Made by a program: the position numbers and the translations under genes
The notes under the pieces: model-generated
What the model was told of the DNA's origin: nothing
Seen by the model: only the letters and a program-made list of their open reading frames with translations
Databases searched by the model: none
Part shown: piece by piece, positions 1 through 64,000 of the stretch
How the letters are laid out: every line of letters begins with the position of its first letter
How positions within the stretch are numbered: the stretch's first letter is position 1
Source: Cellulosimicrobium cellulans
Lineage (GTDB): Bacteria > Actinomycetota > Actinomycetes > Actinomycetales > Cellulomonadaceae
NCBI RefSeq assembly: GCF_016921195.1
Contig: NZ_JAFGYF010000009.1
Coordinates: 1 to 64,000, forward strand
Direction of reading: 5' to 3'
DNA length: 64,000 nucleotides

Positions 1-113
1 TACCATCCGCCGCTCGTTCCTCGCGGCTCCCGCCAGGCCCGCCACGACGCGGCACCACCACCCACCCCGCCCGGCGTCGTCTCGCCCTGGTCCTCACTCA
101 CCCGGGTGACCGC
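1..113 (-). repeat. Dispersed hairpin-type repeat, copy A (truncated by window edge)
   Basis: This stretch aligns without gaps to the reverse complement of 43879-43991, with 7 mismatches by hand count over 113 bases. It contains the arm GACGCGGCACCACCACC followed by CACCCCGCCC. In the other copy this arm pairs with a second arm lying just outside the homologous block; here that second arm would lie before base 1. The repeat ends directly before a run of 21-bp repeats. No coding signal is seen in it. Confidence 0.85.
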
Positions 114-124
114 AGGTCCCGCAT

Positions 125-220
125 GACCAGGGTTCTACCTCGTGTGACCAGGGTTCTATCTCGCGTGGCCGCAGTTCTACTTCGACCGACCAGGGTTCTA
201 TCTCGCGTGGCCGCGGTCCC
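125..220 (-). repeat. 21-bp tandem repeat cluster, locus 1 (about 4.5 units)
   Basis: Units start at 125, 146, 167, 188 and 209, an exact 21-bp period. The core is GACCAGGGTTCTACCTCG on the plus strand; the third unit has diverged (GGCCGCAGTTCTACTTCG). On the minus strand, the sense strand of the acyl-CoA ligase gene, the core reads CGAGGTAGAACCCTGGTC. The cluster begins about 25 bases after that gene's stop. The same unit recurs at 33.9, 43.5, 44.05 and 56.3 kb. Confidence 0.9.
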
Positions 221-243
221 CTGGGGGCGGGGGGGCGGGGCGG

Positions 244-2028
244 TCAGGCGCAGTGGTGCTCGACGTCGTCGCGACCGAGGAGGTCCTCGCGGACGACGCG
301 GCGCAGGACCTTGCCGATCTGGGAGCGCGGCAGCTCCGGCACGACGGCGAGGGTGCGCGGCAGGGCGTAGCGGGCGAGGCGCTTCTCGCCCCACTCGCGC
401 ACGGCGGCGAGGTCGACGCGTGGCGGCGAGGCGGCGTCGTCCGTGTCGTCGAGCACGACGACGGCGGCGACGTGCTCGTCCGAGCCGCTGCCCGGCACGC
501 CCACGACGGCGACGTCCCGGACGCCCGGCATCGCGCGCAGGTGGTCCTCCACCTGGGACGGGTACACCTTGAACCCGCCCGTGACGATCATCTCCTTGAT
601 GCGGTCGACGAGCGTGACGAGGCCGGCGTCGGGACCGTCGAGCGCGACGCGCACGACGTCGCCGGTGCGCAGCCAGCCGTCGTCGAGCAGCTGGTGCGCG
701 GTCTCCTCGGGCCGGTTCCAGTAGCCGCGGAACACCTGCGGGCCGCGCACGAGCAGCTCCCCGCGCACGGTGCGCGCGCCGTCGTCGGACGGCTCGGCGT
801 CGCGGAGCGCGCCCGCGTCGAGCGCGTCCGCGTCGACGACGCGGATGTCCGTGCTGGGGAAGGGCAGCCCGAGGGTTCCGGGCCTCCGGTCGTCGGAGCA
901 CGGGTTGCCGAGCGAGATCGGCGACGTCTCGGTCATGCCGTAGCCCTCGATGAGCAGCCCGCCGGTGGCGTCCTCCCAGCGCTGCGCGGTCTCGGCGGTG
1001 ATGGGCATGGCGCCCGCGAACGCGAGGCGGATCGAGGTGAGGTCGGAGCCCGCCCCGGGCGCGTCCGCGGCGGCGGTGACGATGCGGTCGAACATGGGCG
1101 CGACACCCGGGAGGAACGTGGCGGGACGGCGCGCCTGCGCGGCGACGAACGCCTGCGGGTCGAACTTGGGGAACGCGACGAGCGTCGCGCCGATGCGCGC
1201 GGGCAGCGTGAGGCAGAACGTCAACCCGAACGCGTGGAAGAAGGGCAGCACGCCGTAGACCGTCTCGGCGCCCTCGGCGAAGCCCGCCCAGGCCTGGCCC
1301 TGCACGACGTTCGCGACGAGGTTGCGGTGCGTCAGCACGGCACCCTTGGGCGTGCCCGTGGTGCCGCCGGTGTACTGCAGGAGCGCGACGTCGTCGGCCC
1401 CCGGGTGGGGGAGCGCCGGCGGGAGGGCTCGGGCGCGCCGGACGAGGTCGTGCCAGTCGGGCACGCCGGCGGGGACGCGGCCGCGCAGCGCGTCGCGCTG
1501 GGCCCGCGCGCGGGCCACGGGCAGGCGGAGCGCGAGGCGGCTCCCGCGGGGCAGGTCGCGCGCGATGTCGAGCCCGACGACGGAGCGCAGGCCGGTCGCG
1601 TGCGCGCGGGCCTCGAGCACGGCGGGGACGGTCTTGGTCCACACCACGGCGACGCTCGCGCCGGAGTCGGCGAGCTGGTGGGCGAGCTCGTCGGCGGTGT
1701 ACGTGGGGTTGTGCTCGACGACGACCGCGCCGAGGCGCTGGACGGCGTAGAACGCGACGACGTGCGACGTGCCGTTGGGCAGCACGAGCGCGACGCGGTC
1801 GCCGCGGCGCACGCCCAGGTCGTGCAGGGCGCTCGCGGCACGCTCGACCTGCGCGACGAGCCGGGCGTAGGTCGTGGTCGCGCCGAAGAAGTCGACCGCG
1901 ACGCGGTCCGGCCAGCGCTCGGCAGCGCGGTAGAGGGCGGCCGTGACCGGCTCGTCGGGGACCTCGACGTCCGTCGGGACGCCGGGGGCGTAACGGCCGG
2001 TCCACGGCCTCGTCGCCAGAGTGTTCAC
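244..2028 (-). CDS. Long-chain fatty acid-CoA ligase (AMP-forming)
   Basis: ANL-superfamily adenylating enzyme of 594 residues, the usual length for FadD-type ligases. It would activate fatty acids to acyl-CoA using ATP in the cytoplasm. Visible motifs in order are the P-loop-like TGGTTGTPKGAVLTH, the GYGMTETSP motif, the hinge region ending in GDVV, DRIKEMIVTGGFKVYPS, and the C-terminal catalytic lysine in IGKVLRR. The frame stays open upstream, but homology begins at the GTG at 2028 (VNTLATRPW); upstream codons overlap the phosphotransferase gene and do not look conserved. A near-perfect palindrome lies 12 bases upstream, so repression by a TetR-type fatty-acid regulator is plausible. The substrate chain length is not readable from sequence. 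Confidence 0.93.
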   Translation of the reverse strand: MNTLATRPWTGRYAPGVPTDVEVPDEPVTAALYRAAERWPDRVAVDFFGATTTYARLVAQVERAASALHDLGVRRGDRVALVLPNGTSHVVAFYAVQRLGAVVVEHNPTYTADELAHQLADSGASVAVVWTKTVPAVLEARAHATGLRSVVGLDIARDLPRGSRLALRLPVARARAQRDALRGRVPAGVPDWHDLVRRARALPPALPHPGADDVALLQYTGGTTGTPKGAVLTHRNLVANVVQGQAWAGFAEGAETVYGVLPFFHAFGLTFCLTLPARIGATLVAFPKFDPQAFVAAQARRPATFLPGVAPMFDRIVTAAADAPGAGSDLTSIRLAFAGAMPITAETAQRWEDATGGLLIEGYGMTETSPISLGNPCSDDRRPGTLGLPFPSTDIRVVDADALDAGALRDAEPSDDGARTVRGELLVRGPQVFRGYWNRPEETAHQLLDDGWLRTGDVVRVALDGPDAGLVTLVDRIKEMIVTGGFKVYPSQVEDHLRAMPGVRDVAVVGVPGSGSDEHVAAVVVLDDTDDAASPPRVDLAAVREWGEKRLARYALPRTLAVVPELPRSQIGKVLRRVVREDLLGRDDVEHHCA

Positions 2029-2039
2029 TACGCCACCGT

Positions 2040-2059
2040 AACCTACGGTTGCGTAGGTT
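2040..2059. promoter_or_regulatory. Palindromic operator upstream of the acyl-CoA ligase gene
   Basis: AACCTACGGTTGCGTAGGTT is a perfect inverted repeat with 7-base arms (AACCTAC / GTAGGTT) and a 6-base spacer. It lies 12 bases upstream of the GTG start, so a bound protein would block transcription or initiation. Palindromes of this kind precede fatty-acid genes controlled by TetR regulators in actinobacteria. No regulator gene is adjacent, so the binding protein is unknown. Confidence 0.6.
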
Positions 2060-2155
2060 CTGTGCGACCCGGGTGCCGAGCCCGGAGAGCCGCGGCAGCG
2101 GACGTCGCCCGCGACGCGGCGGGTCACGCACGGGCAGGCGCCGCCTGCGGAGTCG

Positions 2156-3058
2156 TCAGCCTGCCAGGACGCGGTCGAGCGCCGCCCGGCCCGCGGGCCC
2201 CCAGTGGGCCTTGCCGCCGGGCAGGCCGCGGTCGCCGTTCTGCCCCATGAGCAGGAGGAAGAGGGCCTTGAGCGCCGCCAGCCCACGGGCGCGCCGGACC
2301 GTCGCGTCGTCGGCGCGCGCGTAGGCGCCAAAGAACCGCGCTGCCGTGCCGGCAGGCAGGAGCACCCAGGCGGCGGCGAGGTCCCACGCCGGGTCGCCCG
2401 CGAACAGGTCGCCGAAGTCGACGACGCCCGCGAGCGTGCCGTCCGCGACGACGACGTTCGCGGGGTGGAGGTCGCCGTGCACCCACACGGGCGGTCCCTC
2501 CCACGCGTCGGCCGCGACGGCGTCTGCCCAGACGGACCGGACGGCGGCCGCGTCACCGGGCGCGACCGCGCGGAGGAATCCCTCGAAGCCGTCCGTGCTG
2601 TCCCGGGGATGGGCGCCCCGGTCCGCCGACGCCGGCGCGTCGGCCGGTGCCGGGACGTGCAGCGACCGGAGGAAGCCCGCCAGCGCCTCGGCGGCGTGCG
2701 CGCCCCGCGTGATGGCGCCGTGGTCCAGCGGCTCGCCGGGCACCCACGTCATCACCGTCCAGTGCCGGGGGAGGCGCGCGGACGGCTCCCCGTGCCGCAC
2801 GGGCGTGGGGACGGGGAGCGGCAGGCGCGGGGCGAGCACGGGCAGCCACCGTCGCTCCTTGAGCTGGAGCTCCGGCGTCGGGTCCATGCGCTGCACCCGC
2901 ACGGCCAGGTCGTCACCGAGCCGCCACATCTGGTTGCCCCAGCCGCCCGCGACCGCGCGGACCGGCAACCCGGCGAGGTCGGGGTGCTGCTCCGCCAGCG
3001 CCTCGCGGACGAGGTCGGCGGTGATCTCGGTGCCGGTTCCTGTGCCGGTGGCGCTCAT
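2156..3058 (-). CDS. Aminoglycoside phosphotransferase-family kinase
   Basis: Protein of 300 residues with the APH/choline-kinase fold. The catalytic loop HGDLHPANV and the metal-binding DFGD motif (VVDFGDLFAGDPAWDLA) are intact. The N-terminal lobe has the GGWGNQMWRLGDDLAVRVQR stretch expected for nucleotide binding. It starts 15 bases after the stop of the APC permease gene on the same strand, so the two are probably co-transcribed. Members of this family phosphorylate many small hydroxyl compounds; antibiotic resistance should not be assumed. The substrate is unknown. Confidence 0.88.
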   Translation of the reverse strand: MSATGTGTGTEITADLVREALAEQHPDLAGLPVRAVAGGWGNQMWRLGDDLAVRVQRMDPTPELQLKERRWLPVLAPRLPLPVPTPVRHGEPSARLPRHWTVMTWVPGEPLDHGAITRGAHAAEALAGFLRSLHVPAPADAPASADRGAHPRDSTDGFEGFLRAVAPGDAAAVRSVWADAVAADAWEGPPVWVHGDLHPANVVVADGTLAGVVDFGDLFAGDPAWDLAAAWVLLPAGTAARFFGAYARADDATVRRARGLAALKALFLLLMGQNGDRGLPGGKAHWGPAGRAALDRVLAG

Positions 3059-3073
3059 GCGCGCCCACTGTAC

Positions 3074-4570
3074 CTACGCGGCGACGTCGCCCTTCAGGGT
3101 GTCGCGGGCCGCGACCGAGTGCCGGTAGCCGTAGGACGCGTAGATGACGAGGCCCACGACGACCCACCCGAGGAACCGGAGCCACGTGAGCGTCGTGAGG
3201 TTGGCCATGAGCCACAGGCACGCGACGCCGGACACGATCGGCAGCACGGGCGACCACGGCACCCTGAACGAGCGCTGCAGGTCCGGCCGCGAGCGGCGCA
3301 GGATCGGGATGCCGAAGCTCACGAGCACGAACGCGGAGAGCGTCCCGATGTTGATCATCTCCTCGAGCAGCTCCACCTGGGAGAGCCCGGCGATGAGCGC
3401 CACGACGACGCCCACCCCCACCTGGAGACGGACCGGTGTGTGGTACCGGTGCGAGGTCCGGGAGATGCCGCGCGGGAGGAGCCCGTCGCGGCTCATCGCG
3501 AACACGACCCGCGTGAGGCCGAGGAGCAGCACCATGATCACCGTCGTCAGCCCGACGAGGATGCCCACGGAGATCACGCGCCCGGCCCAGTCGGCGCCCA
3601 CGAGGACGAACGCGGTCGTGAGCGACGGCGCGTCGGACTCCGCGAGCTCGGTGTACGACACCATGCCCGTCACGACGAGCGTCACGAGGATGTACAGGAC
3701 CGTGACGATCGCGAGGCCGCCGAGGATGCCGCGCGGGAGCGTGCGCTGCGGGTCCTTGGCCTCCTCGGCCGTCGTCGCGACGACGTCGAACCCGATGAAC
3801 GCGAAGAACACGAGCGCCGCGCCCGCGAGCAGGCCCATGACGCCGTACGTCGTCGGCTCGAGCCCCGTGAGGAAGCCGACGAGCGGCTGCTCGAGCGCCG
3901 ACCGCTCCGGCGCGGGCCGGGCGGGCGGCAGGAACGGCGAGTAGTTCGACGCGTCGACGAAGAAGAAGCCGACGACGATGACGAACAGCGTGATGCCCAC
4001 CTTGATGACCGTGAACACGCTGTTGACGCGCGTGCTGAGCTTGGTGCCGATCGCCAGCAGCGTGGTGAACACCGCGACGATGAACACCGGTCCCCACTCG
4101 AGGTCGACGGGCCCGAGCGGGATGCTCAGCGGCAGGTCGAGGCCGAAGAGCCCGAACGCGTCGCCCAGGTACACGCCCCAGAACTTCGCGATGACGGCCG
4201 ATGCGAGCAGCATCTCGAGGATGAGGTCCCACCCGATGATCCACGCGACGAGCTCGCCCATGGTCGCGTAGGAGAAGGTGTACGCCGACCCGGCGACGGG
4301 GATCGCCGACGCGAACTCGGCGTAGCACATGACGGCCAGCGCGCACACGATCGACGCGATGACGAACGAGACGATGACGCTCGGTCCGGCATAGTTGGCG
4401 GCGGCCGTCGCGCCGACGGAGAAGATGCCCGCGCCGACCGCGACCGCGACCCCCAGGACCGCGAGGTCCCACGACGTCAGGCTGCGCTTGAGCGAGCGCT
4501 CGGGGTCGTCGATCGCCGCGAGCGAGTCCTCCACGGACTTGCGGCGGAACAGCCCGGTCCTCGTGGCCAC
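3074..4570 (-). CDS. APC-family amino acid permease
   Basis: A 498-residue integral membrane protein with about 12-14 hydrophobic segments. The N-terminal LAVLGVAVAVGAGIFSVGA is the conserved glycine-rich TM1 of amino acid-polyamine-organocation transporters. The ERSLKRSLTSWDL lead-in and the later EFASAIPVAGSAYTFSY stretch are typical of the cationic amino acid transporter (YfnA/CAT) branch. It is the first gene of a likely two-gene unit with the downstream phosphotransferase. Transport direction and exact substrate cannot be assigned from sequence; an amino acid is likely. Confidence 0.92.
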   Translation of the reverse strand: MATRTGLFRRKSVEDSLAAIDDPERSLKRSLTSWDLAVLGVAVAVGAGIFSVGATAAANYAGPSVIVSFVIASIVCALAVMCYAEFASAIPVAGSAYTFSYATMGELVAWIIGWDLILEMLLASAVIAKFWGVYLGDAFGLFGLDLPLSIPLGPVDLEWGPVFIVAVFTTLLAIGTKLSTRVNSVFTVIKVGITLFVIVVGFFFVDASNYSPFLPPARPAPERSALEQPLVGFLTGLEPTTYGVMGLLAGAALVFFAFIGFDVVATTAEEAKDPQRTLPRGILGGLAIVTVLYILVTLVVTGMVSYTELAESDAPSLTTAFVLVGADWAGRVISVGILVGLTTVIMVLLLGLTRVVFAMSRDGLLPRGISRTSHRYHTPVRLQVGVGVVVALIAGLSQVELLEEMINIGTLSAFVLVSFGIPILRRSRPDLQRSFRVPWSPVLPIVSGVACLWLMANLTTLTWLRFLGWVVVGLVIYASYGYRHSVAARDTLKGDVAA

Positions 4571-4652
4571 GGGTGCGCCTCCCCGGCGTCGACGACAGGT
4601 CCGTCCATTGAACCGGTCCCGCGCCCACGTCGCGCGGCGGGAGGTGCCTCGG

Positions 4653-4940
4653 TCAGGCCGGGTGCCAGCGCGCTCCCCACCGGCGGGTCAGCCGGCCGCC
4701 CGACGTCGCGGCGAGCGCGCGCACGCCGGCCTCCACCGCGTCGGCGACCGTGTGCGCGGCGGCGTCCGTGTCGGCGAGGAAGCGGACCGTGACGCGGGCC
4801 TCGCCGCGCACCACGCCGACGTCGTACGCCTCCACCGTGGTGAGGGCCCGCGCCGCCGCCGCGGCGGCGGGCAGCACGGCCTCGGGGTCGACGCCCGGGC
4901 GCAGCAGTCCCACGGCGAGGGTCACGCGGTACGACGGCAC
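4653..4940 (-). CDS. Hypothetical protein, 95 aa
   Basis: Small protein not assigned to a family. It has an alternating hydrophobic/polar N-terminus (SYRVTLAVGLLRPGV), an alanine-rich helix, and a beta-like stretch VEAYDVGVVRGEARVTVRF, suggesting a small ferredoxin-like alpha/beta fold. There is no signal peptide or membrane segment. It starts 3 bases after the stop of the upstream lipoprotein gene, so the two are almost certainly translated from one message. Function unknown. Confidence 0.7.
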   Translation of the reverse strand: MPSYRVTLAVGLLRPGVDPEAVLPAAAAAARALTTVEAYDVGVVRGEARVTVRFLADTDAAAHTVADAVEAGVRALAATSGGRLTRRWGARWHPA

Positions 4941-4943
4941 GGC

Positions 4944-5489
4944 TCAGCCGAGCTCCGGCAGCCCGGCCCCGTCGCACGGGTCGAGGTCGACCGGGCCGGA
5001 CACGTCGAGGCGGACCAGGTCGCCGTCGGCGGTCACGCGCACCGACCACCCCGCCGGGTCCTCGGCCTCGACGGAGGCGGTCCCGCCGTGCTCCGCCTCG
5101 ACGACGTCGGACGGCTCGCCGAACCCGTGCTCGTCGAGCACCGGGGCGAGCGCGTCGGGGACGTCGGCGAGCAGGTCGTAGGCCTCGGCGTCCGCGCGTG
5201 CGGCGCTCGCGTCGGGGAGGAAGACGACGCAGCGGCCGTCGTCCTGCGCCGTCGCCGTGGCGTTCTCGTCGTCGTCGGCCCAGCCGTCCGTGCCGTAGAC
5301 GTCCTGGACGGCCGCGAGGACGTCCTGCCGGGTCTGCTCGTACTCCGCGACGGCGTCCGGCGCCGGCGGCGGCTGGGCCGGGTCGTCGGCGCCGCACGCG
5401 GCGAGCGTGGCGAGGGCAGCCAGGACGAGCACCGCCCCCGCGGCCGGCGTGGTCGCGCCCTCGCGCCGTGTCGTGGCCTGCTCCGTCAT
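4944..5489 (-). CDS. Putative lipoprotein, 181 aa
   Basis: Begins with a signal sequence ending in the lipobox LAAC (Cys32), so the mature protein should be lipid-anchored outside the membrane. The rest is acidic and Asp/Ala/Glu-rich, with one YEQTRQDVLAAVQDVYG helix at the start of the mature part. It resembles many uncharacterised actinobacterial lipoproteins but shows no named domain. It is divergent from the WXG100-calpain gene, with 161 bases between the starts, and is followed closely by the 95-residue ORF. Confidence 0.82.
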   Translation of the reverse strand: MTEQATTRREGATTPAAGAVLVLAALATLAACGADDPAQPPPAPDAVAEYEQTRQDVLAAVQDVYGTDGWADDDENATATAQDDGRCVVFLPDASAARADAEAYDLLADVPDALAPVLDEHGFGEPSDVVEAEHGGTASVEAEDPAGWSVRVTADGDLVRLDVSGPVDLDPCDGAGLPELG

Positions 5490-5650
5490 GGTCCCCCTCG
5501 GTCGTCGCGTGCGCGTCCGCGGGGGACGCTACCAGCGCGGTCGGACGCGCGGTCGGACGTGGGGCCACCGCGTGGATGGGGAGCACGACCCATGGACCCG
5601 CGGGGGCGTACGGCGGTACCGTCTCGGCGACCTGCGGGCGAGGGGGAGAC

Positions 5651-6715
5651 ATGAGCGGGATGTACGGGGCGGACGTCGCACAGCTGCGACAGCTCGGACA
5701 GCGGTTGTCCGAGGCCGCCGACAGGCTGGCGTCGCTGCGCGGCGAGCTCGACGCGCTCGTGACGTCGAGCCCCTGGGAGGGGCCGGACGGCGACGCGCTG
5801 CGCGGAGAGTGGTCGACGTCGCACGGCCCGGCCGTCGCGGCCGTCGGGGCGGTCCTCGGCGACGCGGCGACCGCCGTCGTGCGCCAGGCGGACCAGCAGG
5901 AGAGCGCGAGCACCGACGGGGTCGGTGGTCCGGGCGGGGGCGGGCCGGGCGGAGGCGGCGGTGACCGCAGCACGCCGGGCGAGGACGGCGACCGGCCCGG
6001 CGACCCGGACCTCACCGACGACCTCGGCGACTACGAGGACGTCCCGCCGATCGACCTCGAGAACGAGGACTTCTCGCTCGACGACATCAACCAGGGCCAG
6101 GTCGGCGACTGCTGGTTCCTCGCCGGCCTGGGCGCGGTCACGACGACCGACCCCAACTTCCTGCGCGAGCACATCCGGCTCAACGACGACGGCACGTACA
6201 CCGTGACGATGTACAAGGACGGCGAGCCCGTCGAGATCGTCGTGGAGCCGACCGTGCCGGAGAACGGCGTCGGCGGCCAGAACGGCGAGCCGAACTGGGT
6301 GTCGATCTACGAGAAGGCGGCGGCCGAGTACTTCGGCGGCGACTACCAGGACATCGACGGCGGGCACTCCGACGACGCGTTCGAGGCCATCACGGGCCGC
6401 CCCGCCGAGCGGTCGGGCGAGCTCAGCCTCTCCGACATCCAGGACCGGCTGAAGGACGGGCCCGTCGCCGTGGGCACGGAGGACGACGACGCGTTCTGGT
6501 TCTGGGAGGACGAGGTGGACGACAGCCGCATCGTCCCCAACCACGCGTACGTCGTCACCGAGGTCAAGGAGGTCGACGGCGAGCTGAAGATCCACGTCGT
6601 CAACCCGTGGGGACCCGGCGGCGGCATGCTCGACGGCGAGCAGAAGGTCGGCGACCTCTGGCTCACCGAGCAGGAGTACAAGGAGAACTTCGACTCGGTC
6701 TACACGGGAGGCTGA
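5651..6715 (+). CDS. WXG100-like/calpain-family cysteine protease
   Basis: A two-part protein of 354 residues. Residues 1 to about 90 form a helical hairpin with the WXG-type motif SPWEGPDGDALRGEW, as in WXG100 proteins handled by type VII secretion. A Gly-rich linker follows (about 95-115). The remainder is a calpain (peptidase C2) catalytic domain with the full triad: Cys154 in GQVGDCWFLAGLGA, His298 in NHAYVV and Asn318 in VVNPWG. The start at 5651 has GAGGGGGAGAC upstream; the open frame extends further 5' but overlaps the divergent lipoprotein gene. A secreted toxin or processing protease is inferred. The adjacent small gene may be its partner or inhibitor. Confidence 0.9.
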   Translation: MSGMYGADVAQLRQLGQRLSEAADRLASLRGELDALVTSSPWEGPDGDALRGEWSTSHGPAVAAVGAVLGDAATAVVRQADQQESASTDGVGGPGGGGPGGGGGDRSTPGEDGDRPGDPDLTDDLGDYEDVPPIDLENEDFSLDDINQGQVGDCWFLAGLGAVTTTDPNFLREHIRLNDDGTYTVTMYKDGEPVEIVVEPTVPENGVGGQNGEPNWVSIYEKAAAEYFGGDYQDIDGGHSDDAFEAITGRPAERSGELSLSDIQDRLKDGPVAVGTEDDDAFWFWEDEVDDSRIVPNHAYVVTEVKEVDGELKIHVVNPWGPGGGMLDGEQKVGDLWLTEQEYKENFDSVYTGG

Positions 6716-6718
6716 CGC

Positions 6719-6994
6719 ATGGCAGGCAACGACGAGGTGCGCCGGGCGCGCGTCCCGCAGGGAGCACAGGCGGAGTTCGCCGACGTGCGGGTGGGCGTGA
6801 TGCGCGTCGGCGTCGGCGCGGGGCGCGCGCTCGCGCAGCTCGCGGTCCGCTCGCCGCGCGGCGAGGACGTCCTGCGGGCGGATCTCGGGGACACGATCGA
6901 CCTGCACGGCGCGGGCATGCTCCACGTCGACGACGTGGAGGGAGAGCCGGGCAGCTCGAGCGGGGCGGTCACGTTCACGTTCACGCCTGCCTGA
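6719..6994 (+). CDS. Small acidic protein downstream of the calpain protease, 91 aa
   Basis: The start lies 3 bases after the calpain gene's stop, so the two are translationally linked. The sequence is rich in short beta-prone segments (FADVRVGVMRVGVG, GMLHVDDVEG, GAVTFTFTPA) separated by Gly/Asp turns, suggesting a small beta-sandwich. It has no signal peptide, no membrane segment and no Cys. I do not recognise the family. Position and size fit an inhibitor, immunity or chaperone role for the protease, but that is inference only. Confidence 0.75.
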   Translation: MAGNDEVRRARVPQGAQAEFADVRVGVMRVGVGAGRALAQLAVRSPRGEDVLRADLGDTIDLHGAGMLHVDDVEGEPGSSSGAVTFTFTPA

Positions 6995-7009
6995 CCCGTA
7001 CGACGGGTC
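6993..7009. terminator. Short hairpin between convergent genes
   Basis: GACCCGT and ACGGGTC form a 7-bp stem with a 3-base loop, overlapping the end of the 91-residue gene and lying just before the stop of the convergent methyltransferase gene. No T-tract follows, as is usual in high-GC actinobacteria. A weak bidirectional terminator is possible. Confidence 0.4.
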
Positions 7010-7016
7010 CGAGCCG

Positions 7017-7634
7017 TCAGCCGTCGGCGGCGGCGAGCACGGCGACGAGGAAGTCGGCCTCCGGCGACCAGGGGCGCAGGTCCCACGTCGCGAGGGCGAC
7101 GTCGAGGCGCAGCCCCGCCTCCGCGGCGTCGGCCAGGAACCGCTCGGGCGCGTAGCCGCGCCCGGTGCCGAAGCCGACGACGGCGCGACCGTCCGGGGCG
7201 AGGTGCGCACGGAAGCGGCGCAGGACCTCGACCTCGGTCCCGGGCGCGAGGAACGTCATGACGTTGCCCGCGCACACGATCGCGTCGAACGGCTCGGCGA
7301 CGCCCTCGGCGGGCAGGTCGAGCTCGGCGAGGTCGCCCACGCGCCAGTCCGGTCCCGGGTGGTCGGCGCGCGCGGCCTCGACGAGGACGGGGTCGACGTC
7401 GACCCCGACGACCACGTGGCCGCGTGCGAACAGCTCCGCGCCGACGCGTCCCGGCCCGCACCCGGCGTCGAGCACCCGCGAGCCGCGGGGCAGCATGGCG
7501 TCGACCAGCCGCGCCTCGCCCGCGAGGTCGGCGCCGCGGGCCGCCATCGCCCGGAAGCGTTCGACGTACCAGGTGGAGTGGGACGGGTCGGCGGCGGTCC
7601 TCTGCTCCCAGCGCGAGGGACGTGTGGCGCTCAT
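7017..7634 (-). CDS. Class I SAM-dependent methyltransferase
   Basis: A 205-residue protein with the Rossmann methyltransferase signature: motif I VLDAGCGPGRVGAELF, the acidic end of strand 2 in VGVDVDP, the WRVGDLAELD segment, and a motif IV-like FDAIVCAGNVMTF. It would transfer a methyl group from S-adenosylmethionine to an unknown acceptor. The start MSATRPSRWEQ at 7634 was chosen because the N-terminal helix of the family begins here; upstream codons overlap the divergent MOSC gene. No cofactor or pathway neighbour indicates the substrate. Confidence 0.88.
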   Translation of the reverse strand: MSATRPSRWEQRTAADPSHSTWYVERFRAMAARGADLAGEARLVDAMLPRGSRVLDAGCGPGRVGAELFARGHVVVGVDVDPVLVEAARADHPGPDWRVGDLAELDLPAEGVAEPFDAIVCAGNVMTFLAPGTEVEVLRRFRAHLAPDGRAVVGFGTGRGYAPERFLADAAEAGLRLDVALATWDLRPWSPEADFLVAVLAAADG

Positions 7635-7730
7635 GCCGACGACGCTACCTGTGCGGGGCCGGAGCGGTCCCGAGACCTTGGTCCCCCGAAACCCTGTGCT
7701 GCTCGGGTCGCGCGCTGCGAGAATCGAGGG

Positions 7731-8495
7731 ATGCCTCCCGCCGCACCGCCCGTCTCGCCGACCGACCTGCCCGTGGCCCCCGGCACCGCGCCCGTGACCG
7801 ACCTCGCCTCGAGCGCCCCGACGGGCGAGGTCCTCGCGGTGTGCCGCGTGCACGCGCTCCTGCCTGACGCGGGGCCGGTCGGCGTCACGGCGATCGACAA
7901 GCGGCCGGTCGACGGGCCCGTGAAGGTGCGACGCCTCGGCCTCTACGCCGACCTCCAGGCCGACCGTGCCAACCACGGCGGCGAGGAGCAGGCGGTGTAC
8001 GCGTACGGGCAGGACGACACCGACTGGTGGGTCGGGCAGCTCGAGCGCGAGATCCCGCCGGGCCTGTTCGGCGAGAACCTGCGCGTGCGGGGCATCCCCG
8101 TGAGCGCGGCCGTCGTGGGCGAGCGCTGGTCCGTGGGCAGCGCGCTGCTCGAGGTGACGCAGCCCCGCACGCCGTGCTCGACGTTCGCGCGGCGGCTCGG
8201 CGAGGACCGGTGGGTCAAGCGCTTCACGGTCGCGAACCGGACGGGCGCGTACCTGCGGGTCGTGCGCAACGGCGAGCTGCAGGCCGGGGACACGGTCACG
8301 GTCTGCTACCGGCCCGAGCACGGGGTGACCCTCGCCGACTGGTTCGGGGCGTGGAACGGGCGCGGCACGGACCCCGAGCGTGCGGCGGGTGTCGCGCGGC
8401 GTCTCCTCGCCGCGCACCTCGAGGGAGACGTCACGCTCAGCGACGAGATGCGGGCCCGCGCCGAGGTCGCGGCCGGACGCCGGATCGAGGACTGA
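7731..8495 (+). CDS. MOSC domain-containing protein (YiiM-like)
   Basis: 254 residues. An N-terminal Pro/Ala-rich stretch of about 30 residues is followed by a MOSC domain. The conserved Cys is in QPRTPCSTF, and the core motif GLFGENLRVRG is intact. A C-terminal alpha-helical bundle (ERAAGVARRLLAAHLEGDV) matches the 3-alpha domain of YiiM proteins. MOSC proteins bind molybdenum cofactor and use its sulfur; YiiM-type enzymes reduce N-hydroxylated compounds. This fits the molybdenum theme seen further along the window, though the gene stands alone here. It starts 97 bases from the divergent methyltransferase gene. Confidence 0.9.
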   Translation: MPPAAPPVSPTDLPVAPGTAPVTDLASSAPTGEVLAVCRVHALLPDAGPVGVTAIDKRPVDGPVKVRRLGLYADLQADRANHGGEEQAVYAYGQDDTDWWVGQLEREIPPGLFGENLRVRGIPVSAAVVGERWSVGSALLEVTQPRTPCSTFARRLGEDRWVKRFTVANRTGAYLRVVRNGELQAGDTVTVCYRPEHGVTLADWFGAWNGRGTDPERAAGVARRLLAAHLEGDVTLSDEMRARAEVAAGRRIED

Positions 8496-8499
8496 GGCG

Positions 8500-9066
8500 T
8501 CAGCGCTCCGCGCGGGGGATGCGGGGCGCGCGCGGACCGCGCGGCGGCTCGTTCGGCGGCCACTCGCCGTCGTCGGACCCGTCGTCGGCGGTGAAGAGCA
8601 GGTCGTGCAGGCGGACCTGGACGTTCTCGACGTCGGGCACGTCGTGCAGGTTTAGGCCCGGCTTGTCGGTCGCGTCCGAGATGACGAGCGTCCCGCAGCC
8701 GAAGAGGCGGTCGATCGGGCCCTTCTCGTAGTTCACGTCGTTGATGCGGTACAGCGGGATGTCCCGCCCGGTGCGCGTGATGATGCCCGAGCGCATCGCG
8801 ATGCGCTTGGTGGTCACCGTGTACTCCGTAGTCCGCCACCGCAGCCAGGGCACGAAGACCCAGACCACCGCCGCGACCAGGGCGACGCCCGCGACGACCC
8901 AGCGCACGGCGTCGTTCGGGACCAGCACGACCGTCACGACGACGGCGGCGACGAGCACGACCAGCAGCACGAACGGCCAGAACAGCGCCTTCGCGTGCTC
9001 CTTGAGCTCCATGACGACGTGCTCGCCCTCGGTGAGGTGCTTCTCGCTCAGACCCATGCGGAGCAT
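8500..9066 (-). CDS. PH domain-containing membrane protein (bPH2 family)
   Basis: 188 residues. Two adjacent hydrophobic segments lie near residues 30-75 (ALFWPFVLLVVLVAAVVV, then VVAGVALVAAVVWVFVPW), followed by the bPH2 (YdbS/YdbT-like) domain, seen as TEYTVTTKRIAMRSGII and RDIPLYRINDVNYEKG. The C-terminus is Pro/Arg-rich. The start at 9066 is preferred over the ATG at 9057 because GAGGTGG sits 7 bases before it. bPH2 proteins are membrane proteins of largely unknown function. Confidence 0.88.
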   Translation of the reverse strand: MLRMGLSEKHLTEGEHVVMELKEHAKALFWPFVLLVVLVAAVVVTVVLVPNDAVRWVVAGVALVAAVVWVFVPWLRWRTTEYTVTTKRIAMRSGIITRTGRDIPLYRINDVNYEKGPIDRLFGCGTLVISDATDKPGLNLHDVPDVENVQVRLHDLLFTADDGSDDGEWPPNEPPRGPRAPRIPRAER

Positions 9067-9166
9067 GGTGCCACCTCGCGGTCCGCACGGGGAGGTCGTC
9101 CCGCGGTTCGTCGGTCCTCCTGCCTCTGCGCCGTCCGACCCCGGACCGGTCCCGGCCGGCGCGTGC

Positions 9167-9814
9167 TCAGGGGAGCGCCGAGAGGTTCCAGCCCTCGACC
9201 GTCCGCAGCCCGTGCCCGTACCCCAGCAGGCAGATCGCGGCCGTGCCGAGCTCGAGCCGCGCGCCCAGGCCCGGGTCGACGCCGAGCCACACGGTCGCGA
9301 GGACGCGCAGCAGGTGCCCGTGCGCGAACAGGACGACGTCGTCGCCGCTCTGCAGCGTGGGCTCGACACGCCCGACCACGCGCGCCGCCCGGGCCGCCAC
9401 GTCGGCGAGCTCCTCGCCGCGGTGCCCGTTCGCGGCGGACAGGACGTTGACCCCGTCCCGGAAGATCAGCCACTCGTGGCCGAGCTGCTCGCCGACGTCG
9501 ACGGCGGTCCTCCCGTCGACGGGACCGTAGTCCCACTCGGCGAGGTCGTCGTCGGTCTGCGCGTCCGGGAAGCCGGCGAGGTCGGCGGTGCGTCGCGCGC
9601 GCTGGCGCGGGCTCGAGAGCACGACGGCGGGGCGTCGTCCCCGGCGGTCGGCCCACCGCTGCAGCCACACGCCGGCAGCGACGGCCTGCTGCTCGCCCGC
9701 GACCGTGAGCGGGATGTCGGAACGCCCGGTGTGGCGGCCGCTCGCGCTCCACTCGGTCTCGCCGTGGCGCACGAGGACGAGCTGCGGGTCGGGGGAGGTG
9801 TCGTTCGCGGTCAC
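9167..9814 (-). CDS. Histidine phosphatase-family protein
   Basis: 215 residues with the phosphoglycerate mutase/acid phosphatase signature. The catalytic histidine is in LVLVRHGETEWSASGRHTG, with the supporting Arg in SSPRQRARRTADL, the acid/base Glu in DDLAEWDYGPVDG and the second His in FAHGHLLRVLA. All key residues appear intact. The family removes phosphate from varied substrates including sugar phosphates and nucleotides, and this sequence does not fix which. It is not obviously in an operon. Confidence 0.9.
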   Translation of the reverse strand: MTANDTSPDPQLVLVRHGETEWSASGRHTGRSDIPLTVAGEQQAVAAGVWLQRWADRRGRRPAVVLSSPRQRARRTADLAGFPDAQTDDDLAEWDYGPVDGRTAVDVGEQLGHEWLIFRDGVNVLSAANGHRGEELADVAARAARVVGRVEPTLQSGDDVVLFAHGHLLRVLATVWLGVDPGLGARLELGTAAICLLGYGHGLRTVEGWNLSALP

Positions 9815-9883
9815 GGGTCGGCCTTCCTGGTGGGGTCCTCCAGCAGGATCACCCCGCGACGCCCGGAGCGCGCGTCGGCCGGG

Positions 9884-9997
9884 TCAGCCGGGGACGCCGT
9901 CGACCCCGTTGATCGCCAGGAACACGACGAGGGCGCCGAGCAGGACGACGGCGATCCCGGTCGCGACGAGCAGGACGGTGCGGGGGCGGACGCGCAC
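9884..9997 (-). CDS. Small membrane protein, 37 aa
   Basis: A GTG-started frame encoding one hydrophobic span (TVLLVATGIAVVLLGALVVF) after a basic start (VRVRPR), ending INGVDGVPG. CGGAGT lies just upstream as a possible ribosome binding site. Codon use has the strong third-position GC typical of real genes here. Small single-span proteins of this design are common in actinobacteria and lack an assigned role. It could instead be chance coding. Confidence 0.5.
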   Translation of the reverse strand: MRVRPRTVLLVATGIAVVLLGALVVFLAINGVDGVPG

Positions 9998-10120
9998 GGG
10001 GACTCCGGGGGTCAGGGGCGGGGCGGTCGATCCCATTCTCGCGCGCCGGCGTCGGTGGTCCCCGTTAGCGTCGGTACCGAGACGACGGGCGGCGACGGCG
10101 CCGCCGGAGGGGGGAGCCGG

Positions 10121-10747
10121 ATGGTGCACGAGGCGGCGGACGGGGAGATCGCGTACGGGAGCCCGGAGTTCGACTGGACGATCCTCACGGTCCCGACCGC
10201 GCTCGCGGTCGTGCGCGGCCAGCTCGGGTTCTCGTGGCTCGAGGTCGCGGAACGGCTCGCGACCCTCACCCAGGCGGAGCTCGAGTGGGAGCCCGGCCCG
10301 GACGCGCTGCGCGTCGTGCGGCGCGGTACCGAGCGCTCTCCGCGGACGCTCGGGGCGGGCGAGTGGGTCATGGAGTGGCCCGAAGGACCGGACTCGCCGC
10401 AGCCACGGACGATCGCGTGGCTCGTCGCGCACCTCACCGAGGCCTTCTTCGAGCGGTGGGAGTGGACGTTCGGGCCCCACGAGCGCCGTCGCGACGCGGT
10501 GGTGTTCTCGGGGGAGGTGGGTCCCGCGGTCGCAGGGCTGCGGCAGGAGGTGGACCGGTGGCGTGCGGGCGTCGACGCGCTGCCGGACGAGGGGGCGTTC
10601 ACCGTCGGGCTCAGCCAGGCGACGGAGATCGACGCCCAGGCGCCGTTCGTCCACCTCGTCGCGCACATGAACCGCGAGCTCATCCACCACGGCGCGGAGA
10701 TCATGGTGCTGCAGGACCTCTACCGCGCGGCGCACGTCACGGGGTGA
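10121..10747 (+). CDS. DinB-family protein
   Basis: 208 residues with the DinB/YfiT-like four-helix bundle pattern. Candidate metal ligands lie in TIAWLVAHLTEAFFERW near the middle and in HLVAHMNRELIHHGAEI at the C-terminus. The family includes thiol transferases that use bacillithiol or mycothiol, and members of unknown role; the substrate is not evident. The ATG at 10121 follows GGAGGGGGGAG, a strong ribosome binding site. It is followed after 50 bases by the DsbA-like gene on the same strand. Confidence 0.88.
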   Translation: MVHEAADGEIAYGSPEFDWTILTVPTALAVVRGQLGFSWLEVAERLATLTQAELEWEPGPDALRVVRRGTERSPRTLGAGEWVMEWPEGPDSPQPRTIAWLVAHLTEAFFERWEWTFGPHERRRDAVVFSGEVGPAVAGLRQEVDRWRAGVDALPDEGAFTVGLSQATEIDAQAPFVHLVAHMNRELIHHGAEIMVLQDLYRAAHVTG

Positions 10748-10797
10748 CCGTCGCGCGTCGGGGAATCGTGCGGTGGTCCAGATGGTTGAACGGTCAC

Positions 10798-11496
10798 ATG
10801 ACCACGAACAGCCCCGCCGCGCCGGGAACGCCGGCCGCCACGGTGAAGATCGACATCTGGTCCGACGTCGCGTGCCCCTGGTGCTACGTCGGCAAGCGGC
10901 GCCTCGAGACGGCGCTCGGGCGTCTCGCCGAGGCCGGTGACGGCCCGCAGGTCGAGATCGAGTACCACTCGTTCGAGCTCGCGCCGGACACCCCGGTCGA
11001 CTTCGACGGCACCGAGGTGGACTTCCTCGCGGGGCACAAGGGCATGCCCCGCGCGCAGGTCGAGCAGATGCTCGCCCAGATGACGCAGCTCGCGGCCGCC
11101 GAGGGACTGTCCTACGACTTCGACGCGCTCCAGCACACCAAGACGCTCACCGCTCACGAGCTGCTGCACCACGCGAAGGCGCACGGCAAGCAGGTGGAGA
11201 TGAAGGAGCGCCTCCTCAAGGCGTACTTCGAGGAGGGCCGGCACGTGGGCCGGGTCGAGGAGCTCGCGGACCTCGCGGCCGAGGTCGGGCTCGACCGCGC
11301 CGAGGTCGTCGCCGCCCTCGAGGACGGCCGCTACGCCGAGGACGTGCAGGCCGACATCGACCAGGCGCGCGCCTACGGGATCAACGGGGTGCCGTTCTTC
11401 GTCGTCGACGGCCGGTACGGGGTCTCGGGCGCCCAGGACCCCGCGGTCTTCGTCCAGGTGCTCCGGCAGGCCGTCGCCGAGCGCGACGCCGCCTGA
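10798..11496 (+). CDS. DsbA-family oxidoreductase (FrnE-like)
   Basis: 232 residues of the thioredoxin-like DsbA/FrnE branch. The active site CPWC (Cys26 and Cys29) sits in WSDVACPWCYVGKRRLE, an all-helical insertion follows, and the cis-Pro loop is GINGVPFFVVDGRYGVSGA near the C-terminus. There is no signal peptide, so it acts in the cytoplasm, as FrnE-type oxidoreductases and isomerases do. The ATG at 10798 is used because the preceding codons fall in the DinB intergenic space. Confidence 0.93.
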   Translation: MTTNSPAAPGTPAATVKIDIWSDVACPWCYVGKRRLETALGRLAEAGDGPQVEIEYHSFELAPDTPVDFDGTEVDFLAGHKGMPRAQVEQMLAQMTQLAAAEGLSYDFDALQHTKTLTAHELLHHAKAHGKQVEMKERLLKAYFEEGRHVGRVEELADLAAEVGLDRAEVVAALEDGRYAEDVQADIDQARAYGINGVPFFVVDGRYGVSGAQDPAVFVQVLRQAVAERDAA

Positions 11497-11563
11497 CCGG
11501 TCCGCTCTGCGAGACCAGGTTCGGAGAGCGACGTATCTCACACCCGGTGCGGTGGACCTGCGA

Positions 11564-11578
11564 CTCGGTATCACCGAG
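11564..11578. promoter_or_regulatory. Inverted repeat upstream of the 59-aa peptide gene
   Basis: CTCGGT and ACCGAG are separated by 3 bases, in the 155-base gap between the DsbA-like gene and the peptide gene, about 75 bases before the peptide start. Size and symmetry fit a dimeric repressor site. No other evidence supports it. Confidence 0.35.
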
Positions 11579-11652
11579 ACTGGGACGCAGCCCGCACCGA
11601 CGCCGGCTCCACACGTGCACCGGCGCCCGTGATTCCCACGAGGAGGCCTCAG

Positions 11653-11832
11653 ATGACCGACACCACGACGAACGTCTACCACTCCATCGCGAACCCGCGC
11701 CGCACCACGCTCATGAGCGTGAGCGCCGCAGACGCGGCCGCCCCGCACCGCGAGAGCGCACCGCCGCTCACGCTCGTGGGCGCGGACGACGCCGCGGTCT
11801 GCGTCGACGGGGCCTGCGCGCTCCCGGAGTAA
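11653..11832 (+). CDS. Short conserved-looking peptide, 59 aa, C-terminal CVDGAC
   Basis: A 59-codon frame with a consensus ribosome binding site (AGGAGG, 6 bases before ATG) and a very strong terminator hairpin 8 bases after its stop. It is therefore a genuine single-gene transcription unit. The N-terminus is polar (MTDTTTNVYHSIANPRRT) and the C-terminus ends VCVDGACALPE, with the only two cysteines four residues apart. It has no signal peptide or membrane span. The family is not recognised; a peptide-modification precursor, a metal-binding peptide or a redox partner of the upstream DsbA-like protein are possible. Confidence 0.75.
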   Translation: MTDTTTNVYHSIANPRRTTLMSVSAADAAAPHRESAPPLTLVGADDAAVCVDGACALPE

Positions 11833-11839
11833 CCCGTGG

Positions 11840-11890
11840 GTGCATGAGAGAGTCGCCGGAACGGCACGTTCCGGCGACTTCTTCATGCAC
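11840..11890. terminator. Long hairpin terminator (bidirectional)
   Basis: Nested arms: GTGCATGA pairs with TCATGCAC, and AGTCGCCGGAACG pairs with CGTTCCGGCGACT around a 3-base loop (GCA). Three weak base pairs (two G-T and one mismatch) join the two stems into about 24 bp. It lies between the peptide gene and the convergent glycosylase gene, so it can end both transcripts. Confidence 0.85.
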
Positions 11891-11909
11891 TCAGCGAGGT
11901 GCGTGGACG

Positions 11910-12884
11910 TCAGTTGGGGCGGTGGTCCTGGATCGAGAGCCGCGGCCCGCGGCGCGGGGCGTGCGCCCTGCCGGAGATCTCCAGGAGCCGGACGACGCGG
12001 TAGCGGTGCGGGGAGTAGGGCGCGAGGAGCTCGAGCATGCGCTCGTCGTCGACGCGCTCGCCGACGAGCGCCCAACCGACCGCCTTGGCGAGGTGGTAGT
12101 CGCCCACGGACACGGCGTCGGCGTCGCCGAGAGCCCGCTGCGCGACCTCGGCCGCGGTCCACACGCCCACGCCCGGGACCGCCTGGAGCCGGGCGTGCGC
12201 CGCGGCGGCGCCCCAGGCGTCGAGCAGCGCGCCGCACTCCTCCAGACGGCGGGCGACGCGCGCCGCCGCGACGACCGTCCGCGCGCGACCCGGGTCGACG
12301 TTCGCCCGGTGCCAGTCCCACGACGGCACGCGCGCCCACGTGGCGGCGTCGGGCACGACGAGCATCCCGGCCTCGCCCGCAGGACCGGGCGCGCGCTCGC
12401 CGTACCGGCGCAGGAGCCAGCCCCACGACCGCCACGCGGCGACCGTCTGGACGCGCTGCTCGAGGATCGCGGGGACGAGCGCCTCCAGCACGCGCCCGGT
12501 GCGGGGGATGCGCAGCCCGGTGCTGCGCCGGTGCGCGTCGCGCAGGGGCGCGGGCGGGGTGAAGCCGGTGTCGTCGTCGTGCTCGCCCAGCAGGTGGGGG
12601 AGGGCGTCGAGCGCCTCCTGCGCCCCCGGTCCCCAGGCGTGCCCGACGACGTCGCGCGGCCCGGTCTGCGCGAGGCGGCAGGTCGCGGGGCCGGCGGGCA
12701 TCCGCGTCGTGCGCCAGACGTCCCCGGACGGCGTGCGGCGGAACGTCGGGTCGTACGGCCCGCGGGAGAGCCGACCGAGCGTGAGGTGCAGGTCCAGGGG
12801 TCGGTCCGACCGGACCCGCCGGACGAGCGGCTCGCCGACCACGTGCTCGGCGGACGCTGGGCCCGAGCTCGGAAGGACGGTCAC
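11910..12884 (-). CDS. DNA-3-methyladenine glycosylase-like (AlkA/HhH-GPD) protein
   Basis: 324 residues. The helix-hairpin-helix LQAVPGVGVWTAAEVAQRA is followed by the catalytic aspartate region DAVSVGDYHLAKAVGW, diagnostic of HhH-GPD base excision glycosylases. The N-terminal part (LDLHLTLGRLSRGPYDPTF) matches the AlkA N-terminal beta domain. It would remove alkylated bases from DNA. A GTG at 12884 is taken as the start; the long open frame further upstream overlaps the RNase H gene on the same strand and is a composition artefact. Confidence 0.88.
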   Translation of the reverse strand: MTVLPSSGPASAEHVVGEPLVRRVRSDRPLDLHLTLGRLSRGPYDPTFRRTPSGDVWRTTRMPAGPATCRLAQTGPRDVVGHAWGPGAQEALDALPHLLGEHDDDTGFTPPAPLRDAHRRSTGLRIPRTGRVLEALVPAILEQRVQTVAAWRSWGWLLRRYGERAPGPAGEAGMLVVPDAATWARVPSWDWHRANVDPGRARTVVAAARVARRLEECGALLDAWGAAAAHARLQAVPGVGVWTAAEVAQRALGDADAVSVGDYHLAKAVGWALVGERVDDERMLELLAPYSPHRYRVVRLLEISGRAHAPRRGPRLSIQDHRPN

Positions 12885-13003
12885 CGGACCATCGTCGCAC
12901 CCGCCGCCGACGGCCGAGCACGACGTCGAGCGGCGTCGAGCACGGCCTCGGTGTCGTCGTCCACGCGACAGCGAGACCCAGGTCGTGCCCGGCGAGGGCC
13001 GCG

Positions 13004-13591
13004 TCAGTCGAACAGGGTGTCCATGTCCCACGTCGGCTCGGGCACCGATTGCTTCGGCGCCGAGGCGTGAGACGCGGCGGGTGCGGTCGCGGGCACCCGG
13101 CCGACCGGTCGCGTGGGGTCGCCGAGCTCGGGGACGAGAGTGCCGTCGAGGTCGCCGCGTCCGGCGGCCCAGTCCTGGGCTGCGAGTCCGGCGAGCTGGT
13201 CGGCGCGCTCGTTGAACGGGTCGCCGACATGGCCGCGCACCCAGCGGAACCGCACCGGTCCCGCGCGCTCGGTGATGACCCGGTCGATCGCCTGCACGAG
13301 CTCGAGGTTCTTCACGGGCTGGCCGCCCGCGGTGCGCCACCCCTTGCGCTTCCAGGCGACGACCCACTCGGACGCGCACTTGATGGCGTACTGCGAGTCG
13401 GACTCGATGAGCAGCGGCTCCGCGCCCGGGTGCGCGCGGACCGCCTGGAGCAGCGCGGTCAGCTCGGCGACCTGGTTGGTCCCGCTCACGGCGCCGCCGG
13501 AGTCGAACGTGCCGTCGTGGTTGATCCACGCCCACCCGATAGCGCCGCCCGGGTTGCTCAGGCACGAGCCGTCGGTGCTGACAGTGATCAC
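13004..13591 (-). CDS. rnhA: Ribonuclease HI
   Basis: 195 residues with all carboxylates of the type I RNase H active site: Asp7 in VSTDGSCLSNPGG, the Glu in QVAELTALLQAV, the Asp in IESDSQYAIK, and the Asp in FNERADQLAG. The substrate-binding basic segment VVAWKRKGWRTAGGQPVKN is present. The enzyme cuts RNA in RNA-DNA hybrids. The C-terminal extension of about 45 residues is low-complexity and has no known domain. The convergent and upstream genes are unrelated. Confidence 0.95.
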   Translation of the reverse strand: MITVSTDGSCLSNPGGAIGWAWINHDGTFDSGGAVSGTNQVAELTALLQAVRAHPGAEPLLIESDSQYAIKCASEWVVAWKRKGWRTAGGQPVKNLELVQAIDRVITERAGPVRFRWVRGHVGDPFNERADQLAGLAAQDWAAGRGDLDGTLVPELGDPTRPVGRVPATAPAASHASAPKQSVPEPTWDMDTLFD

Positions 13592-13747
13592 AGCGCTCCT
13601 CGATCACGGACGTCCCCGCCCGCCGGCTGCGGCGCGGGGAGGCGAATGCGTCGGGCCACATTGTCCCCCGGACCGGAGCGTCGTGGGACCACGTGTCCGC
13701 GGGCGCGGGGTCGGGGTCGCCTCAGGGGAGAACCGGGGGGATACCCC

Positions 13748-14515
13748 ATGGTGGCGGGCGGGCGTCCGGTCGAGGCTGGACGCATGGTCGCGTGGGTCGT
13801 GGAGCTGTGGGGACAGGTCGAGGCGTGGTTGCTCGCGCTCGTCGACTCCGTGTGGGCGCTGCCGACGCTCTTCGCGACGACCGCCGGCGACGGGTTCTTC
13901 CCGCCGATCCCCGGCGAGACGGTGATCGTCATGCTCGCGGTCGGCGCCCAGTCCGGCGGAGGCGTCGCGTGGGGCCTCGTGCTGCTCGTCGCGGCGCTCG
14001 GCGCGTGGTGCGGGGACCAGCTCGCCTACGCGCTCGGGCAGGCGCTGGGTACGCGAGCGCTGCCGGCGCTGCGCGGCCCGCGCGGTCAGCGCGCCGTCGC
14101 GTGGGCGACGCGGTCCCTCGACCGGCGTGGAGCGTCCGTCGTGCTGGGCGCTCGGTTCGTGCCCGTCGGGCGGACGGCGGTCAACGTGACGGCGGGGGCC
14201 GTGGGCTTCTCGCGCCGCCGCTTCATGGCGCTCTCCGCGGTGGCCTCGGCGGCGTGGGCCGCCTACTCCGTCCTCATCGGCACGCTCGCCGCGGCCTGGG
14301 TCGGCGACAGCCCGCTCCTCGCGGTCGTGGTGGGAGTGGTCGGCGGGATCCTCCTCGGCGTCCTCGTCGACACCGTGGTCCGCCTCCGGGCGGCCCGCCG
14401 GGAGCGGGACGCCGCCCTGGTGCCCGTACCCGCCGCGAGCCCGGAGCCCGTCGAGGAGGCCCTCGCCCCGGAGCCGGACGCTGACCTGGTTCCGTGCCCC
14501 GGACCCGTGAGCTGA
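13748..14515 (+). CDS. DedA-family membrane protein
   Basis: 255 residues with the DedA/SNARE-associated (VTT) domain. The conserved re-entrant motif appears as FPPIPGETVIVMLA, and the arginine/glycine signature as GARFVPVGRTAVNVTAGAVG. There are five to six hydrophobic segments and a polar C-terminal tail. DedA proteins scramble or transport lipid carriers at the inner membrane. The start could be ATG 13748 (GGGGGGA upstream) or ATG 13784; I prefer the first. Confidence 0.9.
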   Translation: MVAGGRPVEAGRMVAWVVELWGQVEAWLLALVDSVWALPTLFATTAGDGFFPPIPGETVIVMLAVGAQSGGGVAWGLVLLVAALGAWCGDQLAYALGQALGTRALPALRGPRGQRAVAWATRSLDRRGASVVLGARFVPVGRTAVNVTAGAVGFSRRRFMALSAVASAAWAAYSVLIGTLAAAWVGDSPLLAVVVGVVGGILLGVLVDTVVRLRAARRERDAALVPVPAASPEPVEEALAPEPDADLVPCPGPVS

Positions 14516-14553
14516 CGCCGCGGCAGCGGGCGCCGGAGGGCTGCGCACGACGA

Positions 14554-14586
14554 CGGAGGGCCCCGGTCGACGACCAGGGCCCTCCG
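14554..14586. terminator. Hairpin terminator between convergent dedA-like and FKBP genes
   Basis: CGGAGGGCCC and GGGCCCTCCG form a 10-bp perfect stem. The loop region itself can fold further (GGTCG/CGACC). It lies between the two stop codons, so it serves both strands. Confidence 0.8.
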
Positions 14587-14599
14587 CGGTGAGCGTCGG

Positions 14600-14980
14600 T
14601 CAGGAGACGCCGAGCAGGTCGATGACGAAGATCAGCGTCTTGCCGGACAGGCGGTGGCCGCCGCCCGCGGGCCCGTAGGCGAGCTCCGGCGGCACGACGA
14701 GCTTGCGCCGTCCGCCCACCTTCATGCCGGGGATGCCCTGCTGCCAGCCCGCGATGAGACTCCGCAGCGGGAAGTTGATCGACTGCCCGCGGTTCCACGA
14801 GGCGTCGAACTCCTCGCCCGTCTCGTACTCGACGCCGAGGTAGTGCACGTTCACGGTCGCGCCCGGCGTGGCCTCGGGGCCGTCGCCGACGGTGATGTCC
14901 TCGACGACGAGCTCCGTGGGCGCGGGGCCCTCCGGCGCGTCGACCTCGGGGCGGGACAGCTCGTTCTCTCCAGTGGTCAT
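14600..14980 (-). CDS. FKBP-type peptidyl-prolyl cis-trans isomerase
   Basis: 126 residues, a single FKBP domain. Visible features are VHYLGVEYETGEEFDASWNRG, the PLRSLIAGWQQGIPGMKVGG segment and the PPELAYG loop, all standard binding-pocket elements. There is no signal peptide, so a cytoplasmic folding catalyst is expected. The start at ATG 14980 matches typical actinobacterial members that begin with a short acidic lead. Confidence 0.94.
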   Translation of the reverse strand: MTTGENELSRPEVDAPEGPAPTELVVEDITVGDGPEATPGATVNVHYLGVEYETGEEFDASWNRGQSINFPLRSLIAGWQQGIPGMKVGGRRKLVVPPELAYGPAGGGHRLSGKTLIFVIDLLGVS

Positions 14981-15117
14981 GCTCCGATCCAACCACGACG
15001 GTGGACGACGGGGCCGGTCCGAGGTTGGGGACGCCCGGAACGCGGGTCGGGGAGACCCCCGGGACCTCGTTCGGCCGCGCGCAACACGGCGAGGCCGGAG
15101 ATCGCCATCATGGAGGC

Positions 15118-16284
15118 ATGCCCACGACACCCGCGCAGCCGTCCGGCACGCCTCCCGAACCCCCGGTGGGGGTCCCGACGGGTGCGGCGCCACTGCCCGG
15201 CTCGTCGTCCGCCGGAAGGGGCGCCCCGACGCCGCAGGAGGTGCGACGGTGGCGCCGGTTCCTCGCCGACGAGCGTGCGGAGGCTGCCGTCTACCGCGAC
15301 CTCGCGAGCCGGCGGAGCGGGGAGGAGCGCGACATCCTGCTGGCGCTCGCGGACGCGGAGAGGCGGCACGAGCAGCACTGGCTCGACCTGCTCGGCGACG
15401 ACGTCGGCAAGCCGCTGCGCGGCGACTGGCGCACGAGGACGCTCGGCTGGCTCGCGCGCCGCTTCGGCGGCGTGTTCGTGCTCGCCCTCGCCCAGCGGGC
15501 GGAGGCGCGCTCGACCTACGCCACCGACTCCGACGCGACCGCCACGATGGCCGCGGACGAGCGGATCCACGAGGAGGTCGTGCGCGGGCTCGCGACGCGC
15601 GGGCGCAACCGGATGTCCGGCACGTTCCGCGCCGCGGTGTTCGGCGCGAACGACGGGCTCGTGTCCAACCTCGCGCTCATCCTCGGCATCGGGGCGTCCG
15701 GGGCGTCGAACAGCACGGTCCTGCTGTCCGGGCTCGCGGGCCTGCTCGCGGGCGCGCTGTCCATGGGTGCGGGGGAGTACGTGTCGGTGCGGTCGCAGCG
15801 CGAGCTGCTCGACGCCTCGACCCCCAGCCCGCAGGCCTCCGCCGCGCTTCCCGACCTCGACGTGGACGCGAACGAGCTGGCGCTCGTCTACCGGGCACGC
15901 GGCATGGCGCCGGCGGAGGCGGAGGAGCACGCCGCCGACGTCCTCGCGACCTACACGCAGCAGACCGTCATCGCCCCGCCGCCCCGCGCGGACGAGCACG
16001 AGACGCACGGGACCGCGATCGGCGCGGCGGTGTCGTCGTTCCTCTTCTTCGCGTCCGGCGCGCTCGTCCCGGTGCTGCCCTACCTCCTGGGACTCACGGG
16101 CTTCGTCGCCGTGGGCGTGGCCGCACTCCTCGTGGGGATCGCGCTCCTCGCGACCGGTGCCACGGTCGGCCTGCTCTCGGGGACCTCGCCGCTCACGCGC
16201 GCCCTGCGGCAGATCGCCATCGGTTTCGGCGCGGCGGCGGCGACCTACCTGCTCGGCCTCGTGTTCGGGGCGACCGTCGGGTGA
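15118..16284 (+). CDS. Ferritin-like/VIT1 family metal transporter
   Basis: 388 residues. Residues 1-38 are a disordered Pro-rich lead. A rubrerythrin-like helical domain follows, with LADERAEAAVYRDLA, DAERRHEQHWLDLL and ADERIHEEVV supplying the Glu/His ligands. The C-terminal half is a VIT1/CCC1 domain (FGANDGLVSNLALILGIG, AGALSMGAGEYVSVRSQREL) with five membrane spans. This architecture exports or sequesters iron and manganese. GGAGGC lies 2-8 bases before the ATG. Confidence 0.93.
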   Translation: MPTTPAQPSGTPPEPPVGVPTGAAPLPGSSSAGRGAPTPQEVRRWRRFLADERAEAAVYRDLASRRSGEERDILLALADAERRHEQHWLDLLGDDVGKPLRGDWRTRTLGWLARRFGGVFVLALAQRAEARSTYATDSDATATMAADERIHEEVVRGLATRGRNRMSGTFRAAVFGANDGLVSNLALILGIGASGASNSTVLLSGLAGLLAGALSMGAGEYVSVRSQRELLDASTPSPQASAALPDLDVDANELALVYRARGMAPAEAEEHAADVLATYTQQTVIAPPPRADEHETHGTAIGAAVSSFLFFASGALVPVLPYLLGLTGFVAVGVAALLVGIALLATGATVGLLSGTSPLTRALRQIAIGFGAAAATYLLGLVFGATVG

Positions 16285-16388
16285 ATTCGGACGTCCCGGT
16301 GGTGAGCGTCACACGGCATGCCTACCGTGACCTCGGACGGGCCTGCCGGCCCGCCCCTTCGCTGCACCGACGACCCACGGGGCACACG

Positions 16389-17552
16389 ATGGACGCGACG
16401 CACGACGCGCAGGGCAGGCGCGCACCAGCCGCCCGTCGCTGGTTGGTGCGTGCGCTCGTCGCCGGTGGCGGTCTCGGCGCCGGTCTCGCGTTCGCCGTCG
16501 CGACCGCGGGCGGCGCGTCCGCCGCGGACGACCCGCTCGGTCTCGGCAAGGCCCTGTCTCCCGTGACCTCGACGGTCCAGACCGTCGTCGACCCGGTCGT
16601 GCAGGACGTCGTCAAGCCCGTCGTGCGCGATGTCGTCGGCCCCGTCGTCCAGCCGGTCGCCCCGGTCGTCGAGAAGGTCGTGACCCCCGCCGCTCCCGCG
16701 GTCGAGGAGGCCGTGCGGCCCGTCGCCCCGGTGGTGGAGCAGGTGGTCGAGCCGGTCGCTCCCGTGGTCGAGCAGGTCGTCGCGCCCGTCGAGCCCGTGG
16801 TGCAGCCCGTGACCGACGCCGTCGCACCCGTGACCACGCCGGTCCTCGACGCGGTCGTGCCGGCCGCGACGCCGGTCGTCGAGGCGGTCGCTCCCGTCGT
16901 GAATCCCGTGCTCGAGACCGCGGCGCCGGCACTCGACCCGGTCACGCCCGTCCTGGAGGCGCTCACCCCGGTCCTCGACGTGCTGGCGCCGGTCACCGAC
17001 CCGGTGCTCGGTCCCGTCACGGGGCCGCTCGCGCCGCTGGACCCGCTCGCGCCCGTGCTCCCGGAGACGCCCGCGACGGGCCCGGAGGCTCCGGGCCCGG
17101 CCGGCCCGGCGGAGCAGGGAGGCTCCGTACCGAGCGCTCCGGACCTCGGCCAGGCGGCTCCGCCGGCGGCGCTCCCGACGGTCGGCGCGCTGCTGCCCGC
17201 ACCGGCGTCCGGTGCGGACCGAGCGGGCCCGACGGCATCGGTCGGCGCCCGGTCCGGCGTGCCGCACCCGGGGCTCGACGGCGCGGTCAGCCTCGCCGCG
17301 GTCGACGCCTCGCCGGGTACGGTCGCGCCGCCGGGCGGTAGCGCGACGCCCGACGGCGTCCCCGCCGACGGCGGCCTCGGCACCACGCCCGCGCCCTCCG
17401 GCAGCGCCCAGCGCGCCGGGTCGGGCGGCGACCTCGCGGCGGTCGGCCACGGCGCCGACACCCCCGCGCTCTCGTCCTGGACCGCCGTCGTCGACGATGC
17501 TCGGTCGAAGCACCCCTCGACGTTCTTCGAGGTCCCCGTCTCTCCTGCCTGA
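16389..17552 (+). CDS. Secreted Pro-Val repeat protein, 387 aa
   Basis: Begins with a long signal peptide (RRWLVRALVAGGG to GGASAADDPLG, cleavage near residue 46). Residues about 55-235 are a seven-residue-period low-complexity repeat of the form PVV-x-x-VV (VVEQVVEPVAPVVEQVV is typical). The remainder is Gly/Ala/Pro-rich and carries no wall-anchor motif. There are no Cys residues in the mature part. A surface or extracellular structural role is likely. It precedes the chaplin-like gene by 84 bases on the same strand and probably shares its context. Confidence 0.8.
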   Translation: MDATHDAQGRRAPAARRWLVRALVAGGGLGAGLAFAVATAGGASAADDPLGLGKALSPVTSTVQTVVDPVVQDVVKPVVRDVVGPVVQPVAPVVEKVVTPAAPAVEEAVRPVAPVVEQVVEPVAPVVEQVVAPVEPVVQPVTDAVAPVTTPVLDAVVPAATPVVEAVAPVVNPVLETAAPALDPVTPVLEALTPVLDVLAPVTDPVLGPVTGPLAPLDPLAPVLPETPATGPEAPGPAGPAEQGGSVPSAPDLGQAAPPAALPTVGALLPAPASGADRAGPTASVGARSGVPHPGLDGAVSLAAVDASPGTVAPPGGSATPDGVPADGGLGTTPAPSGSAQRAGSGGDLAAVGHGADTPALSSWTAVVDDARSKHPSTFFEVPVSPA

Positions 17553-17636
17553 GGTGGTCCGCCGCCGCGCGTCGCGCGGCAGACGCGACCCGGCGCCGTC
17601 GTGCGCCACCACTTCTGAGCAGGAAAGAGAACGATC

Positions 17637-19100
17637 ATGCACACCTTCGTTCGGCGCGCGCTGCGCACAGCGCTCGTCACAGGCGGCCTCGTGGTCGTCG
17701 GGGCCGGAGCGGCCCACGCAGCCGAGGGCGACCTCCTCGGCGACCTCGGGCTGGACGTGTCGGTCGAGGCTCCGCTGAGCCAGGTGACCGAGGTCCTGCC
17801 CGACGTGTCGGTGGACGTGCCCGTGCACGTCCCCGTGACCGTGTCCGACGTCGCGGTGGGCGTTCTCGGCGACGCGACCGTGACCTCGCCCCCGGCGCCG
17901 GCCGCCGAGCCGGAGCCCGCGCCCGCTCCGGAGCCCGCCCCGGCGGGTCCGGCGGACATCGACGTGGACGTGCCGGTGACGGTCCCCGTGGACGTGTCGG
18001 GCGTCGCCGTCGGCGTCCTGGGTGACGCCGCCGTGGCACCGGCCGCAGCCCCGGAACCGGCGCCCGCACCTGCACCGGCTCCCGCCCCCGCGGGCGCGGC
18101 GGACGTCGACGTCGACGTGCCGGTGACGGTCCCCGTGGACGTGTCCGGCGTCGCGGTGGGCGTCCTGGGCGACGCCGCGGTCACGCCGGCCCCGGTGGTT
18201 CCTCCGGCCCCCGCCCACGGTGCCTCGGACGGCGCCGACGGCGGCACGGCCGGGTCCGGCCCCGACGTGGACGTCGACGCGCCGGTGACGGTCCCCGTGA
18301 ACGTCTCGGGTGTCGCGGTCGGGATCGGCGGCGACGCGACGGTCGGGGGTAGCACCGGCGGCGGAGCGGGCTCCGACGGCTCGGGTCTGCTCGACGGCGT
18401 CCTGGGCGACGGCGGGCTCGTAGCCGACCTGCTCGGCGACGGTGTCCTGGGCGACGGGCTGCTCGACGGCGCGCTCGGCGGCGACGGCCTGCTGGGCGGC
18501 GACGGGCTGCTCGACGGTGTGCTGGGCGACGACGGCGTGCTCGGCGCGCTGCCGGACCTCGACGTCGATCTGCCGGTGACGGTCCCCGTCACGGTCTGCG
18601 GCGTGAGCGTGGGAGTTCTGGGTGACGCCTCCGCCGCGTGCCCGACGGCGGCGGTCCCGACGGACCCGACGGACCCGACCGATCCCACGGACCCGACGGA
18701 CCCCACGGACCCGACGGACCCGACGGACCCGACGGACCCCACGGACCCGACGGACCCGACGGATCCCACTGATCCCACGGACCCGACCGACCCCACGGAC
18801 CCGACCGACCCCACGGACCCCGCTGACCCGGGGACCGGGGACGGCACGGACGGCACGGTGATCCCCGTGCTCAACCCGGTCGGTGGCGGCAACGGCGGCA
18901 CGACGGCGACGGCCGTCGGGACGCCCGTCGCGGCGTCGGGCCCGACGGCCCTGGCCACGACCGGCGCGGGCGGTGACCTCGGCCTGCTCGTGATGGCCGG
19001 GCTGCTCACGCTCCTCGGCCTGGCGCTCCAGCGCTTCCGCCGGAAGTCCTGGGTCGCCGACCGCGACGCCTACGCCCCGGTCTTCGCCGACCGGAGCTGA
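17637..19100 (+). CDS. Chaplin-like repeat surface protein with LATTG anchor
   Basis: 487 residues. A signal peptide (about 1-30) precedes five repeats of the form DVDVPVTVPVDVSGVAVGVL at roughly residues 57-82, 106-132, 155-181, 209-236 and 307-336. The pattern matches the chaplin core (VPV-x-VPV-x-V-x-G-x-x-V-x-V), but only the last copy has the chaplin cysteines (VCGVSVGVLGDASAAC). A stalk of about 18 TDP triplets follows (residues 341-398). The C-terminus has LATTG (439-443), a hydrophobic span and RFRRK, a class E-type (LAxTG) sorting signal. No sortase gene lies in the window. A GGAAAG site precedes the ATG. Confidence 0.85.
   Translation: MHTFVRRALRTALVTGGLVVVGAGAAHAAEGDLLGDLGLDVSVEAPLSQVTEVLPDVSVDVPVHVPVTVSDVAVGVLGDATVTSPPAPAAEPEPAPAPEPAPAGPADIDVDVPVTVPVDVSGVAVGVLGDAAVAPAAAPEPAPAPAPAPAPAGAADVDVDVPVTVPVDVSGVAVGVLGDAAVTPAPVVPPAPAHGASDGADGGTAGSGPDVDVDAPVTVPVNVSGVAVGIGGDATVGGSTGGGAGSDGSGLLDGVLGDGGLVADLLGDGVLGDGLLDGALGGDGLLGGDGLLDGVLGDDGVLGALPDLDVDLPVTVPVTVCGVSVGVLGDASAACPTAAVPTDPTDPTDPTDPTDPTDPTDPTDPTDPTDPTDPTDPTDPTDPTDPTDPTDPTDPADPGTGDGTDGTVIPVLNPVGGGNGGTTATAVGTPVAASGPTALATTGAGGDLGLLVMAGLLTLLGLALQRFRRKSWVADRDAYAPVFADRS
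18660..18825 (+). repeat. 9-bp tandem repeat coding (Thr-Asp-Pro)n
   Basis: About 18 copies of ACGGACCCG with third-position variation (ccc/ccg, acg/acc/act), so the peptide is conserved while bases drift. It encodes the stalk of the chaplin-like surface protein. Slippage-driven length variation between strains is expected. Confidence 0.9.
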
Positions 19101-19115
19101 CGACCAGGACGACGT

Positions 19116-19146
19116 GGACCGCCCGGGTGTCGTGCCCGGGCGGTCC
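19116..19146. terminator. Hairpin terminator between surface-protein gene and gntP
   Basis: GGACCGCCCGGG and CCCGGGCGGTCC form a perfect 12-bp stem with a 7-base loop, between two convergent stop codons. Confidence 0.85.
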
Positions 19147-19165
19147 TCGCGGTGCGCGCCGCGCG

Positions 19166-20548
19166 CTATGCGACGGCGAAGACGAGCGCCGCGATGGCGA
19201 AGCCCATGACGCCGATGGCGGTCTCCATGACCGTCCAGGTGCGGAGCGTCGTCTTGACGTCCATGTCGAAGAACCGGCCGACCAGCCAGAACCCGGAGTC
19301 GTTCACATGACTGAGCACCACGGAGCCCGCCGCCACGGACACGACGACGGCGGCGAGCTCGATCGCGTTGAAGCCGCCCGCCTCCACGGCGGGGGCGATG
19401 AGCCCGGCGGCGGTCGTCAGCGCGACGGTCGCGGACCCCTGCGCGACGCGCAGGATCGCCGCGATGAGGAACCCGGCCACGATGACCGGCAGCCCCAGGT
19501 CGCCGAGCACGTCGGCGAGCGCGTCACCGATGCCGGTCGCGCGCAGCACGCCCCCGAACATGCCGCCGGCGCCGGTGATGAGGATGACCGAGCACACCGG
19601 GCCGAGCGCGGAGTCCAGGGTCTTCTCCAGCGCCGTCCCCGAGACCCCGCGTCGTCGGCCCAGCACCCAGGCCGCGACGAGCACCGTGATGAGCAGCGCG
19701 ACCGGCGTCGCCCCGACGGCGCGCAGGGTTTGCACGGCCGGGTTCTCCGCGTCGACGGTCCCGGCGGCGCGGAGCGCGTCGAGCCCGGTGTTGGCGAAGA
19801 TCAGCACGAGCGGGAGCAGGAGGATCGCGACGACGGTGCCGAACTTCGGCGGGTTCTCGAGCTGGTCCTCGTCGGCCTCGCCGAGGATCGTGGGGATGGG
19901 TAGCTCGATGCGGCGCCCGACGTAGCGGCCGAACAGGTAGCTCGTCACGTACCAGGTGGGGATCGCGACGACGAGCCCGAGGAGGATGACGATGCCGACG
20001 TTCGCGCCGAGGAACTCGGTCGCGGCGACGGGTCCGGGGTGCGGCGGCACGTAGATGTGCATGACGGAGAACGCACCCGCCACGGGCAGCCCGTAGAGCA
20101 GGAGGGAGCCACCCAGCCGGCGGCCGACGGAGAACACGATGGGCAGCATGACGACGAGGCCCGCGTCGAAGAAGATCGGGAAGCCGAAGATGAGCGACGC
20201 GAGGCCGAGCGCGAACGGCGCGCGCTTCTCGCCGAACTTCCCGATGAGGAAGTCGGCCATCACCTTCGCGCCGCCGCTCGTCTCGACGAGCCTGCCCAGC
20301 ATCGCGCCCAGCCCGACGAGCAGGGCGACGGTCGCGAGCGTCGTGCCGAACCCGGCCGTGAGCACCTCGACGACCGAGCCCGTGGGGATGCCCGCGACGA
20401 CCGCGGTGAGCAGGCTGACGAGCACGAGCGCGAGGAACGCGTGCAGCTTGAGCTTGATGATGAGGAACAGCAGCAGCGCGATCGCGCCCGCGGCGATCGC
20501 GAGCAACGGTCCGGCGGTCAGGGTCTGTGTCCAGTCCTCAGGGGGCAT
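19166..20548 (-). CDS. gntP: Gluconate:H+ symporter (GntP family)
   Basis: 460 residues, a GntP-family permease with about 12-14 membrane spans. Recognisable segments are GLGAMLGRLVETSGGA, LIFGFPIFFDAGLVVMLPI, VPPHPGPVAATEFLGANVG and SATVALTTAAGLIAP, all strongly conserved in gluconate transporters. It lies 50 bases downstream of gntK, with a divergent FCD regulator, so gluconate rather than another aldonate is likely. The start at 20548 (MPPEDWTQ) follows the gntK stop. Confidence 0.95.
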   Translation of the reverse strand: MPPEDWTQTLTAGPLLAIAAGAIALLLFLIIKLKLHAFLALVLVSLLTAVVAGIPTGSVVEVLTAGFGTTLATVALLVGLGAMLGRLVETSGGAKVMADFLIGKFGEKRAPFALGLASLIFGFPIFFDAGLVVMLPIVFSVGRRLGGSLLLYGLPVAGAFSVMHIYVPPHPGPVAATEFLGANVGIVILLGLVVAIPTWYVTSYLFGRYVGRRIELPIPTILGEADEDQLENPPKFGTVVAILLLPLVLIFANTGLDALRAAGTVDAENPAVQTLRAVGATPVALLITVLVAAWVLGRRRGVSGTALEKTLDSALGPVCSVILITGAGGMFGGVLRATGIGDALADVLGDLGLPVIVAGFLIAAILRVAQGSATVALTTAAGLIAPAVEAGGFNAIELAAVVVSVAAGSVVLSHVNDSGFWLVGRFFDMDVKTTLRTWTVMETAIGVMGFAIAALVFAVA

Positions 20549-20598
20549 GGGTGTGTCTCCGTCGACGGTGTGGGTCGGTGGTCGGGTGGTCCGCGCGC

Positions 20599-21174
20599 TC
20601 AGCGGGCGCGGGGCGCGCTGCTCAGCCGCGTGCGCGCGAGGATCTCGTCCACGATCTGCTCGGGCGTGGAGGCGACGTCGAGCGTGAAGCCGGGCTCGTC
20701 GTCGGCCAGGGGCTCGAGCGTCGCGAGCTGTGAGGGCAGGAGCGAGGTGGGCATGAAGTGGCCGCTGCGGTGCTGCATGCGCTCGGCGAGGAGCTCGGGG
20801 CTGCCGTCGAGGTGGACGAAGCAGACCTGGCCGCGCGCGGTGCGCAGCAGGTCGCGGTAGGAGCGCTTGAGCGCGGAGCAGGTCACGACGCCCGAGCGTC
20901 CGGCGTCCGCCTCGGCGCTCAGCCAGTCGCGGATCGCCTCGAGCCACGGCCAGCGGTCCTCGTCGGTGAGCGGCGTCCCGGCGCTCATCTTGGCGATGTT
21001 GGCCTCGGGGTGGAACTGGTCGGCCTCGGCGTACTCGGTGCCGAGGTGCCGGGCGAGCAGGGTCGCGACGGTGGTCTTGCCCGAGCCGGCGACGCCCATC
21101 ACGACGAGGTGCTGCGGCAGGGGGATGCGTCCGGCGTCGTCGGGCCGATCGGTGGTGCTGACGTCCGTGTCCAT
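20599..21174 (-). CDS. gntK: Gluconokinase
   Basis: 191 residues with the Walker A motif VVMGVAGSGKTTVATLLA and gluconokinase hallmarks: EADQFHPEANIAKMSAGTPL, DRWPWLEAIRDWL, VTCSALKRSYRDLLR and HFMPTSLLPSQLATLE. It phosphorylates gluconate to 6-phosphogluconate for the pentose phosphate pathway. It is the first gene of gntK-gntP. The start MDTDV at 21174 gives the normal length plus a short lead. Confidence 0.96.
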   Translation of the reverse strand: MDTDVSTTDRPDDAGRIPLPQHLVVMGVAGSGKTTVATLLARHLGTEYAEADQFHPEANIAKMSAGTPLTDEDRWPWLEAIRDWLSAEADAGRSGVVTCSALKRSYRDLLRTARGQVCFVHLDGSPELLAERMQHRSGHFMPTSLLPSQLATLEPLADDEPGFTLDVASTPEQIVDEILARTRLSSAPRAR

Positions 21175-21279
21175 GTGTCGACTTCCGTGTCGGGCGGGGC
21201 GTCCGGGGCGGGTCGGCGCCGTGCCGGCCTCTCCCCGGGCGACGACCGTCGTGGTCGTCGCTGGCCACCACTCTGGGCT

Positions 21280-21314
21280 ATTGGTAGCACCTTTGGCAAG
21301 TGATTGATAGCACC
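21280..21314. promoter_or_regulatory. Direct repeats in the gntK/gntR divergent promoter region
   Basis: ATTGGTAGCACC at 21280-21291 and ATTGATAGCACC at 21303-21314 are 12-base direct repeats (11 of 12 identical) spaced 23 bases apart, about two helical turns. They sit in the AT-rich part of the 165-base region between gntK and the divergent FCD regulator. They are good candidate operators for that regulator, controlling both directions. Confidence 0.65.
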
Positions 21315-21339
21315 ATTCTCCGCCACTAGGCTGCGAGGC

Positions 21340-22038
21340 ATGGCGACGACGGTCCTGCACACCACCGTGCTCGACTCCCTGGGTCGTCGCATCACCAGCG
21401 GCGACGTCCCGCCCGGCACGCCGCTCACGCTCGAATCGATCGGGTCGGAGTTCGGCGTCTCGCGCACCGTCGCGCGCGAGGTCATGCGGCTCCTCGAGGG
21501 GCTCGGCCTCGTGCGGTCCAGGCGGCGCGTCGGGCTCGTGGTCCTCGGCATCGAGGAGTGGAACGTGCTCGACCCGCGCGTCATCCGCTGGCGGCTCGAG
21601 GGACCGGGCCGCGATCCGCAGCTCCGCACGCTCACCGAGCTGCGCCACGCCGTCGAGCCGCTCGCCGCGGCGGGTGCCGCGGTCCATGCGACCGACGACG
21701 AGCGCGCCGAGCTCGTGGCCGCGGCGGCCCGCATGCGGATGCTCGGCGAGGCCGGCGACCTCGAGGAGTTCCTCGCGCTCGACGTGCGCTTCCACGAGCT
21801 CCTTCTCCGCGCGAGCGGCAACGAGATGTTCGGCGCGCTCGCCGGGGTCGTCGCCGCGGTGCTGAGCGGCCGGACGCACCTGGGCCTCATGCCCGCCTCG
21901 CCCGTCCCCGAGGCGCTGGACCAGCACGAGGCCGTCGCGCACGCGGTCGCGGACGGCGACGCGCGCGCCGCCGAGGCGGCGATGGCGGCGATCGTCGGCG
22001 AGGTCCGCACCGCGCTCGGCGGGGTCGATGACGCCTAG
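21340..22038 (+). CDS. GntR-family (FadR/FCD subfamily) transcriptional regulator
   Basis: 232 residues. The N-terminal winged helix (TLESIGSEFGVSRTVAREVMRLLEGLGLVRSRR, read in parts) is followed by an FCD ligand domain with candidate metal ligands in RFHELLLRASGNEMF and HEAVAHAVADGD. It is divergent from gntK-gntP, so it is probably the gluconate-responsive repressor. An upstream in-frame ATG at 21304 lies within the candidate operator, so the ATG at 21340 after GCGAGGC is preferred. Confidence 0.92.
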   Translation: MATTVLHTTVLDSLGRRITSGDVPPGTPLTLESIGSEFGVSRTVAREVMRLLEGLGLVRSRRRVGLVVLGIEEWNVLDPRVIRWRLEGPGRDPQLRTLTELRHAVEPLAAAGAAVHATDDERAELVAAAARMRMLGEAGDLEEFLALDVRFHELLLRASGNEMFGALAGVVAAVLSGRTHLGLMPASPVPEALDQHEAVAHAVADGDARAAEAAMAAIVGEVRTALGGVDDA

Positions 22039-22062
22039 CCGACCGGAGGCACCGGCCGCCGT

Positions 22063-22083
22063 CTGACACGTTCGGCGTGTCAG
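22063..22083. terminator. Hairpin overlapping the modBC stop
   Basis: CTGACACG and CGTGTCAG form an 8-bp stem with a TTCGG loop. It lies between the FCD regulator and the convergent modBC fusion, and overlaps the latter's stop codon. Probably a short bidirectional terminator. Confidence 0.6.
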
Positions 22084-24281
22084 CGGGGGTGGATGCGGAC
22101 CTCGGCCGCCTTGACGACGAACCATGCGCGCTCGCCCGGGACCAGGTGCAGCTCGGCGACGGCGCGCGGCGTGAGGTCGGCGGCGAGGTGCGGGGCGTCG
22201 TGCCCGACGGCGTGCGTCGCGCCCGCGCCCGGGTCGCCCGGGCCCTCGCCGGTCACGTGGCCCCACACGCGCAGCAGCGGACCGTGCGGCTCGACGCTCG
22301 TCACGACGACGCGGTACGCGTTGCGCGGACTGCCCTCGGGTGTCGCCCGGTGGACGGCGACGGTGCGCGGCTCGAACACCGCGACGGCCCCGTCCCCGGC
22401 GACGAGCGGCTCGCTCGCCGTCCCGTGCACGCGGACCTCCGTGCCGTCGACGGCGACCGTCACCTCGCGTGCGGCGGCCTCCTCGTCCGGGCGCGCCTCG
22501 GTCGGGACGAGAGCCGCGTCCGCCCCACCGGCGCCCGGCCCGCCCGGTTCCGCCCCGAGGCTTCCCGCCGTGAGGAGTTCCGCCTCGGCCACGTGCACGA
22601 CGGTCCCCGCGAGGAGGTTGACACCCGCGAGGCGGGCCGCGAATCGTGACCGGGGCCGGATGAGCACCTGGTCTACGGGTCCGTCCTCGACGACGCGGCC
22701 CGCGTCCAGCACGACGACGCGGTCGGCCAGCAGGAGCACGTCGAGCAGGTCGTGGGTCACCAGGAGCGTCGTGCGCGGGTGCTCGCGCTGCGCGTGGTGC
22801 AGCACCGACCGCACGTGCTGCGCGACGCCCACGTCGAGCGAGGCGAGCGGCTCGTCGAGCAGGAGCACGCGCGGGTCGGTGACGAGCGCTCGGGCGATCG
22901 CGACGCGCTGCGCCTGACCGCCGGAGAGGTCGGTCGCGCGCCGGGGGGCGAGGTCGGCGGCCCCGACCCGCGCGAGCGCGTCCCGGGCGTCGCGCCGGGC
23001 CCGCGAGCGCGGCACGCCCCGCACCCGGAGGCCGAACGCGACGTTGTCGACGACGGAGAGGTTCTCGAACAGCAGCGGTCGCTGGCTCAGCCACGCGAGC
23101 CGGCGACGGCGTGGCGCGGCGCGCGTGACGTCGTCGTCCCCGACGGCGATCCGGGCGTCGTGCGCGTCGCCGGACGGGAGGAGGCCCGCGACCACCTGAA
23201 CGAGCGTCGACTTGCCCGCGCCGTTCTCGCCGAGCACCGCCACGACCTCGCCCGGCGCGAGGGTGAGGTCGACGTCGAGCCCCCGCTCCGGCACGACGGC
23301 ACGCACGGCGAGCGCGGCGGGGTTCGTGCCGACGCGCGGCATCGGGTCGACCGCAGGTGCCGCCGCCCGGTCGTCCGCACCCCCGGGCGAGTCGTCCGCG
23401 CGGGCGTCCCGACCGCCGTCGGGCAAAGTGCCCGACGCTCCGGGGCCCTGGGCGCCTCGCCGCGGACGGGTCGAGCGCGCGCCCGGACCCCCGAGGGCGC
23501 GCGGGCCGTGGACGGCCGCCGTGATGAGCACCGCGACGACGACGAGCACGAACGACAGCGCGACGGCGGCGTCCGGGTCGGCGCTGCGCCGGAGGTAGAT
23601 CTCGAGCGGCAGGGTCTGCGTGACGCCCTGGAGCGCGCCCGCGAACGTGATGGTCGCGCCGAACTCGCCGAGCGCCCGCGCGAACGCGAGCACCGCGCCC
23701 GACAGCAGACCCGGCAGGACGCGAGGGAGCGTGACGCGGCGCAGCACGGTCGTCGGCCCGGCGCCGAGCGTCGCGGCGACGTCCTCGAGGCGCGTGTCCT
23801 GCGTGCGCAGCGCGCCCTCGAGGCTCAGGACGAGGAACGGCAGGGCCACGAACGTCTGCGCGAGCACGACGGCCGTCGTCGTGAACGCGACCTCGATCCC
23901 CAGCACCTCGAGGTGCTGGCCGATCAGCCCGCGACGCCCGAACGTGTGGAGCAGCGCGATGCCCCCGACGACCGGCGGCAGCACGAGCGGCAGGAGCACG
24001 AGGGCGCGCGCGACGCGCTGGCCGGGGAACGTCGTGCGCGCGAGGACGAGCGCCATGGGCGTGCCGAGGACGACGCAGCAGAGCGTCGCGACGAGCGCGG
24101 TGCGCACGGACAGCCCGAGCGCGTCGAGCGCTTCCGGTGACGTCACGAGGGCCCGGAAGCCGCCGGTCCCGTCCGGACCCGGCGTGAGCTCGACGCGCGC
24201 GACCATCGCCGCCACGGGGACGACCACGAACAGGGCGCCGAGCAGCGCCGGGACGAGGGCCCAGCGGGGGAGCCCGCGCAT
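22080..24281 (-). CDS. Molybdate ABC transporter, ModB-ModC fusion
   Basis: 733 residues joining permease and ATPase in one chain. Residues 1 to about 265 are a ModB-type permease (six spans, EAA loop [19 protein letters not shown]). A disordered linker of about 60 residues follows. The rest is an ATPase with Walker [11 protein letters not shown], signature [15 protein letters not shown], Walker [13 protein letters not shown] and switch His in [11 protein letters not shown], then a TOBE/Mop region at the C-terminus. Imports molybdate for the nitrate reductase cofactor. It lies 25 bases after modA in the same operon. The fused layout replaces the usual two genes. Confidence 0.93.
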
Positions 24282-24306
24282 CAGGGCCTGCGAGGCGGGG
24301 CGGACG

Positions 24307-25188
24307 TCATGGTGCCGTCGCGTCCGGGGCGCCGAAGCCCGCGGCGGCGAGCGCCGCCTGGCCGGCGTCGCCGGTCACGAGGTCGATCCACGCCTGCGCG
24401 AGCTCGACCTGCTCGGGGCCGGCCTCCTCGGCCGCCGCGACGAGCGCGATCGGGTACACGTTGAGCGCGGCGGCGGTCTCGGGCACGTCGACCACGTCGA
24501 CGTCGTCGCCCGCGAGGGTCGCGTCCGTGACGTACACGAGGCCCGCGTCGGCCTCGCCCGACGTCACCTTGGCGAGCACGTCGGTGACGCTCGCCTCCTC
24601 GCTCACGCGGTGGACGGTGACGCCCGCGGCCTCGGCGACCGTGTCGGTGGCCGCGCCGCACGGGACCTCCGGCGCGCACACGACGACCTTGACGTCCTCG
24701 CGCCCGAGGTCGGCGAACGCCTCGACGCCCGCGGGGTTGCCGGGCGGGGTGACGATCGTCAGCGTGTTCGTCGCGAACGCGACGGGGTCGGACGCGTCTC
24801 CCGCGTCGACGACCCGGGTCATGGTGCGCTCGTCCGCGGACGCGAAGACGTCGGCCGGCGCCCCGGCGAGGATCTGGTCGCCCAGGTCGGACGACCCGGC
24901 GAACGACAGCGTCACGGTGACGCCCTCGTGCTCGGCCTCGAAGTCCGCCGCGAGGTCCGTGAACACGTCGCGCAGCGACGCCGCGGCGAGGACCGTGAGC
25001 GTGCGCTCCTCGGCCGGCGTGCTCGCGGAGCCTGTCGCCCCCTCCGGCGCCGCGGCGTCGTCCCCGGCGTCCGCGCCGGTACCGCACGCGGCGAGCGCGG
25101 CGACGAAGGTCGCTGCCCCGAGCGCGGCGAGGGCGCCTCGGACCCGGTTCGGCGAGGAGGTCGTGCGAGGGCGTGCGCCCGCGTTCAC
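24307..25188 (-). CDS. modA: Molybdate-binding lipoprotein ModA
   Basis: 293 residues. The lipobox is LAAC (Cys35), and the mature part is a type II periplasmic-binding fold. The motifs [40 protein letters not shown] and [12 protein letters not shown] carry the oxyanion-binding serines and backbone typical of ModA. It delivers molybdate to the ModBC fusion encoded 25 bases downstream. Its start overlaps the stop of the HTH-Mop regulator gene by 4 bases (ATGA). Confidence 0.95.
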
Positions 25189-25589
25189 GCGGTCCCTCCC
25201 GGGGTCTCGACGATGACGGTCGTCGCCTTGACGACGGCGACGGCGAGGCTGCCGGGCTCGAGCCGCAACTCTCGCACGGCCTCGGTGCTCATGAGCGACA
25301 CGACACGATGGCCGCCGCAGAGCATCTCGACCTGGGACATGACCGTGTCGCTCACGACGCCCGTCACGATCCCCACGAACCGGTTGCGTGCCGAGCGCGC
25401 GACGCCCGACGGGTCGGGGGTCGGGTGCGACTGGGCGACGGCGAAGCGCGCGAGCTCCGCGCCGTCGACGACCTTGCGCCCGGCGTCGTCGGCGCTCGCG
25501 GCGAGGTCGCCCGCGTCGACCCAGCGGCGGACGGTGTCGTCGCTGACCCCGAGGAGGCTCGCGGCCTCACGGATCCGAAAGTGCGGCAT
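25185..25589 (-). CDS. Helix-turn-helix regulator with Mop (molybdate-binding) domain
   Basis: 134 residues. An N-terminal MerR/excisionase-like HTH (FRIREAASLLGVSDDTVRRWVDAGDLA) is followed by a TOBE/Mop domain (RNRFVGIVTGVVSDTVMSQVEM, then LEPGSLAVAVVKATTVIVE). This is the short molbindin-regulator type found before mod operons, functionally like ModE though not homologous in its DNA-binding part. It probably senses molybdate and controls its own operon. The ATG at 25589 was chosen because the HTH begins immediately. The ATGA overlap with modA couples their translation. Confidence 0.92.
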   Translation of the reverse strand: MPHFRIREAASLLGVSDDTVRRWVDAGDLAASADDAGRKVVDGAELARFAVAQSHPTPDPSGVARSARNRFVGIVTGVVSDTVMSQVEMLCGGHRVVSLMSTEAVRELRLEPGSLAVAVVKATTVIVETPGGTA

Positions 25590-25703
25590 GAAGGCGACGA
25601 TAGACCCGCACCTGCGGAGTGTCATGTCGCGGGATCGCGAGCAACGGCGCAGCGGCGAGCGGGCGCGCACCGTGCTTCGCCACCGCGCTCGCTAGGGTGA
25701 CGC

Positions 25704-26678
25704 ATGGCCCTCCGACGACGCGCCCGTCCCGCCGCCATCCCCACGGATCGACGGGGGGCGCTCGCCGTCCTCGCGGTCGCCGTCGTCGCCCTGACGCTCG
25801 CCGCGTGCACCGCGGGCGCGGCGCCCGACGACCCGACCACCGCCCCGACGTCGGGCACGCCCACCGACGGGCCGACGCCGACGTCGCAGGTCACGACCCG
25901 GGAGACCGCGTCGGAGGGGTTCCCCGGGGTCTACGCGGTCCCGGACAGGCTCTCCGCCCACGACCCACGGCCCGCCGTCCTCGCGTTCGGCGGGTCCGAG
26001 GGCGGGTCGCAGACCGGCCGGATGGTCGCCGAGGCGGTCGCCGGACTCGGGTACCCCGCGCTCGGCATCGGCTACTTCAAGAACGTCGACCAGCCGTCGT
26101 CGCTCGAGGAGGTGCCGGCCGAGACGTTCCTCGACGCCCTCGCCTGGCTCCGGGAGCAGCCGGGCGTGGACGGCGACGCCGTCCTCGCGTTCGGCGTCTC
26201 GCGCGGTGGGGAGATGGCGCTGTGGCTCGCGGCGAACCGGCCGGAGCTCGTCCACGGCGCGGTCGCCCCGGTCGGCGCCGACGCCGTGATGTGCGGGTAC
26301 CCGGACGTCTCGCGCTCCGCCTGGACGTTGGGCGGCGTGCCGCTCCCGTGCTCCTCGGACGTGCACGCGCAGACCGCGGCGAGCCCCGAGGCCCGGATCC
26401 CGGTCGAGCAGATCGACGGTCCCGTCGTGCTCGCGTGCGGGACCGAGGACGAGCTCTGGGACTCCTGCGCGTTCCTGCGGCGCGCGGAGAGCAGCCTCGC
26501 GGAGCGGGACGCCGGGACGACCGTGGCGATCCACGGCGACGGCGCGAGCCACTTCGTCGCGACGCCGCCCTGGTTGGACCAGCCCTGGGGCGACCCGGAC
26601 ACGGAGACGGCGGACCTCGCCGTCCGCCGCCAGCTCTGGGCCGCCGTCGACGAGGCGCTCGCGTCGCTCGACTCCTGA
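25704..26678 (+). CDS. Lipoprotein alpha/beta hydrolase (BAAT C-terminal-like)
   Basis: 324 residues with lipobox LAAC (Cys35), so the enzyme is anchored outside the membrane. The alpha/beta-hydrolase core matches the acyl-CoA thioesterase/BAAT C-terminal domain: GGSEGGSQTGRMVAEAVAGL (oxyanion region), GVSRGGEMALWLAANRPE (nucleophile Ser), an acid in ACGTEDELWDSC and the His in GDGASHFVATP. Members hydrolyse acyl thioesters or transfer acyl groups. The extracellular location makes a CoA substrate unlikely, so the true substrate is unknown. It is divergent from the mod operon. Confidence 0.85.
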   Translation: MALRRRARPAAIPTDRRGALAVLAVAVVALTLAACTAGAAPDDPTTAPTSGTPTDGPTPTSQVTTRETASEGFPGVYAVPDRLSAHDPRPAVLAFGGSEGGSQTGRMVAEAVAGLGYPALGIGYFKNVDQPSSLEEVPAETFLDALAWLREQPGVDGDAVLAFGVSRGGEMALWLAANRPELVHGAVAPVGADAVMCGYPDVSRSAWTLGGVPLPCSSDVHAQTAASPEARIPVEQIDGPVVLACGTEDELWDSCAFLRRAESSLAERDAGTTVAIHGDGASHFVATPPWLDQPWGDPDTETADLAVRRQLWAAVDEALASLDS

Positions 26679-26707
26679 CCTCGCGCACGGTGTGGCACGC
26701 TCGGGGC

Positions 26708-27196
26708 GTGAGCGAGACGACGACCCGGGACGCCGTGCGCGTCGCCGTCGAGAACCCGACGACCGCCGACGTGCTGGCGCTGCTCCGGGAGCACCTGGAC
26801 GACATGTACGCGACGTCGCCGCCCGAGAGCGTGCACGCGCTCGACGTCGAGCGCCTGCGCGCACCCGACATCACGTTCGTCACGGCGCGGTCCGCTGACG
26901 GACACCTCCTCGGGTGCGGCGCGCTCAAGCAGCACGACGCGACGCTGGGCGAGCTCAAGTCCATGCGCACGACGGCGGCCGCGCGGGGCCGGGGCGTCGC
27001 CGCCACGGTCCTCGCGCACCTGCTCGACGTCGCCCGCGACCGCGGCCTCGACCGCGTGAGCCTGGAGACGGGTACCGAGGACTACTTCGCGCCCGCCCGC
27101 CGGCTCTACGCGCGTCACGGGTTCGTGCCGTGCCCACCGTTCGCGGACTACACGGACGACCCGAACAGCGCGTACCTGACGCTCCCGCTCGCCTGA
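26708..27196 (+). CDS. GNAT-family N-acetyltransferase
   Basis: 162 residues. The acetyl-CoA binding motif A reads LKSMRTTAAARGRGVAATVLAHLLD. The GCGALKQHD strand before it and the LYARHGFVPCPPFADYTDD motif B follow the YhbS/PaiA-like pattern of small acetyltransferases. The GTG start at 26708 is preferred: upstream codons run through the preceding lipoprotein gene. The acetyl acceptor is unknown. Confidence 0.87.
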   Translation: MSETTTRDAVRVAVENPTTADVLALLREHLDDMYATSPPESVHALDVERLRAPDITFVTARSADGHLLGCGALKQHDATLGELKSMRTTAAARGRGVAATVLAHLLDVARDRGLDRVSLETGTEDYFAPARRLYARHGFVPCPPFADYTDDPNSAYLTLPLA

Positions 27197-27240
27197 CGGG
27201 GCGGCTCCACCAGGCGACGGTGAGATCGGCACCCCGACAG

Positions 27241-27278
27241 ACAGGACCCCGTGACCGGTACCGGTCACGGGGTCCTGT
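27241..27278. terminator. Perfect 38-bp palindrome, bidirectional terminator
   Basis: ACAGGACCCCGTGACCGG followed by its complement around a central TA gives a palindrome of 38 bases with no mismatch. It lies between the GNAT gene and the convergent DoxX gene. The lack of a loop means the folded RNA would open a few central pairs. The perfect symmetry also allows a protein-binding role. Confidence 0.8.
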
Positions 27279-27314
27279 GCGTCGGGTCAGGGAAGGCGTG
27301 GGAGCGCCGAGGTG

Positions 27315-27881
27315 TCATGCGTCGAGCTTCAGGCGAGCCCCGAGGGCGACGGCGGCGACGACGGCCGCCCCGGCGACGAGCACGAGGTCCTTGAGCACGT
27401 ACTGGCCCAGGAGGGTCATGCCGTGGCCGAAGAGCTCGCCGGCGAACAGCACGATCGGCGACAGGATCCCGGCCATCGCGACGGCGAGGGCGATCAGGCC
27501 GGTGCGCAGCAGCCGTCCGGTGACGAGCGTCAGACCGATGAACGTCTCGAGGACCGCGGTGAAGATCACGGCCGCCGTCCCGCCGACGAGGCCGAGCGTG
27601 AGCGTCTCGACGGTCCGCGCCGCGATCGACTCCGCCGGGCTCGCGCCGGGGAAGAACTTCAGGACGCCGAACCCGAGGAACACGAGGCCGAGGGCGACGC
27701 GCAGCGCGGGGACGGACCAGCGGGTGAGGAACCGTGCCGTCGCGGTGACGGCCGCGTCGACGCGACCGGTCAGGCGCTCGGTCAGGCCGGTGGCGCGACG
27801 CGCGGCAGGGGACGGGGCCGACGCCACGGTCGGGCGGACGGCGCGGGGACGACCGGTGGTCGTCGGGGCGGTGGTGGACAT
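27315..27881 (-). CDS. DoxX-family membrane protein
   Basis: 188 residues. A basic N-terminal stretch of about 50 residues precedes four hydrophobic segments of the DoxX type (LRVALGLVFLGFGVLKFFPG, VLETFIGLTLVTGRLLR, GILSPIVLFAGELFGHG, LVLVAGAAVVAAVALG). DoxX-like proteins are linked to redox and stress tolerance in actinobacteria, but the specific role is unclear. It lies 150 bases downstream of narI on the same strand, so it may be read through from the nitrate reductase operon. Confidence 0.88.
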   Translation of the reverse strand: MSTTAPTTTGRPRAVRPTVASAPSPAARRATGLTERLTGRVDAAVTATARFLTRWSVPALRVALGLVFLGFGVLKFFPGASPAESIAARTVETLTLGLVGGTAAVIFTAVLETFIGLTLVTGRLLRTGLIALAVAMAGILSPIVLFAGELFGHGMTLLGQYVLKDLVLVAGAAVVAAVALGARLKLDA

Positions 27882-28031
27882 GCTCGAACCTCTTCCGGTG
27901 ACGGTCGCGGTCGGGGTGACCGCCCCTGGAAGGAGGGCGTGGTCGGACGTCCGGTGGGCATCGACGCCGCGTTTTCACCCGCTGCGTCGCCGTGACCTGG
28001 TAGGTCGTCCGGTCTCGCGGGTGGCTCCGGG

Positions 28032-28790
28032 TCAGCGGGCGCGCGGTCGCTCCGACGGGTCCCAGCCCGGCCGCGGGGCACGCGCGGCGACGGACGCGTC
28101 GCGCGCGCGGTAGACGACGTAGGGCCGGAAGAGGTACGGCACAGGCGCGGAGAACGCGTGCACGAGCCGCGTGAACGGCCACAGGATGAACAGCAGGTTG
28201 GCGGCGACGACGTGGAGCTGGAACGCCGCGGGCACGCCCTCCATGAGCGCGGGCTGCGGCTGGAGGTACCACAGCGAGCGGAACCAGGGGGAGATCGTCT
28301 CCCGGTAGTCGTACCCGTGACCGCCGGCGAGGAGCTGCGTCTGCACCGTGGCCCACGACCCGAGCACGATCGACGCCGCGAGGAACACGTACATGGTCTT
28401 GTCCATGCGCGTCGTCGCGCGGAAGACGGGGCCGGACGTGCGGCGGCGGTAGATGAGGATGAGCAGGCCCGCGACGAGCACGACGGCCGCGACCGACCCC
28501 ATGTACGTGGCGACGAAGTGGTAGGCCACCTCCTTGATGCCCACCGCCTCGGTCCACGACTTGGGGATGACGAGCCCCATGAGGTGGCCGAGGATCACGA
28601 ACAGCAGCCCGAAGTGGAAGAGCGGGGACCCGAGCCGCAGGAGCCGCTTCTCGTAGAGCTCGCTCGACCGGGTGGTCCAGCCGAACTTGTCGTACCGGTA
28701 CCGCCAGATCGACCCCACGACGAAGACCGCGAACGTCACGTACGGGAACACGACCCACAGCAGGATCTCGCCCGTGCTCACCCCGCTCAT
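28032..28790 (-). CDS. narI: Respiratory nitrate reductase gamma subunit (cytochrome b)
   Basis: 252 residues with five hydrophobic segments. It is the membrane anchor of nitrate reductase, holding two b-type haems that pass electrons from quinol to NarH. Conserved His-containing spans are LGSPLFHFGLLFVILGHLMG and AFQLHVVAANLLFILWPFTRLVH, and GIKEVAYHFVATYMG follows the usual order. The start MSGVSTGE at 28790 overlaps the narJ stop by 4 bases (ATGA), so the operon order narG-narH-narJ-narI is tightly coupled. Confidence 0.97.
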   Translation of the reverse strand: MSGVSTGEILLWVVFPYVTFAVFVVGSIWRYRYDKFGWTTRSSELYEKRLLRLGSPLFHFGLLFVILGHLMGLVIPKSWTEAVGIKEVAYHFVATYMGSVAAVVLVAGLLILIYRRRTSGPVFRATTRMDKTMYVFLAASIVLGSWATVQTQLLAGGHGYDYRETISPWFRSLWYLQPQPALMEGVPAAFQLHVVAANLLFILWPFTRLVHAFSAPVPYLFRPYVVYRARDASVAARAPRPGWDPSERPRAR

Positions 28791-29542
28791 CGCCCCGCAC
28801 CTCCGGCTCGGTCGGCCCCGGCGCCGTACGGCTCCAGCGCGAACGGCTCCATCCCCACGAGCTCGGCGGGCGGTCCCGCCGTGACGAGCTCGACGTACCG
28901 GCGCTGCGTGCGCTCGTCGAGCGGCGGCAGCGTGAGGCACACCGCCTCGACCAGGCCGGTCCACGGGCTCGCCATGCTCTCCAGCGCGGTCCGCAGCACC
29001 TCGATCCCGTCACGGTGGGAGGCCAGCAGACCCGCCGCGATCGTCGCGTCGTCGCCCTCGGTGCGCGCCGAGAACTCGAGCACGGTGGGCAGGTAGTCGG
29101 GCAGCTCCGAGCCCGTGACCTCCCAGCCCGCGGCCCGGTACGCCTCGACGAACGCGACGAGCGCCGTCCCGCGCCGCCGGGTGTCGCCCGCCGCGTAGTA
29201 CGACAGGTACATCGAGCACCTGCGCTTGAGGTCGAACGTCGCGACGTAGCGCGCCTGGAGCTCGCGCAGGCCCCTCGCGTCCGAGGAGGCCGACAGCACG
29301 TCGCAGAACGCGTCGAGGCGCTCGCGGACCGGCGCGGGCAGCCCCGGCGTCGACGCCCGGACGGCGACGGCCGCGTCGAGCACGTCCGCGTCGGGGTAGG
29401 CGAGCAGCACGGACGCCGCCATGTGGGTCGTGCGGCGCTGGGTGCCCGACGCCGCGACGGGGGCCAGATGGTCGGGCTGCGGCCCGCGAGGCCGCGCCCC
29501 GGGCCGCAGCGCGGGGGTCGGGAGCAGGGAGCGCGCCCTCAT
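28787..29542 (-). CDS. narJ: Nitrate reductase molybdenum cofactor assembly chaperone
   Basis: 251 residues, the NarJ/TorD-type chaperone needed to mature NarG before membrane attachment. The recognisable core is MAASVLLAYPDADVLDA, FDLKRRCSMYLSYYAAGDTRRRG and SELPDYLPTVLEF. The start at 29542 overlaps the narH stop by 4 bases (ATGA); an internal ATG at 29422 would give a shorter 211-residue protein, and either is possible. The C-terminal LEPYGAG tail is ordinary. Confidence 0.94.
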   Translation of the reverse strand: MRARSLLPTPALRPGARPRGPQPDHLAPVAASGTQRRTTHMAASVLLAYPDADVLDAAVAVRASTPGLPAPVRERLDAFCDVLSASSDARGLRELQARYVATFDLKRRCSMYLSYYAAGDTRRRGTALVAFVEAYRAAGWEVTGSELPDYLPTVLEFSARTEGDDATIAAGLLASHRDGIEVLRTALESMASPWTGLVEAVCLTLPPLDERTQRRYVELVTAGPPAELVGMEPFALEPYGAGADRAGGAGR

Positions 29543-31395
29543 CGGGTGCCCCCGTCGGGCTCGACGCCGGGACCGCTGCCGGGCGCCGGACCACCCGTCG
29601 GCCCGCCGGGCGCCGGTCCACAGGGCGCCGGTGGACCGGGGATCGTGTCGTGCCGCGCGTCCTGGCGCCCGCCCGGCAACGAGCCCGGGCCGCCCGGCGT
29701 GACGCCGCCGGGCGCGCCCGACACGTCGCCCGGCTCGGGCCCCTCGCCCGGCGGGAAGAGGCCGGGCGGTCGCCCGTTGCCGTCCCAGTTGAGGAGGTTG
29801 ACGCGGCCGGGGGTCGACGGCCCGTACGGCGAGTCCGCCGTCTGCCGCGCCTGGAGCACGTGGAAGTTCTCGACCGCGACCGGCACCGGGCTCCCGGACG
29901 TCTCGCCGAACGGGCCGCCGCCCGTGAGGCCCATGCCGCCCATGCCGGGGCCGCCGTCGTAGTCGAGGGAACATGAGAGCTCGTCGAGCTCGCGCGCGAT
30001 CTCGGTGTGCGCGGTCGGGATGACGTACCGGTCCTCGTACTTCGCGACGGCGAGCAGGCGGTACATCTCCTGGACCTGGGTGCCGGTCATGCCGACCGCG
30101 GCCGCGGTCCGCTCGTCGGCCTCCCGACCGAGGTTGATGTCGCGCATGTACGACCGCATGGCGGCCAGGCGGCGCAGAACACGCTCCACCGGGGCGGTGT
30201 CGCCCGCGGTGAACAGTCCCGCGAGGTACTCGAGCGGGATGCGCATCTTCGAGATCGCGGCGAACAGCGTGCGCCCGTCCTCGCCGTCGTTCCCCGAGGC
30301 GGCGACGACGTCGACGACGGGGGACAGGGGCGGGATGTACCAGACCATCGGCAGCGTGCGGTACTCGGGGTGCAGGGGCAGCGCGACCTCGTAGCGCGAG
30401 ATGAGGTCCCAGATCGGCGAGCGCTGGGCGGCCGTGATCCAGTCGTCGGGGATGCCCTCGGCACGCGCGGCGGCCACGACCTCGGGGGCGTTCGGGTCGA
30501 GGAAGACGGCGCGCTGCGAGGCGAGGAGCTCGTGCTCGTCCTCCACGCTCGCGGCCTCGGTGACCTTGTCGGCGTCGTAGAGGACGAGACCGAGGTAGCG
30601 CAGGCGGCCGACGCACGTCTCCGAGCACACGGTGGGCAGGCCGACCTCGATGCGGGGATAGCACAGGGTGCACTTCTCGGCCTTGCCGGTCTTGTGGTTG
30701 AAGTAGACCTTCTTGTACGGGCAGCCGGTGACGCACATGCGCCAGCCACGGCACTGGTCCTGGTCGACGAGGACGATGCCGTCCTCGGCCCGCTTGTACA
30801 TGGCGCCGGAGGGGCAGGACGCGACGCAGGCGGGGTTGAGGCAGTGCTCGCAGATGCGGGGCAGGTAGAACATGAACGTCTTGTCGAGCTCGGTCGCGAC
30901 GTGCTCGGACATGTGCTGGAGCACGGGGTCGTCCTGCATGGTCGCGGTCGAGCCGCCGAGGTCGTCGTCCCAGTTCGCGGACCACGAGATGTCGATGTCC
31001 TGGCCCGTGAGCAGAGACTTCGGCCGCGCGACGGGCGTGTGCTGCCCCTGCGGCGAGGAGAGCAGCATGTCGTACTCGTAGGTCCACGGCTCGTAGTAGT
31101 CGTGGATCGAGGGGAGCTTCGGGTTGGAGAAGATCGTCGCGAGCTTCTTCAGCCGGCCCCCGGCGCGGAGCCTGAGCCTGCCCTTCTTCGTCCGCACCCA
31201 GCCGCCCTGCCAGCGCTCCTGGTCCTGGTAGGTGCGCGGGTACCCCAGCCCGGGGCGGGTCTCGACGTTGTTGAACCACACGTACTCGACCCCGGTGCGG
31301 TTGGTCCACGCCTGCTTGCACGTGACCGAGCACGTGTGACACCCGATGCACTTGTCCAGGTTCATCACCATCGACATCTGCGCCATCACCCGCAC
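29539..31395 (-). CDS. narH: Respiratory nitrate reductase beta subunit
   Basis: 618 residues. Four iron-sulfur cluster motifs are visible: CIGCHTCSVTC (Cys16/19/22/26), CEHCLNPACVASC, CRGWRMCVTGC with Trp in place of Cys (the 3Fe-4S site), and CTLCYPRIEVGLPTVCSETC. It transfers electrons from NarI to NarG. The GTG start MRVMAQ gives the standard actinobacterial N-terminus. The last 80 or so residues are unusually Pro/Gly-rich (GPGSLPGG and similar), beyond the conserved fold. Confidence 0.97.
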   Translation of the reverse strand: MRVMAQMSMVMNLDKCIGCHTCSVTCKQAWTNRTGVEYVWFNNVETRPGLGYPRTYQDQERWQGGWVRTKKGRLRLRAGGRLKKLATIFSNPKLPSIHDYYEPWTYEYDMLLSSPQGQHTPVARPKSLLTGQDIDISWSANWDDDLGGSTATMQDDPVLQHMSEHVATELDKTFMFYLPRICEHCLNPACVASCPSGAMYKRAEDGIVLVDQDQCRGWRMCVTGCPYKKVYFNHKTGKAEKCTLCYPRIEVGLPTVCSETCVGRLRYLGLVLYDADKVTEAASVEDEHELLASQRAVFLDPNAPEVVAAARAEGIPDDWITAAQRSPIWDLISRYEVALPLHPEYRTLPMVWYIPPLSPVVDVVAASGNDGEDGRTLFAAISKMRIPLEYLAGLFTAGDTAPVERVLRRLAAMRSYMRDINLGREADERTAAAVGMTGTQVQEMYRLLAVAKYEDRYVIPTAHTEIARELDELSCSLDYDGGPGMGGMGLTGGGPFGETSGSPVPVAVENFHVLQARQTADSPYGPSTPGRVNLLNWDGNGRPPGLFPPGEGPEPGDVSGAPGGVTPGGPGSLPGGRQDARHDTIPGPPAPCGPAPGGPTGGPAPGSGPGVEPDGGTR

Positions 31396-31462
31396 GACGC
31401 CACCCCCTCCCGTGCCGACGACGCCCCGCCCGCGCCCTGGCCCCGCGCCGTCCCGGTCCTGC

Positions 31463-34400
31463 TCACGAGTACCGCACCTCCTGGCTGCGTCGGCGGATGA
31501 CGGTCATCTCGTCGCGCTGGTTCCCGGTGGGCCCGAGGTAGTTGAACGCGTAGGAGAGCTGGGCGTACCCGCCCGCGAGGTGCGTCGGCTTGAGGAGGAT
31601 GCGCGTGAGCGAGTTGTGGATGCCGCCGCGCAGCCCGGACGTCTCGGCGAGCGGGACGTCGATCGTGCGGTCGGTCGCGTGGAACATGTAGACCGTGCCC
31701 TCCGGCATGCGGTGGCTGACGATCGCACGCGCCACGACGACGCCGTTGCGGTTGTACGCCTCGATCCACTCGTTGTCCGCGACGCCGATCTTGGCGGCGT
31801 CCGCCGGGCTCATCCAGATGCCCGGACCGCCACGGGACAGCGAGAGCATGAAGAGGTTGTCCTGGTACTCCGAGTGGATGGACCACTTGTTGTGCGGGGT
31901 GAGGTACCGGACCGCGACCTCCGCGTGGCCCGCGGAGCCGGGGTAGCCGGACGGGGACGTGTCACCCACGACGGGCGAGTCGCCGAAGAGGCGGTGCATG
32001 TCCAGCGGCGGCCGGAAGATCGGCATGTGCTCGCCGAGCTCGATCATCCAGTCGTGGTCGAGGTAGAGGTGCTGGCGACCCGTCAGGGTGTGCCACGGCT
32101 TGAGCCGCTCCACGTTGACGACGAACGCCGAGTACCGGCGACCCCCGTGCTCGGAGCCGGACCACTCGGGAGACGTGATGACCGGCGTCGGGCGCGACTG
32201 CACGTCCGGGAACGTCACGCGCTTGCCCTGCTCGTCGAGCGCGAGGTCCGCGAGCCGGGTGCCGGTGCGCTGCTCGACGTGCTCGAACCCCTGCACCGCG
32301 AGCCGGCCGTTCGTCGTCCCCGAGAGCGCGAGGATCATCTCGCACGCGTGCGTGTCCCGGTCCAGGCGCGGGCGCCCGGCCGCCGGGCCGTCCTGGACGA
32401 GGCCGTTGCGACGCCCGAGGTCGGCGACCTCGGGAGCCGGCGAGAAGTGCACGCCCTTGGTGACCATGCCCGCCTTCTCGGTGAGCGGCCCGAGCGCGGC
32501 CATGCGCGCGGCGAACGCCGGGTAGTCGCGCTCGACGACGACGAGCTTCGGCATGGTCACCCCGGGCACGAGCTCGCGCTCCGTCACCGGGAGCCCGGAG
32601 TCGGTGAGCGCGCCGTGCGGGACGGCCATCTCGTCCGGGGTGTCGTGCGCGAGCGGCGCCGCGACGAGGTCCTCGCGGACGCCGAGGTGCGTCGACGCGA
32701 GCTCGGACACCTTTCCCGCGAGCGTGTGGAAGATGTCGAAGTCCGTGCGCGTCTGCCACGGCGGGTTGATCGCGGGGTTGAACGAGTGCACGAACGGGTG
32801 CATGTCCGTCGAGGACAGGTCGTGCTTCTCGTACCAGGTCGCGGCGGGGAGCACGACGTCCGAGAACAGCGTCGTCGACGTCATCCGGAAGTCGAGCGTG
32901 ACGAGCAGGTCGAGCTTGCCGCGCGGTGCCTCGTCGCGCCACGTCATCGACCGCGGGCGCCGCTCGGGACCGGACTCCGCGGCGTTGACCGCGGCGTCCG
33001 TGCCGAGCAGGTGCTGGAGGAAGTACTCGTTGCCCTTGCCCGACGAGCCGAGGATGTTCGCGCGCCACACCGTCACGACGCGCGGGAAGTTCGCCGGGTC
33101 GTCCGGGTCCTCGCACGCGAACCGGAGGTTCCCGGCCTTGAGCTCGTCGACCACGTGCTGCGCCGGGTCCTTGCCCGCCGCGCGCGCCTCGTCCACGAGG
33201 TCGAGCGGGTTGCGGTCGAACGTCGGGTAGCTCGGCATCCAGCCGCGCTGCGCCGACTCGACGAGCGTGTCCGCCGTCGTGCGCCCGGAGAACTGCCCTT
33301 GCGCGAGCGGCGACGCGAGCGCGTCCGCGGGCAGGCCGTCGTAGCGCCACTGGTCCGTCGCGAGGTACCAGAACGCGGTGCCGATCATCTGGCGCGGCGG
33401 GCGCGACCAGTCCAGGCCGCCCGCGTACTGCGCCCAGCCCGTGACGGGGCGGCACTTCTCCTGCCCCACGTAGTGCGCCCACCCGCCGCCGTTCACGCCC
33501 TGGCAGCCGGTGAGCGTCGTCAGCGCGAGCATCGCGCGGTAGATCGTGTCGGAGTGGAACCAGTGGTTCGCACCCGCGCCCATGATGATCATCGAGCGCC
33601 CGCCGGAGTCGAGCGCGTTCTGCGCGAACTCCCGACCGATCCGCTCGGCCGCAGCGGCGGGCACCCCCGTGAACCGCTCCTGCCACGCCGGCGTCGCGGG
33701 CGTCGCGTCGTCGTCGTAGCCCGCGGGCCACTCGCCGGGCAGCCCCAGCTCCGGGCGGTTCACGCCGTACTGCGCGAGCAGCAGGTCCAGCACCGTCGTG
33801 ACGAGCCGCCCGCCGACGCGCCGCGCCGGCACGCCGCGCACGACGACGCCCGCGCCGCCCAGGTGTGCGCCCGCCTCGTCGCCCGGTGCCGGGTCGAGGT
33901 CGAACCGCGGCAGCGCGACGGCGACGGTCTCGTAAGTGAGACCTGCCGAGGCAGAACCCTGGTACCGCGAGGTAGAGCCCTGGTCTGCCGAGGTAGAGCC
34001 CTGGTCGGCCGACGACGGGCGCTCGGGGACGGTGTCGCGGGTGGGGGCGGCCTGCGGGGCGCCCCAGAAGACGCCGTGGGGATCGGCGACGGAGAGCAGC
34101 GGGTCGATGTCCCCGAGGTCGAGGTTCCAGCGGCCCGCGCCGGCCTCGCCGTAGCGGTGGCCGAGGCTGCCGTTCGGGACGCGCGGCGTGCCGTCGGCAT
34201 CGAGCACGACCGTCTTGAAGCGGGCGTTCGAGGAGGAGGCGTCGTCGTCGCCGGGCCGCCCGACGCCGTCGGGCAGGTCCGCGGCGGTGAGGAACTTCCC
34301 GGGCACGTACGCCGCACCGGACCCCGGGCCGCCGTCGTGCTCGTCGAGGACGACGAGGTGGGGGAGGTCGGTGAAGCGGGCCGCGTAGTCGGCGAACTGC

Positions 34401-35398
34401 GGGGTGCGGCGCTGCGCGTAGTGCTCGGTGAGGATGACGTGGCCCATGGCCTGGGCGAGCGCGCCGTCGGTGCCCGGGTGCGGGGCGAGCCACTCGTCGG
34501 CGAACTTCGTGTTGTCCGCGTAGTCGGGCGACACGACGACGACCTTCTGGCCGCGGTAGCGGGCCTCGGTCATGAAGTGGGCGTCGGGGGTGCGGGTCAC
34601 GGGGACGTTGGAGCCCCACATGATGCAGTAGGTGGAGTTCCACCAGTCGGCGGACTCCGGGACGTCGGTCTGGTCGCCGAACACCTGCGGGGACGCGACC
34701 GGGAGGTCGGCGTACCAGTCGTAGAACGACAGCATCGTGCCGCCGAGCAGCTGGACGAACCGCGCGCCGACCCCGTGGGAGACCATCGACATCGCCGGGA
34801 TCGGGGAGAAGCCCGCGACCCGGTCGGGACCGTAGGCCTTGATGGTGTGCACGTGGGCGGCGGCGACGATCTCCGCGGCCTCGTCCCAGGTGGCGCGCAC
34901 GAGGCCGCCCTTGCCGCGCGCCGCCTTGTAGGCGCGAGAGGTCTCGGGGTCCGTCGTGACCTTGCGCCACGCGAGCACCGGGTCGCCCGTGGCGGCCCGG
35001 GCCGCGCGGTAGGCGTCGAGCAGCGCGCCGCGCACGTAGGGATAGCGCACGCGCGTGGGGGAGTAGGTGTACCAGGAGAACGCGGCCCCGCGCGGGCAGC
35101 CTCGGGGTTCGTACTCGGGGGAGTCGGGGCCGACGGAGGGGTAGTCGGTCTGCTGGGTCTCCCAGGTGATGATGCCGTCCTTGACGTAGACCTTCCAGGA
35201 GCAGGACCCGGTGCAGTTCACGCCGTGGGTGGAGCGCACGACCTTGTCGTGGGACCAGCGGTCGCGGTAGAACACGTCACCATGGCGCCCGCCGGTGAGG
35301 AACACCTGCCGCAGGTCGTCGGACACCTGGCCGCGCTTGAGGTGCTTGCCGAGCCGCAGCAGCGCGTCCTCGACCGGCCCGTCCGACGTCGTCGTCAT
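31463..35398 (-). CDS. narG: Respiratory nitrate reductase alpha subunit (catalytic, Mo-bisMGD)
   Basis: 1311 residues. The FS0 cluster ligands are visible as His58, Cys62, Cys66 (THGVNCTGSCSW) and Cys101 (YEPRGCPRG). Further conserved stretches include the molybdopterin-domain segment YCIMWGSNVPVTRTPDAHF and the late YLTPHNKWSIHSEYQDN. There is no signal peptide, as expected for the cytoplasm-facing NarG. Residues about 463-485 contain an insertion of seven-residue repeats (TSADQGS, TSADQGS, TSRYQGS) encoded by three copies of the 21-bp repeat. The insert keeps frame and lies in a variable loop region. It is the first large gene of narGHJI, preceded by an overlapping 30-codon ORF. Confidence 0.97.
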   Translation of the reverse strand: MTTTSDGPVEDALLRLGKHLKRGQVSDDLRQVFLTGGRHGDVFYRDRWSHDKVVRSTHGVNCTGSCSWKVYVKDGIITWETQQTDYPSVGPDSPEYEPRGCPRGAAFSWYTYSPTRVRYPYVRGALLDAYRAARAATGDPVLAWRKVTTDPETSRAYKAARGKGGLVRATWDEAAEIVAAAHVHTIKAYGPDRVAGFSPIPAMSMVSHGVGARFVQLLGGTMLSFYDWYADLPVASPQVFGDQTDVPESADWWNSTYCIMWGSNVPVTRTPDAHFMTEARYRGQKVVVVSPDYADNTKFADEWLAPHPGTDGALAQAMGHVILTEHYAQRRTPQFADYAARFTDLPHLVVLDEHDGGPGSGAAYVPGKFLTAADLPDGVGRPGDDDASSSNARFKTVVLDADGTPRVPNGSLGHRYGEAGAGRWNLDLGDIDPLLSVADPHGVFWGAPQAAPTRDTVPERPSSADQGSTSADQGSTSRYQGSASAGLTYETVAVALPRFDLDPAPGDEAGAHLGGAGVVVRGVPARRVGGRLVTTVLDLLLAQYGVNRPELGLPGEWPAGYDDDATPATPAWQERFTGVPAAAAERIGREFAQNALDSGGRSMIIMGAGANHWFHSDTIYRAMLALTTLTGCQGVNGGGWAHYVGQEKCRPVTGWAQYAGGLDWSRPPRQMIGTAFWYLATDQWRYDGLPADALASPLAQGQFSGRTTADTLVESAQRGWMPSYPTFDRNPLDLVDEARAAGKDPAQHVVDELKAGNLRFACEDPDDPANFPRVVTVWRANILGSSGKGNEYFLQHLLGTDAAVNAAESGPERRPRSMTWRDEAPRGKLDLLVTLDFRMTSTTLFSDVVLPAATWYEKHDLSSTDMHPFVHSFNPAINPPWQTRTDFDIFHTLAGKVSELASTHLGVREDLVAAPLAHDTPDEMAVPHGALTDSGLPVTERELVPGVTMPKLVVVERDYPAFAARMAALGPLTEKAGMVTKGVHFSPAPEVADLGRRNGLVQDGPAAGRPRLDRDTHACEMILALSGTTNGRLAVQGFEHVEQRTGTRLADLALDEQGKRVTFPDVQSRPTPVITSPEWSGSEHGGRRYSAFVVNVERLKPWHTLTGRQHLYLDHDWMIELGEHMPIFRPPLDMHRLFGDSPVVGDTSPSGYPGSAGHAEVAVRYLTPHNKWSIHSEYQDNLFMLSLSRGGPGIWMSPADAAKIGVADNEWIEAYNRNGVVVARAIVSHRMPEGTVYMFHATDRTIDVPLAETSGLRGGIHNSLTRILLKPTHLAGGYAQLSYAFNYLGPTGNQRDEMTVIRRRSQEVRYS
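33944..34006 (+). repeat. 21-bp tandem repeats inside narG (3 units)
   Basis: Units with the core CGAGG start at 33947, 33968 and 33989, an exact 21-bp period (7 codons). On the plus strand they read CGAGGTAGAGCCCTGGTC, so they are antisense relative to the gene. They encode Ser/Thr/Gln/Gly-rich heptapeptides. The first unit has CGAGGCAGAACCCTGGTA. Confidence 0.92.
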
Positions 35399-35487
35399 CC
35401 CAGGCTCCCGCCGCCCGCGGGGACGGGACGCGCCGCGCGCGACCGCGGGCTGCGCACCGACGACGACGGCACGGACAGGTACGACAT
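35395..35487 (-). CDS. Leader-type small ORF overlapping narG, 30 aa
   Basis: The ATG at 35487 has a consensus AGGAGG 4 bases upstream, stronger than the site before narG itself (GGGAG). The frame ends in a TGA sharing ATGA with the narG start. The peptide is Ser/Arg/Pro-rich (MSYLSVPSSSVRSPRSRAAR to the GGGSLG end) and has no recognised domain. It could be a translational-coupling leader or regulatory peptide of the nitrate reductase operon. Confidence 0.6.
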   Translation of the reverse strand: MSYLSVPSSSVRSPRSRAARPVPAGGGSLG

Positions 35488-35619
35488 GAGGCCTCCTGGG
35501 CGAGCAGGTGCGGCGGTCGGTCCACAGCCACTATGCCCAGGTCGTCCGGATCGCGCGCGGCGAGCGCGCGCCACGCTCCCGTCTCCGTCGGGCCGCGCCC
35601 GGCTCGCTACCGTGGCGCC

Positions 35620-36129
35620 ATGAGCGCACCCACCGGACGGCCCGCGGACGCGACCGTCGCCGTCGTCACCGTGTCGGACCGCTGCTCGCGCGGCGAGGCG
35701 GACGACCGCTCGGGGCCGCTGCTCGCGGGGCTCCTCGAGTCCGCGGGCTGGGCCGTCGTCACGGACCTCGTGCCCGACGGCGTCGTCTCGGTGCGCGACG
35801 CCGTCGCCCGGGCCGCGGCGGGGGGAGCGCGCGTCGTGCTCACGACCGGAGGGACCGGCGTCGGCCCGCGCGACCTCACGCCCGAGGGGACGCGCGAGGT
35901 CCTGGAGCAGGAGGTGCCCGGCATCGCGGAGGAGCTGCGCCGGCGCGGCGCGGCGCACGTGCCGGCGGCCGTGCTGTCGCGCGGGCTCGCGGGGATCGCG
36001 TCAGGGCCGAAGGGTCGGGTGCTCGTCGTGAACCTGCCCGGGTCGACCGGCGGCGTGCGCGACGGCTGGTCGGTGCTCGAGCCGCTCCTGCCGCACGTGC
36101 TCGCCCAGCTCGACGGCGGCGACCACTGA
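35620..36129 (+). CDS. mog: Molybdopterin adenylyltransferase (MogA/MoaB family)
   Basis: 169 residues. The MoCF fold is marked by VAVVTVSDRCSRGEADDRSG, LTTGGTGVGPRDLTPEGT and VLVVNLPGSTGGVRDG. It adenylates molybdopterin ahead of molybdate insertion by MoeA. It is divergent from narG (222 bases between start codons) and convergent with the moeA operon, which carries the other late-stage cofactor genes. The ATG at 35620 begins the fold directly; the longer frame upstream is not conserved-looking. Confidence 0.94.
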   Translation: MSAPTGRPADATVAVVTVSDRCSRGEADDRSGPLLAGLLESAGWAVVTDLVPDGVVSVRDAVARAAAGGARVVLTTGGTGVGPRDLTPEGTREVLEQEVPGIAEELRRRGAAHVPAAVLSRGLAGIASGPKGRVLVVNLPGSTGGVRDGWSVLEPLLPHVLAQLDGGDH

Positions 36130-36139
36130 CGCCGGGCGG

Positions 36140-36376
36140 TCAGCCGCCCGCGAAGGGCGGGAGCACGTCGACCGTCTGGTCGGGGCCGACCGGCGTGTCG
36201 TCGCTCGACGCGCGCACGCCGCCGACGAGGAGCGAGCAGCGCGGGAGCACGTCCCGGAGCGCCGCGTGGCGCGCGACGAGCGCCGCGTGCAGCTCGCCGA
36301 CGGTCGTCGCGTCGACGGTCTCGGTCTCGGTGCCCGCGGCGTCACGGGCGCCGGCGAAGTAGCGGACGGTCGCCAT
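36140..36376 (-). CDS. moaD: Molybdopterin synthase small subunit
   Basis: 78 residues, a ubiquitin-like sulfur carrier. It ends in the essential Gly-Gly (VLPPFAGG), which is adenylated and thiocarboxylated before giving sulfur to precursor Z. The partner MoaE is not in this window. It is the last gene of the moeA-moaC-mobA-DUF6457-moaD operon, starting 3 bases after the DUF6457 stop. Confidence 0.95.
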   Translation of the reverse strand: MATVRYFAGARDAAGTETETVDATTVGELHAALVARHAALRDVLPRCSLLVGGVRASSDDTPVGPDQTVDVLPPFAGG

Positions 36377-36379
36377 CTC

Positions 36380-36673
36380 TCAGCCCTGCGTCTCGTCCCG
36401 CGCGGCGGTGCCGGGCAGCTCGGGCTCCGGCGTCCACGCGAGCGCGAGCTCGGCGGCGCGGTCGAGGACGTCCTGCACGGTGCGGCCGGAGCCGTCGTGC
36501 GCGGCGAGGCCGGCGACGTAGCCCGCGACGAACGTCGTGAGCGGCGCGGCGGGGCGCTCGATGCCGTGCGCGGCGTCACGCGCGAGGTCCAGGATCGCGC
36601 CGATGTCGACGACCTGCGGGTCCAGGTCGAGGTCGCTCGCCAGCGCGTCGACCCAGCGCTCGAGGTTCGTCAT
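36380..36673 (-). CDS. DUF6457 domain protein, 97 aa
   Basis: A small helical protein (LERWVDALASDLDLDPQ, then VDIGAILDLARDAAHGIERP and APLTTFVAGYVAGLAA). This is the DUF6457 pattern that in other actinobacteria can occur fused to MobA. Here it is a separate gene, with ATGA overlap to mobA upstream and 3 bases before moaD, so it almost certainly acts in molybdenum cofactor assembly. The biochemical role is unknown. Confidence 0.85.
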   Translation of the reverse strand: MTNLERWVDALASDLDLDPQVVDIGAILDLARDAAHGIERPAAPLTTFVAGYVAGLAAHDGSGRTVQDVLDRAAELALAWTPEPELPGTAARDETQG

Positions 36674-37395
36674 CGCGGCCTCCTGCGGTCCGTCGGGGTG
36701 TCGTCGGGCGGCGGTACCGCACGCGCGCCCAGGCGGCGGTCCTGCTCGCGGGCATCCTCCCACGTGTCCACGTCGGCGGTGGCGCCGTCGTCGTCGGGGA
36801 CCGCGAGCGCGGGCAGCCCGGCGAGCAGGCGGCGCACCGACGCGCCGTGCACCGCGGGGAGCGCCGCGAGCGCGTCGGCGAGCGCTGCCCGCTCGTACAG
36901 TCCGACGAGCCACTGCTCGCGCCCGTCCCGGACCGCGAGCACGGCGCGCACGCGGTCCGCCCGTCCGCGCGCCGCGGCGAGCAGCGCGGGCACCGCCTCC
37001 GCCGCTCGGGGGACGTCGCACGCGAGGACGAGCACCCAGGGCGCGCGGCCGTCGTCGGGCAGCGCGGCGAGGCCCGCGGCGAGGGCGGCGACCGGCCCGC
37101 CGAACGGCGGCTCCTCGCGCGTCAGGGTGTAGCGGGCGGGGTCGGCGAGCTCGTCCGGCCCGACGACGACCGTCCGCCCCGCGCCGGCGGTCGCCGCGAG
37201 CGCGTGCTCCAGCAGCGGACGACCCCCCACGACCACGCCCGGCTTGGGCGTCCCCAGCCGCTCCGCCCGGCCCCCGGCCAGCACGACGGCGTCGAAGGGG
37301 AGGGACGGTTCGGCACCCCGTGCGCGGATCGGCAGCGCGGGGTGCCGGTCCGGCCCGTCGGGTGCCGACCCGTCGTCGGGACGGGGATCCGTCAC
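36670..37395 (-). CDS. mobA: Molybdenum cofactor guanylyltransferase
   Basis: 241 residues of the NTP-transferase fold. FDAVVLAGGRAERLGTPKPG is the GTP-binding start, LVLACDVPRAAEAVPALLAA carries the Asp, and DVDTWEDA is the late acidic motif. It attaches GMP to molybdopterin to make the bis-MGD needed by NarG. The GTG start at 37395 overlaps the moaC stop (GTGA). The lead of about 35 residues before the fold is low-complexity and may be trimmed if a later start is used. Confidence 0.9.
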   Translation of the reverse strand: MTDPRPDDGSAPDGPDRHPALPIRARGAEPSLPFDAVVLAGGRAERLGTPKPGVVVGGRPLLEHALAATAGAGRTVVVGPDELADPARYTLTREEPPFGGPVAALAAGLAALPDDGRAPWVLVLACDVPRAAEAVPALLAAARGRADRVRAVLAVRDGREQWLVGLYERAALADALAALPAVHGASVRRLLAGLPALAVPDDDGATADVDTWEDAREQDRRLGARAVPPPDDTPTDRRRPR

Positions 37396-37862
37396 GGCTC
37401 GCGGTGCCAGTCGCCGGACTTGCCCCCGGTCTTGGCGACGAGGCGGACGTCCGTGAGCTCGACGGACTTGTCGAGCCCCTTGACCATGTCGACGACCGCG
37501 AGCCCCGCGACGGCGACGGCGGTGAGCGCCTCCATCTCGACGCCCGTGCGGTCCGCGGTCCGGACGGTCGCGGTGACGTCCACGCCGTGGTCGCCGACGG
37601 CGAGGTCGACGACGGCGCCGTGCACCCCGATGACGTGCGCGAGCGGCAGCAGCTCCGCCGTGCGCTTGGCGCCCGCGATGCCGGCGATGCGCGCGACGGC
37701 GAGCACGTCGCCCTTGGGGACGGTCCCGTCGCGCAGCGCGGCGACGATCTGGGGGGAGCAGCGCACGACCCCGGTCGCCGTCGCGGAGCGGACGGTCGGC
37801 TGCTTGGCGGTGACGTCGACCATGCGCGCGTGCCCGCGCTCGTCGAGGTGCGTGAAGGTCAT
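37392..37862 (-). CDS. moaC: Cyclic pyranopterin monophosphate synthase accessory protein MoaC
   Basis: 156 residues. Diagnostic segments are FTHLDERGHARMVDVTAKQ, KGDVLAVARIAGIAGAKRT, LPLAHVIGV and VEMEALTAVAVAGLAVVDMV. It acts with MoaA, which is not in this window, to make the first pyranopterin intermediate. It overlaps mobA by 4 bases; moeA lies 57 bases upstream. Confidence 0.96.
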   Translation of the reverse strand: MTFTHLDERGHARMVDVTAKQPTVRSATATGVVRCSPQIVAALRDGTVPKGDVLAVARIAGIAGAKRTAELLPLAHVIGVHGAVVDLAVGDHGVDVTATVRTADRTGVEMEALTAVAVAGLAVVDMVKGLDKSVELTDVRLVAKTGGKSGDWHREP

Positions 37863-37919
37863 GGCGCCACTCTCGCACGCGTGGCCCGCCGCGCGGACGG
37901 GCCGGAGGACCCCGGCGGG

Positions 37920-39251
37920 TCAGTCCAGGAGCAGCACCCGGACGGCGTCGCCGGGTTCGACGGCCGTGACGTCGGCGGCGACGACGGCGAGCGCGTCGGC
38001 GTGCGCGAGCGCGCTCACGCGGTGGGAGCCGGAGCCGCGCGCCCTCGCGGGGTCCGACCCCCGGTCGCGGCGCCGGCCCGCGGGGACGACGTGCGCGCCG
38101 TCGGGCGCGGTGTGCCGGACGAGCACGAGCTGCTCGCGCCCGGGCGGCGACGACCAGCCCTCCCCGGCGACGCGCTCCACGAGCGCGCGGCTCGTGGCGG
38201 GGACGCCGCGCAGGCGGTCGAGGACGGGCCGCACGAACAGCTCGAACGAGACGAACGCGCTCACGGGGTTCCCCGGCAGCGCGAGCCACGGGACGCCGCG
38301 CCACCGCGCGAGCCCCTGCGGCTTGCCGGGCTGCATCCCGACCGCGACGAGCCGCGCGTCGTCGACCGCGCCCTCCCACGCCGTCCCGGCGCGCGTCGCG
38401 GGGTCGAGGACCTCGCGCACGACGTCGAACGCGCCCGCGCTCACGCCGCCCGTGCTGACGACCAGGTCGGGCGGGACGCCGTCGAACGCGGCCAGCAGGT
38501 CGTCGAGGGCCGCGACGAGCACGGCGGCGGCGTCGCCGACCGCGCCCCGCCGCACCACGCGCGCCCCGGCCGCGCGGGCCGACGCGGCGAGCAGGACGGA
38601 GTTGGAGTCGGGGATCCGGCCCGGGCCGGGCGCGGTCCCCGGTGCCACGAGCTCGCTGCCCGTGGAGAGCACGGCCACGCGCGGCGCCCGGTGCACGCGC
38701 ACGGTCGCGTGCCCGGCGGACGCCGCGACGGAGACGTGCCGCGCGGTGAGCACGACCCCCGCCCCCACGACGACGTCCCCGCGGCGCACGTCCTCGCCCC
38801 GCGCGCGCACGTTGCTCCGCGCCGCGTCGTGGATCTCGACCGTCGCCGGACCGTTCCCGTCCGCCCCGGGCGTGAAACGCCGGGCAGACGTGCGCTCGAC
38901 CGGCACGACGAGGTCGGCACCGGCCGGCACGGGGGCGCCGGTCATGATCCGGGCCGCCTCGCCCGTACCGAGGCGGGTGTCGAGACCCGTCGCCCCGGCC
39001 GCGACGTCCCCGACCACGCGGAGCGTGACAGGCGAACCGGTCGTCGCCCCCGCCACGTCGGCCGCCCGCACCGCGTAGCCGTCCATCGCGGACGCGTCGA
39101 ACGCGGGCGCGTCGAGCGTCGAGACGACGTCCGCGGCGAGGACGGACCCGACCGCGTCCTCGAGCGGGAGGTCCGTGGCCTGCGTCGGACGGACGAGCGC
39201 GAGCGCGTCGTCGGCGTGCTGGGCGATCGTCCGGCGCGGCTCGCGGGTCAT
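37920..39251 (-). CDS. moeA: Molybdopterin molybdotransferase MoeA
   Basis: 443 residues with all MoeA domains. Visible segments are the N-terminal FDASAMDGYAVRAADVAG and GEAARIMTGAPVPAGADLVV, the MoCF core VVSTGGVSAGAFDVVREVL, the FVSFELFVRPVL region and a C-terminal beta barrel. It inserts molybdate into adenylated molybdopterin. It is the first gene of the five-gene cofactor operon, with its ATG 105 bases from the divergent PAS-ANTAR gene. Confidence 0.96.
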   Translation of the reverse strand: MTREPRRTIAQHADDALALVRPTQATDLPLEDAVGSVLAADVVSTLDAPAFDASAMDGYAVRAADVAGATTGSPVTLRVVGDVAAGATGLDTRLGTGEAARIMTGAPVPAGADLVVPVERTSARRFTPGADGNGPATVEIHDAARSNVRARGEDVRRGDVVVGAGVVLTARHVSVAASAGHATVRVHRAPRVAVLSTGSELVAPGTAPGPGRIPDSNSVLLAASARAAGARVVRRGAVGDAAAVLVAALDDLLAAFDGVPPDLVVSTGGVSAGAFDVVREVLDPATRAGTAWEGAVDDARLVAVGMQPGKPQGLARWRGVPWLALPGNPVSAFVSFELFVRPVLDRLRGVPATSRALVERVAGEGWSSPPGREQLVLVRHTAPDGAHVVPAGRRRDRGSDPARARGSGSHRVSALAHADALAVVAADVTAVEPGDAVRVLLLD

Positions 39252-39356
39252 GCCCGCACCGTAGCGGAGCCCGGGTGCCGACTCCGGACGAGTGGGCTAG
39301 GTTGGAGAACGGAGTCATGAAGCGGCCCGAAGCCCCCCGAAACTTGGGAGGACACC

Positions 39357-40115
39357 ATGGCCTCGAACTCCGTGACCACCCTCAGCCCCGACCAGTCCGC
39401 GCCCGTGCGGCCCGCAGCCCTCGCCGAGGTGCTCGCCGTGGGCACGCACCTCCTCGTCGGGCAGTACCGCGTCGAGCTCGGTTCCGGGACGTGGTGGTGG
39501 TCGGACGAGGTGTACGCGATGCACGGCTGGACGCCGGGGGACGTCGAGCCGAGCCTGGACGCGCTGCGCTCGCGCAAGCACCCCGACGACCGCGCCCGCG
39601 TGGTGCGGGCCGCGACGGAGGCGATCCGGTCCGGCCGGCCCTTCTCGTGCGCGCACCGCATCGTCGACGGGCACGGCAAGGCCCGCTCCGTCGTCGTGAC
39701 GGGGCAGGGGCGCCGGGACGCGCGCGGACGCGTCGTCGAGATCGCGGGCTACGTCGTCGACGTCAGCCCGACCCACAAGGAAGCGCTCGAGCGCGAGTCG
39801 CAGCGGGCCGTGACGCGTGCGTTCGTCAGCCAGGCCGCCGTCGAGCAGGTCAAGGGCGTGCTCATGGCCGTGCACGGCGTCGACGACGTCGCGGCGGGCC
39901 ACCTCCTCGCGGAGGCCGCGGGCGAGGCCGGCGTCCCGGTCCAGGAGACCGCGGCGCAGGTCATGCGTGCGCTGAGCAAGGCCGGCGGGGTGGGCCCGAC
40001 GGCGGAGGCGACGCTCGCGGGGGCGTTCGCCGCCGTGCGCCCGGTCGCCCGCCCGCGCGCGCACGACGCCCAGCTCGCGCGCCGTCGCGAGCCGGCGCGC
40101 TCGCGAGTCGCGTGA
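39357..40115 (+). CDS. PAS-ANTAR RNA-binding regulator 1
   Basis: 252 residues. An N-terminal PAS fold (VELGSGTWWWSDEVYAMHGW, then SRKHPDDRARVVRAATEAI) is followed at about residues 155-205 by an ANTAR domain (AVEQVKGVLMAVHGVDDVAAG, read as SQAAVEQVKGVLM). ANTAR proteins bind paired hexaloop hairpins in mRNA leaders and prevent early termination. It lacks a receiver domain, so the PAS domain is the likely sensor. It is divergent from moeA and precedes the short-chain dehydrogenase gene by 28 bases. Confidence 0.9.
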   Translation: MASNSVTTLSPDQSAPVRPAALAEVLAVGTHLLVGQYRVELGSGTWWWSDEVYAMHGWTPGDVEPSLDALRSRKHPDDRARVVRAATEAIRSGRPFSCAHRIVDGHGKARSVVVTGQGRRDARGRVVEIAGYVVDVSPTHKEALERESQRAVTRAFVSQAAVEQVKGVLMAVHGVDDVAAGHLLAEAAGEAGVPVQETAAQVMRALSKAGGVGPTAEATLAGAFAAVRPVARPRAHDAQLARRREPARSRVA

Positions 40116-40143
40116 CAGGACCCCGACGGAACGGAGGAACCAC

Positions 40144-41004
40144 ATGACGGACGAGACCGCCGTCCCGGCCCAGCAGCAGGAGCCCCCGGGCCTCACCGGG
40201 CCCATGGACCCCGCACCGGACCACGGCGAGGAGTCGTACCGCGGGAGCGGGCGGCTCGAGGGGCGCCGGGCGCTCGTGACGGGTGGCGACTCGGGGATCG
40301 GGCGTGCCGTCGCGATCGCGTTCGCGCGGGAGGGCGCCGACGTCGCGATCGGCTATCTGCCCGAGGAGCAGGAGGACGCCGAGGAGACGGCGCGCTGGGT
40401 CCGCGAGGCGGGCCGCACGTGCGCCCTCCTGCCCGGCGACCTGACCGACGAGGCGACGGCGCGCGCGCTGCCGGGGCGCGCGGTCGCGGAGCTCGGCGGC
40501 CTCGACGTGCTCGTCAACAACGCCGGGTTCCAGATGGCGCGGCGCGAGTCGATCGAGGACGTCACGACCGACGAGATCGACCGCGTCCTCAAGACGAACC
40601 TCTACGCGTTGCTGTGGGTCACGCAGTCGGCGCTCGAGCACCTGGGGGAGGGTTCGGCGATCGTCAACAACTCGTCGATCCAGGCGTTCCAGCCGTCGAC
40701 CTCGCTGCTCGACTACGCGTCGACCAAGGCCGCGATCAACAACCTCACCGTCAACCTCGCGGCCGAGCTCGGGCCGCGCGGCATCCGGGTCAACGCCGTG
40801 GCGCCCGGTCCGATCTGGACCCCGCTCCAGCCCGCGACCCAGCCGGAGGAGAAGATCGAGAAGTTCGGGCAGGACACCCCGCTCGGGCGGGCGGGACAGC
40901 CCGGTGAGGTCGCCCCGGCGTTCGTCTTCCTCGCCTCCCCGACGGACGCGAGCTACGTCTCCGGCACGGTGCTCGGGGTGACGGGAGGAAAGCCCGTGTT
41001 CTAG
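40144..41004 (+). CDS. Short-chain dehydrogenase/reductase (YhdF/GSP39-like)
   Basis: 286 residues with the SDR cofactor motif TGGDSGIGRAVAIAFAREGA, the NNAG motif in VLVNNAGFQMARRESI, the catalytic Ser in IVNNSSIQAFQP and the YxxxK pair in LLDYASTKAAINNLTVNL. It belongs to the stress-associated branch with a Pro-rich N-terminal extension of about 40 residues. It is an NAD(P)H-dependent oxidoreductase of unknown substrate, probably in one unit with the upstream PAS-ANTAR gene. Confidence 0.93.
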   Translation: MTDETAVPAQQQEPPGLTGPMDPAPDHGEESYRGSGRLEGRRALVTGGDSGIGRAVAIAFAREGADVAIGYLPEEQEDAEETARWVREAGRTCALLPGDLTDEATARALPGRAVAELGGLDVLVNNAGFQMARRESIEDVTTDEIDRVLKTNLYALLWVTQSALEHLGEGSAIVNNSSIQAFQPSTSLLDYASTKAAINNLTVNLAAELGPRGIRVNAVAPGPIWTPLQPATQPEEKIEKFGQDTPLGRAGQPGEVAPAFVFLASPTDASYVSGTVLGVTGGKPVF

Positions 41005-41022
41005 GGCCGGGAAGAGACCTCC

Positions 41023-41068
41023 CCGTGCGGGCCACGGACGGGTCGGCCGAGGGCCGCGACCCGCACGG
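41023..41068 (+). terminator. Terminator hairpin after the SDR gene
   Basis: CCGTGCGGG and CCCGCACGG form a 9-bp stem around a 28-base loop, about 20 bases after the stop. The rest of the 303-base gap to the next gene shows a GC-rich stretch and, near 41235-41305, a less GC-rich zone ending in GAGGAGGCCGAG before the GAF-ANTAR start. Nothing else is visible in the gap. Confidence 0.55.
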
Positions 41069-41307
41069 GAGGGTCGGAGGGTGGGCGTGCGCGCCCGCCC
41101 GGGGGCGGGTCCGCCGCGAGAGCGACGGTGCCCGTGGGAGATCAGCCGCCACGCCTTGTGCGGGCGAGACGGCCACCGCCCCCGACCCGCCCGGGCGCCC
41201 TGCCCGGGCGGGGCCTCCGGCGCGGCCCGCAGGACATCACGGCTGACCTGGCCGGGTATCGGTCGTCCTGAGGACGATCTACGCTGGGCCGGGAAGAGGA
41301 GGCCGAG

Positions 41308-42129
41308 ATGGCGAGCATCGAGCAGAGCGTCGAGCGGGGCACGGTCTGGATGCCGGCCGGCCCGGGGGCCACGGTCCCGACGCCGCACGCCGAGACCGTC
41401 GCCGGGGTCCCGGAGGTCGTGGGCGGCAGCGAGCAGGCCGTCGCCGAGCTCGTCGCCGACGCCGCCCGGGCGCTCGCCGACGAGCCGACCCTCCAGCAGA
41501 CGCTCGACCGTGTCGTCGAGCTCGCCGTGTCGATGGTGGACGGGTGCGAGTCCGCGGGCGTCTCTCTCGTCACGCGCGGGCGCATCGAGAGCCCCGCCGT
41601 GTCCGACCCCCTCGTCGCGCGCGGTGACGAGCTCCAGTACGAGCTCCGCGAGGGACCCTGCCTGGACGCGGTGCACGACCATGCGCTCGTCGAGTCGGGC
41701 GACATCGAGACCGACGCACGCTGGCCACGGTGGGCGCCCACCGCCGCGCGCGAGCTCGGGATCCGGTCGATGCTGTGCGTGCAGCTCTACACGTCCGAGA
41801 ACGCGCACGGCGCGCTCAACATGTACTCGACGAAGCCCGACGTGTTCGGACCCGACGACCACCACCTCGCGTCGACGTTCGCCGCCGTCGCCGCAGCCGC
41901 GATCTCCGCAGCCCGCACCGAGGAGCAGCTCCAGTCCGCCGTGCAGACCCGCACGCTCATCGGGCAGGCGCAGGGCATCATCATGGAGCGCTACTCCCTG
42001 AGCGCCGGCCGCGCGTTCGCGGTCATGAGCCGAGTGTCCCAGGACGCGAACATCAAGCTCGTCGACATCGCGCGCGAGATCGTCGAGACGCGTCGCATCC
42101 CGGGCCTCGGTGCGCCGCAGGCGGACTGA
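41308..42129 (+). CDS. GAF-ANTAR RNA-binding regulator
   Basis: 273 residues. A GAF sensor domain (about 45-195; VDGCESAGVSLVTRGRIE, LREGPCLDAVHDHALVESGD) is followed by an ANTAR domain (QTRTLIGQAQGIIMERYSLS, AFAVMSRVSQDANIKLVDIA). This architecture is common in actinobacteria and regulates RNA leaders. The start uses GAGGAGGCCGAG upstream. It lies between two PAS-ANTAR genes and convergent with the next one. Confidence 0.93.
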   Translation: MASIEQSVERGTVWMPAGPGATVPTPHAETVAGVPEVVGGSEQAVAELVADAARALADEPTLQQTLDRVVELAVSMVDGCESAGVSLVTRGRIESPAVSDPLVARGDELQYELREGPCLDAVHDHALVESGDIETDARWPRWAPTAARELGIRSMLCVQLYTSENAHGALNMYSTKPDVFGPDDHHLASTFAAVAAAAISAARTEEQLQSAVQTRTLIGQAQGIIMERYSLSAGRAFAVMSRVSQDANIKLVDIAREIVETRRIPGLGAPQAD

Positions 42130-42153
42130 CCGAGCGCCCAGCGGCCGGCGGTC

Positions 42154-42894
42154 TCACCTGCCGGCGGCCGGCTCGTCGTCGCGCGCCTCCGCGTCGCGGG
42201 GAGCGCCGAGCAGGTCGTCGACCAGGCGGCGCGTCACGTCGTCGACCGGCGACTCACGGCCCGCGCCCACCACGCCGTCGACCAACCGCCGTGCGAGTTC
42301 GCGGACCGGGACGTTGACGTCGTTCGAGCGGCGGCGCAGCAGCTCGAACGCCTCGTCCGGTCCCGTGCGCAGGGCCGCCATGAGGACGCCCTTCGCCTGC
42401 TCGATGACCGATCGCGACGCGTCCGCCGCGCGGATCGACGCCGTCGCCTCCCGCCGCGCCGCCTCGGCGTGCGCCGTCGTGACGTCGACGAAGTAGCCGA
42501 CGATCTGGGCCCACGGGATGTCCGCGCCCGGGTTCTTCCCCTGCGCCGCCACAGCGAGCGTGCGAGTCGCCCCCGTCGCGTCCACGATGCGGTGCATGGA
42601 CCCGAACGGCTCCCCGGTGCGCGCCGCCTGCGCGAGCTCGCTCGCGACGCGATCGCGGTCCTCGGGATGCTTGTGGGACAGGACGAGCGCCGTCGTCGGG
42701 ACGACCTCGCCGGGCGCGAAGCCGTGCATCTCGTACACCTCGTCCGACCACCACCACGTGTCGGTGGCGACGTCGACGCGGAAGCGGCCGACCGGCTGGG
42801 GATCACCCGGGCCGAGGGCGGCGAGGAGGTCGGCGAGAGCCGGAGGGACGACGTCGTCGGGTTCCGCGACGTCGGAGGGCAGGGCAGCGTCCAT
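42154..42894 (-). CDS. PAS-ANTAR RNA-binding regulator 2
   Basis: 246 residues, same architecture as the PAS-ANTAR protein encoded 3 kb away. The PAS part reads RVDVATDTWWWSDEVYEMHG and VLSHKHPEDRDRVASELAQA; the ANTAR part reads ASRSVIEQAKGVLMAALRTG and FELLRRRSNDVNVPVRELAR. The two PAS-ANTAR proteins look like diverged duplicates. The remaining C-terminal tail is polar and unrecognised. The target RNA is unknown; nitrate or molybdenum leaders are candidates by proximity. Confidence 0.9.
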   Translation of the reverse strand: MDAALPSDVAEPDDVVPPALADLLAALGPGDPQPVGRFRVDVATDTWWWSDEVYEMHGFAPGEVVPTTALVLSHKHPEDRDRVASELAQAARTGEPFGSMHRIVDATGATRTLAVAAQGKNPGADIPWAQIVGYFVDVTTAHAEAARREATASIRAADASRSVIEQAKGVLMAALRTGPDEAFELLRRRSNDVNVPVRELARRLVDGVVGAGRESPVDDVTRRLVDDLLGAPRDAEARDDEPAAGR

Positions 42895-42986
42895 CGATGG
42901 GGGTCCCCGGAGATCGATCAGGACGGAGCCGATTCCTGACCCCAGCAGAAGGAAGATTATCCCAGGGGCGGCCAGAGGGAGGACTC

Positions 42987-43478
42987 ATGACCACGCAGGT
43001 CAGCGACGGACGTGACGAGTCGGCGGACGAGCGGTCGGACCGCAACTGGGCAGAGCTGCTCCAGGAGCTGCGCGTCATGCAGATGGGCGTGCAGATCCTC
43101 ACGGGGTTCCTGCTCACGCTGCCGTTCCAGCAGCGCTTCGGCGACCTCGACGCGTTCCAGATCGGCGTCTACCTCACCCTGGTGGCGCTCGCCGTGCTGT
43201 CCACCGGTCTGTTCGTCACGCCCGTGAGCCTGCACCGCGCGCTTTTCCGCAAGCACCGCAAGACGGCGCTCGTCACGATGAGCGACCGCATCGCCCGCGT
43301 GGGCGTGCTCGTCCTGGCGTTCGTCGTCACCGGGACGGTCCTGCTCGTGGTCGACGTCGTCGTGAACCGTACGGCAGCGCTGTGGTCGAGCGGCTGCGCG
43401 CTCGTCCTGCTCGTCGGCCTCTGGTTCCTCCTCCCGCGCCTCGTCGCCCGCACCCCGGCCTCTCCTGCGTCCACCTGA
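42987..43478 (+). CDS. DUF6328 membrane protein, 163 aa
   Basis: Matches the DUF6328 pattern: an acidic N-terminus (SADERSDRNWAELLQELRVM) followed by four hydrophobic segments (GVQILTGFLLTLPFQQRF, FQIGVYLTLVALAVLSTG, VGVLVLAFVVTGTVLLVV, CALVLLVGLWFLLPRLV). AGGGAGGACTC precedes the ATG. The family occurs in actinobacteria without known function. A cluster of three 21-bp repeats starts within 5 bases of its stop codon. Confidence 0.9.
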   Translation: MTTQVSDGRDESADERSDRNWAELLQELRVMQMGVQILTGFLLTLPFQQRFGDLDAFQIGVYLTLVALAVLSTGLFVTPVSLHRALFRKHRKTALVTMSDRIARVGVLVLAFVVTGTVLLVVDVVVNRTAALWSSGCALVLLVGLWFLLPRLVARTPASPAST

Positions 43479-43480
43479 CT

Positions 43481-43543
43481 CGCGAGGTAGAACCGCGGTC
43501 GCGCGAGGTAGAACGGTGGTCGCGCGAGGTAGAACCGTGGTCG
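43481..43543 (+). repeat. 21-bp tandem repeat cluster, locus 3 (3 units)
   Basis: Units with the core CGAGGTAGAACC start at 43483, 43504 and 43525, an exact 21-bp period, in sense orientation directly after the DUF6328 stop. It forms one flank of the structured region 43481-44105; the opposite flank (44052-44105) carries the same unit inverted. Confidence 0.93.
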
Positions 43544-43569
43544 GCACTCCGGCCCGCGTGGTCGGGTCC

Positions 43570-43684
43570 GCGGTGGGGGTGGCCTCGGATGCTCGGGGCT
43601 GCGGCGCCGTCACCTCGGTCTTTCGGCCGTGGTCTGAGGAGCGCCGCTCTGACGCCCCTTCGCATCCGAGCCCACCCCCACCGC
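43570..43684. repeat. Long hairpin, 23-bp arms with one mismatch
   Basis: The left arm at 43570-43592 begins GCGGTGGGGGTGG; its mate at 43662-43684 ends CCCACCCCCACCGC. The arms pair with one mismatch around a 69-base loop, and the inner GCGGCGC/GCGCCGC can pair further. It lies in non-coding sequence between convergent genes, with no codon bias that would indicate a gene. Confidence 0.75.
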
Positions 43685-43721
43685 TCGGCCGTCGCCCACC
43701 ATGACCTTGCCACGGGCCGAC

Positions 43722-43789
43722 CAGGTGGTCCCGGCAAGCCGAACAGGCGACCCGGCTCGTCAGACAACGGGACGAACCGAGACCACCTG
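43722..43789. repeat. Second inverted repeat in the 43.5-44.1 kb region
   Basis: CAGGTGGTC at 43722-43730 pairs with GACCACCTG at 43781-43789 around a 50-base loop. It is the weakest of the three inverted repeats in this 630-base gap. Confidence 0.5.
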
Positions 43790-43878
43790 TCCGGTGCGGT
43801 CCGGGGCGGCGGTGCGGCGTCGTCGCGCCGAGGCCGGACGCGGCAACGGGGACCGGGCCGGCGGAACGGACACCGCGG

Positions 43879-43991
43879 GCGGCCGCCCAGGTGAGTCACG
43901 ACCAGGGGGAGACGACGCCGGGCGGGGTGGGTGGTGGTGCCGCGTCGTGGCGGGCCTGGCGGGAGCCGTGAGGAACGAGCGGCGGATGGTA
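43879..43991 (+). repeat. Dispersed hairpin-type repeat, copy B
   Basis: Reverse complement of window bases 1-113 with 7 mismatches and no gaps by hand alignment. It covers the left arm and loop of the hairpin 43920-44018. The right arm at 43992-44018 lies outside the homologous block only because copy A is cut off by the window edge. Confidence 0.87.
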
Positions 43992-44018
43992 GACGCGGCA
44001 CCACCACCCACCCCGCCC
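43920..44018. repeat. Perfect 27-bp inverted repeat
   Basis: Left arm 43920-43946 (GGGCGGGGTGGGTGGTGG...) and right arm 43992-44018 (...CCACCCACCCCGCCC) match over all 27 bases, around a 45-base loop. A stem this long would be stable as RNA and could also extrude in DNA. Confidence 0.9.
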
Positions 44019-44051
44019 ACCCAACCCGACCACGCGCCGTCGAGCACAAGA

Positions 44052-44105
44052 ACCACAGTTCTACCTCGGCTGACCAGGGTTCTACCTCGGCAGATCGGGG
44101 TTCAG
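44052..44105 (-). repeat. 21-bp tandem repeat cluster, locus 4 (about 2.6 units)
   Basis: GTTC of the core GGTTCTACCTCG starts at 44058, 44079 and 44100 (21-bp period). On the minus strand, which is the narK sense strand, the units read CGAGGTAGAACC and begin within a few bases of the narK stop codon. They are inverted relative to the cluster at 43481-43543. Confidence 0.9.
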
Positions 44106-44109
44106 GGAA

Positions 44110-45354
44110 TCAGGTCGAGGCGGTGGCGCGGGCCTGGACGCCGCGACGGACGGGGCCGAGGGTGAACAGCAGGGTGAGGAGCGCGGTGAGGGCGAGGAGC
44201 GCGAAGCCGAGGCCGTAGGTGCCCTCGAGCTGGTAGACGGCGCCCATGAGGAGCGGCGGGATGAACCCGCCGAGGCCGCCCGCAGCACCCACGAGGCCGG
44301 TGACGGCGCCGACCTTCTCGACCGGCGCGACCTTGGAGACGAGCGCGAACGTCGCGCCCGACGACGCGCCGAGGCCGGCGGCGAGGCCGAGGAACGCGAT
44401 GGTCCCGACCGGCACGAGCCCGGGCTGGAACGCGACGACCGCGGCGAGCGCCGTCACGACGGCGAAGCACGCGACGGAGACGGGCACGCCGCCGAACCGG
44501 TCGGACAGCGCCCCGCCCACGGGCCGCATGACGACGGCGAGCACGACGAACCCCGCGGTGCGGGCGGCGGCGTCGGAGGCGGTGAGGTCGTAGGCGTTGA
44601 CGAGGAACGTGGGCAGGTAGACGGAGAACGCGACGAACCCGCCGAACCCGACGGCGTAGAGCCACGAGAGCTGGAGCGTCGCGGGCAGGCGGAACGTGGC
44701 CCACGTGCGGGCCCAGAAGCCGCCGGCGGGGGCGGTCGCGCGGCCGGGCGGGACGCGCAGCAGGAGCCACGACACGACGGCGAACACGGCGAGGATCGCG
44801 GCGACGAGGAGGAACGGCGCGGCGTCTCCCCACGCGTCGCGGATGCGCACGGTGGTGAACGCGGAGATCGCGGTGCCGCCCATGCCCATGCCGAAGATCC
44901 CGACGGCGGTGCCGCGGCGGGCGGGCGGGTACCAGGCGTTGACGAACGGCACGCCGACGGCGAACGCGGTGCCGCCGAGGCCGAGGAAGAACCCGCCGAC
45001 GAGCAGCGCGACGAAGTTGTCCGCGACGAGCCCGACGAAGAGCACGGGCAGGATGGTCAGTGCGCTCACGAGGGGGAACATGACGCGGGCGCCGTAGCGA
45101 TCCGTGAGCGCACCCACCGGGATGCGCCCGAGGGACCCGACGACGACGGGGACGGCGACGAGGACGGAGACTTGCACGTCCGTGAGGTCGTAGAGCTGCC
45201 CGTACGCCGCGCCCAGCGGGCTGATGAGCGCCCAGGCCCAGAAGTTCACCGCGAACCCGATGGTCGCCAGGACGAGCATGAGGGTCGGGGAGGTGGACGT
45301 CGACGTCGTCGTCGCGGCGGGTCCGGCGGCCCTGCCCGCGTCCTGCTGCGCCAT
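44110..45354 (-). CDS. narK: Nitrate/nitrite transporter (MFS, NarK family)
   Basis: 414 residues, 12 hydrophobic segments. NarK-type signature regions are present: FAVNFWAWALISPLGAAYG in TM1, VGSLGRIPVGALTDRYGARV with the Arg/Gly pattern, GLGGTAFAVGVPFVNAWYPP and GASSGATFALVSKVAPVEK (nitrate signature-like). It imports nitrate for NarG or exports nitrite. It stands 9 kb from narGHJI, with the cofactor and ANTAR genes between. The ATG at 45354 follows AGGAG. A short hairpin lies in its leader. Confidence 0.93.
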   Translation of the reverse strand: MAQQDAGRAAGPAATTTSTSTSPTLMLVLATIGFAVNFWAWALISPLGAAYGQLYDLTDVQVSVLVAVPVVVGSLGRIPVGALTDRYGARVMFPLVSALTILPVLFVGLVADNFVALLVGGFFLGLGGTAFAVGVPFVNAWYPPARRGTAVGIFGMGMGGTAISAFTTVRIRDAWGDAAPFLLVAAILAVFAVVSWLLLRVPPGRATAPAGGFWARTWATFRLPATLQLSWLYAVGFGGFVAFSVYLPTFLVNAYDLTASDAAARTAGFVVLAVVMRPVGGALSDRFGGVPVSVACFAVVTALAAVVAFQPGLVPVGTIAFLGLAAGLGASSGATFALVSKVAPVEKVGAVTGLVGAAGGLGGFIPPLLMGAVYQLEGTYGLGFALLALTALLTLLFTLGPVRRGVQARATAST

Positions 45355-45372
45355 GGCGACTCCTGGAGGGAG

Positions 45373-45390
45373 GTGCCCGTCGCCGGGCAC
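45373..45390 (-). promoter_or_regulatory. Hairpin in the narK 5' leader
   Basis: GTGCCCG and CGGGCAC form a 7-bp stem with a TCGC loop, about 20 bases upstream of the narK start and just before its ribosome binding site. It could modulate translation. The loop is four bases, so it is not the six-base loop expected for an ANTAR target. Confidence 0.4.
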
Positions 45391-45472
45391 GGGGGAGATC
45401 GTTGCGTCGAGCACCTCCACGCTAACGACGCTCCCCGCGCCGCGCGCGGGGAACCCCCCGTACCGTGGGGGC

Positions 45473-46177
45473 GTGCTCGACTGGCTCTTCGGGGGCGTGG
45501 CCCTGCTCAACGTGTACGCGCTCGCCCTCGTGGTGCTGCGCGCCCCGCTCTACCGCACGCGCCTGTACCGGCCGATGCTGCTCAACATCGGGCTGTCGAT
45601 CGCCCCCGTCCTGGTGCTGGGGCTGGTCGTGCTCGTGGACGCCGTGCTCATCGCGGGCGGGGCGCCGCCGTGGGTGGTCCTCACGGTCGCGGTCGCCGGG
45701 TTCCTCGTGTGGCTCCTGCTGCTGCCCAACGCCGGGTACCTCGTCACCGAGCTCAACTACAGCCACCGGCAGGAGGGCGAGGACGTCCCGCTCTGGTACG
45801 ACATCGTCGCGGTCCTCACGCTGGCGATGTCGGGCGTCATGAACACCGTGGTCAACGTGTTCCTCGCGCAGGCGCTGTTCGTCCTCGTGCTGTACCCGAA
45901 CGACGACGACCCGTTCCACCGGCCGGCGTCGTGGATCGCCGTGCTCGCCGTGCTCGCGCTCGTGTCCGTCGGCATCTACCTGGGTCGGTACGTGCGGTTC
46001 AACAGCTGGGACCTGGCCCACCCCGTGGAGTTCGTGCGCAAGCTCGTCTCGCACTTCCGGGCCCGGGGCGCCGTGCGCAACGCCCTGCTGTTCGTCGTGC
46101 TGCACACGCTGTTCTTCGCGTTCATGTACGCGATCGTCATGGGGCCGGTCACGACCCTCCTCGTCCGCGGGGCCTGA
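45473..46177 (+). CDS. DUF1361 membrane protein, 234 aa
   Basis: Seven or so hydrophobic segments in the DUF1361 pattern, with the conserved motifs LLLPNAGYLVTELNYSH, VPLWYDIVAVLTLAMSG and YLGRYVRFNSWDL intact. The function of the family is unknown. The GTG start at 45473 follows GTGGGGGC. It is divergent from narK and starts an apparent four-gene run with the next three membrane-anchored proteins. Confidence 0.9.
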   Translation: MLDWLFGGVALLNVYALALVVLRAPLYRTRLYRPMLLNIGLSIAPVLVLGLVVLVDAVLIAGGAPPWVVLTVAVAGFLVWLLLLPNAGYLVTELNYSHRQEGEDVPLWYDIVAVLTLAMSGVMNTVVNVFLAQALFVLVLYPNDDDPFHRPASWIAVLAVLALVSVGIYLGRYVRFNSWDLAHPVEFVRKLVSHFRARGAVRNALLFVVLHTLFFAFMYAIVMGPVTTLLVRGA

Positions 46178-46201
46178 CGGGGCCGTCGCCCGCCCCGTAG
46201 G

Positions 46202-46909
46202 ATGCGCGCCGTGACGTCGACCGAGCCGAGGGCCGCCCGCAGCGTCCCGGTGCTCCGCGCGGTCGTCGGGACGTGGCCGCGCCGCATCGCCCTGGTTGTC
46301 GTGGTCGGTGTCGTGGCCGGGACGGCGGCGGCCGGGGGGTTCGCGCAGCACGTCGCCGCCGACGCCGGCCCGACCCGCGCCGCCGCGGGGGAGCCGGTCC
46401 CGACGGGACCGTTCGACCTCACGGTGCGGTCGTGGTCCGTGACGGACGCCGTCCAGGTGTCCGCGCTCGAGGACTCCGGCGCGGACGCCTGGCTGGTCGT
46501 GGTCGTGGGCGCGCTCGACACCGACCGCGAGCCGCGCCGTCCGGACCGCACCGCCGTGACGCTCCCCGACGAGCTGCCCGGCGGCCTGGCGCTCGCGGGC
46601 GACGCCGAGCCGGACCGCCCCGACCCGACGCTGCTCGTGCGCGACGCCTCGGTCTACCCCGTGCTCCAGCCCGGGCTGCCCGAGGACGTCGCGCTGCTCT
46701 GGCCGGTGACGGTCCCGGAGGGCGGCGCCACGTCCGTCGCGCCGGACGAGCCGCTCACGGTCACGCTCCCGACGTTCCGCTACCGGGACATGACGGTCGG
46801 CGGGGGACGGCGCTGGGCGGAGACCGGGTCCGTGGTGCTCGTCGACGTCCCGCCCGGCGACGTGCCCCCGGGCATCGTGGACCCGCCCGAGGACGAGGAG
46901 GCGTGGTGA
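46202..46909 (+). CDS. Membrane-anchored extracytoplasmic protein, 235 aa
   Basis: An N-terminal basic segment and one hydrophobic span (RRIALVVVVGVVAGTAAAGG) anchor a beta-rich exported domain (FDLTVRSWSVTDAVQVSALE, AWLVVVVGALDT, ASVYPVLQPGLPEDVALLWPV). No named family recognised; the layout resembles Ig-like DUF4352-type proteins. It begins 24 bases after the DUF1361 gene and overlaps the next gene by 4 bases (GTGA). Confidence 0.78.
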   Translation: MRAVTSTEPRAARSVPVLRAVVGTWPRRIALVVVVGVVAGTAAAGGFAQHVAADAGPTRAAAGEPVPTGPFDLTVRSWSVTDAVQVSALEDSGADAWLVVVVGALDTDREPRRPDRTAVTLPDELPGGLALAGDAEPDRPDPTLLVRDASVYPVLQPGLPEDVALLWPVTVPEGGATSVAPDEPLTVTLPTFRYRDMTVGGGRRWAETGSVVLVDVPPGDVPPGIVDPPEDEEAW

Positions 46910-47574
46910 CCGAGGAGACCGTCGAGGCGACGTCGCCCACGACCGCCGCCGCGAGCGCCGTCGGGACCGGGGCGCGGGCGGACGCGCGCCCGCGCCGCAG
47001 CCGCGTCGTCGTGACCGTGCTCCTGCTCGTCCTCGCCGTGGGCGCCGGGGCGGCCGTGTCGCGCGTCGACTCGTGGTGGCCCACGCTCACGGCGACGACG
47101 TCGCGCGGCGCCGTGGGCGACGTCGTCGCCGCCGGGCCGCTGCGCGTCCGCGTCGACGACGTGCGCACCGGCACGACGTTGGAGGACGGGTTCGACACCC
47201 TGACGACGGACGGCGTCTGGGTCGCGGTGGACCTCGCGGTCTCCGGCACGACGGCGGAGGCGGGCATCGAGGCGCTCGAGCTGCGCGACGCCGAGGGGCG
47301 CGACCACGCGGCGTCGCACCGCGTGAGCAACTCGATGATGAGCACGTTCGTGGACCCGGACGTCCCCGAGGCGGGGACCGTCGTCGTCGAGGTCCCCGCG
47401 CGAGCGCTCGACGGGGGCGTCGTGCTGCGGGTGCTCACGGAGCACGACGACGCGGACGTCGACCGTCCGCAGGCGATCGCCGAGATCGACCTCGGACGCC
47501 TCGAGCGCCCCACGGCGGACGCCGTCGTCGAGGTGCTGGAGCCCGCGCTCGTCCCGGGTGGGTGGGACGCATGA
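46906..47574 (+). CDS. Membrane-anchored DUF4352-like protein, 222 aa
   Basis: A polar N-terminus and one span (RVVVTVLLLVLAVGAGAAVS), then a beta-sandwich-like domain with the DUF4352 feel: LRVRVDDVRTGTTLEDGF, GVWVAVDLAVSGTTAE, IEALELRDAEGRDHAASHR. The GTG start overlaps the previous stop. The overlaps on both sides show co-translation with its neighbours. Function unknown; possibly envelope-associated. Confidence 0.8.
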   Translation: MTEETVEATSPTTAAASAVGTGARADARPRRSRVVVTVLLLVLAVGAGAAVSRVDSWWPTLTATTSRGAVGDVVAAGPLRVRVDDVRTGTTLEDGFDTLTTDGVWVAVDLAVSGTTAEAGIEALELRDAEGRDHAASHRVSNSMMSTFVDPDVPEAGTVVVEVPARALDGGVVLRVLTEHDDADVDRPQAIAEIDLGRLERPTADAVVEVLEPALVPGGWDA

Positions 47575-48137
47575 GCGGCGGACCGAGCGTGGGATGGTGG
47601 CGCGCGAACCGGTGGTGGCTGGTCGTGCTCGTGGGCGCGCTCGCGGCGCTCGGAGTCCTGACGTGGCGCTCCGACACCGTGCAGGGGTGGTGGACGTCGG
47701 AGCCGCGCAGCGCCCCGGCGGCGGACGCCGAGGGCTGGGTGCAGGTCGGCGAGGTCCGGGCGCGACTCGTCGGTCTCGAGGCGGTCGACTGGCTCGACGA
47801 CGGGTACCGGGAGCGCGTCGAGGCGCCCGAGGGCTACACGCTCTGGGCCGCGGACGTGTCGCTGCGGTCGGACGCGCCCGACGCCCCGGCGAGCGAGGAG
47901 GAGACGTACTCGGCGTGCGAGGTCGTGCTGCTCGACGCGGCCGGACGGGAGTTCACCGCGGGAGCGTCGTCGATCCCGGGCATGCCCTACCCCGAGGCCC
48001 CGGCGTGCACGGGCGCAGTCTCGAGCCGCAGCACCCAGTACTTCCTCACGCCCGACGACGCCCAGCCCGCCGAGGTGCGCCTCGTCGAGCCGGAGCTCCT
48101 CCCCGCCTTCTGGTCGCTGCCGGCCCCCGCGGCGTAG
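47571..48137 (+). CDS. Membrane-anchored extracytoplasmic protein, 188 aa
   Basis: Third of the related trio: a short cytoplasmic start, one span (WWLVVLVGALAALGVLTW), then an exported beta-rich domain (VQVGEVRARLVGLEAVDWL, YTLWAADVSLRSDAPDAP, CEVVLLDAAGREFTAG) with two Cys that could pair. The ATG overlaps the previous stop (ATGA). The three proteins may form one complex, which is inference. Confidence 0.78.
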   Translation: MSGGPSVGWWRANRWWLVVLVGALAALGVLTWRSDTVQGWWTSEPRSAPAADAEGWVQVGEVRARLVGLEAVDWLDDGYRERVEAPEGYTLWAADVSLRSDAPDAPASEEETYSACEVVLLDAAGREFTAGASSIPGMPYPEAPACTGAVSSRSTQYFLTPDDAQPAEVRLVEPELLPAFWSLPAPAA

Positions 48138-48156
48138 CCGCACCTGCTCGACGCGG

Positions 48157-48189
48157 TTGACATCGCTCCTTTTAATGAACATAGTTCAT
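48157..48189 (+). promoter_or_regulatory. Promoter with overlapping GntR-type operator
   Basis: TTGACA (48157-48162) and CATAGT (48180-48185) are spaced 17 bases, a good sigma-70-type promoter. The perfect inverted repeat ATGAAC-ATA-GTTCAT (48175-48189) covers the -10 element, so a dimer bound there would block transcription. A further half-like ATGAAC follows at 48195-48200. The cognate repressor is likely the GntR-type gene two genes downstream. Confidence 0.75.
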
Positions 48190-48217
48190 GATCAATGAAC
48201 TCAATCGGAGGTGCGCC

Positions 48218-49177
48218 GTGAGCTGGGTGTCGTGGATGCTGGGGAACCCGTTGCCGCTCCCGGTGGCGCTCGCCGCCGATCTCGTGCTGCTGGCCGTGGC
48301 GGTCGTCGTCGCGCTCCTGTGGTGGGACGGGCGGCGCGCCGTCGTCCCGAGCTCGGCGGGCCGACGCGCGGTGCGTCACGCGGCGGTGACGAGCGCCGGG
48401 TCGGGGCTGCTCGTCACGGCGGGGATCCTGGTGCCGCCGCTGTACCTGTATCTCGGGCTCGTCCCGCTCGGAGCCCGGGCGACGGCTGTGCTGCCGCTCG
48501 CCGCGCTCGTCGGAGCCCTGGCAGTCCACGCCGTGGGCGAGCTCACCTGGCCGCGCCCGCGGCACCGGCAGCGCGAGGCGCGGCTCGTCGCGCGCTCGAC
48601 GGTCGACGTCGTCCCGACGGCCACCCGTCGCCTCGCGTGGGTCTGGGCCGGGGGCATCGCCGTCGCGAGCACGGCGTTCGGGCTCCTCTCCGACGGCCCG
48701 CGCTCGATCTCCCGCGTCGTGGGCCCGTACGAGGCGTACACGGTCGCGCCCTTCCCGGGATGGCTGTGGACCGTGCCGCTCGTCGTCGCTGCGGTCGTCG
48801 CCGTCGTGGCCTCCGAGGTGGTGCTGCGCCTCGTCGTGTCGCGACCGGCGGTCGAGGACGTGGGCGAGGAGTGGGACATGTGGCTGCGTCGCCGGGTGGC
48901 CCGCCGTGTCGAGCGCGCCACCCAGCTCGTCCTGGGCCTGACCCTCGGCGGCCTCGCCGCGATGGGAGGGCTCTCCTTGCGCTGGCTCGGGCTGGGGAAC
49001 GGCGGCGGCGTCCGACCGGGCCCCGGGCTCAGCCCGGGCTACCTCCATGCCGGGAACGTGCTGCTCCTCGTGGCGATGGCGGTGGTGGTCGCGGCCCTGG
49101 CGGCCCTGGTGTGGCCGGCGCGCGACCCGGCGCCGACCGAGACGGCGGCGCACGAGTCCGCGGGGGTCGCCGCGTGA
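48218..49177 (+). CDS. Multi-span membrane protein of a GntR-linked operon, 319 aa
   Basis: Hydrophobic protein with about five to six membrane segments (LVLLAVAVVVALLWW, AGILVPPLYLYLGLVPLG, WLWTVPLVVAAVVAVVA and later LLLVAMAVVVAALAALV). No family is recognised. The GTG start at 48218 follows GGAGGTGCGCC; an ATG at 48188 in the same frame sits inside the operator and is rejected. It ends in a 4-base overlap (GTGA) with the GntR gene, as in YtrA-type operons where the regulator is paired with membrane components. Confidence 0.83.
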   Translation: MSWVSWMLGNPLPLPVALAADLVLLAVAVVVALLWWDGRRAVVPSSAGRRAVRHAAVTSAGSGLLVTAGILVPPLYLYLGLVPLGARATAVLPLAALVGALAVHAVGELTWPRPRHRQREARLVARSTVDVVPTATRRLAWVWAGGIAVASTAFGLLSDGPRSISRVVGPYEAYTVAPFPGWLWTVPLVVAAVVAVVASEVVLRLVVSRPAVEDVGEEWDMWLRRRVARRVERATQLVLGLTLGGLAAMGGLSLRWLGLGNGGGVRPGPGLSPGYLHAGNVLLLVAMAVVVAALAALVWPARDPAPTETAAHESAGVAA

Positions 49178-49584
49178 GCCTCGCCGTCCGCATCGACCTC
49201 GACTCCTCGGTCCCGCAGTACGAGCAGCTCCGCGCGCAGCTCGCGGCGCTCGTCGCGGCGGGCGACCTCGCGGACGGGCAGCGTCTGCCGACCGTGCGCG
49301 CGCTCGCGAACGACCTCGGCATCGCGTCCGGGACCGTCGCGCGGACCTACCGCGACCTCGAGGCGGCAGGGCTCGTGACCACCCGCAGGCGCGTCGGGAC
49401 GGTCGTCACGGCGCCCCCCGCGACGCTCGACCGCGCCGCGGTGACCGACGCCGCCGCGCGCTTCGTCCGCCTCGCGCGGGACCACGCCCTCACGGACACC
49501 GAGATCCGTGACGTCGTCGCCGCCGCCCTGCTCGTCGACGCCAGGCCGGGCGACGAGCGCGCCGCAGCCGTCTCAGCCGAGTGA
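49174..49584 (+). CDS. GntR-family (YtrA subfamily) transcriptional regulator
   Basis: 136 residues: an N-terminal winged helix (VPQYEQLRAQLAALVAAGDL, LPTVRALANDLGIASGTVAR) plus a short YtrA-type dimerisation tail instead of a ligand domain. It probably represses its own operon through the inverted repeat at 48175-48189. The start is GTG 49174, overlapping the previous stop. Its 3' end overlaps the convergent membrane-protein gene by 12 bases. Confidence 0.93.
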   Translation: MSLAVRIDLDSSVPQYEQLRAQLAALVAAGDLADGQRLPTVRALANDLGIASGTVARTYRDLEAAGLVTTRRRVGTVVTAPPATLDRAAVTDAAARFVRLARDHALTDTEIRDVVAAALLVDARPGDERAAAVSAE

Positions 49585-51009
49585 CGGGCCGCCGGTCGCC
49601 GCGTTCGCCGCGCCGATCCCGCTGTCGGCTCCCGTGCGGGCCTCGGCGTCGGTCTGCGTCCGTGACCGCGCCACGCGCCGCGTGCGCAGCGCCGACGGCA
49701 GGCCGAGGCTCGCGAGCAGCGCGTCCGCCGCGGCGGCGAGCAGCACGGTGGTGAGCACCTGCACGACGACCGTCGCGACGATGTCGAGGGGACCGACGAG
49801 CGCGCGCCACGCGACGATCCCCGGCTGGCCGACGAGCGCCTGCGCCACGGTGTAGACGACCTGCTCGGCGAGCGTCAGGAGCGCGAACGCGACGCAGAAG
49901 AGCAGCACGGCGCTCCACCGGCTGCGCCAGAGCATGCCGAGCGCGCCCACGAGCCCGCCGAACCGCCGGCCGGGGTCGAGCATGAGCTCCCAGGCCTTGC
50001 GCGCGCCGCTCTCGCCGAGGGTCCGGTTGAACCGGTCGACGACGCGCGTCGCGCGGCCCGCGGGCTCGGTGCCGTCCACGGTCGCGTGCGCCGGGTCGAC
50101 GACGTCGATCGCCTCGACGCCGTAGACGATCGTGCCGAGCGTGAGCCAGGCGAGCGGCACGACGAGCCCGGTGACGACGCCCGCGAGGAGGAGGGACGTC
50201 ACCGGGCCCAGGGCGTCGACGAGCGGCTTGAGCACGTCGACGCGCGCGACGACGCCGTCCCACCAGGTCGTGGTCTCGACGACGACCACGCGCGTCGTCC
50301 ACCACTCACGAACCCGCCCGACGACCGCGGTGACGGTGAACGCGCCGACGACGATCCACACGACCTCGCAGTAGCCCGCCGCGATGCGGACGGCGGCGGA
50401 GCGCGCGCTGCGCCGCGCGTCGCCGCCCGCCGCGGAGACGCCGCGGTCGACGCGCCGGGCGAGGCGTTCGAGCAGCGTGCGGGCGAGCAGCGCGCCCGCG
50501 ACGACGAGCACGACGGTGAGGCCGAACCCCTCGGGGACCGGGCTGGCGGTCTCGATCCCGGACCCGGCCGCGAACGCGTGCTCGAGCGCGGCGGCGTCGA
50601 TGTACGCCTGCCAGTCGGACGACAGGCCGCCGTAGAACTCGTAGATGACGAGGTAGGGCACGAGGACGGACGCGATCGAGCCGAGCAGCGACCGGACCTC
50701 GAGGCGGTCACGCTCGGTCCGCGGCTCGCGGCGCAGGACGTGCAGCATGACCACGATGCCGACGACGGTCGCGAGCGGCGAGAAGCACAGCACGAGCAGG
50801 CCGAGCACCCCAGACGACGGCGCGACGGCGAGCGCGGCCCGCAGCGCGAGCTCGTGGACGACCTCGGCGAGGACGGCGACCGCGACGAGCGCGGGCCAGT
50901 GCCGGGCCAGCAGGCGTCCCGCGTCGGCGAGCACGCGCCGGCCCGAGCGCAGGACGGGGTCCGCGGGTGCCGTCGTCGGGCTCGCGGGGGTCGCCGATGG
51001 GGCCGTCAC
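49573..51009 (-). CDS. Polytopic membrane protein, 478 aa
   Basis: About eight to nine hydrophobic segments, for example GVLGLLVLCFSPLATVVGIV, FGLTVVLVVAGALLARTLLE and SLLLAGVVTGLVVPLAWLTLG. The C-terminal 45 residues are polar. No Walker or catalytic motif is visible, and I do not assign a family. Its stop lies within the convergent GntR gene, so the two 3' ends overlap by 12 bases and could influence each other's transcription. Confidence 0.8.
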   Translation of the reverse strand: MTAPSATPASPTTAPADPVLRSGRRVLADAGRLLARHWPALVAVAVLAEVVHELALRAALAVAPSSGVLGLLVLCFSPLATVVGIVVMLHVLRREPRTERDRLEVRSLLGSIASVLVPYLVIYEFYGGLSSDWQAYIDAAALEHAFAAGSGIETASPVPEGFGLTVVLVVAGALLARTLLERLARRVDRGVSAAGGDARRSARSAAVRIAAGYCEVVWIVVGAFTVTAVVGRVREWWTTRVVVVETTTWWDGVVARVDVLKPLVDALGPVTSLLLAGVVTGLVVPLAWLTLGTIVYGVEAIDVVDPAHATVDGTEPAGRATRVVDRFNRTLGESGARKAWELMLDPGRRFGGLVGALGMLWRSRWSAVLLFCVAFALLTLAEQVVYTVAQALVGQPGIVAWRALVGPLDIVATVVVQVLTTVLLAAAADALLASLGLPSALRTRRVARSRTQTDAEARTGADSGIGAANAATGGPSLG

Positions 51010-51041
51010 GCGCGCCAGGGTACCGGTGCGCGTGACGGAGG

Positions 51042-51317
51042 CTACGCGCGCGACGCGAGGCGGGCGACGACGCGCTTGGCCTCCTTGCCGGCGAACCGGC
51101 GCGCGAGGACGCCGACGCCTGCGGCGACCGCGGCGAACGTGACGGCCGAGACGATGCCGACCTCCTCGTCGTCGAGGTCCTTCGGGGCGTCGTGGCCCGT
51201 GACCTTCGCCCAGACGAACGTGACGAGCTTCTGCGCGGCCCAGCCCGCCGCGAAGGTGAGGGCGACGGTCCCGACCTTCAGGGCCAGGGTCTGCTCGGTC
51301 TCGTTCGTGTCGGCCAC
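51042..51317 (-). CDS. DUF4235 family membrane protein, 91 aa (copy 1)
   Basis: Matches the DUF4235 pattern: a GWAAQKLVTFVWAKVTGHDAP-like first half and a second hydrophobic segment VGIVSAVTFAAVAAGVGVLA. GTG start at 51317. A second DUF4235 gene lies at 59284. Family role unknown. Confidence 0.88.
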   Translation of the reverse strand: MADTNETEQTLALKVGTVALTFAAGWAAQKLVTFVWAKVTGHDAPKDLDDEEVGIVSAVTFAAVAAGVGVLARRFAGKEAKRVVARLASRA

Positions 51318-51386
51318 GAGGGGTCCTCCGTCGGTCGGGGCGCCGGTCGGCGCGGGGCGTGCTCCCACCGTAGTGCGAACCGTGGA

Positions 51387-51422
51387 CCCTTCGCCGCCCG
51401 GCACGCGCCGGGCGGCGAAGGG
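51387..51422 (-). terminator. Strong terminator of the ABC exporter operon
   Basis: CCCTTCGCCGCCCGGC and GCCGGGCGGCGAAGGG form a perfect 16-bp stem with a 4-base loop (ACGC), ending 6 bases after the permease stop codon on the minus strand. The AT-poor flank lacks a T-tract. Confidence 0.9.
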
Positions 51423-51427
51423 CGCGG

Positions 51428-53965
51428 TCAGTCCTGGCTCACCGCGTCGAGCACGGGCAGCCGCGCCGCGCGGACCGCGGGCCAGACGGCGGCCACGACC
51501 CCGACGACGGCTGCGAGCGCGAGCATCGCGCCGAGCTGCGCCCACGGCACGGCGAGGGTCGTGAAGCCCTCCTCCGCGAGCACCGAGGGCAGCGCGGCGG
51601 CCAGGCCCGTCCCCACGACCAGCCCGACGGCCGTCCCGAAGACGGCGACGAGCACCGACTCGATGACGATCGTCGCCGAGAGCTGCGCCCGGCCGAGTCC
51701 GACGGCGCGCAGGAGCCCGATCTCGCGCGTGCGTTCCACGACGGACAGCGCGAGCGTGTTGACGATCCCGAGGACGGCGACGAGGACGGACAGGCCGAGC
51801 AGGGCGTAGACGATCGCGAGGATCGACTCGACCTGGGACGCGACCTGCCCGGCGAACTCGTCGGCGTCGAGCACGCTCGCCACGACGTATGGCGCGACGG
51901 CGTCCGACACCCCCTCCCGGACGGCCGCGAGGTCGGCACCCGCCTCGGCGTCGAGGAACAGCATCTCCGGGGTCGTTGCGCCCACCGCGGCGGCGACGTC
52001 CGGCGGCAGCAGCATGTCGACCGAGAACGCGTGGGAGTCGATCACGGCGCCGATGCGGACGTCGCGCGCCGGGAGGTCGGGCCGGGTCGGGTCGGCGACC
52101 CGCACCACGTCGCCGAGCGCCCAGCCGTGCTCGTCGAGCGCGTCCTCCATGACGGCGGCCTCCCCGCGGGCGTACGCGTCGAGGTCGCCCTCGACCGCCG
52201 TCGTGCGGACCGACCGGCCGAAGCCCTCGGCGGGGAACCCGACGACGAGCTGCGGCTCGTCGTCGACGACGACCTGCCCGTACGTCGTGAGGTCGACGGA
52301 CGCGACGCCGGGCACGGCGCGGACGTCGCCCGCGACGCCCGCGGGCAGGTACGGGGTCGCGGACCGGACGACGAGGTCCGCAGCGGTCTCCTCGTCGACG
52401 ATGCCGGTCACGGACTCGCGTGCCGAGAGCGCGAGGACCGACGTCGTCGACACGAGCGCCATGCCGACCACGAGGGCCCCGGCGGTCGCGGCCGTGCGGC
52501 GCGGCTGACGCGTCACGTTGCCGCGCGCGAGCCCGCCGAGCGGGCGGGCGAGCGCGACGAACGGCGCGGCGAGGACGCCGAGCACGGGGCCGACGGCGAG
52601 CGGGGAGAGGAGCAGGACGCCCGCGACGACCCCGACCGCGCCGAGCCCGAGGAGCGGCGCTCCGCCGCTCCCCACCCCCGCCGCCCCGACGACGAGGCCC
52701 GCGCCCGCGACCAGGGCCAGCGTGCCCGCGACCACCCGGGCCACGCCCGCGCCCGCGGGCCGCACGACGTCGGCCCGCATGGCCTCCACGGGCCGGACGA
52801 GCGCCGCGTGCCGCGCGGGCAGTGCCGCCGCGACGACGGACACCACGACCCCGACGACGAGGGGGACCACGATCCCGGCGGTCGTCACGGGCAGCGACCC
52901 GGCGAGCTCCATGCCCACCGCGCCGAGCCCGGCCCGCGCGAGCTCGGCGAGCCCGAACCCGGCCGCGACGCCCAGCACCGCGCCGACCACCCCCACGACC
53001 GTGGCCTGCCCCAGCACCGAGGCGAACACCTGGGCCGGCGACGCCCCGACCGCGCGCAGCAGCGCGAGCTCGCGCGTGCGGCGGCGCACGTGCATCGCGA
53101 ACGTGTTGGTGATGATGAACGTGCCGACGAACAGCGCGAGCGCGGCGAACACGAGCAGGAACGTGGACACGAAGCCGAGCTGGTCGGCGATCGCGCTGCT
53201 CGTCTCCTCGCGCAGCTCCGCGCCCGTCACGGCCTCGGTGCCGTCCGGGAGGGACGTCGCGACGGCGTCGCGCAGCGCCTCGGGCGAGACGCCGTCGGCG
53301 GCGTACAGGGCGACGGACGGCACCAGGCCGTCCGGCGCGTACGTCGCGGCGGCCGTCTCGGCGTCGAGCAGGACGATCGTCGCGCCCGCCATCGGCGCGG
53401 ACAGCGAGAGCTCGCCGACGACGCGCACGGGCCGCACCTCGTCGCCGAGCACGACGTCGGTCGTGTCGCCCACCGCGAGCCCCGACGCCTCGAGCGTCGC
53501 GGACTCGAGCGCGACCTCGTCGACGCCCTCCGGCGCGCGGCCCTCCACGATGCGCGGCCCGGGGTCCCGGGGGTCGTAGCCGACGGCCATGCTCGGCGCC
53601 TGCGTGCTGAGCACCGCGGTGCCGTCGGCGCCCACGAGGACGGCGGGGCCGCTCACCTCCGCGAGCGCGAGGTCGACGTCGTCGCGCGCGTCGAGCGCGC
53701 CCGCCAGGTCCGCCGGGACGAGGCCGCGGGCCCCGCCGAGCTGCGCGGACGACGACTCGAGCGCGGACCCGGCGGAGGCCGCGCCGCGCACGTACGCGTC
53801 GGCCTGGACCGACGACGCGACGATGCCGTCGAACGTCGTCGCGAGCATCGCGCGCAGCGCGAACGTGCCGGTGACGAACGCGACGCCGATCGTCACCGCG
53901 AGCACCGACAGCACGAGCTGGGCACCGTGCGCGCGCACGCCGCGCAGCGCGATCCGTCCCATCAT
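51428..53965 (-). CDS. FtsX-family ABC transporter permease (MacB/LolC-like)
   Basis: 845 residues with two MacB-type periplasmic core domains and two FtsX blocks (QLGFVSTFLLVFAALALFVG, ILAIVYALLGLSVLVAVLGI), about ten spans in all. Such proteins act as lipoprotein or toxin exporters or in cell-envelope signalling, not as classical importers. The ATG at 53965 overlaps the ATPase stop (ATGA). The start MMGRIALRGVRAH is typical. Confidence 0.93.
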   Translation of the reverse strand: MMGRIALRGVRAHGAQLVLSVLAVTIGVAFVTGTFALRAMLATTFDGIVASSVQADAYVRGAASAGSALESSSAQLGGARGLVPADLAGALDARDDVDLALAEVSGPAVLVGADGTAVLSTQAPSMAVGYDPRDPGPRIVEGRAPEGVDEVALESATLEASGLAVGDTTDVVLGDEVRPVRVVGELSLSAPMAGATIVLLDAETAAATYAPDGLVPSVALYAADGVSPEALRDAVATSLPDGTEAVTGAELREETSSAIADQLGFVSTFLLVFAALALFVGTFIITNTFAMHVRRRTRELALLRAVGASPAQVFASVLGQATVVGVVGAVLGVAAGFGLAELARAGLGAVGMELAGSLPVTTAGIVVPLVVGVVVSVVAAALPARHAALVRPVEAMRADVVRPAGAGVARVVAGTLALVAGAGLVVGAAGVGSGGAPLLGLGAVGVVAGVLLLSPLAVGPVLGVLAAPFVALARPLGGLARGNVTRQPRRTAATAGALVVGMALVSTTSVLALSARESVTGIVDEETAADLVVRSATPYLPAGVAGDVRAVPGVASVDLTTYGQVVVDDEPQLVVGFPAEGFGRSVRTTAVEGDLDAYARGEAAVMEDALDEHGWALGDVVRVADPTRPDLPARDVRIGAVIDSHAFSVDMLLPPDVAAAVGATTPEMLFLDAEAGADLAAVREGVSDAVAPYVVASVLDADEFAGQVASQVESILAIVYALLGLSVLVAVLGIVNTLALSVVERTREIGLLRAVGLGRAQLSATIVIESVLVAVFGTAVGLVVGTGLAAALPSVLAEEGFTTLAVPWAQLGAMLALAAVVGVVAAVWPAVRAARLPVLDAVSQD

Positions 53966-54822
53966 CGGACGGCCGCCGGTTCGTGCGCGGCCGGGGCGGC
54001 GTGCGCGCCCGCGGGCGCCGCCGGCGTGAGGGCCCCGAGCGTGTCGAGGACGGCCTGCGGAGTCGGGTCGCGTAGCTCGGTCACGAGGCGGCCGTCGGCG
54101 AGGAACAGGACGCGGTGCGCGTACGACGCCGCCGTCGGGTCGTGCGTGACCATCGCGACGGACTGGCCGAGGTCGTCCACCGAGGCGCGCAGGAAGCCGA
54201 GCACCTCGGCCGCGGCGCGCGAGTCGAGGTTGCCCGTCGGCTCGTCCGCGAACACGACCGCCGGCCGGGACACGAGCGCCCGCGCGCACGCGACGCGCTG
54301 CTGCTGCCCGCCCGAGAGCTCCGCCGGGCGGTGCCCGAGCCGCGGGCGCAGCCCCACGGCGTCGACCACGCGCTCGAACCACTCCCGGTCCACGGGACGC
54401 CGTGCGATCGCCAGCGGGAGCACGATGTTCTCCTCCGCGGTCAGCGTCGGGACGAGGTTGAACGACTGGAAGACGAACCCGATGCGCGTGCGCCGCAGCC
54501 GGGTCAGTCGCCGCTCGCTCATCGCGGAGACGGTCTCCCCGTCGACCACGACGGTCCCCGCGGTGGGGGAGTCCAGCCCTGCGAGGCAGTGCATGAGGGT
54601 CGACTTGCCCGACCCGGACGGGCCCATGATCGCGGTCAGGCGCCCCCGCTCGAGGTCGACGTCCACGCCGTCGAGCGCGCGGACGGTCGCCTCGCCGCGC
54701 CCGTACGTCTTCACGAGGCCGCGGGCGGTCGCGATCACGGGACGTGTCGTCGCGCCCCCCGCGATCTCGGCGGACGCGGTGGCCGTCGTCGCCGTACCGT
54801 CCGTCTCAGGTCTGCTGCTCAT
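53962..54822 (-). CDS. ABC transporter ATP-binding protein (LolD/MacB-like)
   Basis: 286 residues. Walker A GPSGSGKSTLMHCLAGLD, Q-loop FVFQSFNLVPTLTAEENI, signature LSGGQQQRVACARALV, Walker B AVVFADEPTGNLDS and switch AMVTHDPTAASYAHRV are all intact. It powers the FtsX-like permease encoded downstream with a 4-base overlap. The start at ATG 54822 follows GAAGGGGAAGGAACG; an earlier in-frame ATG at 54873 is less likely. Confidence 0.94.
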   Translation of the reverse strand: MSSRPETDGTATTATASAEIAGGATTRPVIATARGLVKTYGRGEATVRALDGVDVDLERGRLTAIMGPSGSGKSTLMHCLAGLDSPTAGTVVVDGETVSAMSERRLTRLRRTRIGFVFQSFNLVPTLTAEENIVLPLAIARRPVDREWFERVVDAVGLRPRLGHRPAELSGGQQQRVACARALVSRPAVVFADEPTGNLDSRAAAEVLGFLRASVDDLGQSVAMVTHDPTAASYAHRVLFLADGRLVTELRDPTPQAVLDTLGALTPAAPAGAHAAPAAHEPAAVR

Positions 54823-55002
54823 CGTTCCTTCCCCTTCTGCGGTCGTCGGCAGGGTCTCCCGGCCGGTCGCCACGACCCTCCCGTGGCGGCGGTCCCCCCG
54901 GCATCGGGGACCGGCCCGGACCGCCCCCTGGTCGCTGCACGGCGGCTCTCAGGGTTCTCTCAGGGGCCTTCCCCAGGGACGGGCCGGTGTAGGCTCGATG
55001 AG

Positions 55003-55093
55003 AACGACAGGGGAGCTCCTGGAGGAGCTGAGAGTGCGGACCACCGCAGACCCTCGAACCTGATCCGGTTAGCACCGGTGGAGGAAGTCGGGA
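55003..55093 (+). ncRNA. TPP riboswitch (THI element)
   Basis: The leader carries the conserved TPP elements in order: GGGGAGCTCC, CTGAGAGTGCGGACC, ACCCTCGAACCTGATCCGG and GTTAGCACCGGTGGAGGAAG. The closing stem P1 is CGAC (55005-55008) with GTCG (55087-55090). It precedes the thiamine importer by 90 bases. Thiamine pyrophosphate binding should reduce expression of the importer. Confidence 0.95.
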
Positions 55094-55183
55094 ATCTCGA
55101 TCACCTGCTCGTGCGGTCTCCCGCGCTCGTCGCGGCTCGGTCGCGCGGCCGGTGGACCCCTCCTGAACGTCCTGGGAGGACAC

Positions 55184-56284
55184 ATGCAGCGCACGACCGC
55201 CCGCACCCACCGGGCCCGGTCCCTCGCCACCGGCGCGGGGACGACCCTCGCCCTCCTCGCGCTCGCCGCGTGCGGCGGCGGCGACACGACGTCAGGCTCG
55301 GGGGGCGACGACGCGTCGTCGGACGCCGGGGGCACGGTCACGCTGGTCACCCACGACTCCTTCGCCGTGAGCGACGAGGTCCTCGCCGCGTTCGAGAAGC
55401 AGAGCGGGCTCACCGTCGAGCAGGTCGCGCCCGGAGACGGTGGTGCGCTCGTCAACCAGCTGATCCTCACGAAGGACTCGCCGCTGGGCGACGTGGTGTT
55501 CGGGATCGACAACACGTTCGCGTCGCGCGCGATCGACGAGGGTGTGCTCGCGCCCTACACGCCCGAGGACCTGTCCGACTCGGCGGCCTCGTACGCCGTC
55601 GGCGACGGCGACGAGCTCACCGCGGTCGACCTCGGCGACGTGTGCGTCAACGTCGACCACGCGTGGTTCGCCGACGCGGGGATCCCCGAGCCCGTCACGC
55701 TCGAGGACCTGGCGAAGCCGGAGTACCGGGACCTCCTCGTCGTGACCAACCCCGCGACGTCGTCCCCGGGCCTCGCGTTCCTCCTCGCGACCGTCGGGGC
55801 GTTCGGCGAGGACGGCTTCGAGGACTACTGGGCCGACCTGCGCGCCAACGGCGTGAAGGTCGTCGACGGCTGGTCGGACGCGTACTACGTCGACTTCTCC
55901 GGCTCCGAGGGTGCCGGGCCGCGCCCGCTCGTGCTGTCGTACTCGACGTCGCCCGCGTTCACGCTCACCGAGGACGGCTCGGCGTCCACGACCGGCGCGC
56001 TGCTCGACACGTGCTTCCGCCAGGTCGAGTACGCGGGCGTGCTCGCGAACGCGAAGAACCCCGAGGGCGCGCAGCAGCTCCTCGACTTCCTCGTGAGCGA
56101 GGCGTTCCAGGCCGACGTGCCCGAGCAGATGTACATGTACCCCGCCGACGACTCCGTCGCGCTGCCCGACGGTTGGGCCGAGTTCGCGCCGCTCGCCGAC
56201 GAGCCCTTCGAGGTCGCGCCCGCCGACATCGCGGCGCATCGCGACGAGTGGATCAAGGCATGGACGGCGACGGTCGTCGACTGA
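55184..56284 (+). CDS. thiB: Thiamine ABC transporter substrate-binding lipoprotein
   Basis: 366 residues, lipobox LAAC (Cys30), then a periplasmic-binding fold: TLVTHDSFAVSDEVLAAFEK, SPLGDVVFGIDNTFASRA, VCVNVDHAWFADAGIPEPV and GARGPR-like segment SEGAGPRPLVLSYSTSPAF. It matches thiamine-binding ThiB proteins. It is preceded by a TPP riboswitch and followed by the permease and ATPase genes, so the assignment is secure at the system level. AGGAC precedes the ATG. Confidence 0.93.
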   Translation: MQRTTARTHRARSLATGAGTTLALLALAACGGGDTTSGSGGDDASSDAGGTVTLVTHDSFAVSDEVLAAFEKQSGLTVEQVAPGDGGALVNQLILTKDSPLGDVVFGIDNTFASRAIDEGVLAPYTPEDLSDSAASYAVGDGDELTAVDLGDVCVNVDHAWFADAGIPEPVTLEDLAKPEYRDLLVVTNPATSSPGLAFLLATVGAFGEDGFEDYWADLRANGVKVVDGWSDAYYVDFSGSEGAGPRPLVLSYSTSPAFTLTEDGSASTTGALLDTCFRQVEYAGVLANAKNPEGAQQLLDFLVSEAFQADVPEQMYMYPADDSVALPDGWAEFAPLADEPFEVAPADIAAHRDEWIKAWTATVVD

Positions 56285-56330
56285 CGCCCGTCGCCGGTCC
56301 GCTGGCGGGCATGACCACGCCTCTACCTCG

Positions 56331-56405
56331 CGAGGTAGAACCGTGGTCGCGCGGGGTAGAACCGTGGTCGCGCGGGGTAGAACCGTGGTCGCGCGAGGTA
56401 GAGCC
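56331..56405 (+). repeat. 21-bp tandem repeat cluster, locus 5 (4 units)
   Basis: CGAGGTAGAACC or CGGGGTAGAACC cores start at 56331, 56352, 56373 and 56394 (exact 21-bp period). It lies between the thiB stop and the thiP start, in sense orientation. The last unit (CGAGGTAGAGCC) ends directly at the GTG of thiP and supplies its Shine-Dalgarno-like GAGGT. Just upstream, TCTACCTCG abuts CGAGGTAGA as a 9-bp inverted half-unit. Confidence 0.93.
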
Positions 56406-58121
56406 GTGGTGAGGGGCCGGGCGACCTGGCGAGGCGGCGTCGGGCGCGGGGTGCTGTGGGGGATCGCGGCGGCGGTGCCGCTGGTGTTCCTCGGGGTGTT
56501 CTTCGCGTGGCCGGTGGTCACGCTCGTGGCGCGCGGGTTCGTCGGGGACGACGGCGCCCTCGACCTCTCGGGGTTCGCGGAGGTGTTCTCCGAGCCCCGC
56601 ACGTGGCGGATCGTCGCGCTCACGCTCTGGCAGGCCGTGCTCGGCACGGCGCTGTCGCTGCTGCTCGGCGTGCCCGGCGCGTACGTGCTGTACCGGTGCC
56701 GGTTCCCCGGGCGGCGGGTCGTGCGCGCGCTCGTCACGGTGCCGTTCGTGCTGCCGACCGTCGTCGTCGGCGTCGCGTTCCGGTCGCTGCTCGTCCAGAG
56801 CGGCCCGCTCGGGTTCCTGCGGCTCGACGAGACGTTCGCGGCGATCGTCGTCGCGCTCGTGTTCTTCAACTACTCGGTCGTCGTGCGCACGGTCGGTGGG
56901 CTGTGGGAGCACCTCGACCCGCGCGCCGAGCAGGCGGCGCGCGCCCTCGGCGCGACGCCGTGGCGTGCGTTCCGCACGGTGACGCTCCCGGCGCTGACGC
57001 CCGCGATCGCGAGCGCCGCGTCGATCGTCTTCCTCTTCTGCGCGACGGCGTTCGGCGTCGTGCTCGTGCTCGGCGGCATCCGCTACGGGACGATCGAGAC
57101 GGAGATCTGGATCCAGACCACGCAGTTCCTCGACCTGCGCACGGCCGCGGTGCTGTCGGTCGTGCAGCTCGTGGTCGTCGCGGCGGCGCTCACGGTGGCG
57201 AACCGCACGCGGGCCCGGCGCGAGCGCGCCCTGAACCTGTCGTCGTCGGCGTCGTCCGCGCACCCGCTGCGCCTGTGGCGCGACGGCCGCCCGACGGGCG
57301 ACCTCGCCCCGGCGGCGCTCACGGCGGCCGTGGTCGTCGTGCTCGTCGGGCTGCCGCTCGGCACGCTCGTCGTGCGCTCGTTCCGCGTCCCGGGCGGCGC
57401 CTGGGGGCTCGACAACTACGCGAACCTCGGCACCACGGGCGGGCGCAACGCGCTGTCCGTCACCGTGTGGGAGGCGGCGGGCAACTCGTTGCGGACCGCC
57501 GCGCTCGCGACCGTGCTCGCCGTCGTGATCGGCGGGCTCGTCGCGCTCGTCGTGTCGCGCCGGCCGAGGTCCCGCGGCGGGCGGCGCGCGATCTCCGTGC
57601 TCGACTCCGTCTTCATGCTCCCGCTCGGGGTCTCCGCCGTGACGGTCGGCTTCGGGTTCCTCCTCACGCTCGACCGGCCGCTCGGCCTCGACGTCGACCT
57701 GCGCACGTCCGACCTGCTCGTGCCGATCGCGCAGGCGGTCGTCGCGATCCCGCTCGTCGTGCGCACGGTCCTGCCGACGCTGCGCGCGATCGACCCGCGC
57801 CTGCGCGAGGCCGCCGCGACCCTCGGCGCCGGCCCCGGCCGCGTGTTCCGCAGCGTCGACGGGCCCATCGCTGCGCGGTCGCTCGGCCTCGCGGTCGGGT
57901 TCGCGTTCGCGGTCTCGCTCGGGGAGTTCGGTGCGACGTCGTTCCTCGCCCGCCCGGACAGTGCGACGCTGCCGGTCGTGATCTTCCGGCTCATCGGGCG
58001 CCCGGGGGCCGAGAACTACGGCATGGCGCTCGCGGCGAGCGTCGTCCTCGCGCTGCTGACCGCGACCGTCATGCTGCTCGCCGAGCGGTTGCGCGGCGAC
58101 CGACCCGGAGGAGAGTTCTGA
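56406..58121 (+). CDS. thiP: Thiamine ABC transporter permease
   Basis: 571 residues with two BPD-type permease halves fused in one chain. Each has an EAA-type loop (EQAARALGATPWRAFRTV and [19 protein letters not shown]), and there are 12 spans in all, as in ThiP. The in-frame codons from 56343 encode the 21-bp repeat as VARGRTV units and are not conserved-looking, so the start is taken at the GTG pair 56406/56409 just after the repeats. The stop shares one base with the thiQ start (TGATG). Confidence 0.92.
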   Translation: MVRGRATWRGGVGRGVLWGIAAAVPLVFLGVFFAWPVVTLVARGFVGDDGALDLSGFAEVFSEPRTWRIVALTLWQAVLGTALSLLLGVPGAYVLYRCRFPGRRVVRALVTVPFVLPTVVVGVAFRSLLVQSGPLGFLRLDETFAAIVVALVFFNYSVVVRTVGGLWEHLDPRAEQAARALGATPWRAFRTVTLPALTPAIASAASIVFLFCATAFGVVLVLGGIRYGTIETEIWIQTTQFLDLRTAAVLSVVQLVVVAAALTVANRTRARRERALNLSSSASSAHPLRLWRDGRPTGDLAPAALTAAVVVVLVGLPLGTLVVRSFRVPGGAWGLDNYANLGTTGGRNALSVTVWEAAGNSLRTAALATVLAVVIGGLVALVVSRRPRSRGGRRAISVLDSVFMLPLGVSAVTVGFGFLLTLDRPLGLDVDLRTSDLLVPIAQAVVAIPLVVRTVLPTLRAIDPRLREAAATLGAGPGRVFRSVDGPIAARSLGLAVGFAFAVSLGEFGATSFLARPDSATLPVVIFRLIGRPGAENYGMALAASVVLALLTATVMLLAERLRGDRPGGEF

Positions 58122-59215
58122 TGGTGCAGACCGATTCCGCCCCCGCGCGCACGGGCATGCCGGAGCAGTCGCGCCCCGGCACCGGGGAGGGCACCGGGCT
58201 CGCGGTGCGCGACGTCGTCGTGCGGTACGGCGGGCGCGGCGCCGGGGGAGCGCGCACGGACCCCGGCACGACGGCGGTCGCGGGCGTCACGCTCGACGTC
58301 GCACCCGGCGAGGTGCTCGCCCTGCTCGGGCCGAGCGGGTGCGGTAAGTCGAGCCTGCTGCGCGCCGTCGCGGGGCTCGAGCCCGTCGCGTCGGGCTCGG
58401 TCGCGTGGGACGGGCGCGACCTCGCGGGCGTCCCGGTGCACCGGCGCGGCTTCGGGCTCATGTTCCAGGAGGGCCAGCTCTTCCCGCACCGTGACGTCGC
58501 GGGGAACGTCGCCTACGGCATCGCGGGCCTGCCCCGCGCCGAGCGTGACGCGCGCGTGGCCGAGCTGCTCGACGTCGTCGGGCTCGCCGGGTACGAGCGC
58601 CGCGCCGTCGCGACGCTCAGCGGGGGAGAGCGCCAGCGCGTCGCGCTCGCGCGGTCGCTCGCGCCGCGGCCCCGGCTGCTCCTGCTCGACGAGCCGTTGT
58701 CCGCGCTCGACCGGGGGCTGCGCGAGCGCCTCGCGCTCGACCTGCGCGACGCTCTGCGGGCCACCGGGACGACGGCCGTCTTCGTCACCCACGACCACGA
58801 CGAGGCGTTCACCGTCGCCGACCGCGTCGCCGTCATGGACGCCGGCCTGCTGCTCCAGGTCGCGCCGCCGGAGGACCTGTGGCGTGCGCCGACCTCGCGT
58901 CGGGTCGCCGAGTTCCTCGGGTACCAGGCGTTCGTCCCGCGTGGTGCCGGGGGCCTGCTCGCGATCGGCCCGCGCGGGCTGCGCCTTGCCCCCGGGGACG
59001 CCTCGGCGGACGGCACGTGGGGCGCGACGGTCGTCGGCAGCGTGTTCCGCCGCGGCGCGGTCGAGGTCACGGCGGACGTCGACCTCCCCGGGACCGACGG
59101 CGGCGCGCCCGCCCGGCTCGTGGCGCTCGCGGCCGGTGGCGACGCGGGCCCGAGGCCGGGCGACCGCGTGCGGGTCGTGGTCGACCCGGCGGGGTGCGCC
59201 GTCGTCCCGGCCTGA
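58121..59215 (+). CDS. thiQ: Thiamine ABC transporter ATP-binding protein
   Basis: 364 residues. Walker A GPSGCGKSSLLRAVAGLE, signature LSGGERQRVALARSLA, Walker B LLLLDEPLSALDRG and switch FVTHDHDEAFTVADRV are intact, followed by a TOBE-like C-terminal domain (residues about 255-364). The start has GGAGGAGAG 5 bases upstream, inside the thiP 3' end. It completes the TPP-controlled operon thiB-thiP-thiQ. Confidence 0.93.
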   Translation: MVQTDSAPARTGMPEQSRPGTGEGTGLAVRDVVVRYGGRGAGGARTDPGTTAVAGVTLDVAPGEVLALLGPSGCGKSSLLRAVAGLEPVASGSVAWDGRDLAGVPVHRRGFGLMFQEGQLFPHRDVAGNVAYGIAGLPRAERDARVAELLDVVGLAGYERRAVATLSGGERQRVALARSLAPRPRLLLLDEPLSALDRGLRERLALDLRDALRATGTTAVFVTHDHDEAFTVADRVAVMDAGLLLQVAPPEDLWRAPTSRRVAEFLGYQAFVPRGAGGLLAIGPRGLRLAPGDASADGTWGATVVGSVFRRGAVEVTADVDLPGTDGGAPARLVALAAGGDAGPRPGDRVRVVVDPAGCAVVPA

Positions 59216-59283
59216 CCGCCTCCGCGACGGCGCTCGCGGCCGTGCGACGGGCGAGAGAGCCGCAGCCGTCCTAGCGTCGAAGG

Positions 59284-59607
59284 ATGAGCGACGACGTGAC
59301 GGCGGGGACTCATCCCCCGGAGAAGACCGGCGGCAAGGCCGCGAAGATCCTCTACCGCCCGGTGGGGCTCGCCAGCTCGATCGTGGGTGGGCTCGTCGCG
59401 GGCCAGGTGTTCAAGCAGGTCTACAAGCGTGTCACCCCGGGGCACCGCTCCGACGCGCCCAAGCCGCTCGAGTCGGAGTACTCGCTGCGCGAGATCCTCG
59501 TCGCGGCGCTGATCCAGGGCGCGATCTTCGCCGCGGTGAAGGCGCTCATCGACCGCGGCGGGGCCCGGGCGTTCGAGCGCTGGACGGGGGAGTGGCCGGG
59601 CGACTGA
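59284..59607 (+). CDS. DUF4235 family membrane protein, 107 aa (copy 2)
   Basis: A DUF4235 protein related to the copy at 51042: RPVGLASSIVGGLVAGQVFK, then EYSLREILVAALIQGAIFA. It ends in a charged tail (FERWTGEWPGD). Role unknown. Its stop lies 3 bases before the convergent response-regulator stop. Confidence 0.88.
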   Translation: MSDDVTAGTHPPEKTGGKAAKILYRPVGLASSIVGGLVAGQVFKQVYKRVTPGHRSDAPKPLESEYSLREILVAALIQGAIFAAVKALIDRGGARAFERWTGEWPGD

Positions 59608-59610
59608 CGG

Positions 59611-60297
59611 TCAGTCGAGGCCGGCCGCGTGGACGAGCAGCGCGACCTGCGTCCGGTTCTCCAGGCCCAGCTTGAGCAGCACGTTCGACACGTGCGCCTT
59701 GACCGTCGGCACGCTGAGGAACAGGGCTGCCGCGATCTCGGCATTCGCCGCGCCGCGGCCGAGCTCGACGGCGACGTCCCGTTCCCGCCCGGTGAGCGCG
59801 TCGAGCGCCGCCCGCGCGCGGTCGCGCTCGCCGCCCGCGTCCGCGACCGAGGTCATGAGGCGCCGCGCGATCTCCGGTGACAGCACCGGCTCGCCGGCCG
59901 CCGCCGCGCGGACCGCCGCCACGATCCGCTCGGGCGGCATGTCCTTGAGCAGGTAGCCGGACGCCCCGGCGTGCAGGGCGCCGACGACCTCCTCGTCGCT
60001 GTCGAACGTCGTGAGCACGACGACGGCCGGTGCGCCCGCCCGCGACCGCACCCGCCGGGTCGCCTCGATCCCGTCGACCCGCGGCATGCGCAGGTCCATG
60101 AGCACGACGTCGGTCGGGTGCGCGTCGAGCACGGCCGTGACCTCGGCCCCGTCCGCGGCCTCGCCCACCACCTCGATGCCGTGCGCGCCGTCGAGCATGA
60201 GCCGCAGTCCCGCGCGGACGAGCGCGTCGTCGTCGACGATCACAAGCCGGGTCCGCGGCGCGTCGCCCCGGACCGCTCCGTCGTGCCGATCGCTCAC
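59611..60297 (-). CDS. NarL/FixJ-family response regulator
   Basis: 228 residues. The receiver domain has Asp68 in VVLMDLRMPRVDG, acidic VDDD near residue 21 and the Lys in GYLLKDMPPERI. The LuxR-type HTH follows (LTGRERDVAVELGRGAANAE, SVPTVKAHVSNVLLKLGLEN). It is 31 bases downstream of its sensor kinase on the same strand, so the two form a cognate pair. Target genes are not evident; it is not next to narGHJI, so it should not be assumed to be nitrate-specific. Confidence 0.95.
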   Translation of the reverse strand: MSDRHDGAVRGDAPRTRLVIVDDDALVRAGLRLMLDGAHGIEVVGEAADGAEVTAVLDAHPTDVVLMDLRMPRVDGIEATRRVRSRAGAPAVVVLTTFDSDEEVVGALHAGASGYLLKDMPPERIVAAVRAAAAGEPVLSPEIARRLMTSVADAGGERDRARAALDALTGRERDVAVELGRGAANAEIAAALFLSVPTVKAHVSNVLLKLGLENRTQVALLVHAAGLD

Positions 60298-60328
60298 GTG
60301 CGTGCCGCCCCGCGTCCACCCTGCTCGC

Positions 60329-61567
60329 TCACGTGTCCCACGGTAGCCGGACGTCGAGCACGAATCCCTCGTCCCGTGCCCCGGCGTCGAGGGTGCCGCC
60401 GAGCAGGTCGACGCGCTCGCGCAGCCCGACGAGCCCGGTACCGGTCCCTTCGCCGGTCGCCCCTCCCACGGCGCCGCCGACCGTCACGAGGCGCGGGCCG
60501 CCGTCGGACACCGTGACGCGCACCTCGCCGGCCCGCACGGCGACCCGCAGGGCGACGGGACCGCCCGGCGCGTGCCGGCGGGCGTTCGTCAGCCCCTCCT
60601 GCGCGACGCGGAACGCCGCGACCTCGACCGACCGCGGCACGTCCGCCGACCCCGACCGTTCGTAGACGACGTCGCCGCCCGCCTCGCGCGCCTCGGCGAC
60701 GAGGCGGTCGAGGTCGTCGAGCGTGGGCTGGGGCGCGGGGGCACCGCCCTCGACGTCGTCGGGGTCCGCGCGCAGCACGCGCACGACGTCGCGCAGGTCG
60801 CCGAGCGCGGAGCTCACCGCGGCCCGGACCAGGCCCGCCGCGCGGGCGAGCCGCGCGGGGTCGGCGTCGGGGCGGTACTCGAGCGCGCAGGCCGTCGCGG
60901 CGAGGAGCGAGAGCCGGTGGGCGAGCGTGTCGTGCATCTCGCGGGCGATCCGCGTGCGCTCCGCGACCCGCGCCTCGGCGACGCGGCGCTCCTGCTCGGC
61001 CTCGGCGCGCCGGGCGCGGTCGCGCAGCGACCACATCAGCTGGGCCCGCGCCTGCCAGTACATCCCCCAGCCCAGCAGGGCCGCGTGCACCGCGAGGTCG
61101 CACAGGAGCCACCAGCCGAGCGGGAGCGCCTGCGGCCGCCGCAGCGCCTGCACGGCGTGGCCCAGGAAGCCGGCGACCGCGACCGGGACCGCCGTGCGCG
61201 CCGGGTACCAGCGCGCGACCTGCAGGGTCGCCACCGTCGAGGCGGGCGTCGCCGCGCCGGAGCACGCCGACAGCGACGCGAGGACCAGGGCGCCGAGCAC
61301 CGGGGCGTCGCGCGGGGACCGCGACCAGAGCAGGGGGAGGGCCGCGAGGGCCAGGACCCCGACGGCGACGTCGAGCGCGGGCTGCGCGCCAGGCTCGTCC
61401 TGGCCGACGATCCCGGCCGTCGCGGCCGCGGTGAGCGCCGCCACGGCGAACCACGCGACGGCGAACGCCAACCACGGGACCAGCGGGCGGTCCCCGTCAC
61501 GGCGGGCGGCGGCCGTCGCGAGGACGGGGCGCCCGGCGAGCGGAGGGCAGTCGGTCGGTGTGGTCAT
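60329..61567 (-). CDS. Sensor histidine kinase (HisKA_3/DesK-like)
   Basis: 412 residues. Five to six N-terminal spans lead to a HisKA_3 dimerisation domain with the phosphorylatable His near residue 213 (RTRIAREMHDTLAHRLSLLA). The ATPase domain has an N box VAQEGLTNARRHAPGG, a G1 box VTVSDGGPRL and GTGTGLVGLRERVDLLGG. It pairs with the response regulator downstream. The transmembrane part is not a known nitrate or oxygen sensor, so the signal is unknown. Confidence 0.95.
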   Translation of the reverse strand: MTTPTDCPPLAGRPVLATAAARRDGDRPLVPWLAFAVAWFAVAALTAAATAGIVGQDEPGAQPALDVAVGVLALAALPLLWSRSPRDAPVLGALVLASLSACSGAATPASTVATLQVARWYPARTAVPVAVAGFLGHAVQALRRPQALPLGWWLLCDLAVHAALLGWGMYWQARAQLMWSLRDRARRAEAEQERRVAEARVAERTRIAREMHDTLAHRLSLLAATACALEYRPDADPARLARAAGLVRAAVSSALGDLRDVVRVLRADPDDVEGGAPAPQPTLDDLDRLVAEAREAGGDVVYERSGSADVPRSVEVAAFRVAQEGLTNARRHAPGGPVALRVAVRAGEVRVTVSDGGPRLVTVGGAVGGATGEGTGTGLVGLRERVDLLGGTLDAGARDEGFVLDVRLPWDT

Positions 61568-61792
61568 GCTCCGGACGCTAGGACGCGGCGTGGCGGGCGA
61601 CCACCGACCAAGGTCGGGGGTCGAGGTCCGGCGGGAGGATCGGGGACGGGCGGGGGTCGGGACGGCCGTCGCCCTCCGGCCGGTGCGCAGGACGCGGCGT
61701 CGCCGCGAGCGTCAGAGACGTCGGCACCTCGCCGGCCGCGGCCCCATCCGCGTGAGCACGCGGCCCTCGTCGCGTGACGAAGGAGGAGTCCC

Positions 61793-62011
61793 ATGCCCAC
61801 GACGCCGACCGCCTCGAACGGCATCTCGAACGTCCCCCGCCACCCCGGCCCGTCCGTCGCGGCCGACGGGCCGCCGGTCCCGCGGGACGCCCGACTCCGC
61901 GTCCCCCGCTGGTCCGTGCCGCTCGTCGCCGCGGCCGTCGCCGCGGTGGTGCTCCTCGTCGTCGAGCACCTCGCCGTCGGCACGACCCTCGCGCTCGGCC
62001 TGCGCCGCTGA
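61793..62011 (+). CDS. Small single-span membrane protein, 72 aa
   Basis: The ATG has GAAGGAGGAG 4 bases upstream, a very strong ribosome binding site, in a 225-base gap otherwise without genes. A polar N-terminus is followed by one membrane span (SVPLVAAAVAAVVLLVVEHL) and a short GLRR tail. Function unknown. It is followed by the perfect inverted repeat at 62040-62098. Confidence 0.75.
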   Translation: MPTTPTASNGISNVPRHPGPSVAADGPPVPRDARLRVPRWSVPLVAAAVAAVVLLVVEHLAVGTTLALGLRR

Positions 62012-62039
62012 CCCTCCCTGCCCCTGGCACCTCGGTCCA

Positions 62040-62098
62040 GCCGAGCACGACGTTGCTGTCGTGATCCGCCGGATGACGACAGCAACGTCGTGCTCGGC
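62040..62098. terminator. Perfect 23-bp inverted repeat between convergent genes
   Basis: GCCGAGCACGACGTTGCTGT continues to CGT at 62062; its exact complement runs 62076-62098 around a 13-base loop. It stands between the 72-residue gene and the glycosidase gene, so a bidirectional terminator is the simplest reading. The arm is unusually long and perfect. Confidence 0.8.
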
Positions 62099-62145
62099 CG
62101 CGCGCCACGTCGTGGTTGAGCGTGCACGATCGCGAGCGGGTCGGG

Positions 62146-64000
62146 TCAGAAGCCCGAGTTGCCGCTCCCACGGTGCAGCGTGAAGCCCATGTCGTTGAGC
62201 AAGCCGCCGGAACCCGAACCCGACACCGTGGTGTTCGCGAACGACGCGCTGCCCGTCGCGTGGATCTCGATGCCGTGGGTCCCCGAGCCCGTGACGCTCA
62301 CCCGGTCGAAGCTGACCTGCTGGATCGACTTCTGCCAGGACATGAGCACGCCCGCGTAGGTGCTGTCGACGATCTCGACGTCCCGGACCACGATCGGCGC
62401 GTCGATCGCGTGCACGTCCGCGTAGATCCACAGCGCGCCGAGCTCCGCGGGCCAGTTGGGCTCACGGCTGCCGGTCCGGACGAGCGTGTTGCGCTGGACC
62501 GTCGTCGTCCCGCTGAACGGCACCCCGAAGCGCGTGCTGATCGCGATGCCGGCGGCGGCGTTGACCGTGTCCGCCACGACGTTGTCCTCGACCCGGTTGC
62601 CCGTCCCGCCGTACACCGCGAGGCCGTTGGCGAGCGCCGGCGCCTGCACGGTGTTGAACGCGAACACGCTGTTCGTCACCGGGCCGCCGTCGGACCACAT
62701 GGCGAGGGCGTCGTCGCCGGTGTTGCGGAACGTGGACTGCACGACGCGCGAGTTCGACACGTCGGTGCGGAAGTTCACGCCGTCCGCGTACGTGTCGCGC
62801 ACGCGCAGCCCGACGGCGAGCACGTCCCTCGACCCCGGTCGCACCCACAGCGCGACCTTGGTGTGCTGGACCCACACGTTCTGGATCAGCGTGTCGCTCG
62901 CGAAGTCGCCCTCGATCGCGGCCTGCGAGTTCGCGTCGTCACGGACTGTCGCGTCCCCGAGGATCGCCAGGTCGGCGATCGTGACGCCACCGCCCGTCCC
63001 GTAGAAGCCACCCTTGGAGCCGGTGCCCTGGAGCACCGAGTGCCACGGTCCGGCGCCGAGCACGGTGACGCCCTGGACCTGGACCGCGTCGTTGACGTGG
63101 AACGTCCCCGCCGGGATCCACACGGGAACGCCGGTGCTCCTCGCCTCGGCGACGGCGGCCCGGATCGCGGCGGTGTCGTCCCCACCGCCCGACGTCGCGC
63201 CGTGCGTCGTGATCGACACGGCGCCCGCGGGCGGCGTGAGCGGATCGGGGACGACCTCCGCCTCGACGAGGTCGACGTCGACGTACGGGACGGTCGCCGT
63301 GTCCTTGCGCAGCATGATGACGGTGCCGGCCGGGTGGTCGCCGATCGCGACGCGGAGCTCGTCGTAGTAGCGGTGCGGGCTGCCGAGCGAGGGGTCGTCG
63401 TGGAACGGATACTCGCCGTAGACCCACGCGTGCTTCGAGGTGAGCGTCGCGTCGGTGACCTTGGTGCCGTTCGCGTAGATCCCGAGCGAGGAGGTGAGCC
63501 CGCCACCCGCCGGGGCGTCGGGGATCGAGTAGCGCAGCACGAGCCCGCTCGCGGGCTTGGTCAACGTGATGCTGACCTGCTCACCCGTCGCGTCGAGCCG
63601 CACCGCGCGGCGCCCGCTCGACTCGGCCTGGACGGTTCCGTACGTGCGCGACGCCGCGAGGACGCTGCCGCTCGTCGAGCCCGCCTCGGCCTCGTACTGG
63701 GTGTACGGGGTCGTGGCTCCGCGCTCCGCGAGCGCGCTCTCGCCGGTCGCGACGAGGCTGTCGACCGCGACGTCCGCGCCCGACGTCGTCGCGCGCAGGG
63801 CGACGGTGTTGACGCCCGCGCGCAGCGGCACGGCCGCGGTCGCCGTGCGCCACCCGGAGCCGGACGACAGGGCGACCGTCCCCTCGGTGCGGCCGTTCAC
63901 CACGAGGCCGAGCGTCCGCGTCGACCCCGAGGTGTTCGCGAAGCGGACGGTGAGCGTCTGCGCCCCGGCCTCCTCCGCGGCCAGGGTCCGGACGACACGG
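62146..64000 (-). CDS. Secreted right-handed beta-helix glycosidase, GH87-like (5' end beyond window)
   Basis: About 618 residues are in the window and the frame is open at the edge. A carbohydrate-binding module (CBM6-like; RFANTSGSTRTLGLVVNG, LRAGVNTVALRATTSGADV) is followed by a second CBM35-like module (YTQYEAEAGSTSG, LRYSIPDAPAGGG). The C-terminal half is a pectate-lyase-type beta helix with VSITTHGATSGGGDDTAAIR, YADGVNFRTDVSNS and FRNTGDDALAMWSDGG. The paired DD and surrounding pattern match GH87 mycodextranase/alpha-1,3-glucanase enzymes. It would be secreted to degrade fungal or dental-type alpha-glucan. The signal peptide must lie outside the window. Confidence 0.85.
   Translation of the reverse strand, partial: RVVRTLAAEEAGAQTLTVRFANTSGSTRTLGLVVNGRTEGTVALSSGSGWRTATAAVPLRAGVNTVALRATTSGADVAVDSLVATGESALAERGATTPYTQYEAEAGSTSGSVLAASRTYGTVQAESSGRRAVRLDATGEQVSITLTKPASGLVLRYSIPDAPAGGGLTSSLGIYANGTKVTDATLTSKHAWVYGEYPFHDDPSLGSPHRYYDELRVAIGDHPAGTVIMLRKDTATVPYVDVDLVEAEVVPDPLTPPAGAVSITTHGATSGGGDDTAAIRAAVAEARSTGVPVWIPAGTFHVNDAVQVQGVTVLGAGPWHSVLQGTGSKGGFYGTGGGVTIADLAILGDATVRDDANSQAAIEGDFASDTLIQNVWVQHTKVALWVRPGSRDVLAVGLRVRDTYADGVNFRTDVSNSRVVQSTFRNTGDDALAMWSDGGPVTNSVFAFNTVQAPALANGLAVYGGTGNRVEDNVVADTVNAAAGIAISTRFGVPFSGTTTVQRNTLVRTGSREPNWPAELGALWIYADVHAIDAPIVVRDVEIVDSTYAGVLMSWQKSIQQVSFDRVSVTGSGTHGIEIHATGSASFANTTVSGSGSGGLLNDMGFTLHRGSGNSGF

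Follow-up and report, generated by a model that had tools for sequence, protein, structure and literature searches.

Facing arrays of a 21-bp unit at gene 3′ ends in Cellulosimicrobium: a probable palindromic repeat system without RAYT

What is the 21-bp repeat that recurs in five clusters along this stretch of Cellulosimicrobium DNA, and why is it found where genes end? In the window (the whole stretch analysed, 64,000 nucleotides, beginning at base 1 of its contig), the first-pass annotation had described a dispersed tandem family that is linked to gene 3′ ends, reads in the direction of the upstream gene and, its unit being a multiple of three, can also sit inside genes. The dispersed family, the gene 3′ ends and the in-frame fit in genes all stood in our analysis, and the direction rule did not. 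The arrays that face each other are probably a palindromic repeat system without RAYT that makes hairpins at mRNA 3′ ends; its mover and its function are only putative.

In the window, a scan with CGAGGTAGAACCSTGGTC (up to 3 mismatches) found 16 units, where shuffles predict 0.08. TRF placed 21-bp arrays at 120-209, 33945-34012, 43481-43543, 44058-44103 and 56329-56410, and both methods agree on the five clusters as originally located (Table 1). Rather than being confined to these five sites in random orientation, the unit has 453 matches in the whole Cellulosimicrobium genome (219 forward and 234 reverse, up to 2 mismatches), as against 0 + 0 for the reversed-pattern control. It is present in 16 of 17 Cellulosimicrobium genomes, in numbers ranging from 0 to 453, and we found no named family for it. 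In the detailed sample of the source genome (859,496 bases, of which 498 kb contiguous and the remainder picked around listed matches), neighbouring units are spaced exactly 21 bp apart in 298 of 318 cases and arrays hold 1 to 8 units, the counts being confined to arrays in which at least one unit has no more than 2 mismatches. The bases GAGGTAG, CC and GGTC of the unit are highly conserved, and the consensus differs at a few positions between species. Genes were called by our own codon-usage script, trained on the source genome and retrained for the second genus (g8, below), and not by a published caller; calls scoring below 25 were left out of the gene-position counts in both, and a further count left out repeated sequences and calls scoring below 15.

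Table 1. Repeat elements and hairpins in the window
Feature	Position	Strand	Description
Truncated hairpin B	1..72	+	Cut by contig end; conserved loop 1-45, one stem arm 46-72; loop pattern match at 1-37
21-bp array, 4 units	125..205	-	Reads towards contig end; 38 bases past stop of gene 244-2028 (-)
21-bp array, 3 units	33944..34006	+	Intragenic, within gene 31463-35398 (-)
Left facing array, 3 units	43481..43543	+	4 bases past stop of gene 42987-43478 (+)
Core flanked by facing arrays	43543..44050	.	Dispersed repeat in the genus
Hairpin A	43570..43684	.	Stem 23 bp (96% complementary), loop 69 nt
Hairpin B	43920..44018	-	Perfect 27-bp stem, conserved 45-nt loop with small apical stem
Second dispersed repeat	44024..44050	-	CTTGTGCTCGACGGCG type at 44035-44050; core edge adjoining right array
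Right facing array, 2 clear units and degenerate third	44051..44105	-	20 bases past stop of gene 44110-45420 (-)
Single opposite unit	56313..56330	-	Head to head with array at 56331; overlooked in the first-pass annotation
21-bp array, 4 units	56331..56411	+	Between tandem genes 55184-56284 (+) and 56451-58121 (+); 46 bases past first stop

The four intergenic arrays of the window start close behind stop codons in our own gene calls, as had been proposed. Of 70 sites in the detailed sample, partly chosen for good units because part of the sample was picked around listed matches, 26 lie in convergent gaps, 25 in tandem gaps, 2 in divergent gaps and 8 within genes, with 9 at sequence edges left unclassed. 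Background gene pairs over the 498 contiguous kb were 251 tandem, 82 convergent and 82 divergent; against the latter two, 26 convergent versus 2 divergent sites (one-sided P 1.5e-6) bear out the placement at gene 3′ ends. Direction is another matter, as the units in tandem gaps read with transcription 74 times and against it 81 times (P 0.63), and the one-direction sites there are split 4 to 4. Thus the core does not read with the upstream gene as a rule, and the same tandem-gap counts rule out a strand-specific 3′-end signal. The apparent orientation arises because opposite arrays mostly face each other, left on the plus strand and right on the minus strand. In fact, neighbouring arrays less than 1.2 kb apart were ordered '+-' in 40 cases, '-+' in 4 and '--' in 3 (facing order 40 versus 4, P 2e-8), with separations from touching up to about 1.1 kb. 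The common form of the element is therefore two facing tandem arrays, which either nearly touch and make a long palindrome or enclose a core; arrays in one direction also exist.

The expectation that a 21-bp unit can lie in frame inside genes also held, six of the eight intragenic arrays sharing one phase. Five of the eight, all within these six, encode DQGSTS-type repeats along the whole array. The intragenic array of the window encodes DQGSTSA DQGSTSR YQGSASA in frame on the gene strand, and the corresponding place was compared in 12 related genomes.

Folded as RNA, two whole compact elements gave very stable hairpins, at -74.5 kcal/mol (z -12.2) and -108.4 kcal/mol (z -13.7), whereas an array in one direction gained nothing over its shuffles (z 0.30) and the element at 56313-56411 gained little (z -2.3). 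In the compact pairs (n=18), units opposite each other differ at 2.63 of 18 bases versus 3.55 with shuffled partners, and 0 of 5000 shuffles came as low; variants are thus mirrored between the arms. Pairs with a core (n=22) have no mirrored variation (3.02 versus 3.02, P 0.51). Longer pairs can enclose hairpins in which the loop is conserved and the stems vary in sequence. In the window, hairpin B carries on the minus strand the loop motif TACCATCCG..CGTTCCTC..CTCCCGCCAGG and folds with z -6.2, and 44024-44036 is complementary to 43555-43567. The core hairpins matched no Rfam 15 family at gathering score; at E up to 5 the sole matches of the core were to miRNA models, on G-rich stems and well short of the gathering scores. 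The only Rfam 15 match at gathering score in the window is a TPP riboswitch, outside the core. Scanning the one region 43300-44300, we found no canonical promoter or terminator and no U-tract terminator.

Orthologous core hairpins tend to retain their pairing. At one locus the stem was unchanged in 72 of 72 cells and at another 6 cells were doubly compensatory; broken pairing was met in 11 cells at a further locus, 5 at another and 2 at a third. An insertion appears to shift one row at the locus with 11 broken cells. A cross-pairing control reaches 18/18 for at least one combination of different hairpins, a consequence of relatedness among some of the stems. The unchanged and compensatory stems would speak more for selected pairing than for a snap-back origin of the variable stems, a preference weakened by the 11 broken cells. 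Over the 17 genomes, the copy numbers of unit and loop hairpin rise together (rho 0.87). Of 77 loops, 22 fell at sequence edges and were left unclassed.

Between relatives, unit numbers differ at most compared sites, and in orthologous gene gaps unit numbers, the core and whole elements all vary by gain, loss and growth. At the orthologous site in G012 the core at 43543-44050 is missing, and the facing arrays there are compact. At the window's own site, 4 of the 12 compared genomes have no unit at all, and in one gap an ordinary hairpin kept in 4 of 5 genomes adjoins the array site (both read by eye); the arrays are thus not needed as terminator there. Occupied and empty sites, compared by eye, gave no clean outer boundary and no clear target duplication, the flanks being too diverged for a firm reading. 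Units differ by 2.92 bases between sites of the same genome, by 3.77 at the same site in other genomes and by 3.85 when both genome and site differ (pair counts are not independent, and the seven sites were delimited by hand), while adjacent units differ by 2.40 bases versus 3.39 between units from different arrays. Units are homogenised within genomes and not inherited by site.

A second genus of the same family, g8, shows a comparable layout with a 20-bp unit of unrelated sequence, the spacing being 20 bp in 122 of 137 cases. Its arrays avoid genes, and their order is 8 '+-', 3 '-+' and 4 same-direction neighbours (P 0.23, not significant alone). This sample of 500 kb comprised stretches of which all from G135 and half from G141 were picked around listed matches; arrays were identified by position and period, a unit being kept if a neighbour lay at 19-21 bp and an array if it held more than one unit. 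The reversed control of the 20-bp unit search matches too (188 and 189 in G141; 102 and 133 in G135), presumably because the 20-bp core GCGASTCAGCGC is nearly palindromic, so that match counts overstate the contrast. As the 20-bp unit matches once at most in 15 of 18 g8 genomes, and no intergenic 20-22-bp array appeared in 100 kb of G167, 40 kb of G161 or 100 kb of G173, this layout is not shared by the whole family. A 20-bp period means that the period is not set by codons. Perhaps, two or more genera of this family share a composite element made of facing arrays of 20-21-bp units and of hairpins with conserved loop and varying stem, with the sequences of unit and loop exchanged completely from one lineage to the next. 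If this is true, which we put forward tentatively, a general class could explain the bacterial 20-21-nt tandem repeats: a machine that gauges two DNA turns, copies its unit, homogenises it across a genome and leaves hairpins at gene ends.

With a probability of roughly one half, the 21-bp unit makes up an interspersed repeat element that is palindromic and non-autonomous, tolerated at gene ends and forming mRNA 3′-end hairpins when transcribed. Arrays would expand as units are duplicated locally, in direct or inverted orientation, and copies would spread and be homogenised through copying, be it gene conversion or a putative enzyme. The elements may survive in intergenic gaps and past gene ends because insertions that hit a promoter, or a gene out of frame, are lost. 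Once transcribed, facing arrays and core hairpins would form long stems, protecting mRNA 3′ ends or setting where they lie, in line with proposals for REP/BIME. As to the source of the elements, a RAYT/REP origin was rejected for the absence of the Y1/RAYT transposase domain PF01797 from all 17 genomes of the genus (5 of 14 control genomes were positive), and a plasmid or phage source was rejected, as 43480-44105 has no match in plasmid and phage collections at E 1e-5. An autonomous transposon was likewise discarded; gene calls lie inside 3 of the 40 facing pairs, and their four proteins matched DUF2510, DUF6847, ChaB or nothing above curated Pfam cut-offs.

Other explanations account for part of the same observations. 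We regard as doubtful, albeit the strongest competitor, a DNA-binding protein that would polymerise on the arrays or bridge facing ones (nucleoid organisation, supercoiling or insulation of convergent transcription), sitting on one face of the helix with the unit making two helical turns. Such a protein would suit the strict spacing in both genera, the lack of a strand preference relative to transcription, and the conserved bases with their few species-specific changes, which resemble a site coevolving with its binder; a binding site, however, does not need the mirrored variation of compact pairs, and unit numbers down to 0 in the genus make any such role dispensable. It should be noted that the strong conservation of the unit exceeds what a pure hairpin needs and counts against the hairpin explanation. 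Slippage without function is unlikely: a 21-bp unit that arose by chance, was amplified through replication slippage and template switching and was kept where harmless would fit the greater likeness of neighbouring units, the unit numbers varying between genomes, the avoidance of divergent gaps and, for the 20-bp version, of genes. Alone, it leaves unexplained the hundreds of dispersed copies, the genome-wide homogenisation, the facing order and the similar g8 layout with an unrelated unit.

The ends of Tn7- and Mu-like transposons carry multiple transposase sites, and the inward-facing multiple sites around a core that comes and goes at one site recall them. That the arrays are such ends, or a MITE of a known family, would nonetheless be very improbable, considering arrays of 1 to 8 units, compact pairs without core, no fixed outer end or clear target duplication seen by eye at the compared sites with their diverged flanks, and gene calls within the pairs that do not resemble transposases. 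Selected bidirectional transcription terminators seem to us equally improbable; the excess in convergent gaps and the very stable hairpins of the two folded compact pairs would be expected of them, yet some relatives lack arrays in orthologous gaps, one site adjoins an ordinary, conserved hairpin, and 2 of the 70 sites lie in divergent gaps and 8 inside genes. Finally, 17 of the 46 contig ends of the source draft genome fall in or within about 60 bases of a core hairpin loop, which might recall a vector or assembly artefact. This is already refuted by units in G004 and G007 (1 contig each) and G012 (2 contigs), and in frame inside genes. The palindromic element tolerated at gene ends remains our preferred reading.

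Tandem repeats of 20-21 nt have been reported from many bacteria and are described as unexplained in PMC8161180. Their anatomy is now visible in two genera with unrelated sequences, as facing arrays, 3′-end placement and loop-conserved hairpins, homogenisation having been tested in one genus. The core hairpin may account for fragmented draft assemblies, and the arrays offer a variable-number marker.

Mycobacterial MIRU, to which the repeat had at first been likened, are tandem intergenic repeats near stop and start codons, with units longer than 21 bp. We know of no facing-array or hairpin layout for MIRU, and this parallel seems weak; REP/BIME, the Rickettsia palindromic elements and the repeats of Subirana and Messeguer are closer. 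REP/BIME (PMC3733652) are high-copy palindromic repeats found mainly downstream of genes, paired or grouped and in some cases intragenic, of 20-40 bp, ending in GTAG and linked to RAYT. The 21-bp arrays share with them the high copy number, the location downstream of genes and the occurrence in pairs or groups. Unlike REP, the unit is a 21-mer with a direction, repeats in strict tandem, holds GTAG inside rather than at its end, becomes a palindrome by facing arrays, and occurs in a genus with Y1/RAYT in 0 of 17 genomes. The Rickettsia palindromic elements are described in PMC2229807 as stem-loops of 105-146 bp lying both between genes and in frame within protein genes. The in-frame presence in protein genes is common to both, whereas here heptapeptide-coding tandem 21-mers occur, alone or with a hairpin, in a different phylum. 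As for the repeats of Subirana and Messeguer, the main text of PMC8161180 describes bacterial tandem repeats of constant size (20-21 nt) and variable sequence, Actinobacteria included, mostly non-coding, in species-specific families of unknown function for which a nucleoid protein or small RNAs were suggested; that main text does not contain palindrom-, hairpin, convergent or intergenic, and has inverted once, in the introduction. Our arrays resemble them in the fixed period without sequence conservation across lineages (21 bp here and an unrelated 20 bp in g8, two lineages), in being mostly non-coding (8 of 70 sites intragenic) and in a consensus that differs between some genomes. They depart from the main-text description in that Cellulosimicrobium arrays mostly face each other, are placed at gene 3′ ends, can surround hairpins with a conserved loop and have their units homogenised within each genome.

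The five clusters of a 21-bp unit listed by the first-pass annotation are all present in the window in a 21-bp register, where a scan allowing up to 3 mismatches finds 16 units (0.08 expected), and what that list had overlooked is a single unit in the opposite orientation. That the unit is dispersed is borne out by the window's genome (the draft G000), in which it has 453 matches when up to 2 mismatches are allowed, versus 0 for the reversed pattern. The core hairpin loop described below lies at 17 of the draft's 46 contig ends, and the true copy number is therefore uncertain. The unit was matched in 16 of 17 genomes of the genus (3 to 453 copies; 0 in one). Outside it, a two-unit pattern at up to 3 mismatches was found in 3 of 203 other family genomes, with one or two matches apiece. 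Exact two-unit copies were confined to Cellulosimicrobium in a named genome collection that may omit records closely related to the window's genome, all six stretches belonging to C. funkei, C. marinum or one Cellulosimicrobium MAG.

Features of the window and of related sequences (G, genome; C, contig; L, sampled stretch; g8, a second genus of the same family)
Feature	Location	Description
Core between facing arrays	43543-44050	508 bp; dispersed repeat; contains two long hairpins
Opposite single unit	56313-56330	
Core hairpin loop at contig end	1-45	
Intragenic array	33947	DQGSTSA-type repeats, whole array
Intragenic array	C18:70744	DQGSTSA-type repeats, whole array
Intragenic arrays	L071, L078, L079	DQGSTSA-type repeats, whole array
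Intragenic array	L072	DQGSTSA-type repeats in first two units
Orthologous stem locus 1		6 double compensatory cells, 5 broken
Orthologous stem locus 2		unchanged in 72 cells
Orthologous stem locus 3		11 broken cells, 1 one-sided
Orthologous stem locus 4		1 double cell
Orthologous stem locus 5		2 broken cells
Orthologous stem locus 6		unchanged in 24 cells
TPP riboswitch	54999-55103 (+)	RF00059, 64.8 bits; upstream of gene 55184-56284
Near-perfect palindrome, GCCGAGCAC..GTTGCTGTCGT type	62040-62098; G000:C18:74120-74178	both intergenic
Low-complexity tandem repeats	16575-18820	many, 9 to 147 bp, period mostly a codon multiple; in the called genes 16446-17552 (+) and 17637-19100 (+)
Diverged hairpin loop, CTCGTCCCTCGCGGC..TCCTGCCAGGCCCAG	L265:13224-13330 (G135:C1:1693224)	g8; relative of the Cellulosimicrobium loop
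Compact palindrome of Cellulosimicrobium-like units, CGAGGTAGTACC	L256:6859-6927 (G135:C1:3106859)	g8; elsewhere the host has the 20-bp unit
Further dispersed palindrome, CGAGCGTCTCTGAA(A)GTC type	e.g. L252:7686-7748, L221:11283-11339	g8; G135 and G141

The 859,496 sampled bases of G000, window included, contain 114 arrays with 1 to 8 units each, and 298 of the 318 unit spacings measure 21 bp. Where two neighbouring arrays are separated by under 1.2 kb, 40 pairs run + then -, 3 run - then -, and 4 run - then +, these last always consisting of one unit directly against an array. Thirty-four arrays are unpaired, for some of which the reason is a position inside genes or at contig ends. The 40 facing pairs overlap once and are separated by 2-4 bp in 14 cases, so that the compact form is a palindrome with up to 4 units per arm; the remaining gaps reach 1,087 bp, and since gene calls fall in three of the longest (762, 888 and 1,087 bp), some long pairs may be two neighbouring sites. 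The predicted RNA folds of two compact elements have energies of -74.5 kcal/mol (z -12.2) and -108.4 kcal/mol (z -13.7), and a one-direction array gains no stability over its shuffles (z 0.30). The GCCGAGCAC..GTTGCTGTCGT palindrome is possibly a further dispersed palindrome family.

With genes called by a codon-usage script, the 70 sites are 26 convergent, 25 tandem, 2 divergent, 8 intragenic and 9 at sequence edges, against a background of 82 convergent, 251 tandem and 82 divergent gene pairs in 498 kb of contiguous sequence. The contrast of 26 convergent to 2 divergent sites is strong (one-sided P 1.5e-6). Thus the proposed link to gene 3' ends is real, yet it is without strand specificity: the claim that the unit reads with the upstream gene fails in tandem gaps, where 74 units share its direction and 81 oppose it (P 0.63). 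The impression of a strand rule arose in the window from facing arrays between convergent genes, where each array runs in the direction of the gene next to it. Inside genes, 6 of 8 arrays share a common gene-strand phase, and five of these six encode DQGSTSA-type peptide repeats along the entire array.

A query of the convergent gene pair of the window with its core gave between 20 and 123 matches in each genome; among the matches listed the lower-ranked ones mostly hit arrays and core. The second core hairpin has a perfect 27-bp stem and a 45-nt loop, whose pattern occurs in 33 copies in the window's genome versus 0 for the reversed control. Of 221 family genomes 23 carry the loop pattern, spread over 4 of 25 genera; of 396 genomes sampled from the order 5 do, three of them being of the same family. 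The diverged loop in G135 indicates that the loop family is wider than this exact pattern. At gathering score the core hairpins match no Rfam family. Fourteen hairpins differ in their loop-proximal stems; the two arms of one hairpin pair at a mean of 16.1 of 18 positions, and arms taken from different hairpins at 9.1, although in three of the 14 the count is no higher than 14 and the best combination across hairpins attains 18. The first 24 stem pairs were also compared at six orthologous loci (Table). Seventy-seven loops, orthologues counted separately, comprise 20 convergent, 2 divergent, 8 within gene calls and 22 at edges, and in tandem gaps 16 lie with the motif strand and 9 against it.

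Copy numbers of unit and loop correlate over 17 genomes (rho 0.87). By eye in twelve genomes, the convergent site of the window carries arrays and core in G000, G008 and G010, compact arrays without core in G012, degenerate units in G005, G014, G004 and G002, and no units in G009, G015, G003 and G016. At the intragenic site of the window, likewise inspected in 12 relatives, the units sit in the same linker: in seven relatives it has roughly two to four of them, in part degenerate, in G012, G016 and G015 a hairpin together with one to three, and in G009 and G003 no unit. In a comparison of five colinear stretches, each roughly 100 kb long, many shared gaps are occupied, with differing unit numbers and the core present or absent; in one gap, by eye, the full element of G012 adjoins an ordinary hairpin common to 4 of 5 genomes, and G007 apparently keeps one degenerate unit. 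Mean unit differences are 3.77 at the same site in another genome, 3.85 for unrelated pairs and 2.92 at other sites of the same genome. Units are thus more alike within a genome than at a shared site, which argues that the family turns over within genomes.

A comparable layout built from unrelated sequences occurs in g8. A 20-bp unit (GCGASTCAGCGC plus 8 nt) gave 554 and 425 tandem matches in G141 and G135, counts for which the reversed control is also high, 25 in G146, and 0 or 1 in the other 15 genomes examined. Within 500 kb of G135 and G141, of which 400 kb were chosen around matches, 21 sites are 10 convergent, 10 tandem, 1 divergent and 0 intragenic (background 73 convergent, 252 tandem, 71 divergent); 20 is not divisible by three, which fits the unit's absence from genes. 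Of 137 spacings 122 measure 20 bp, and neighbouring arrays run +- in 8, -+ in 3 and in the same direction in 4. Six hairpins in these stretches are built on a separate conserved loop of 38-39 nt, with stems that differ in part. Three other sampled genomes were without such a layout.

The evidence best supports reading the family as a non-autonomous palindromic repeat that is either tolerated at gene ends or put to use there, and whose facing elements would fold into long stems once transcribed. Compact arms carry mirrored variants, which supports pairing, whereas arms flanking a core do not. The main rival is a DNA-binding protein occupying the units, to which the strict period and the conserved unit bases point. 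An enzyme that would copy the repeat did not emerge: there was no RAYT in the 17 genomes, no match to the element in plasmid and phage collections, and no transposase among the four gene calls enclosed by facing pairs.

The matches listed in a literature search held no description of the Cellulosimicrobium elements, which is weak evidence as open-licence papers alone were covered, and passages of a paper on prokaryote satellites (PMC6749651) add nothing on 20-21-nt units. The nearest published class is the constant-size 20-21-nt tandem repeats of Subirana and Messeguer, to which no function is assigned there (PMC8161180). The nearest functional parallels are REP/RAYT (PMC3733652) and the Rickettsia palindromic elements (PMC2229807).
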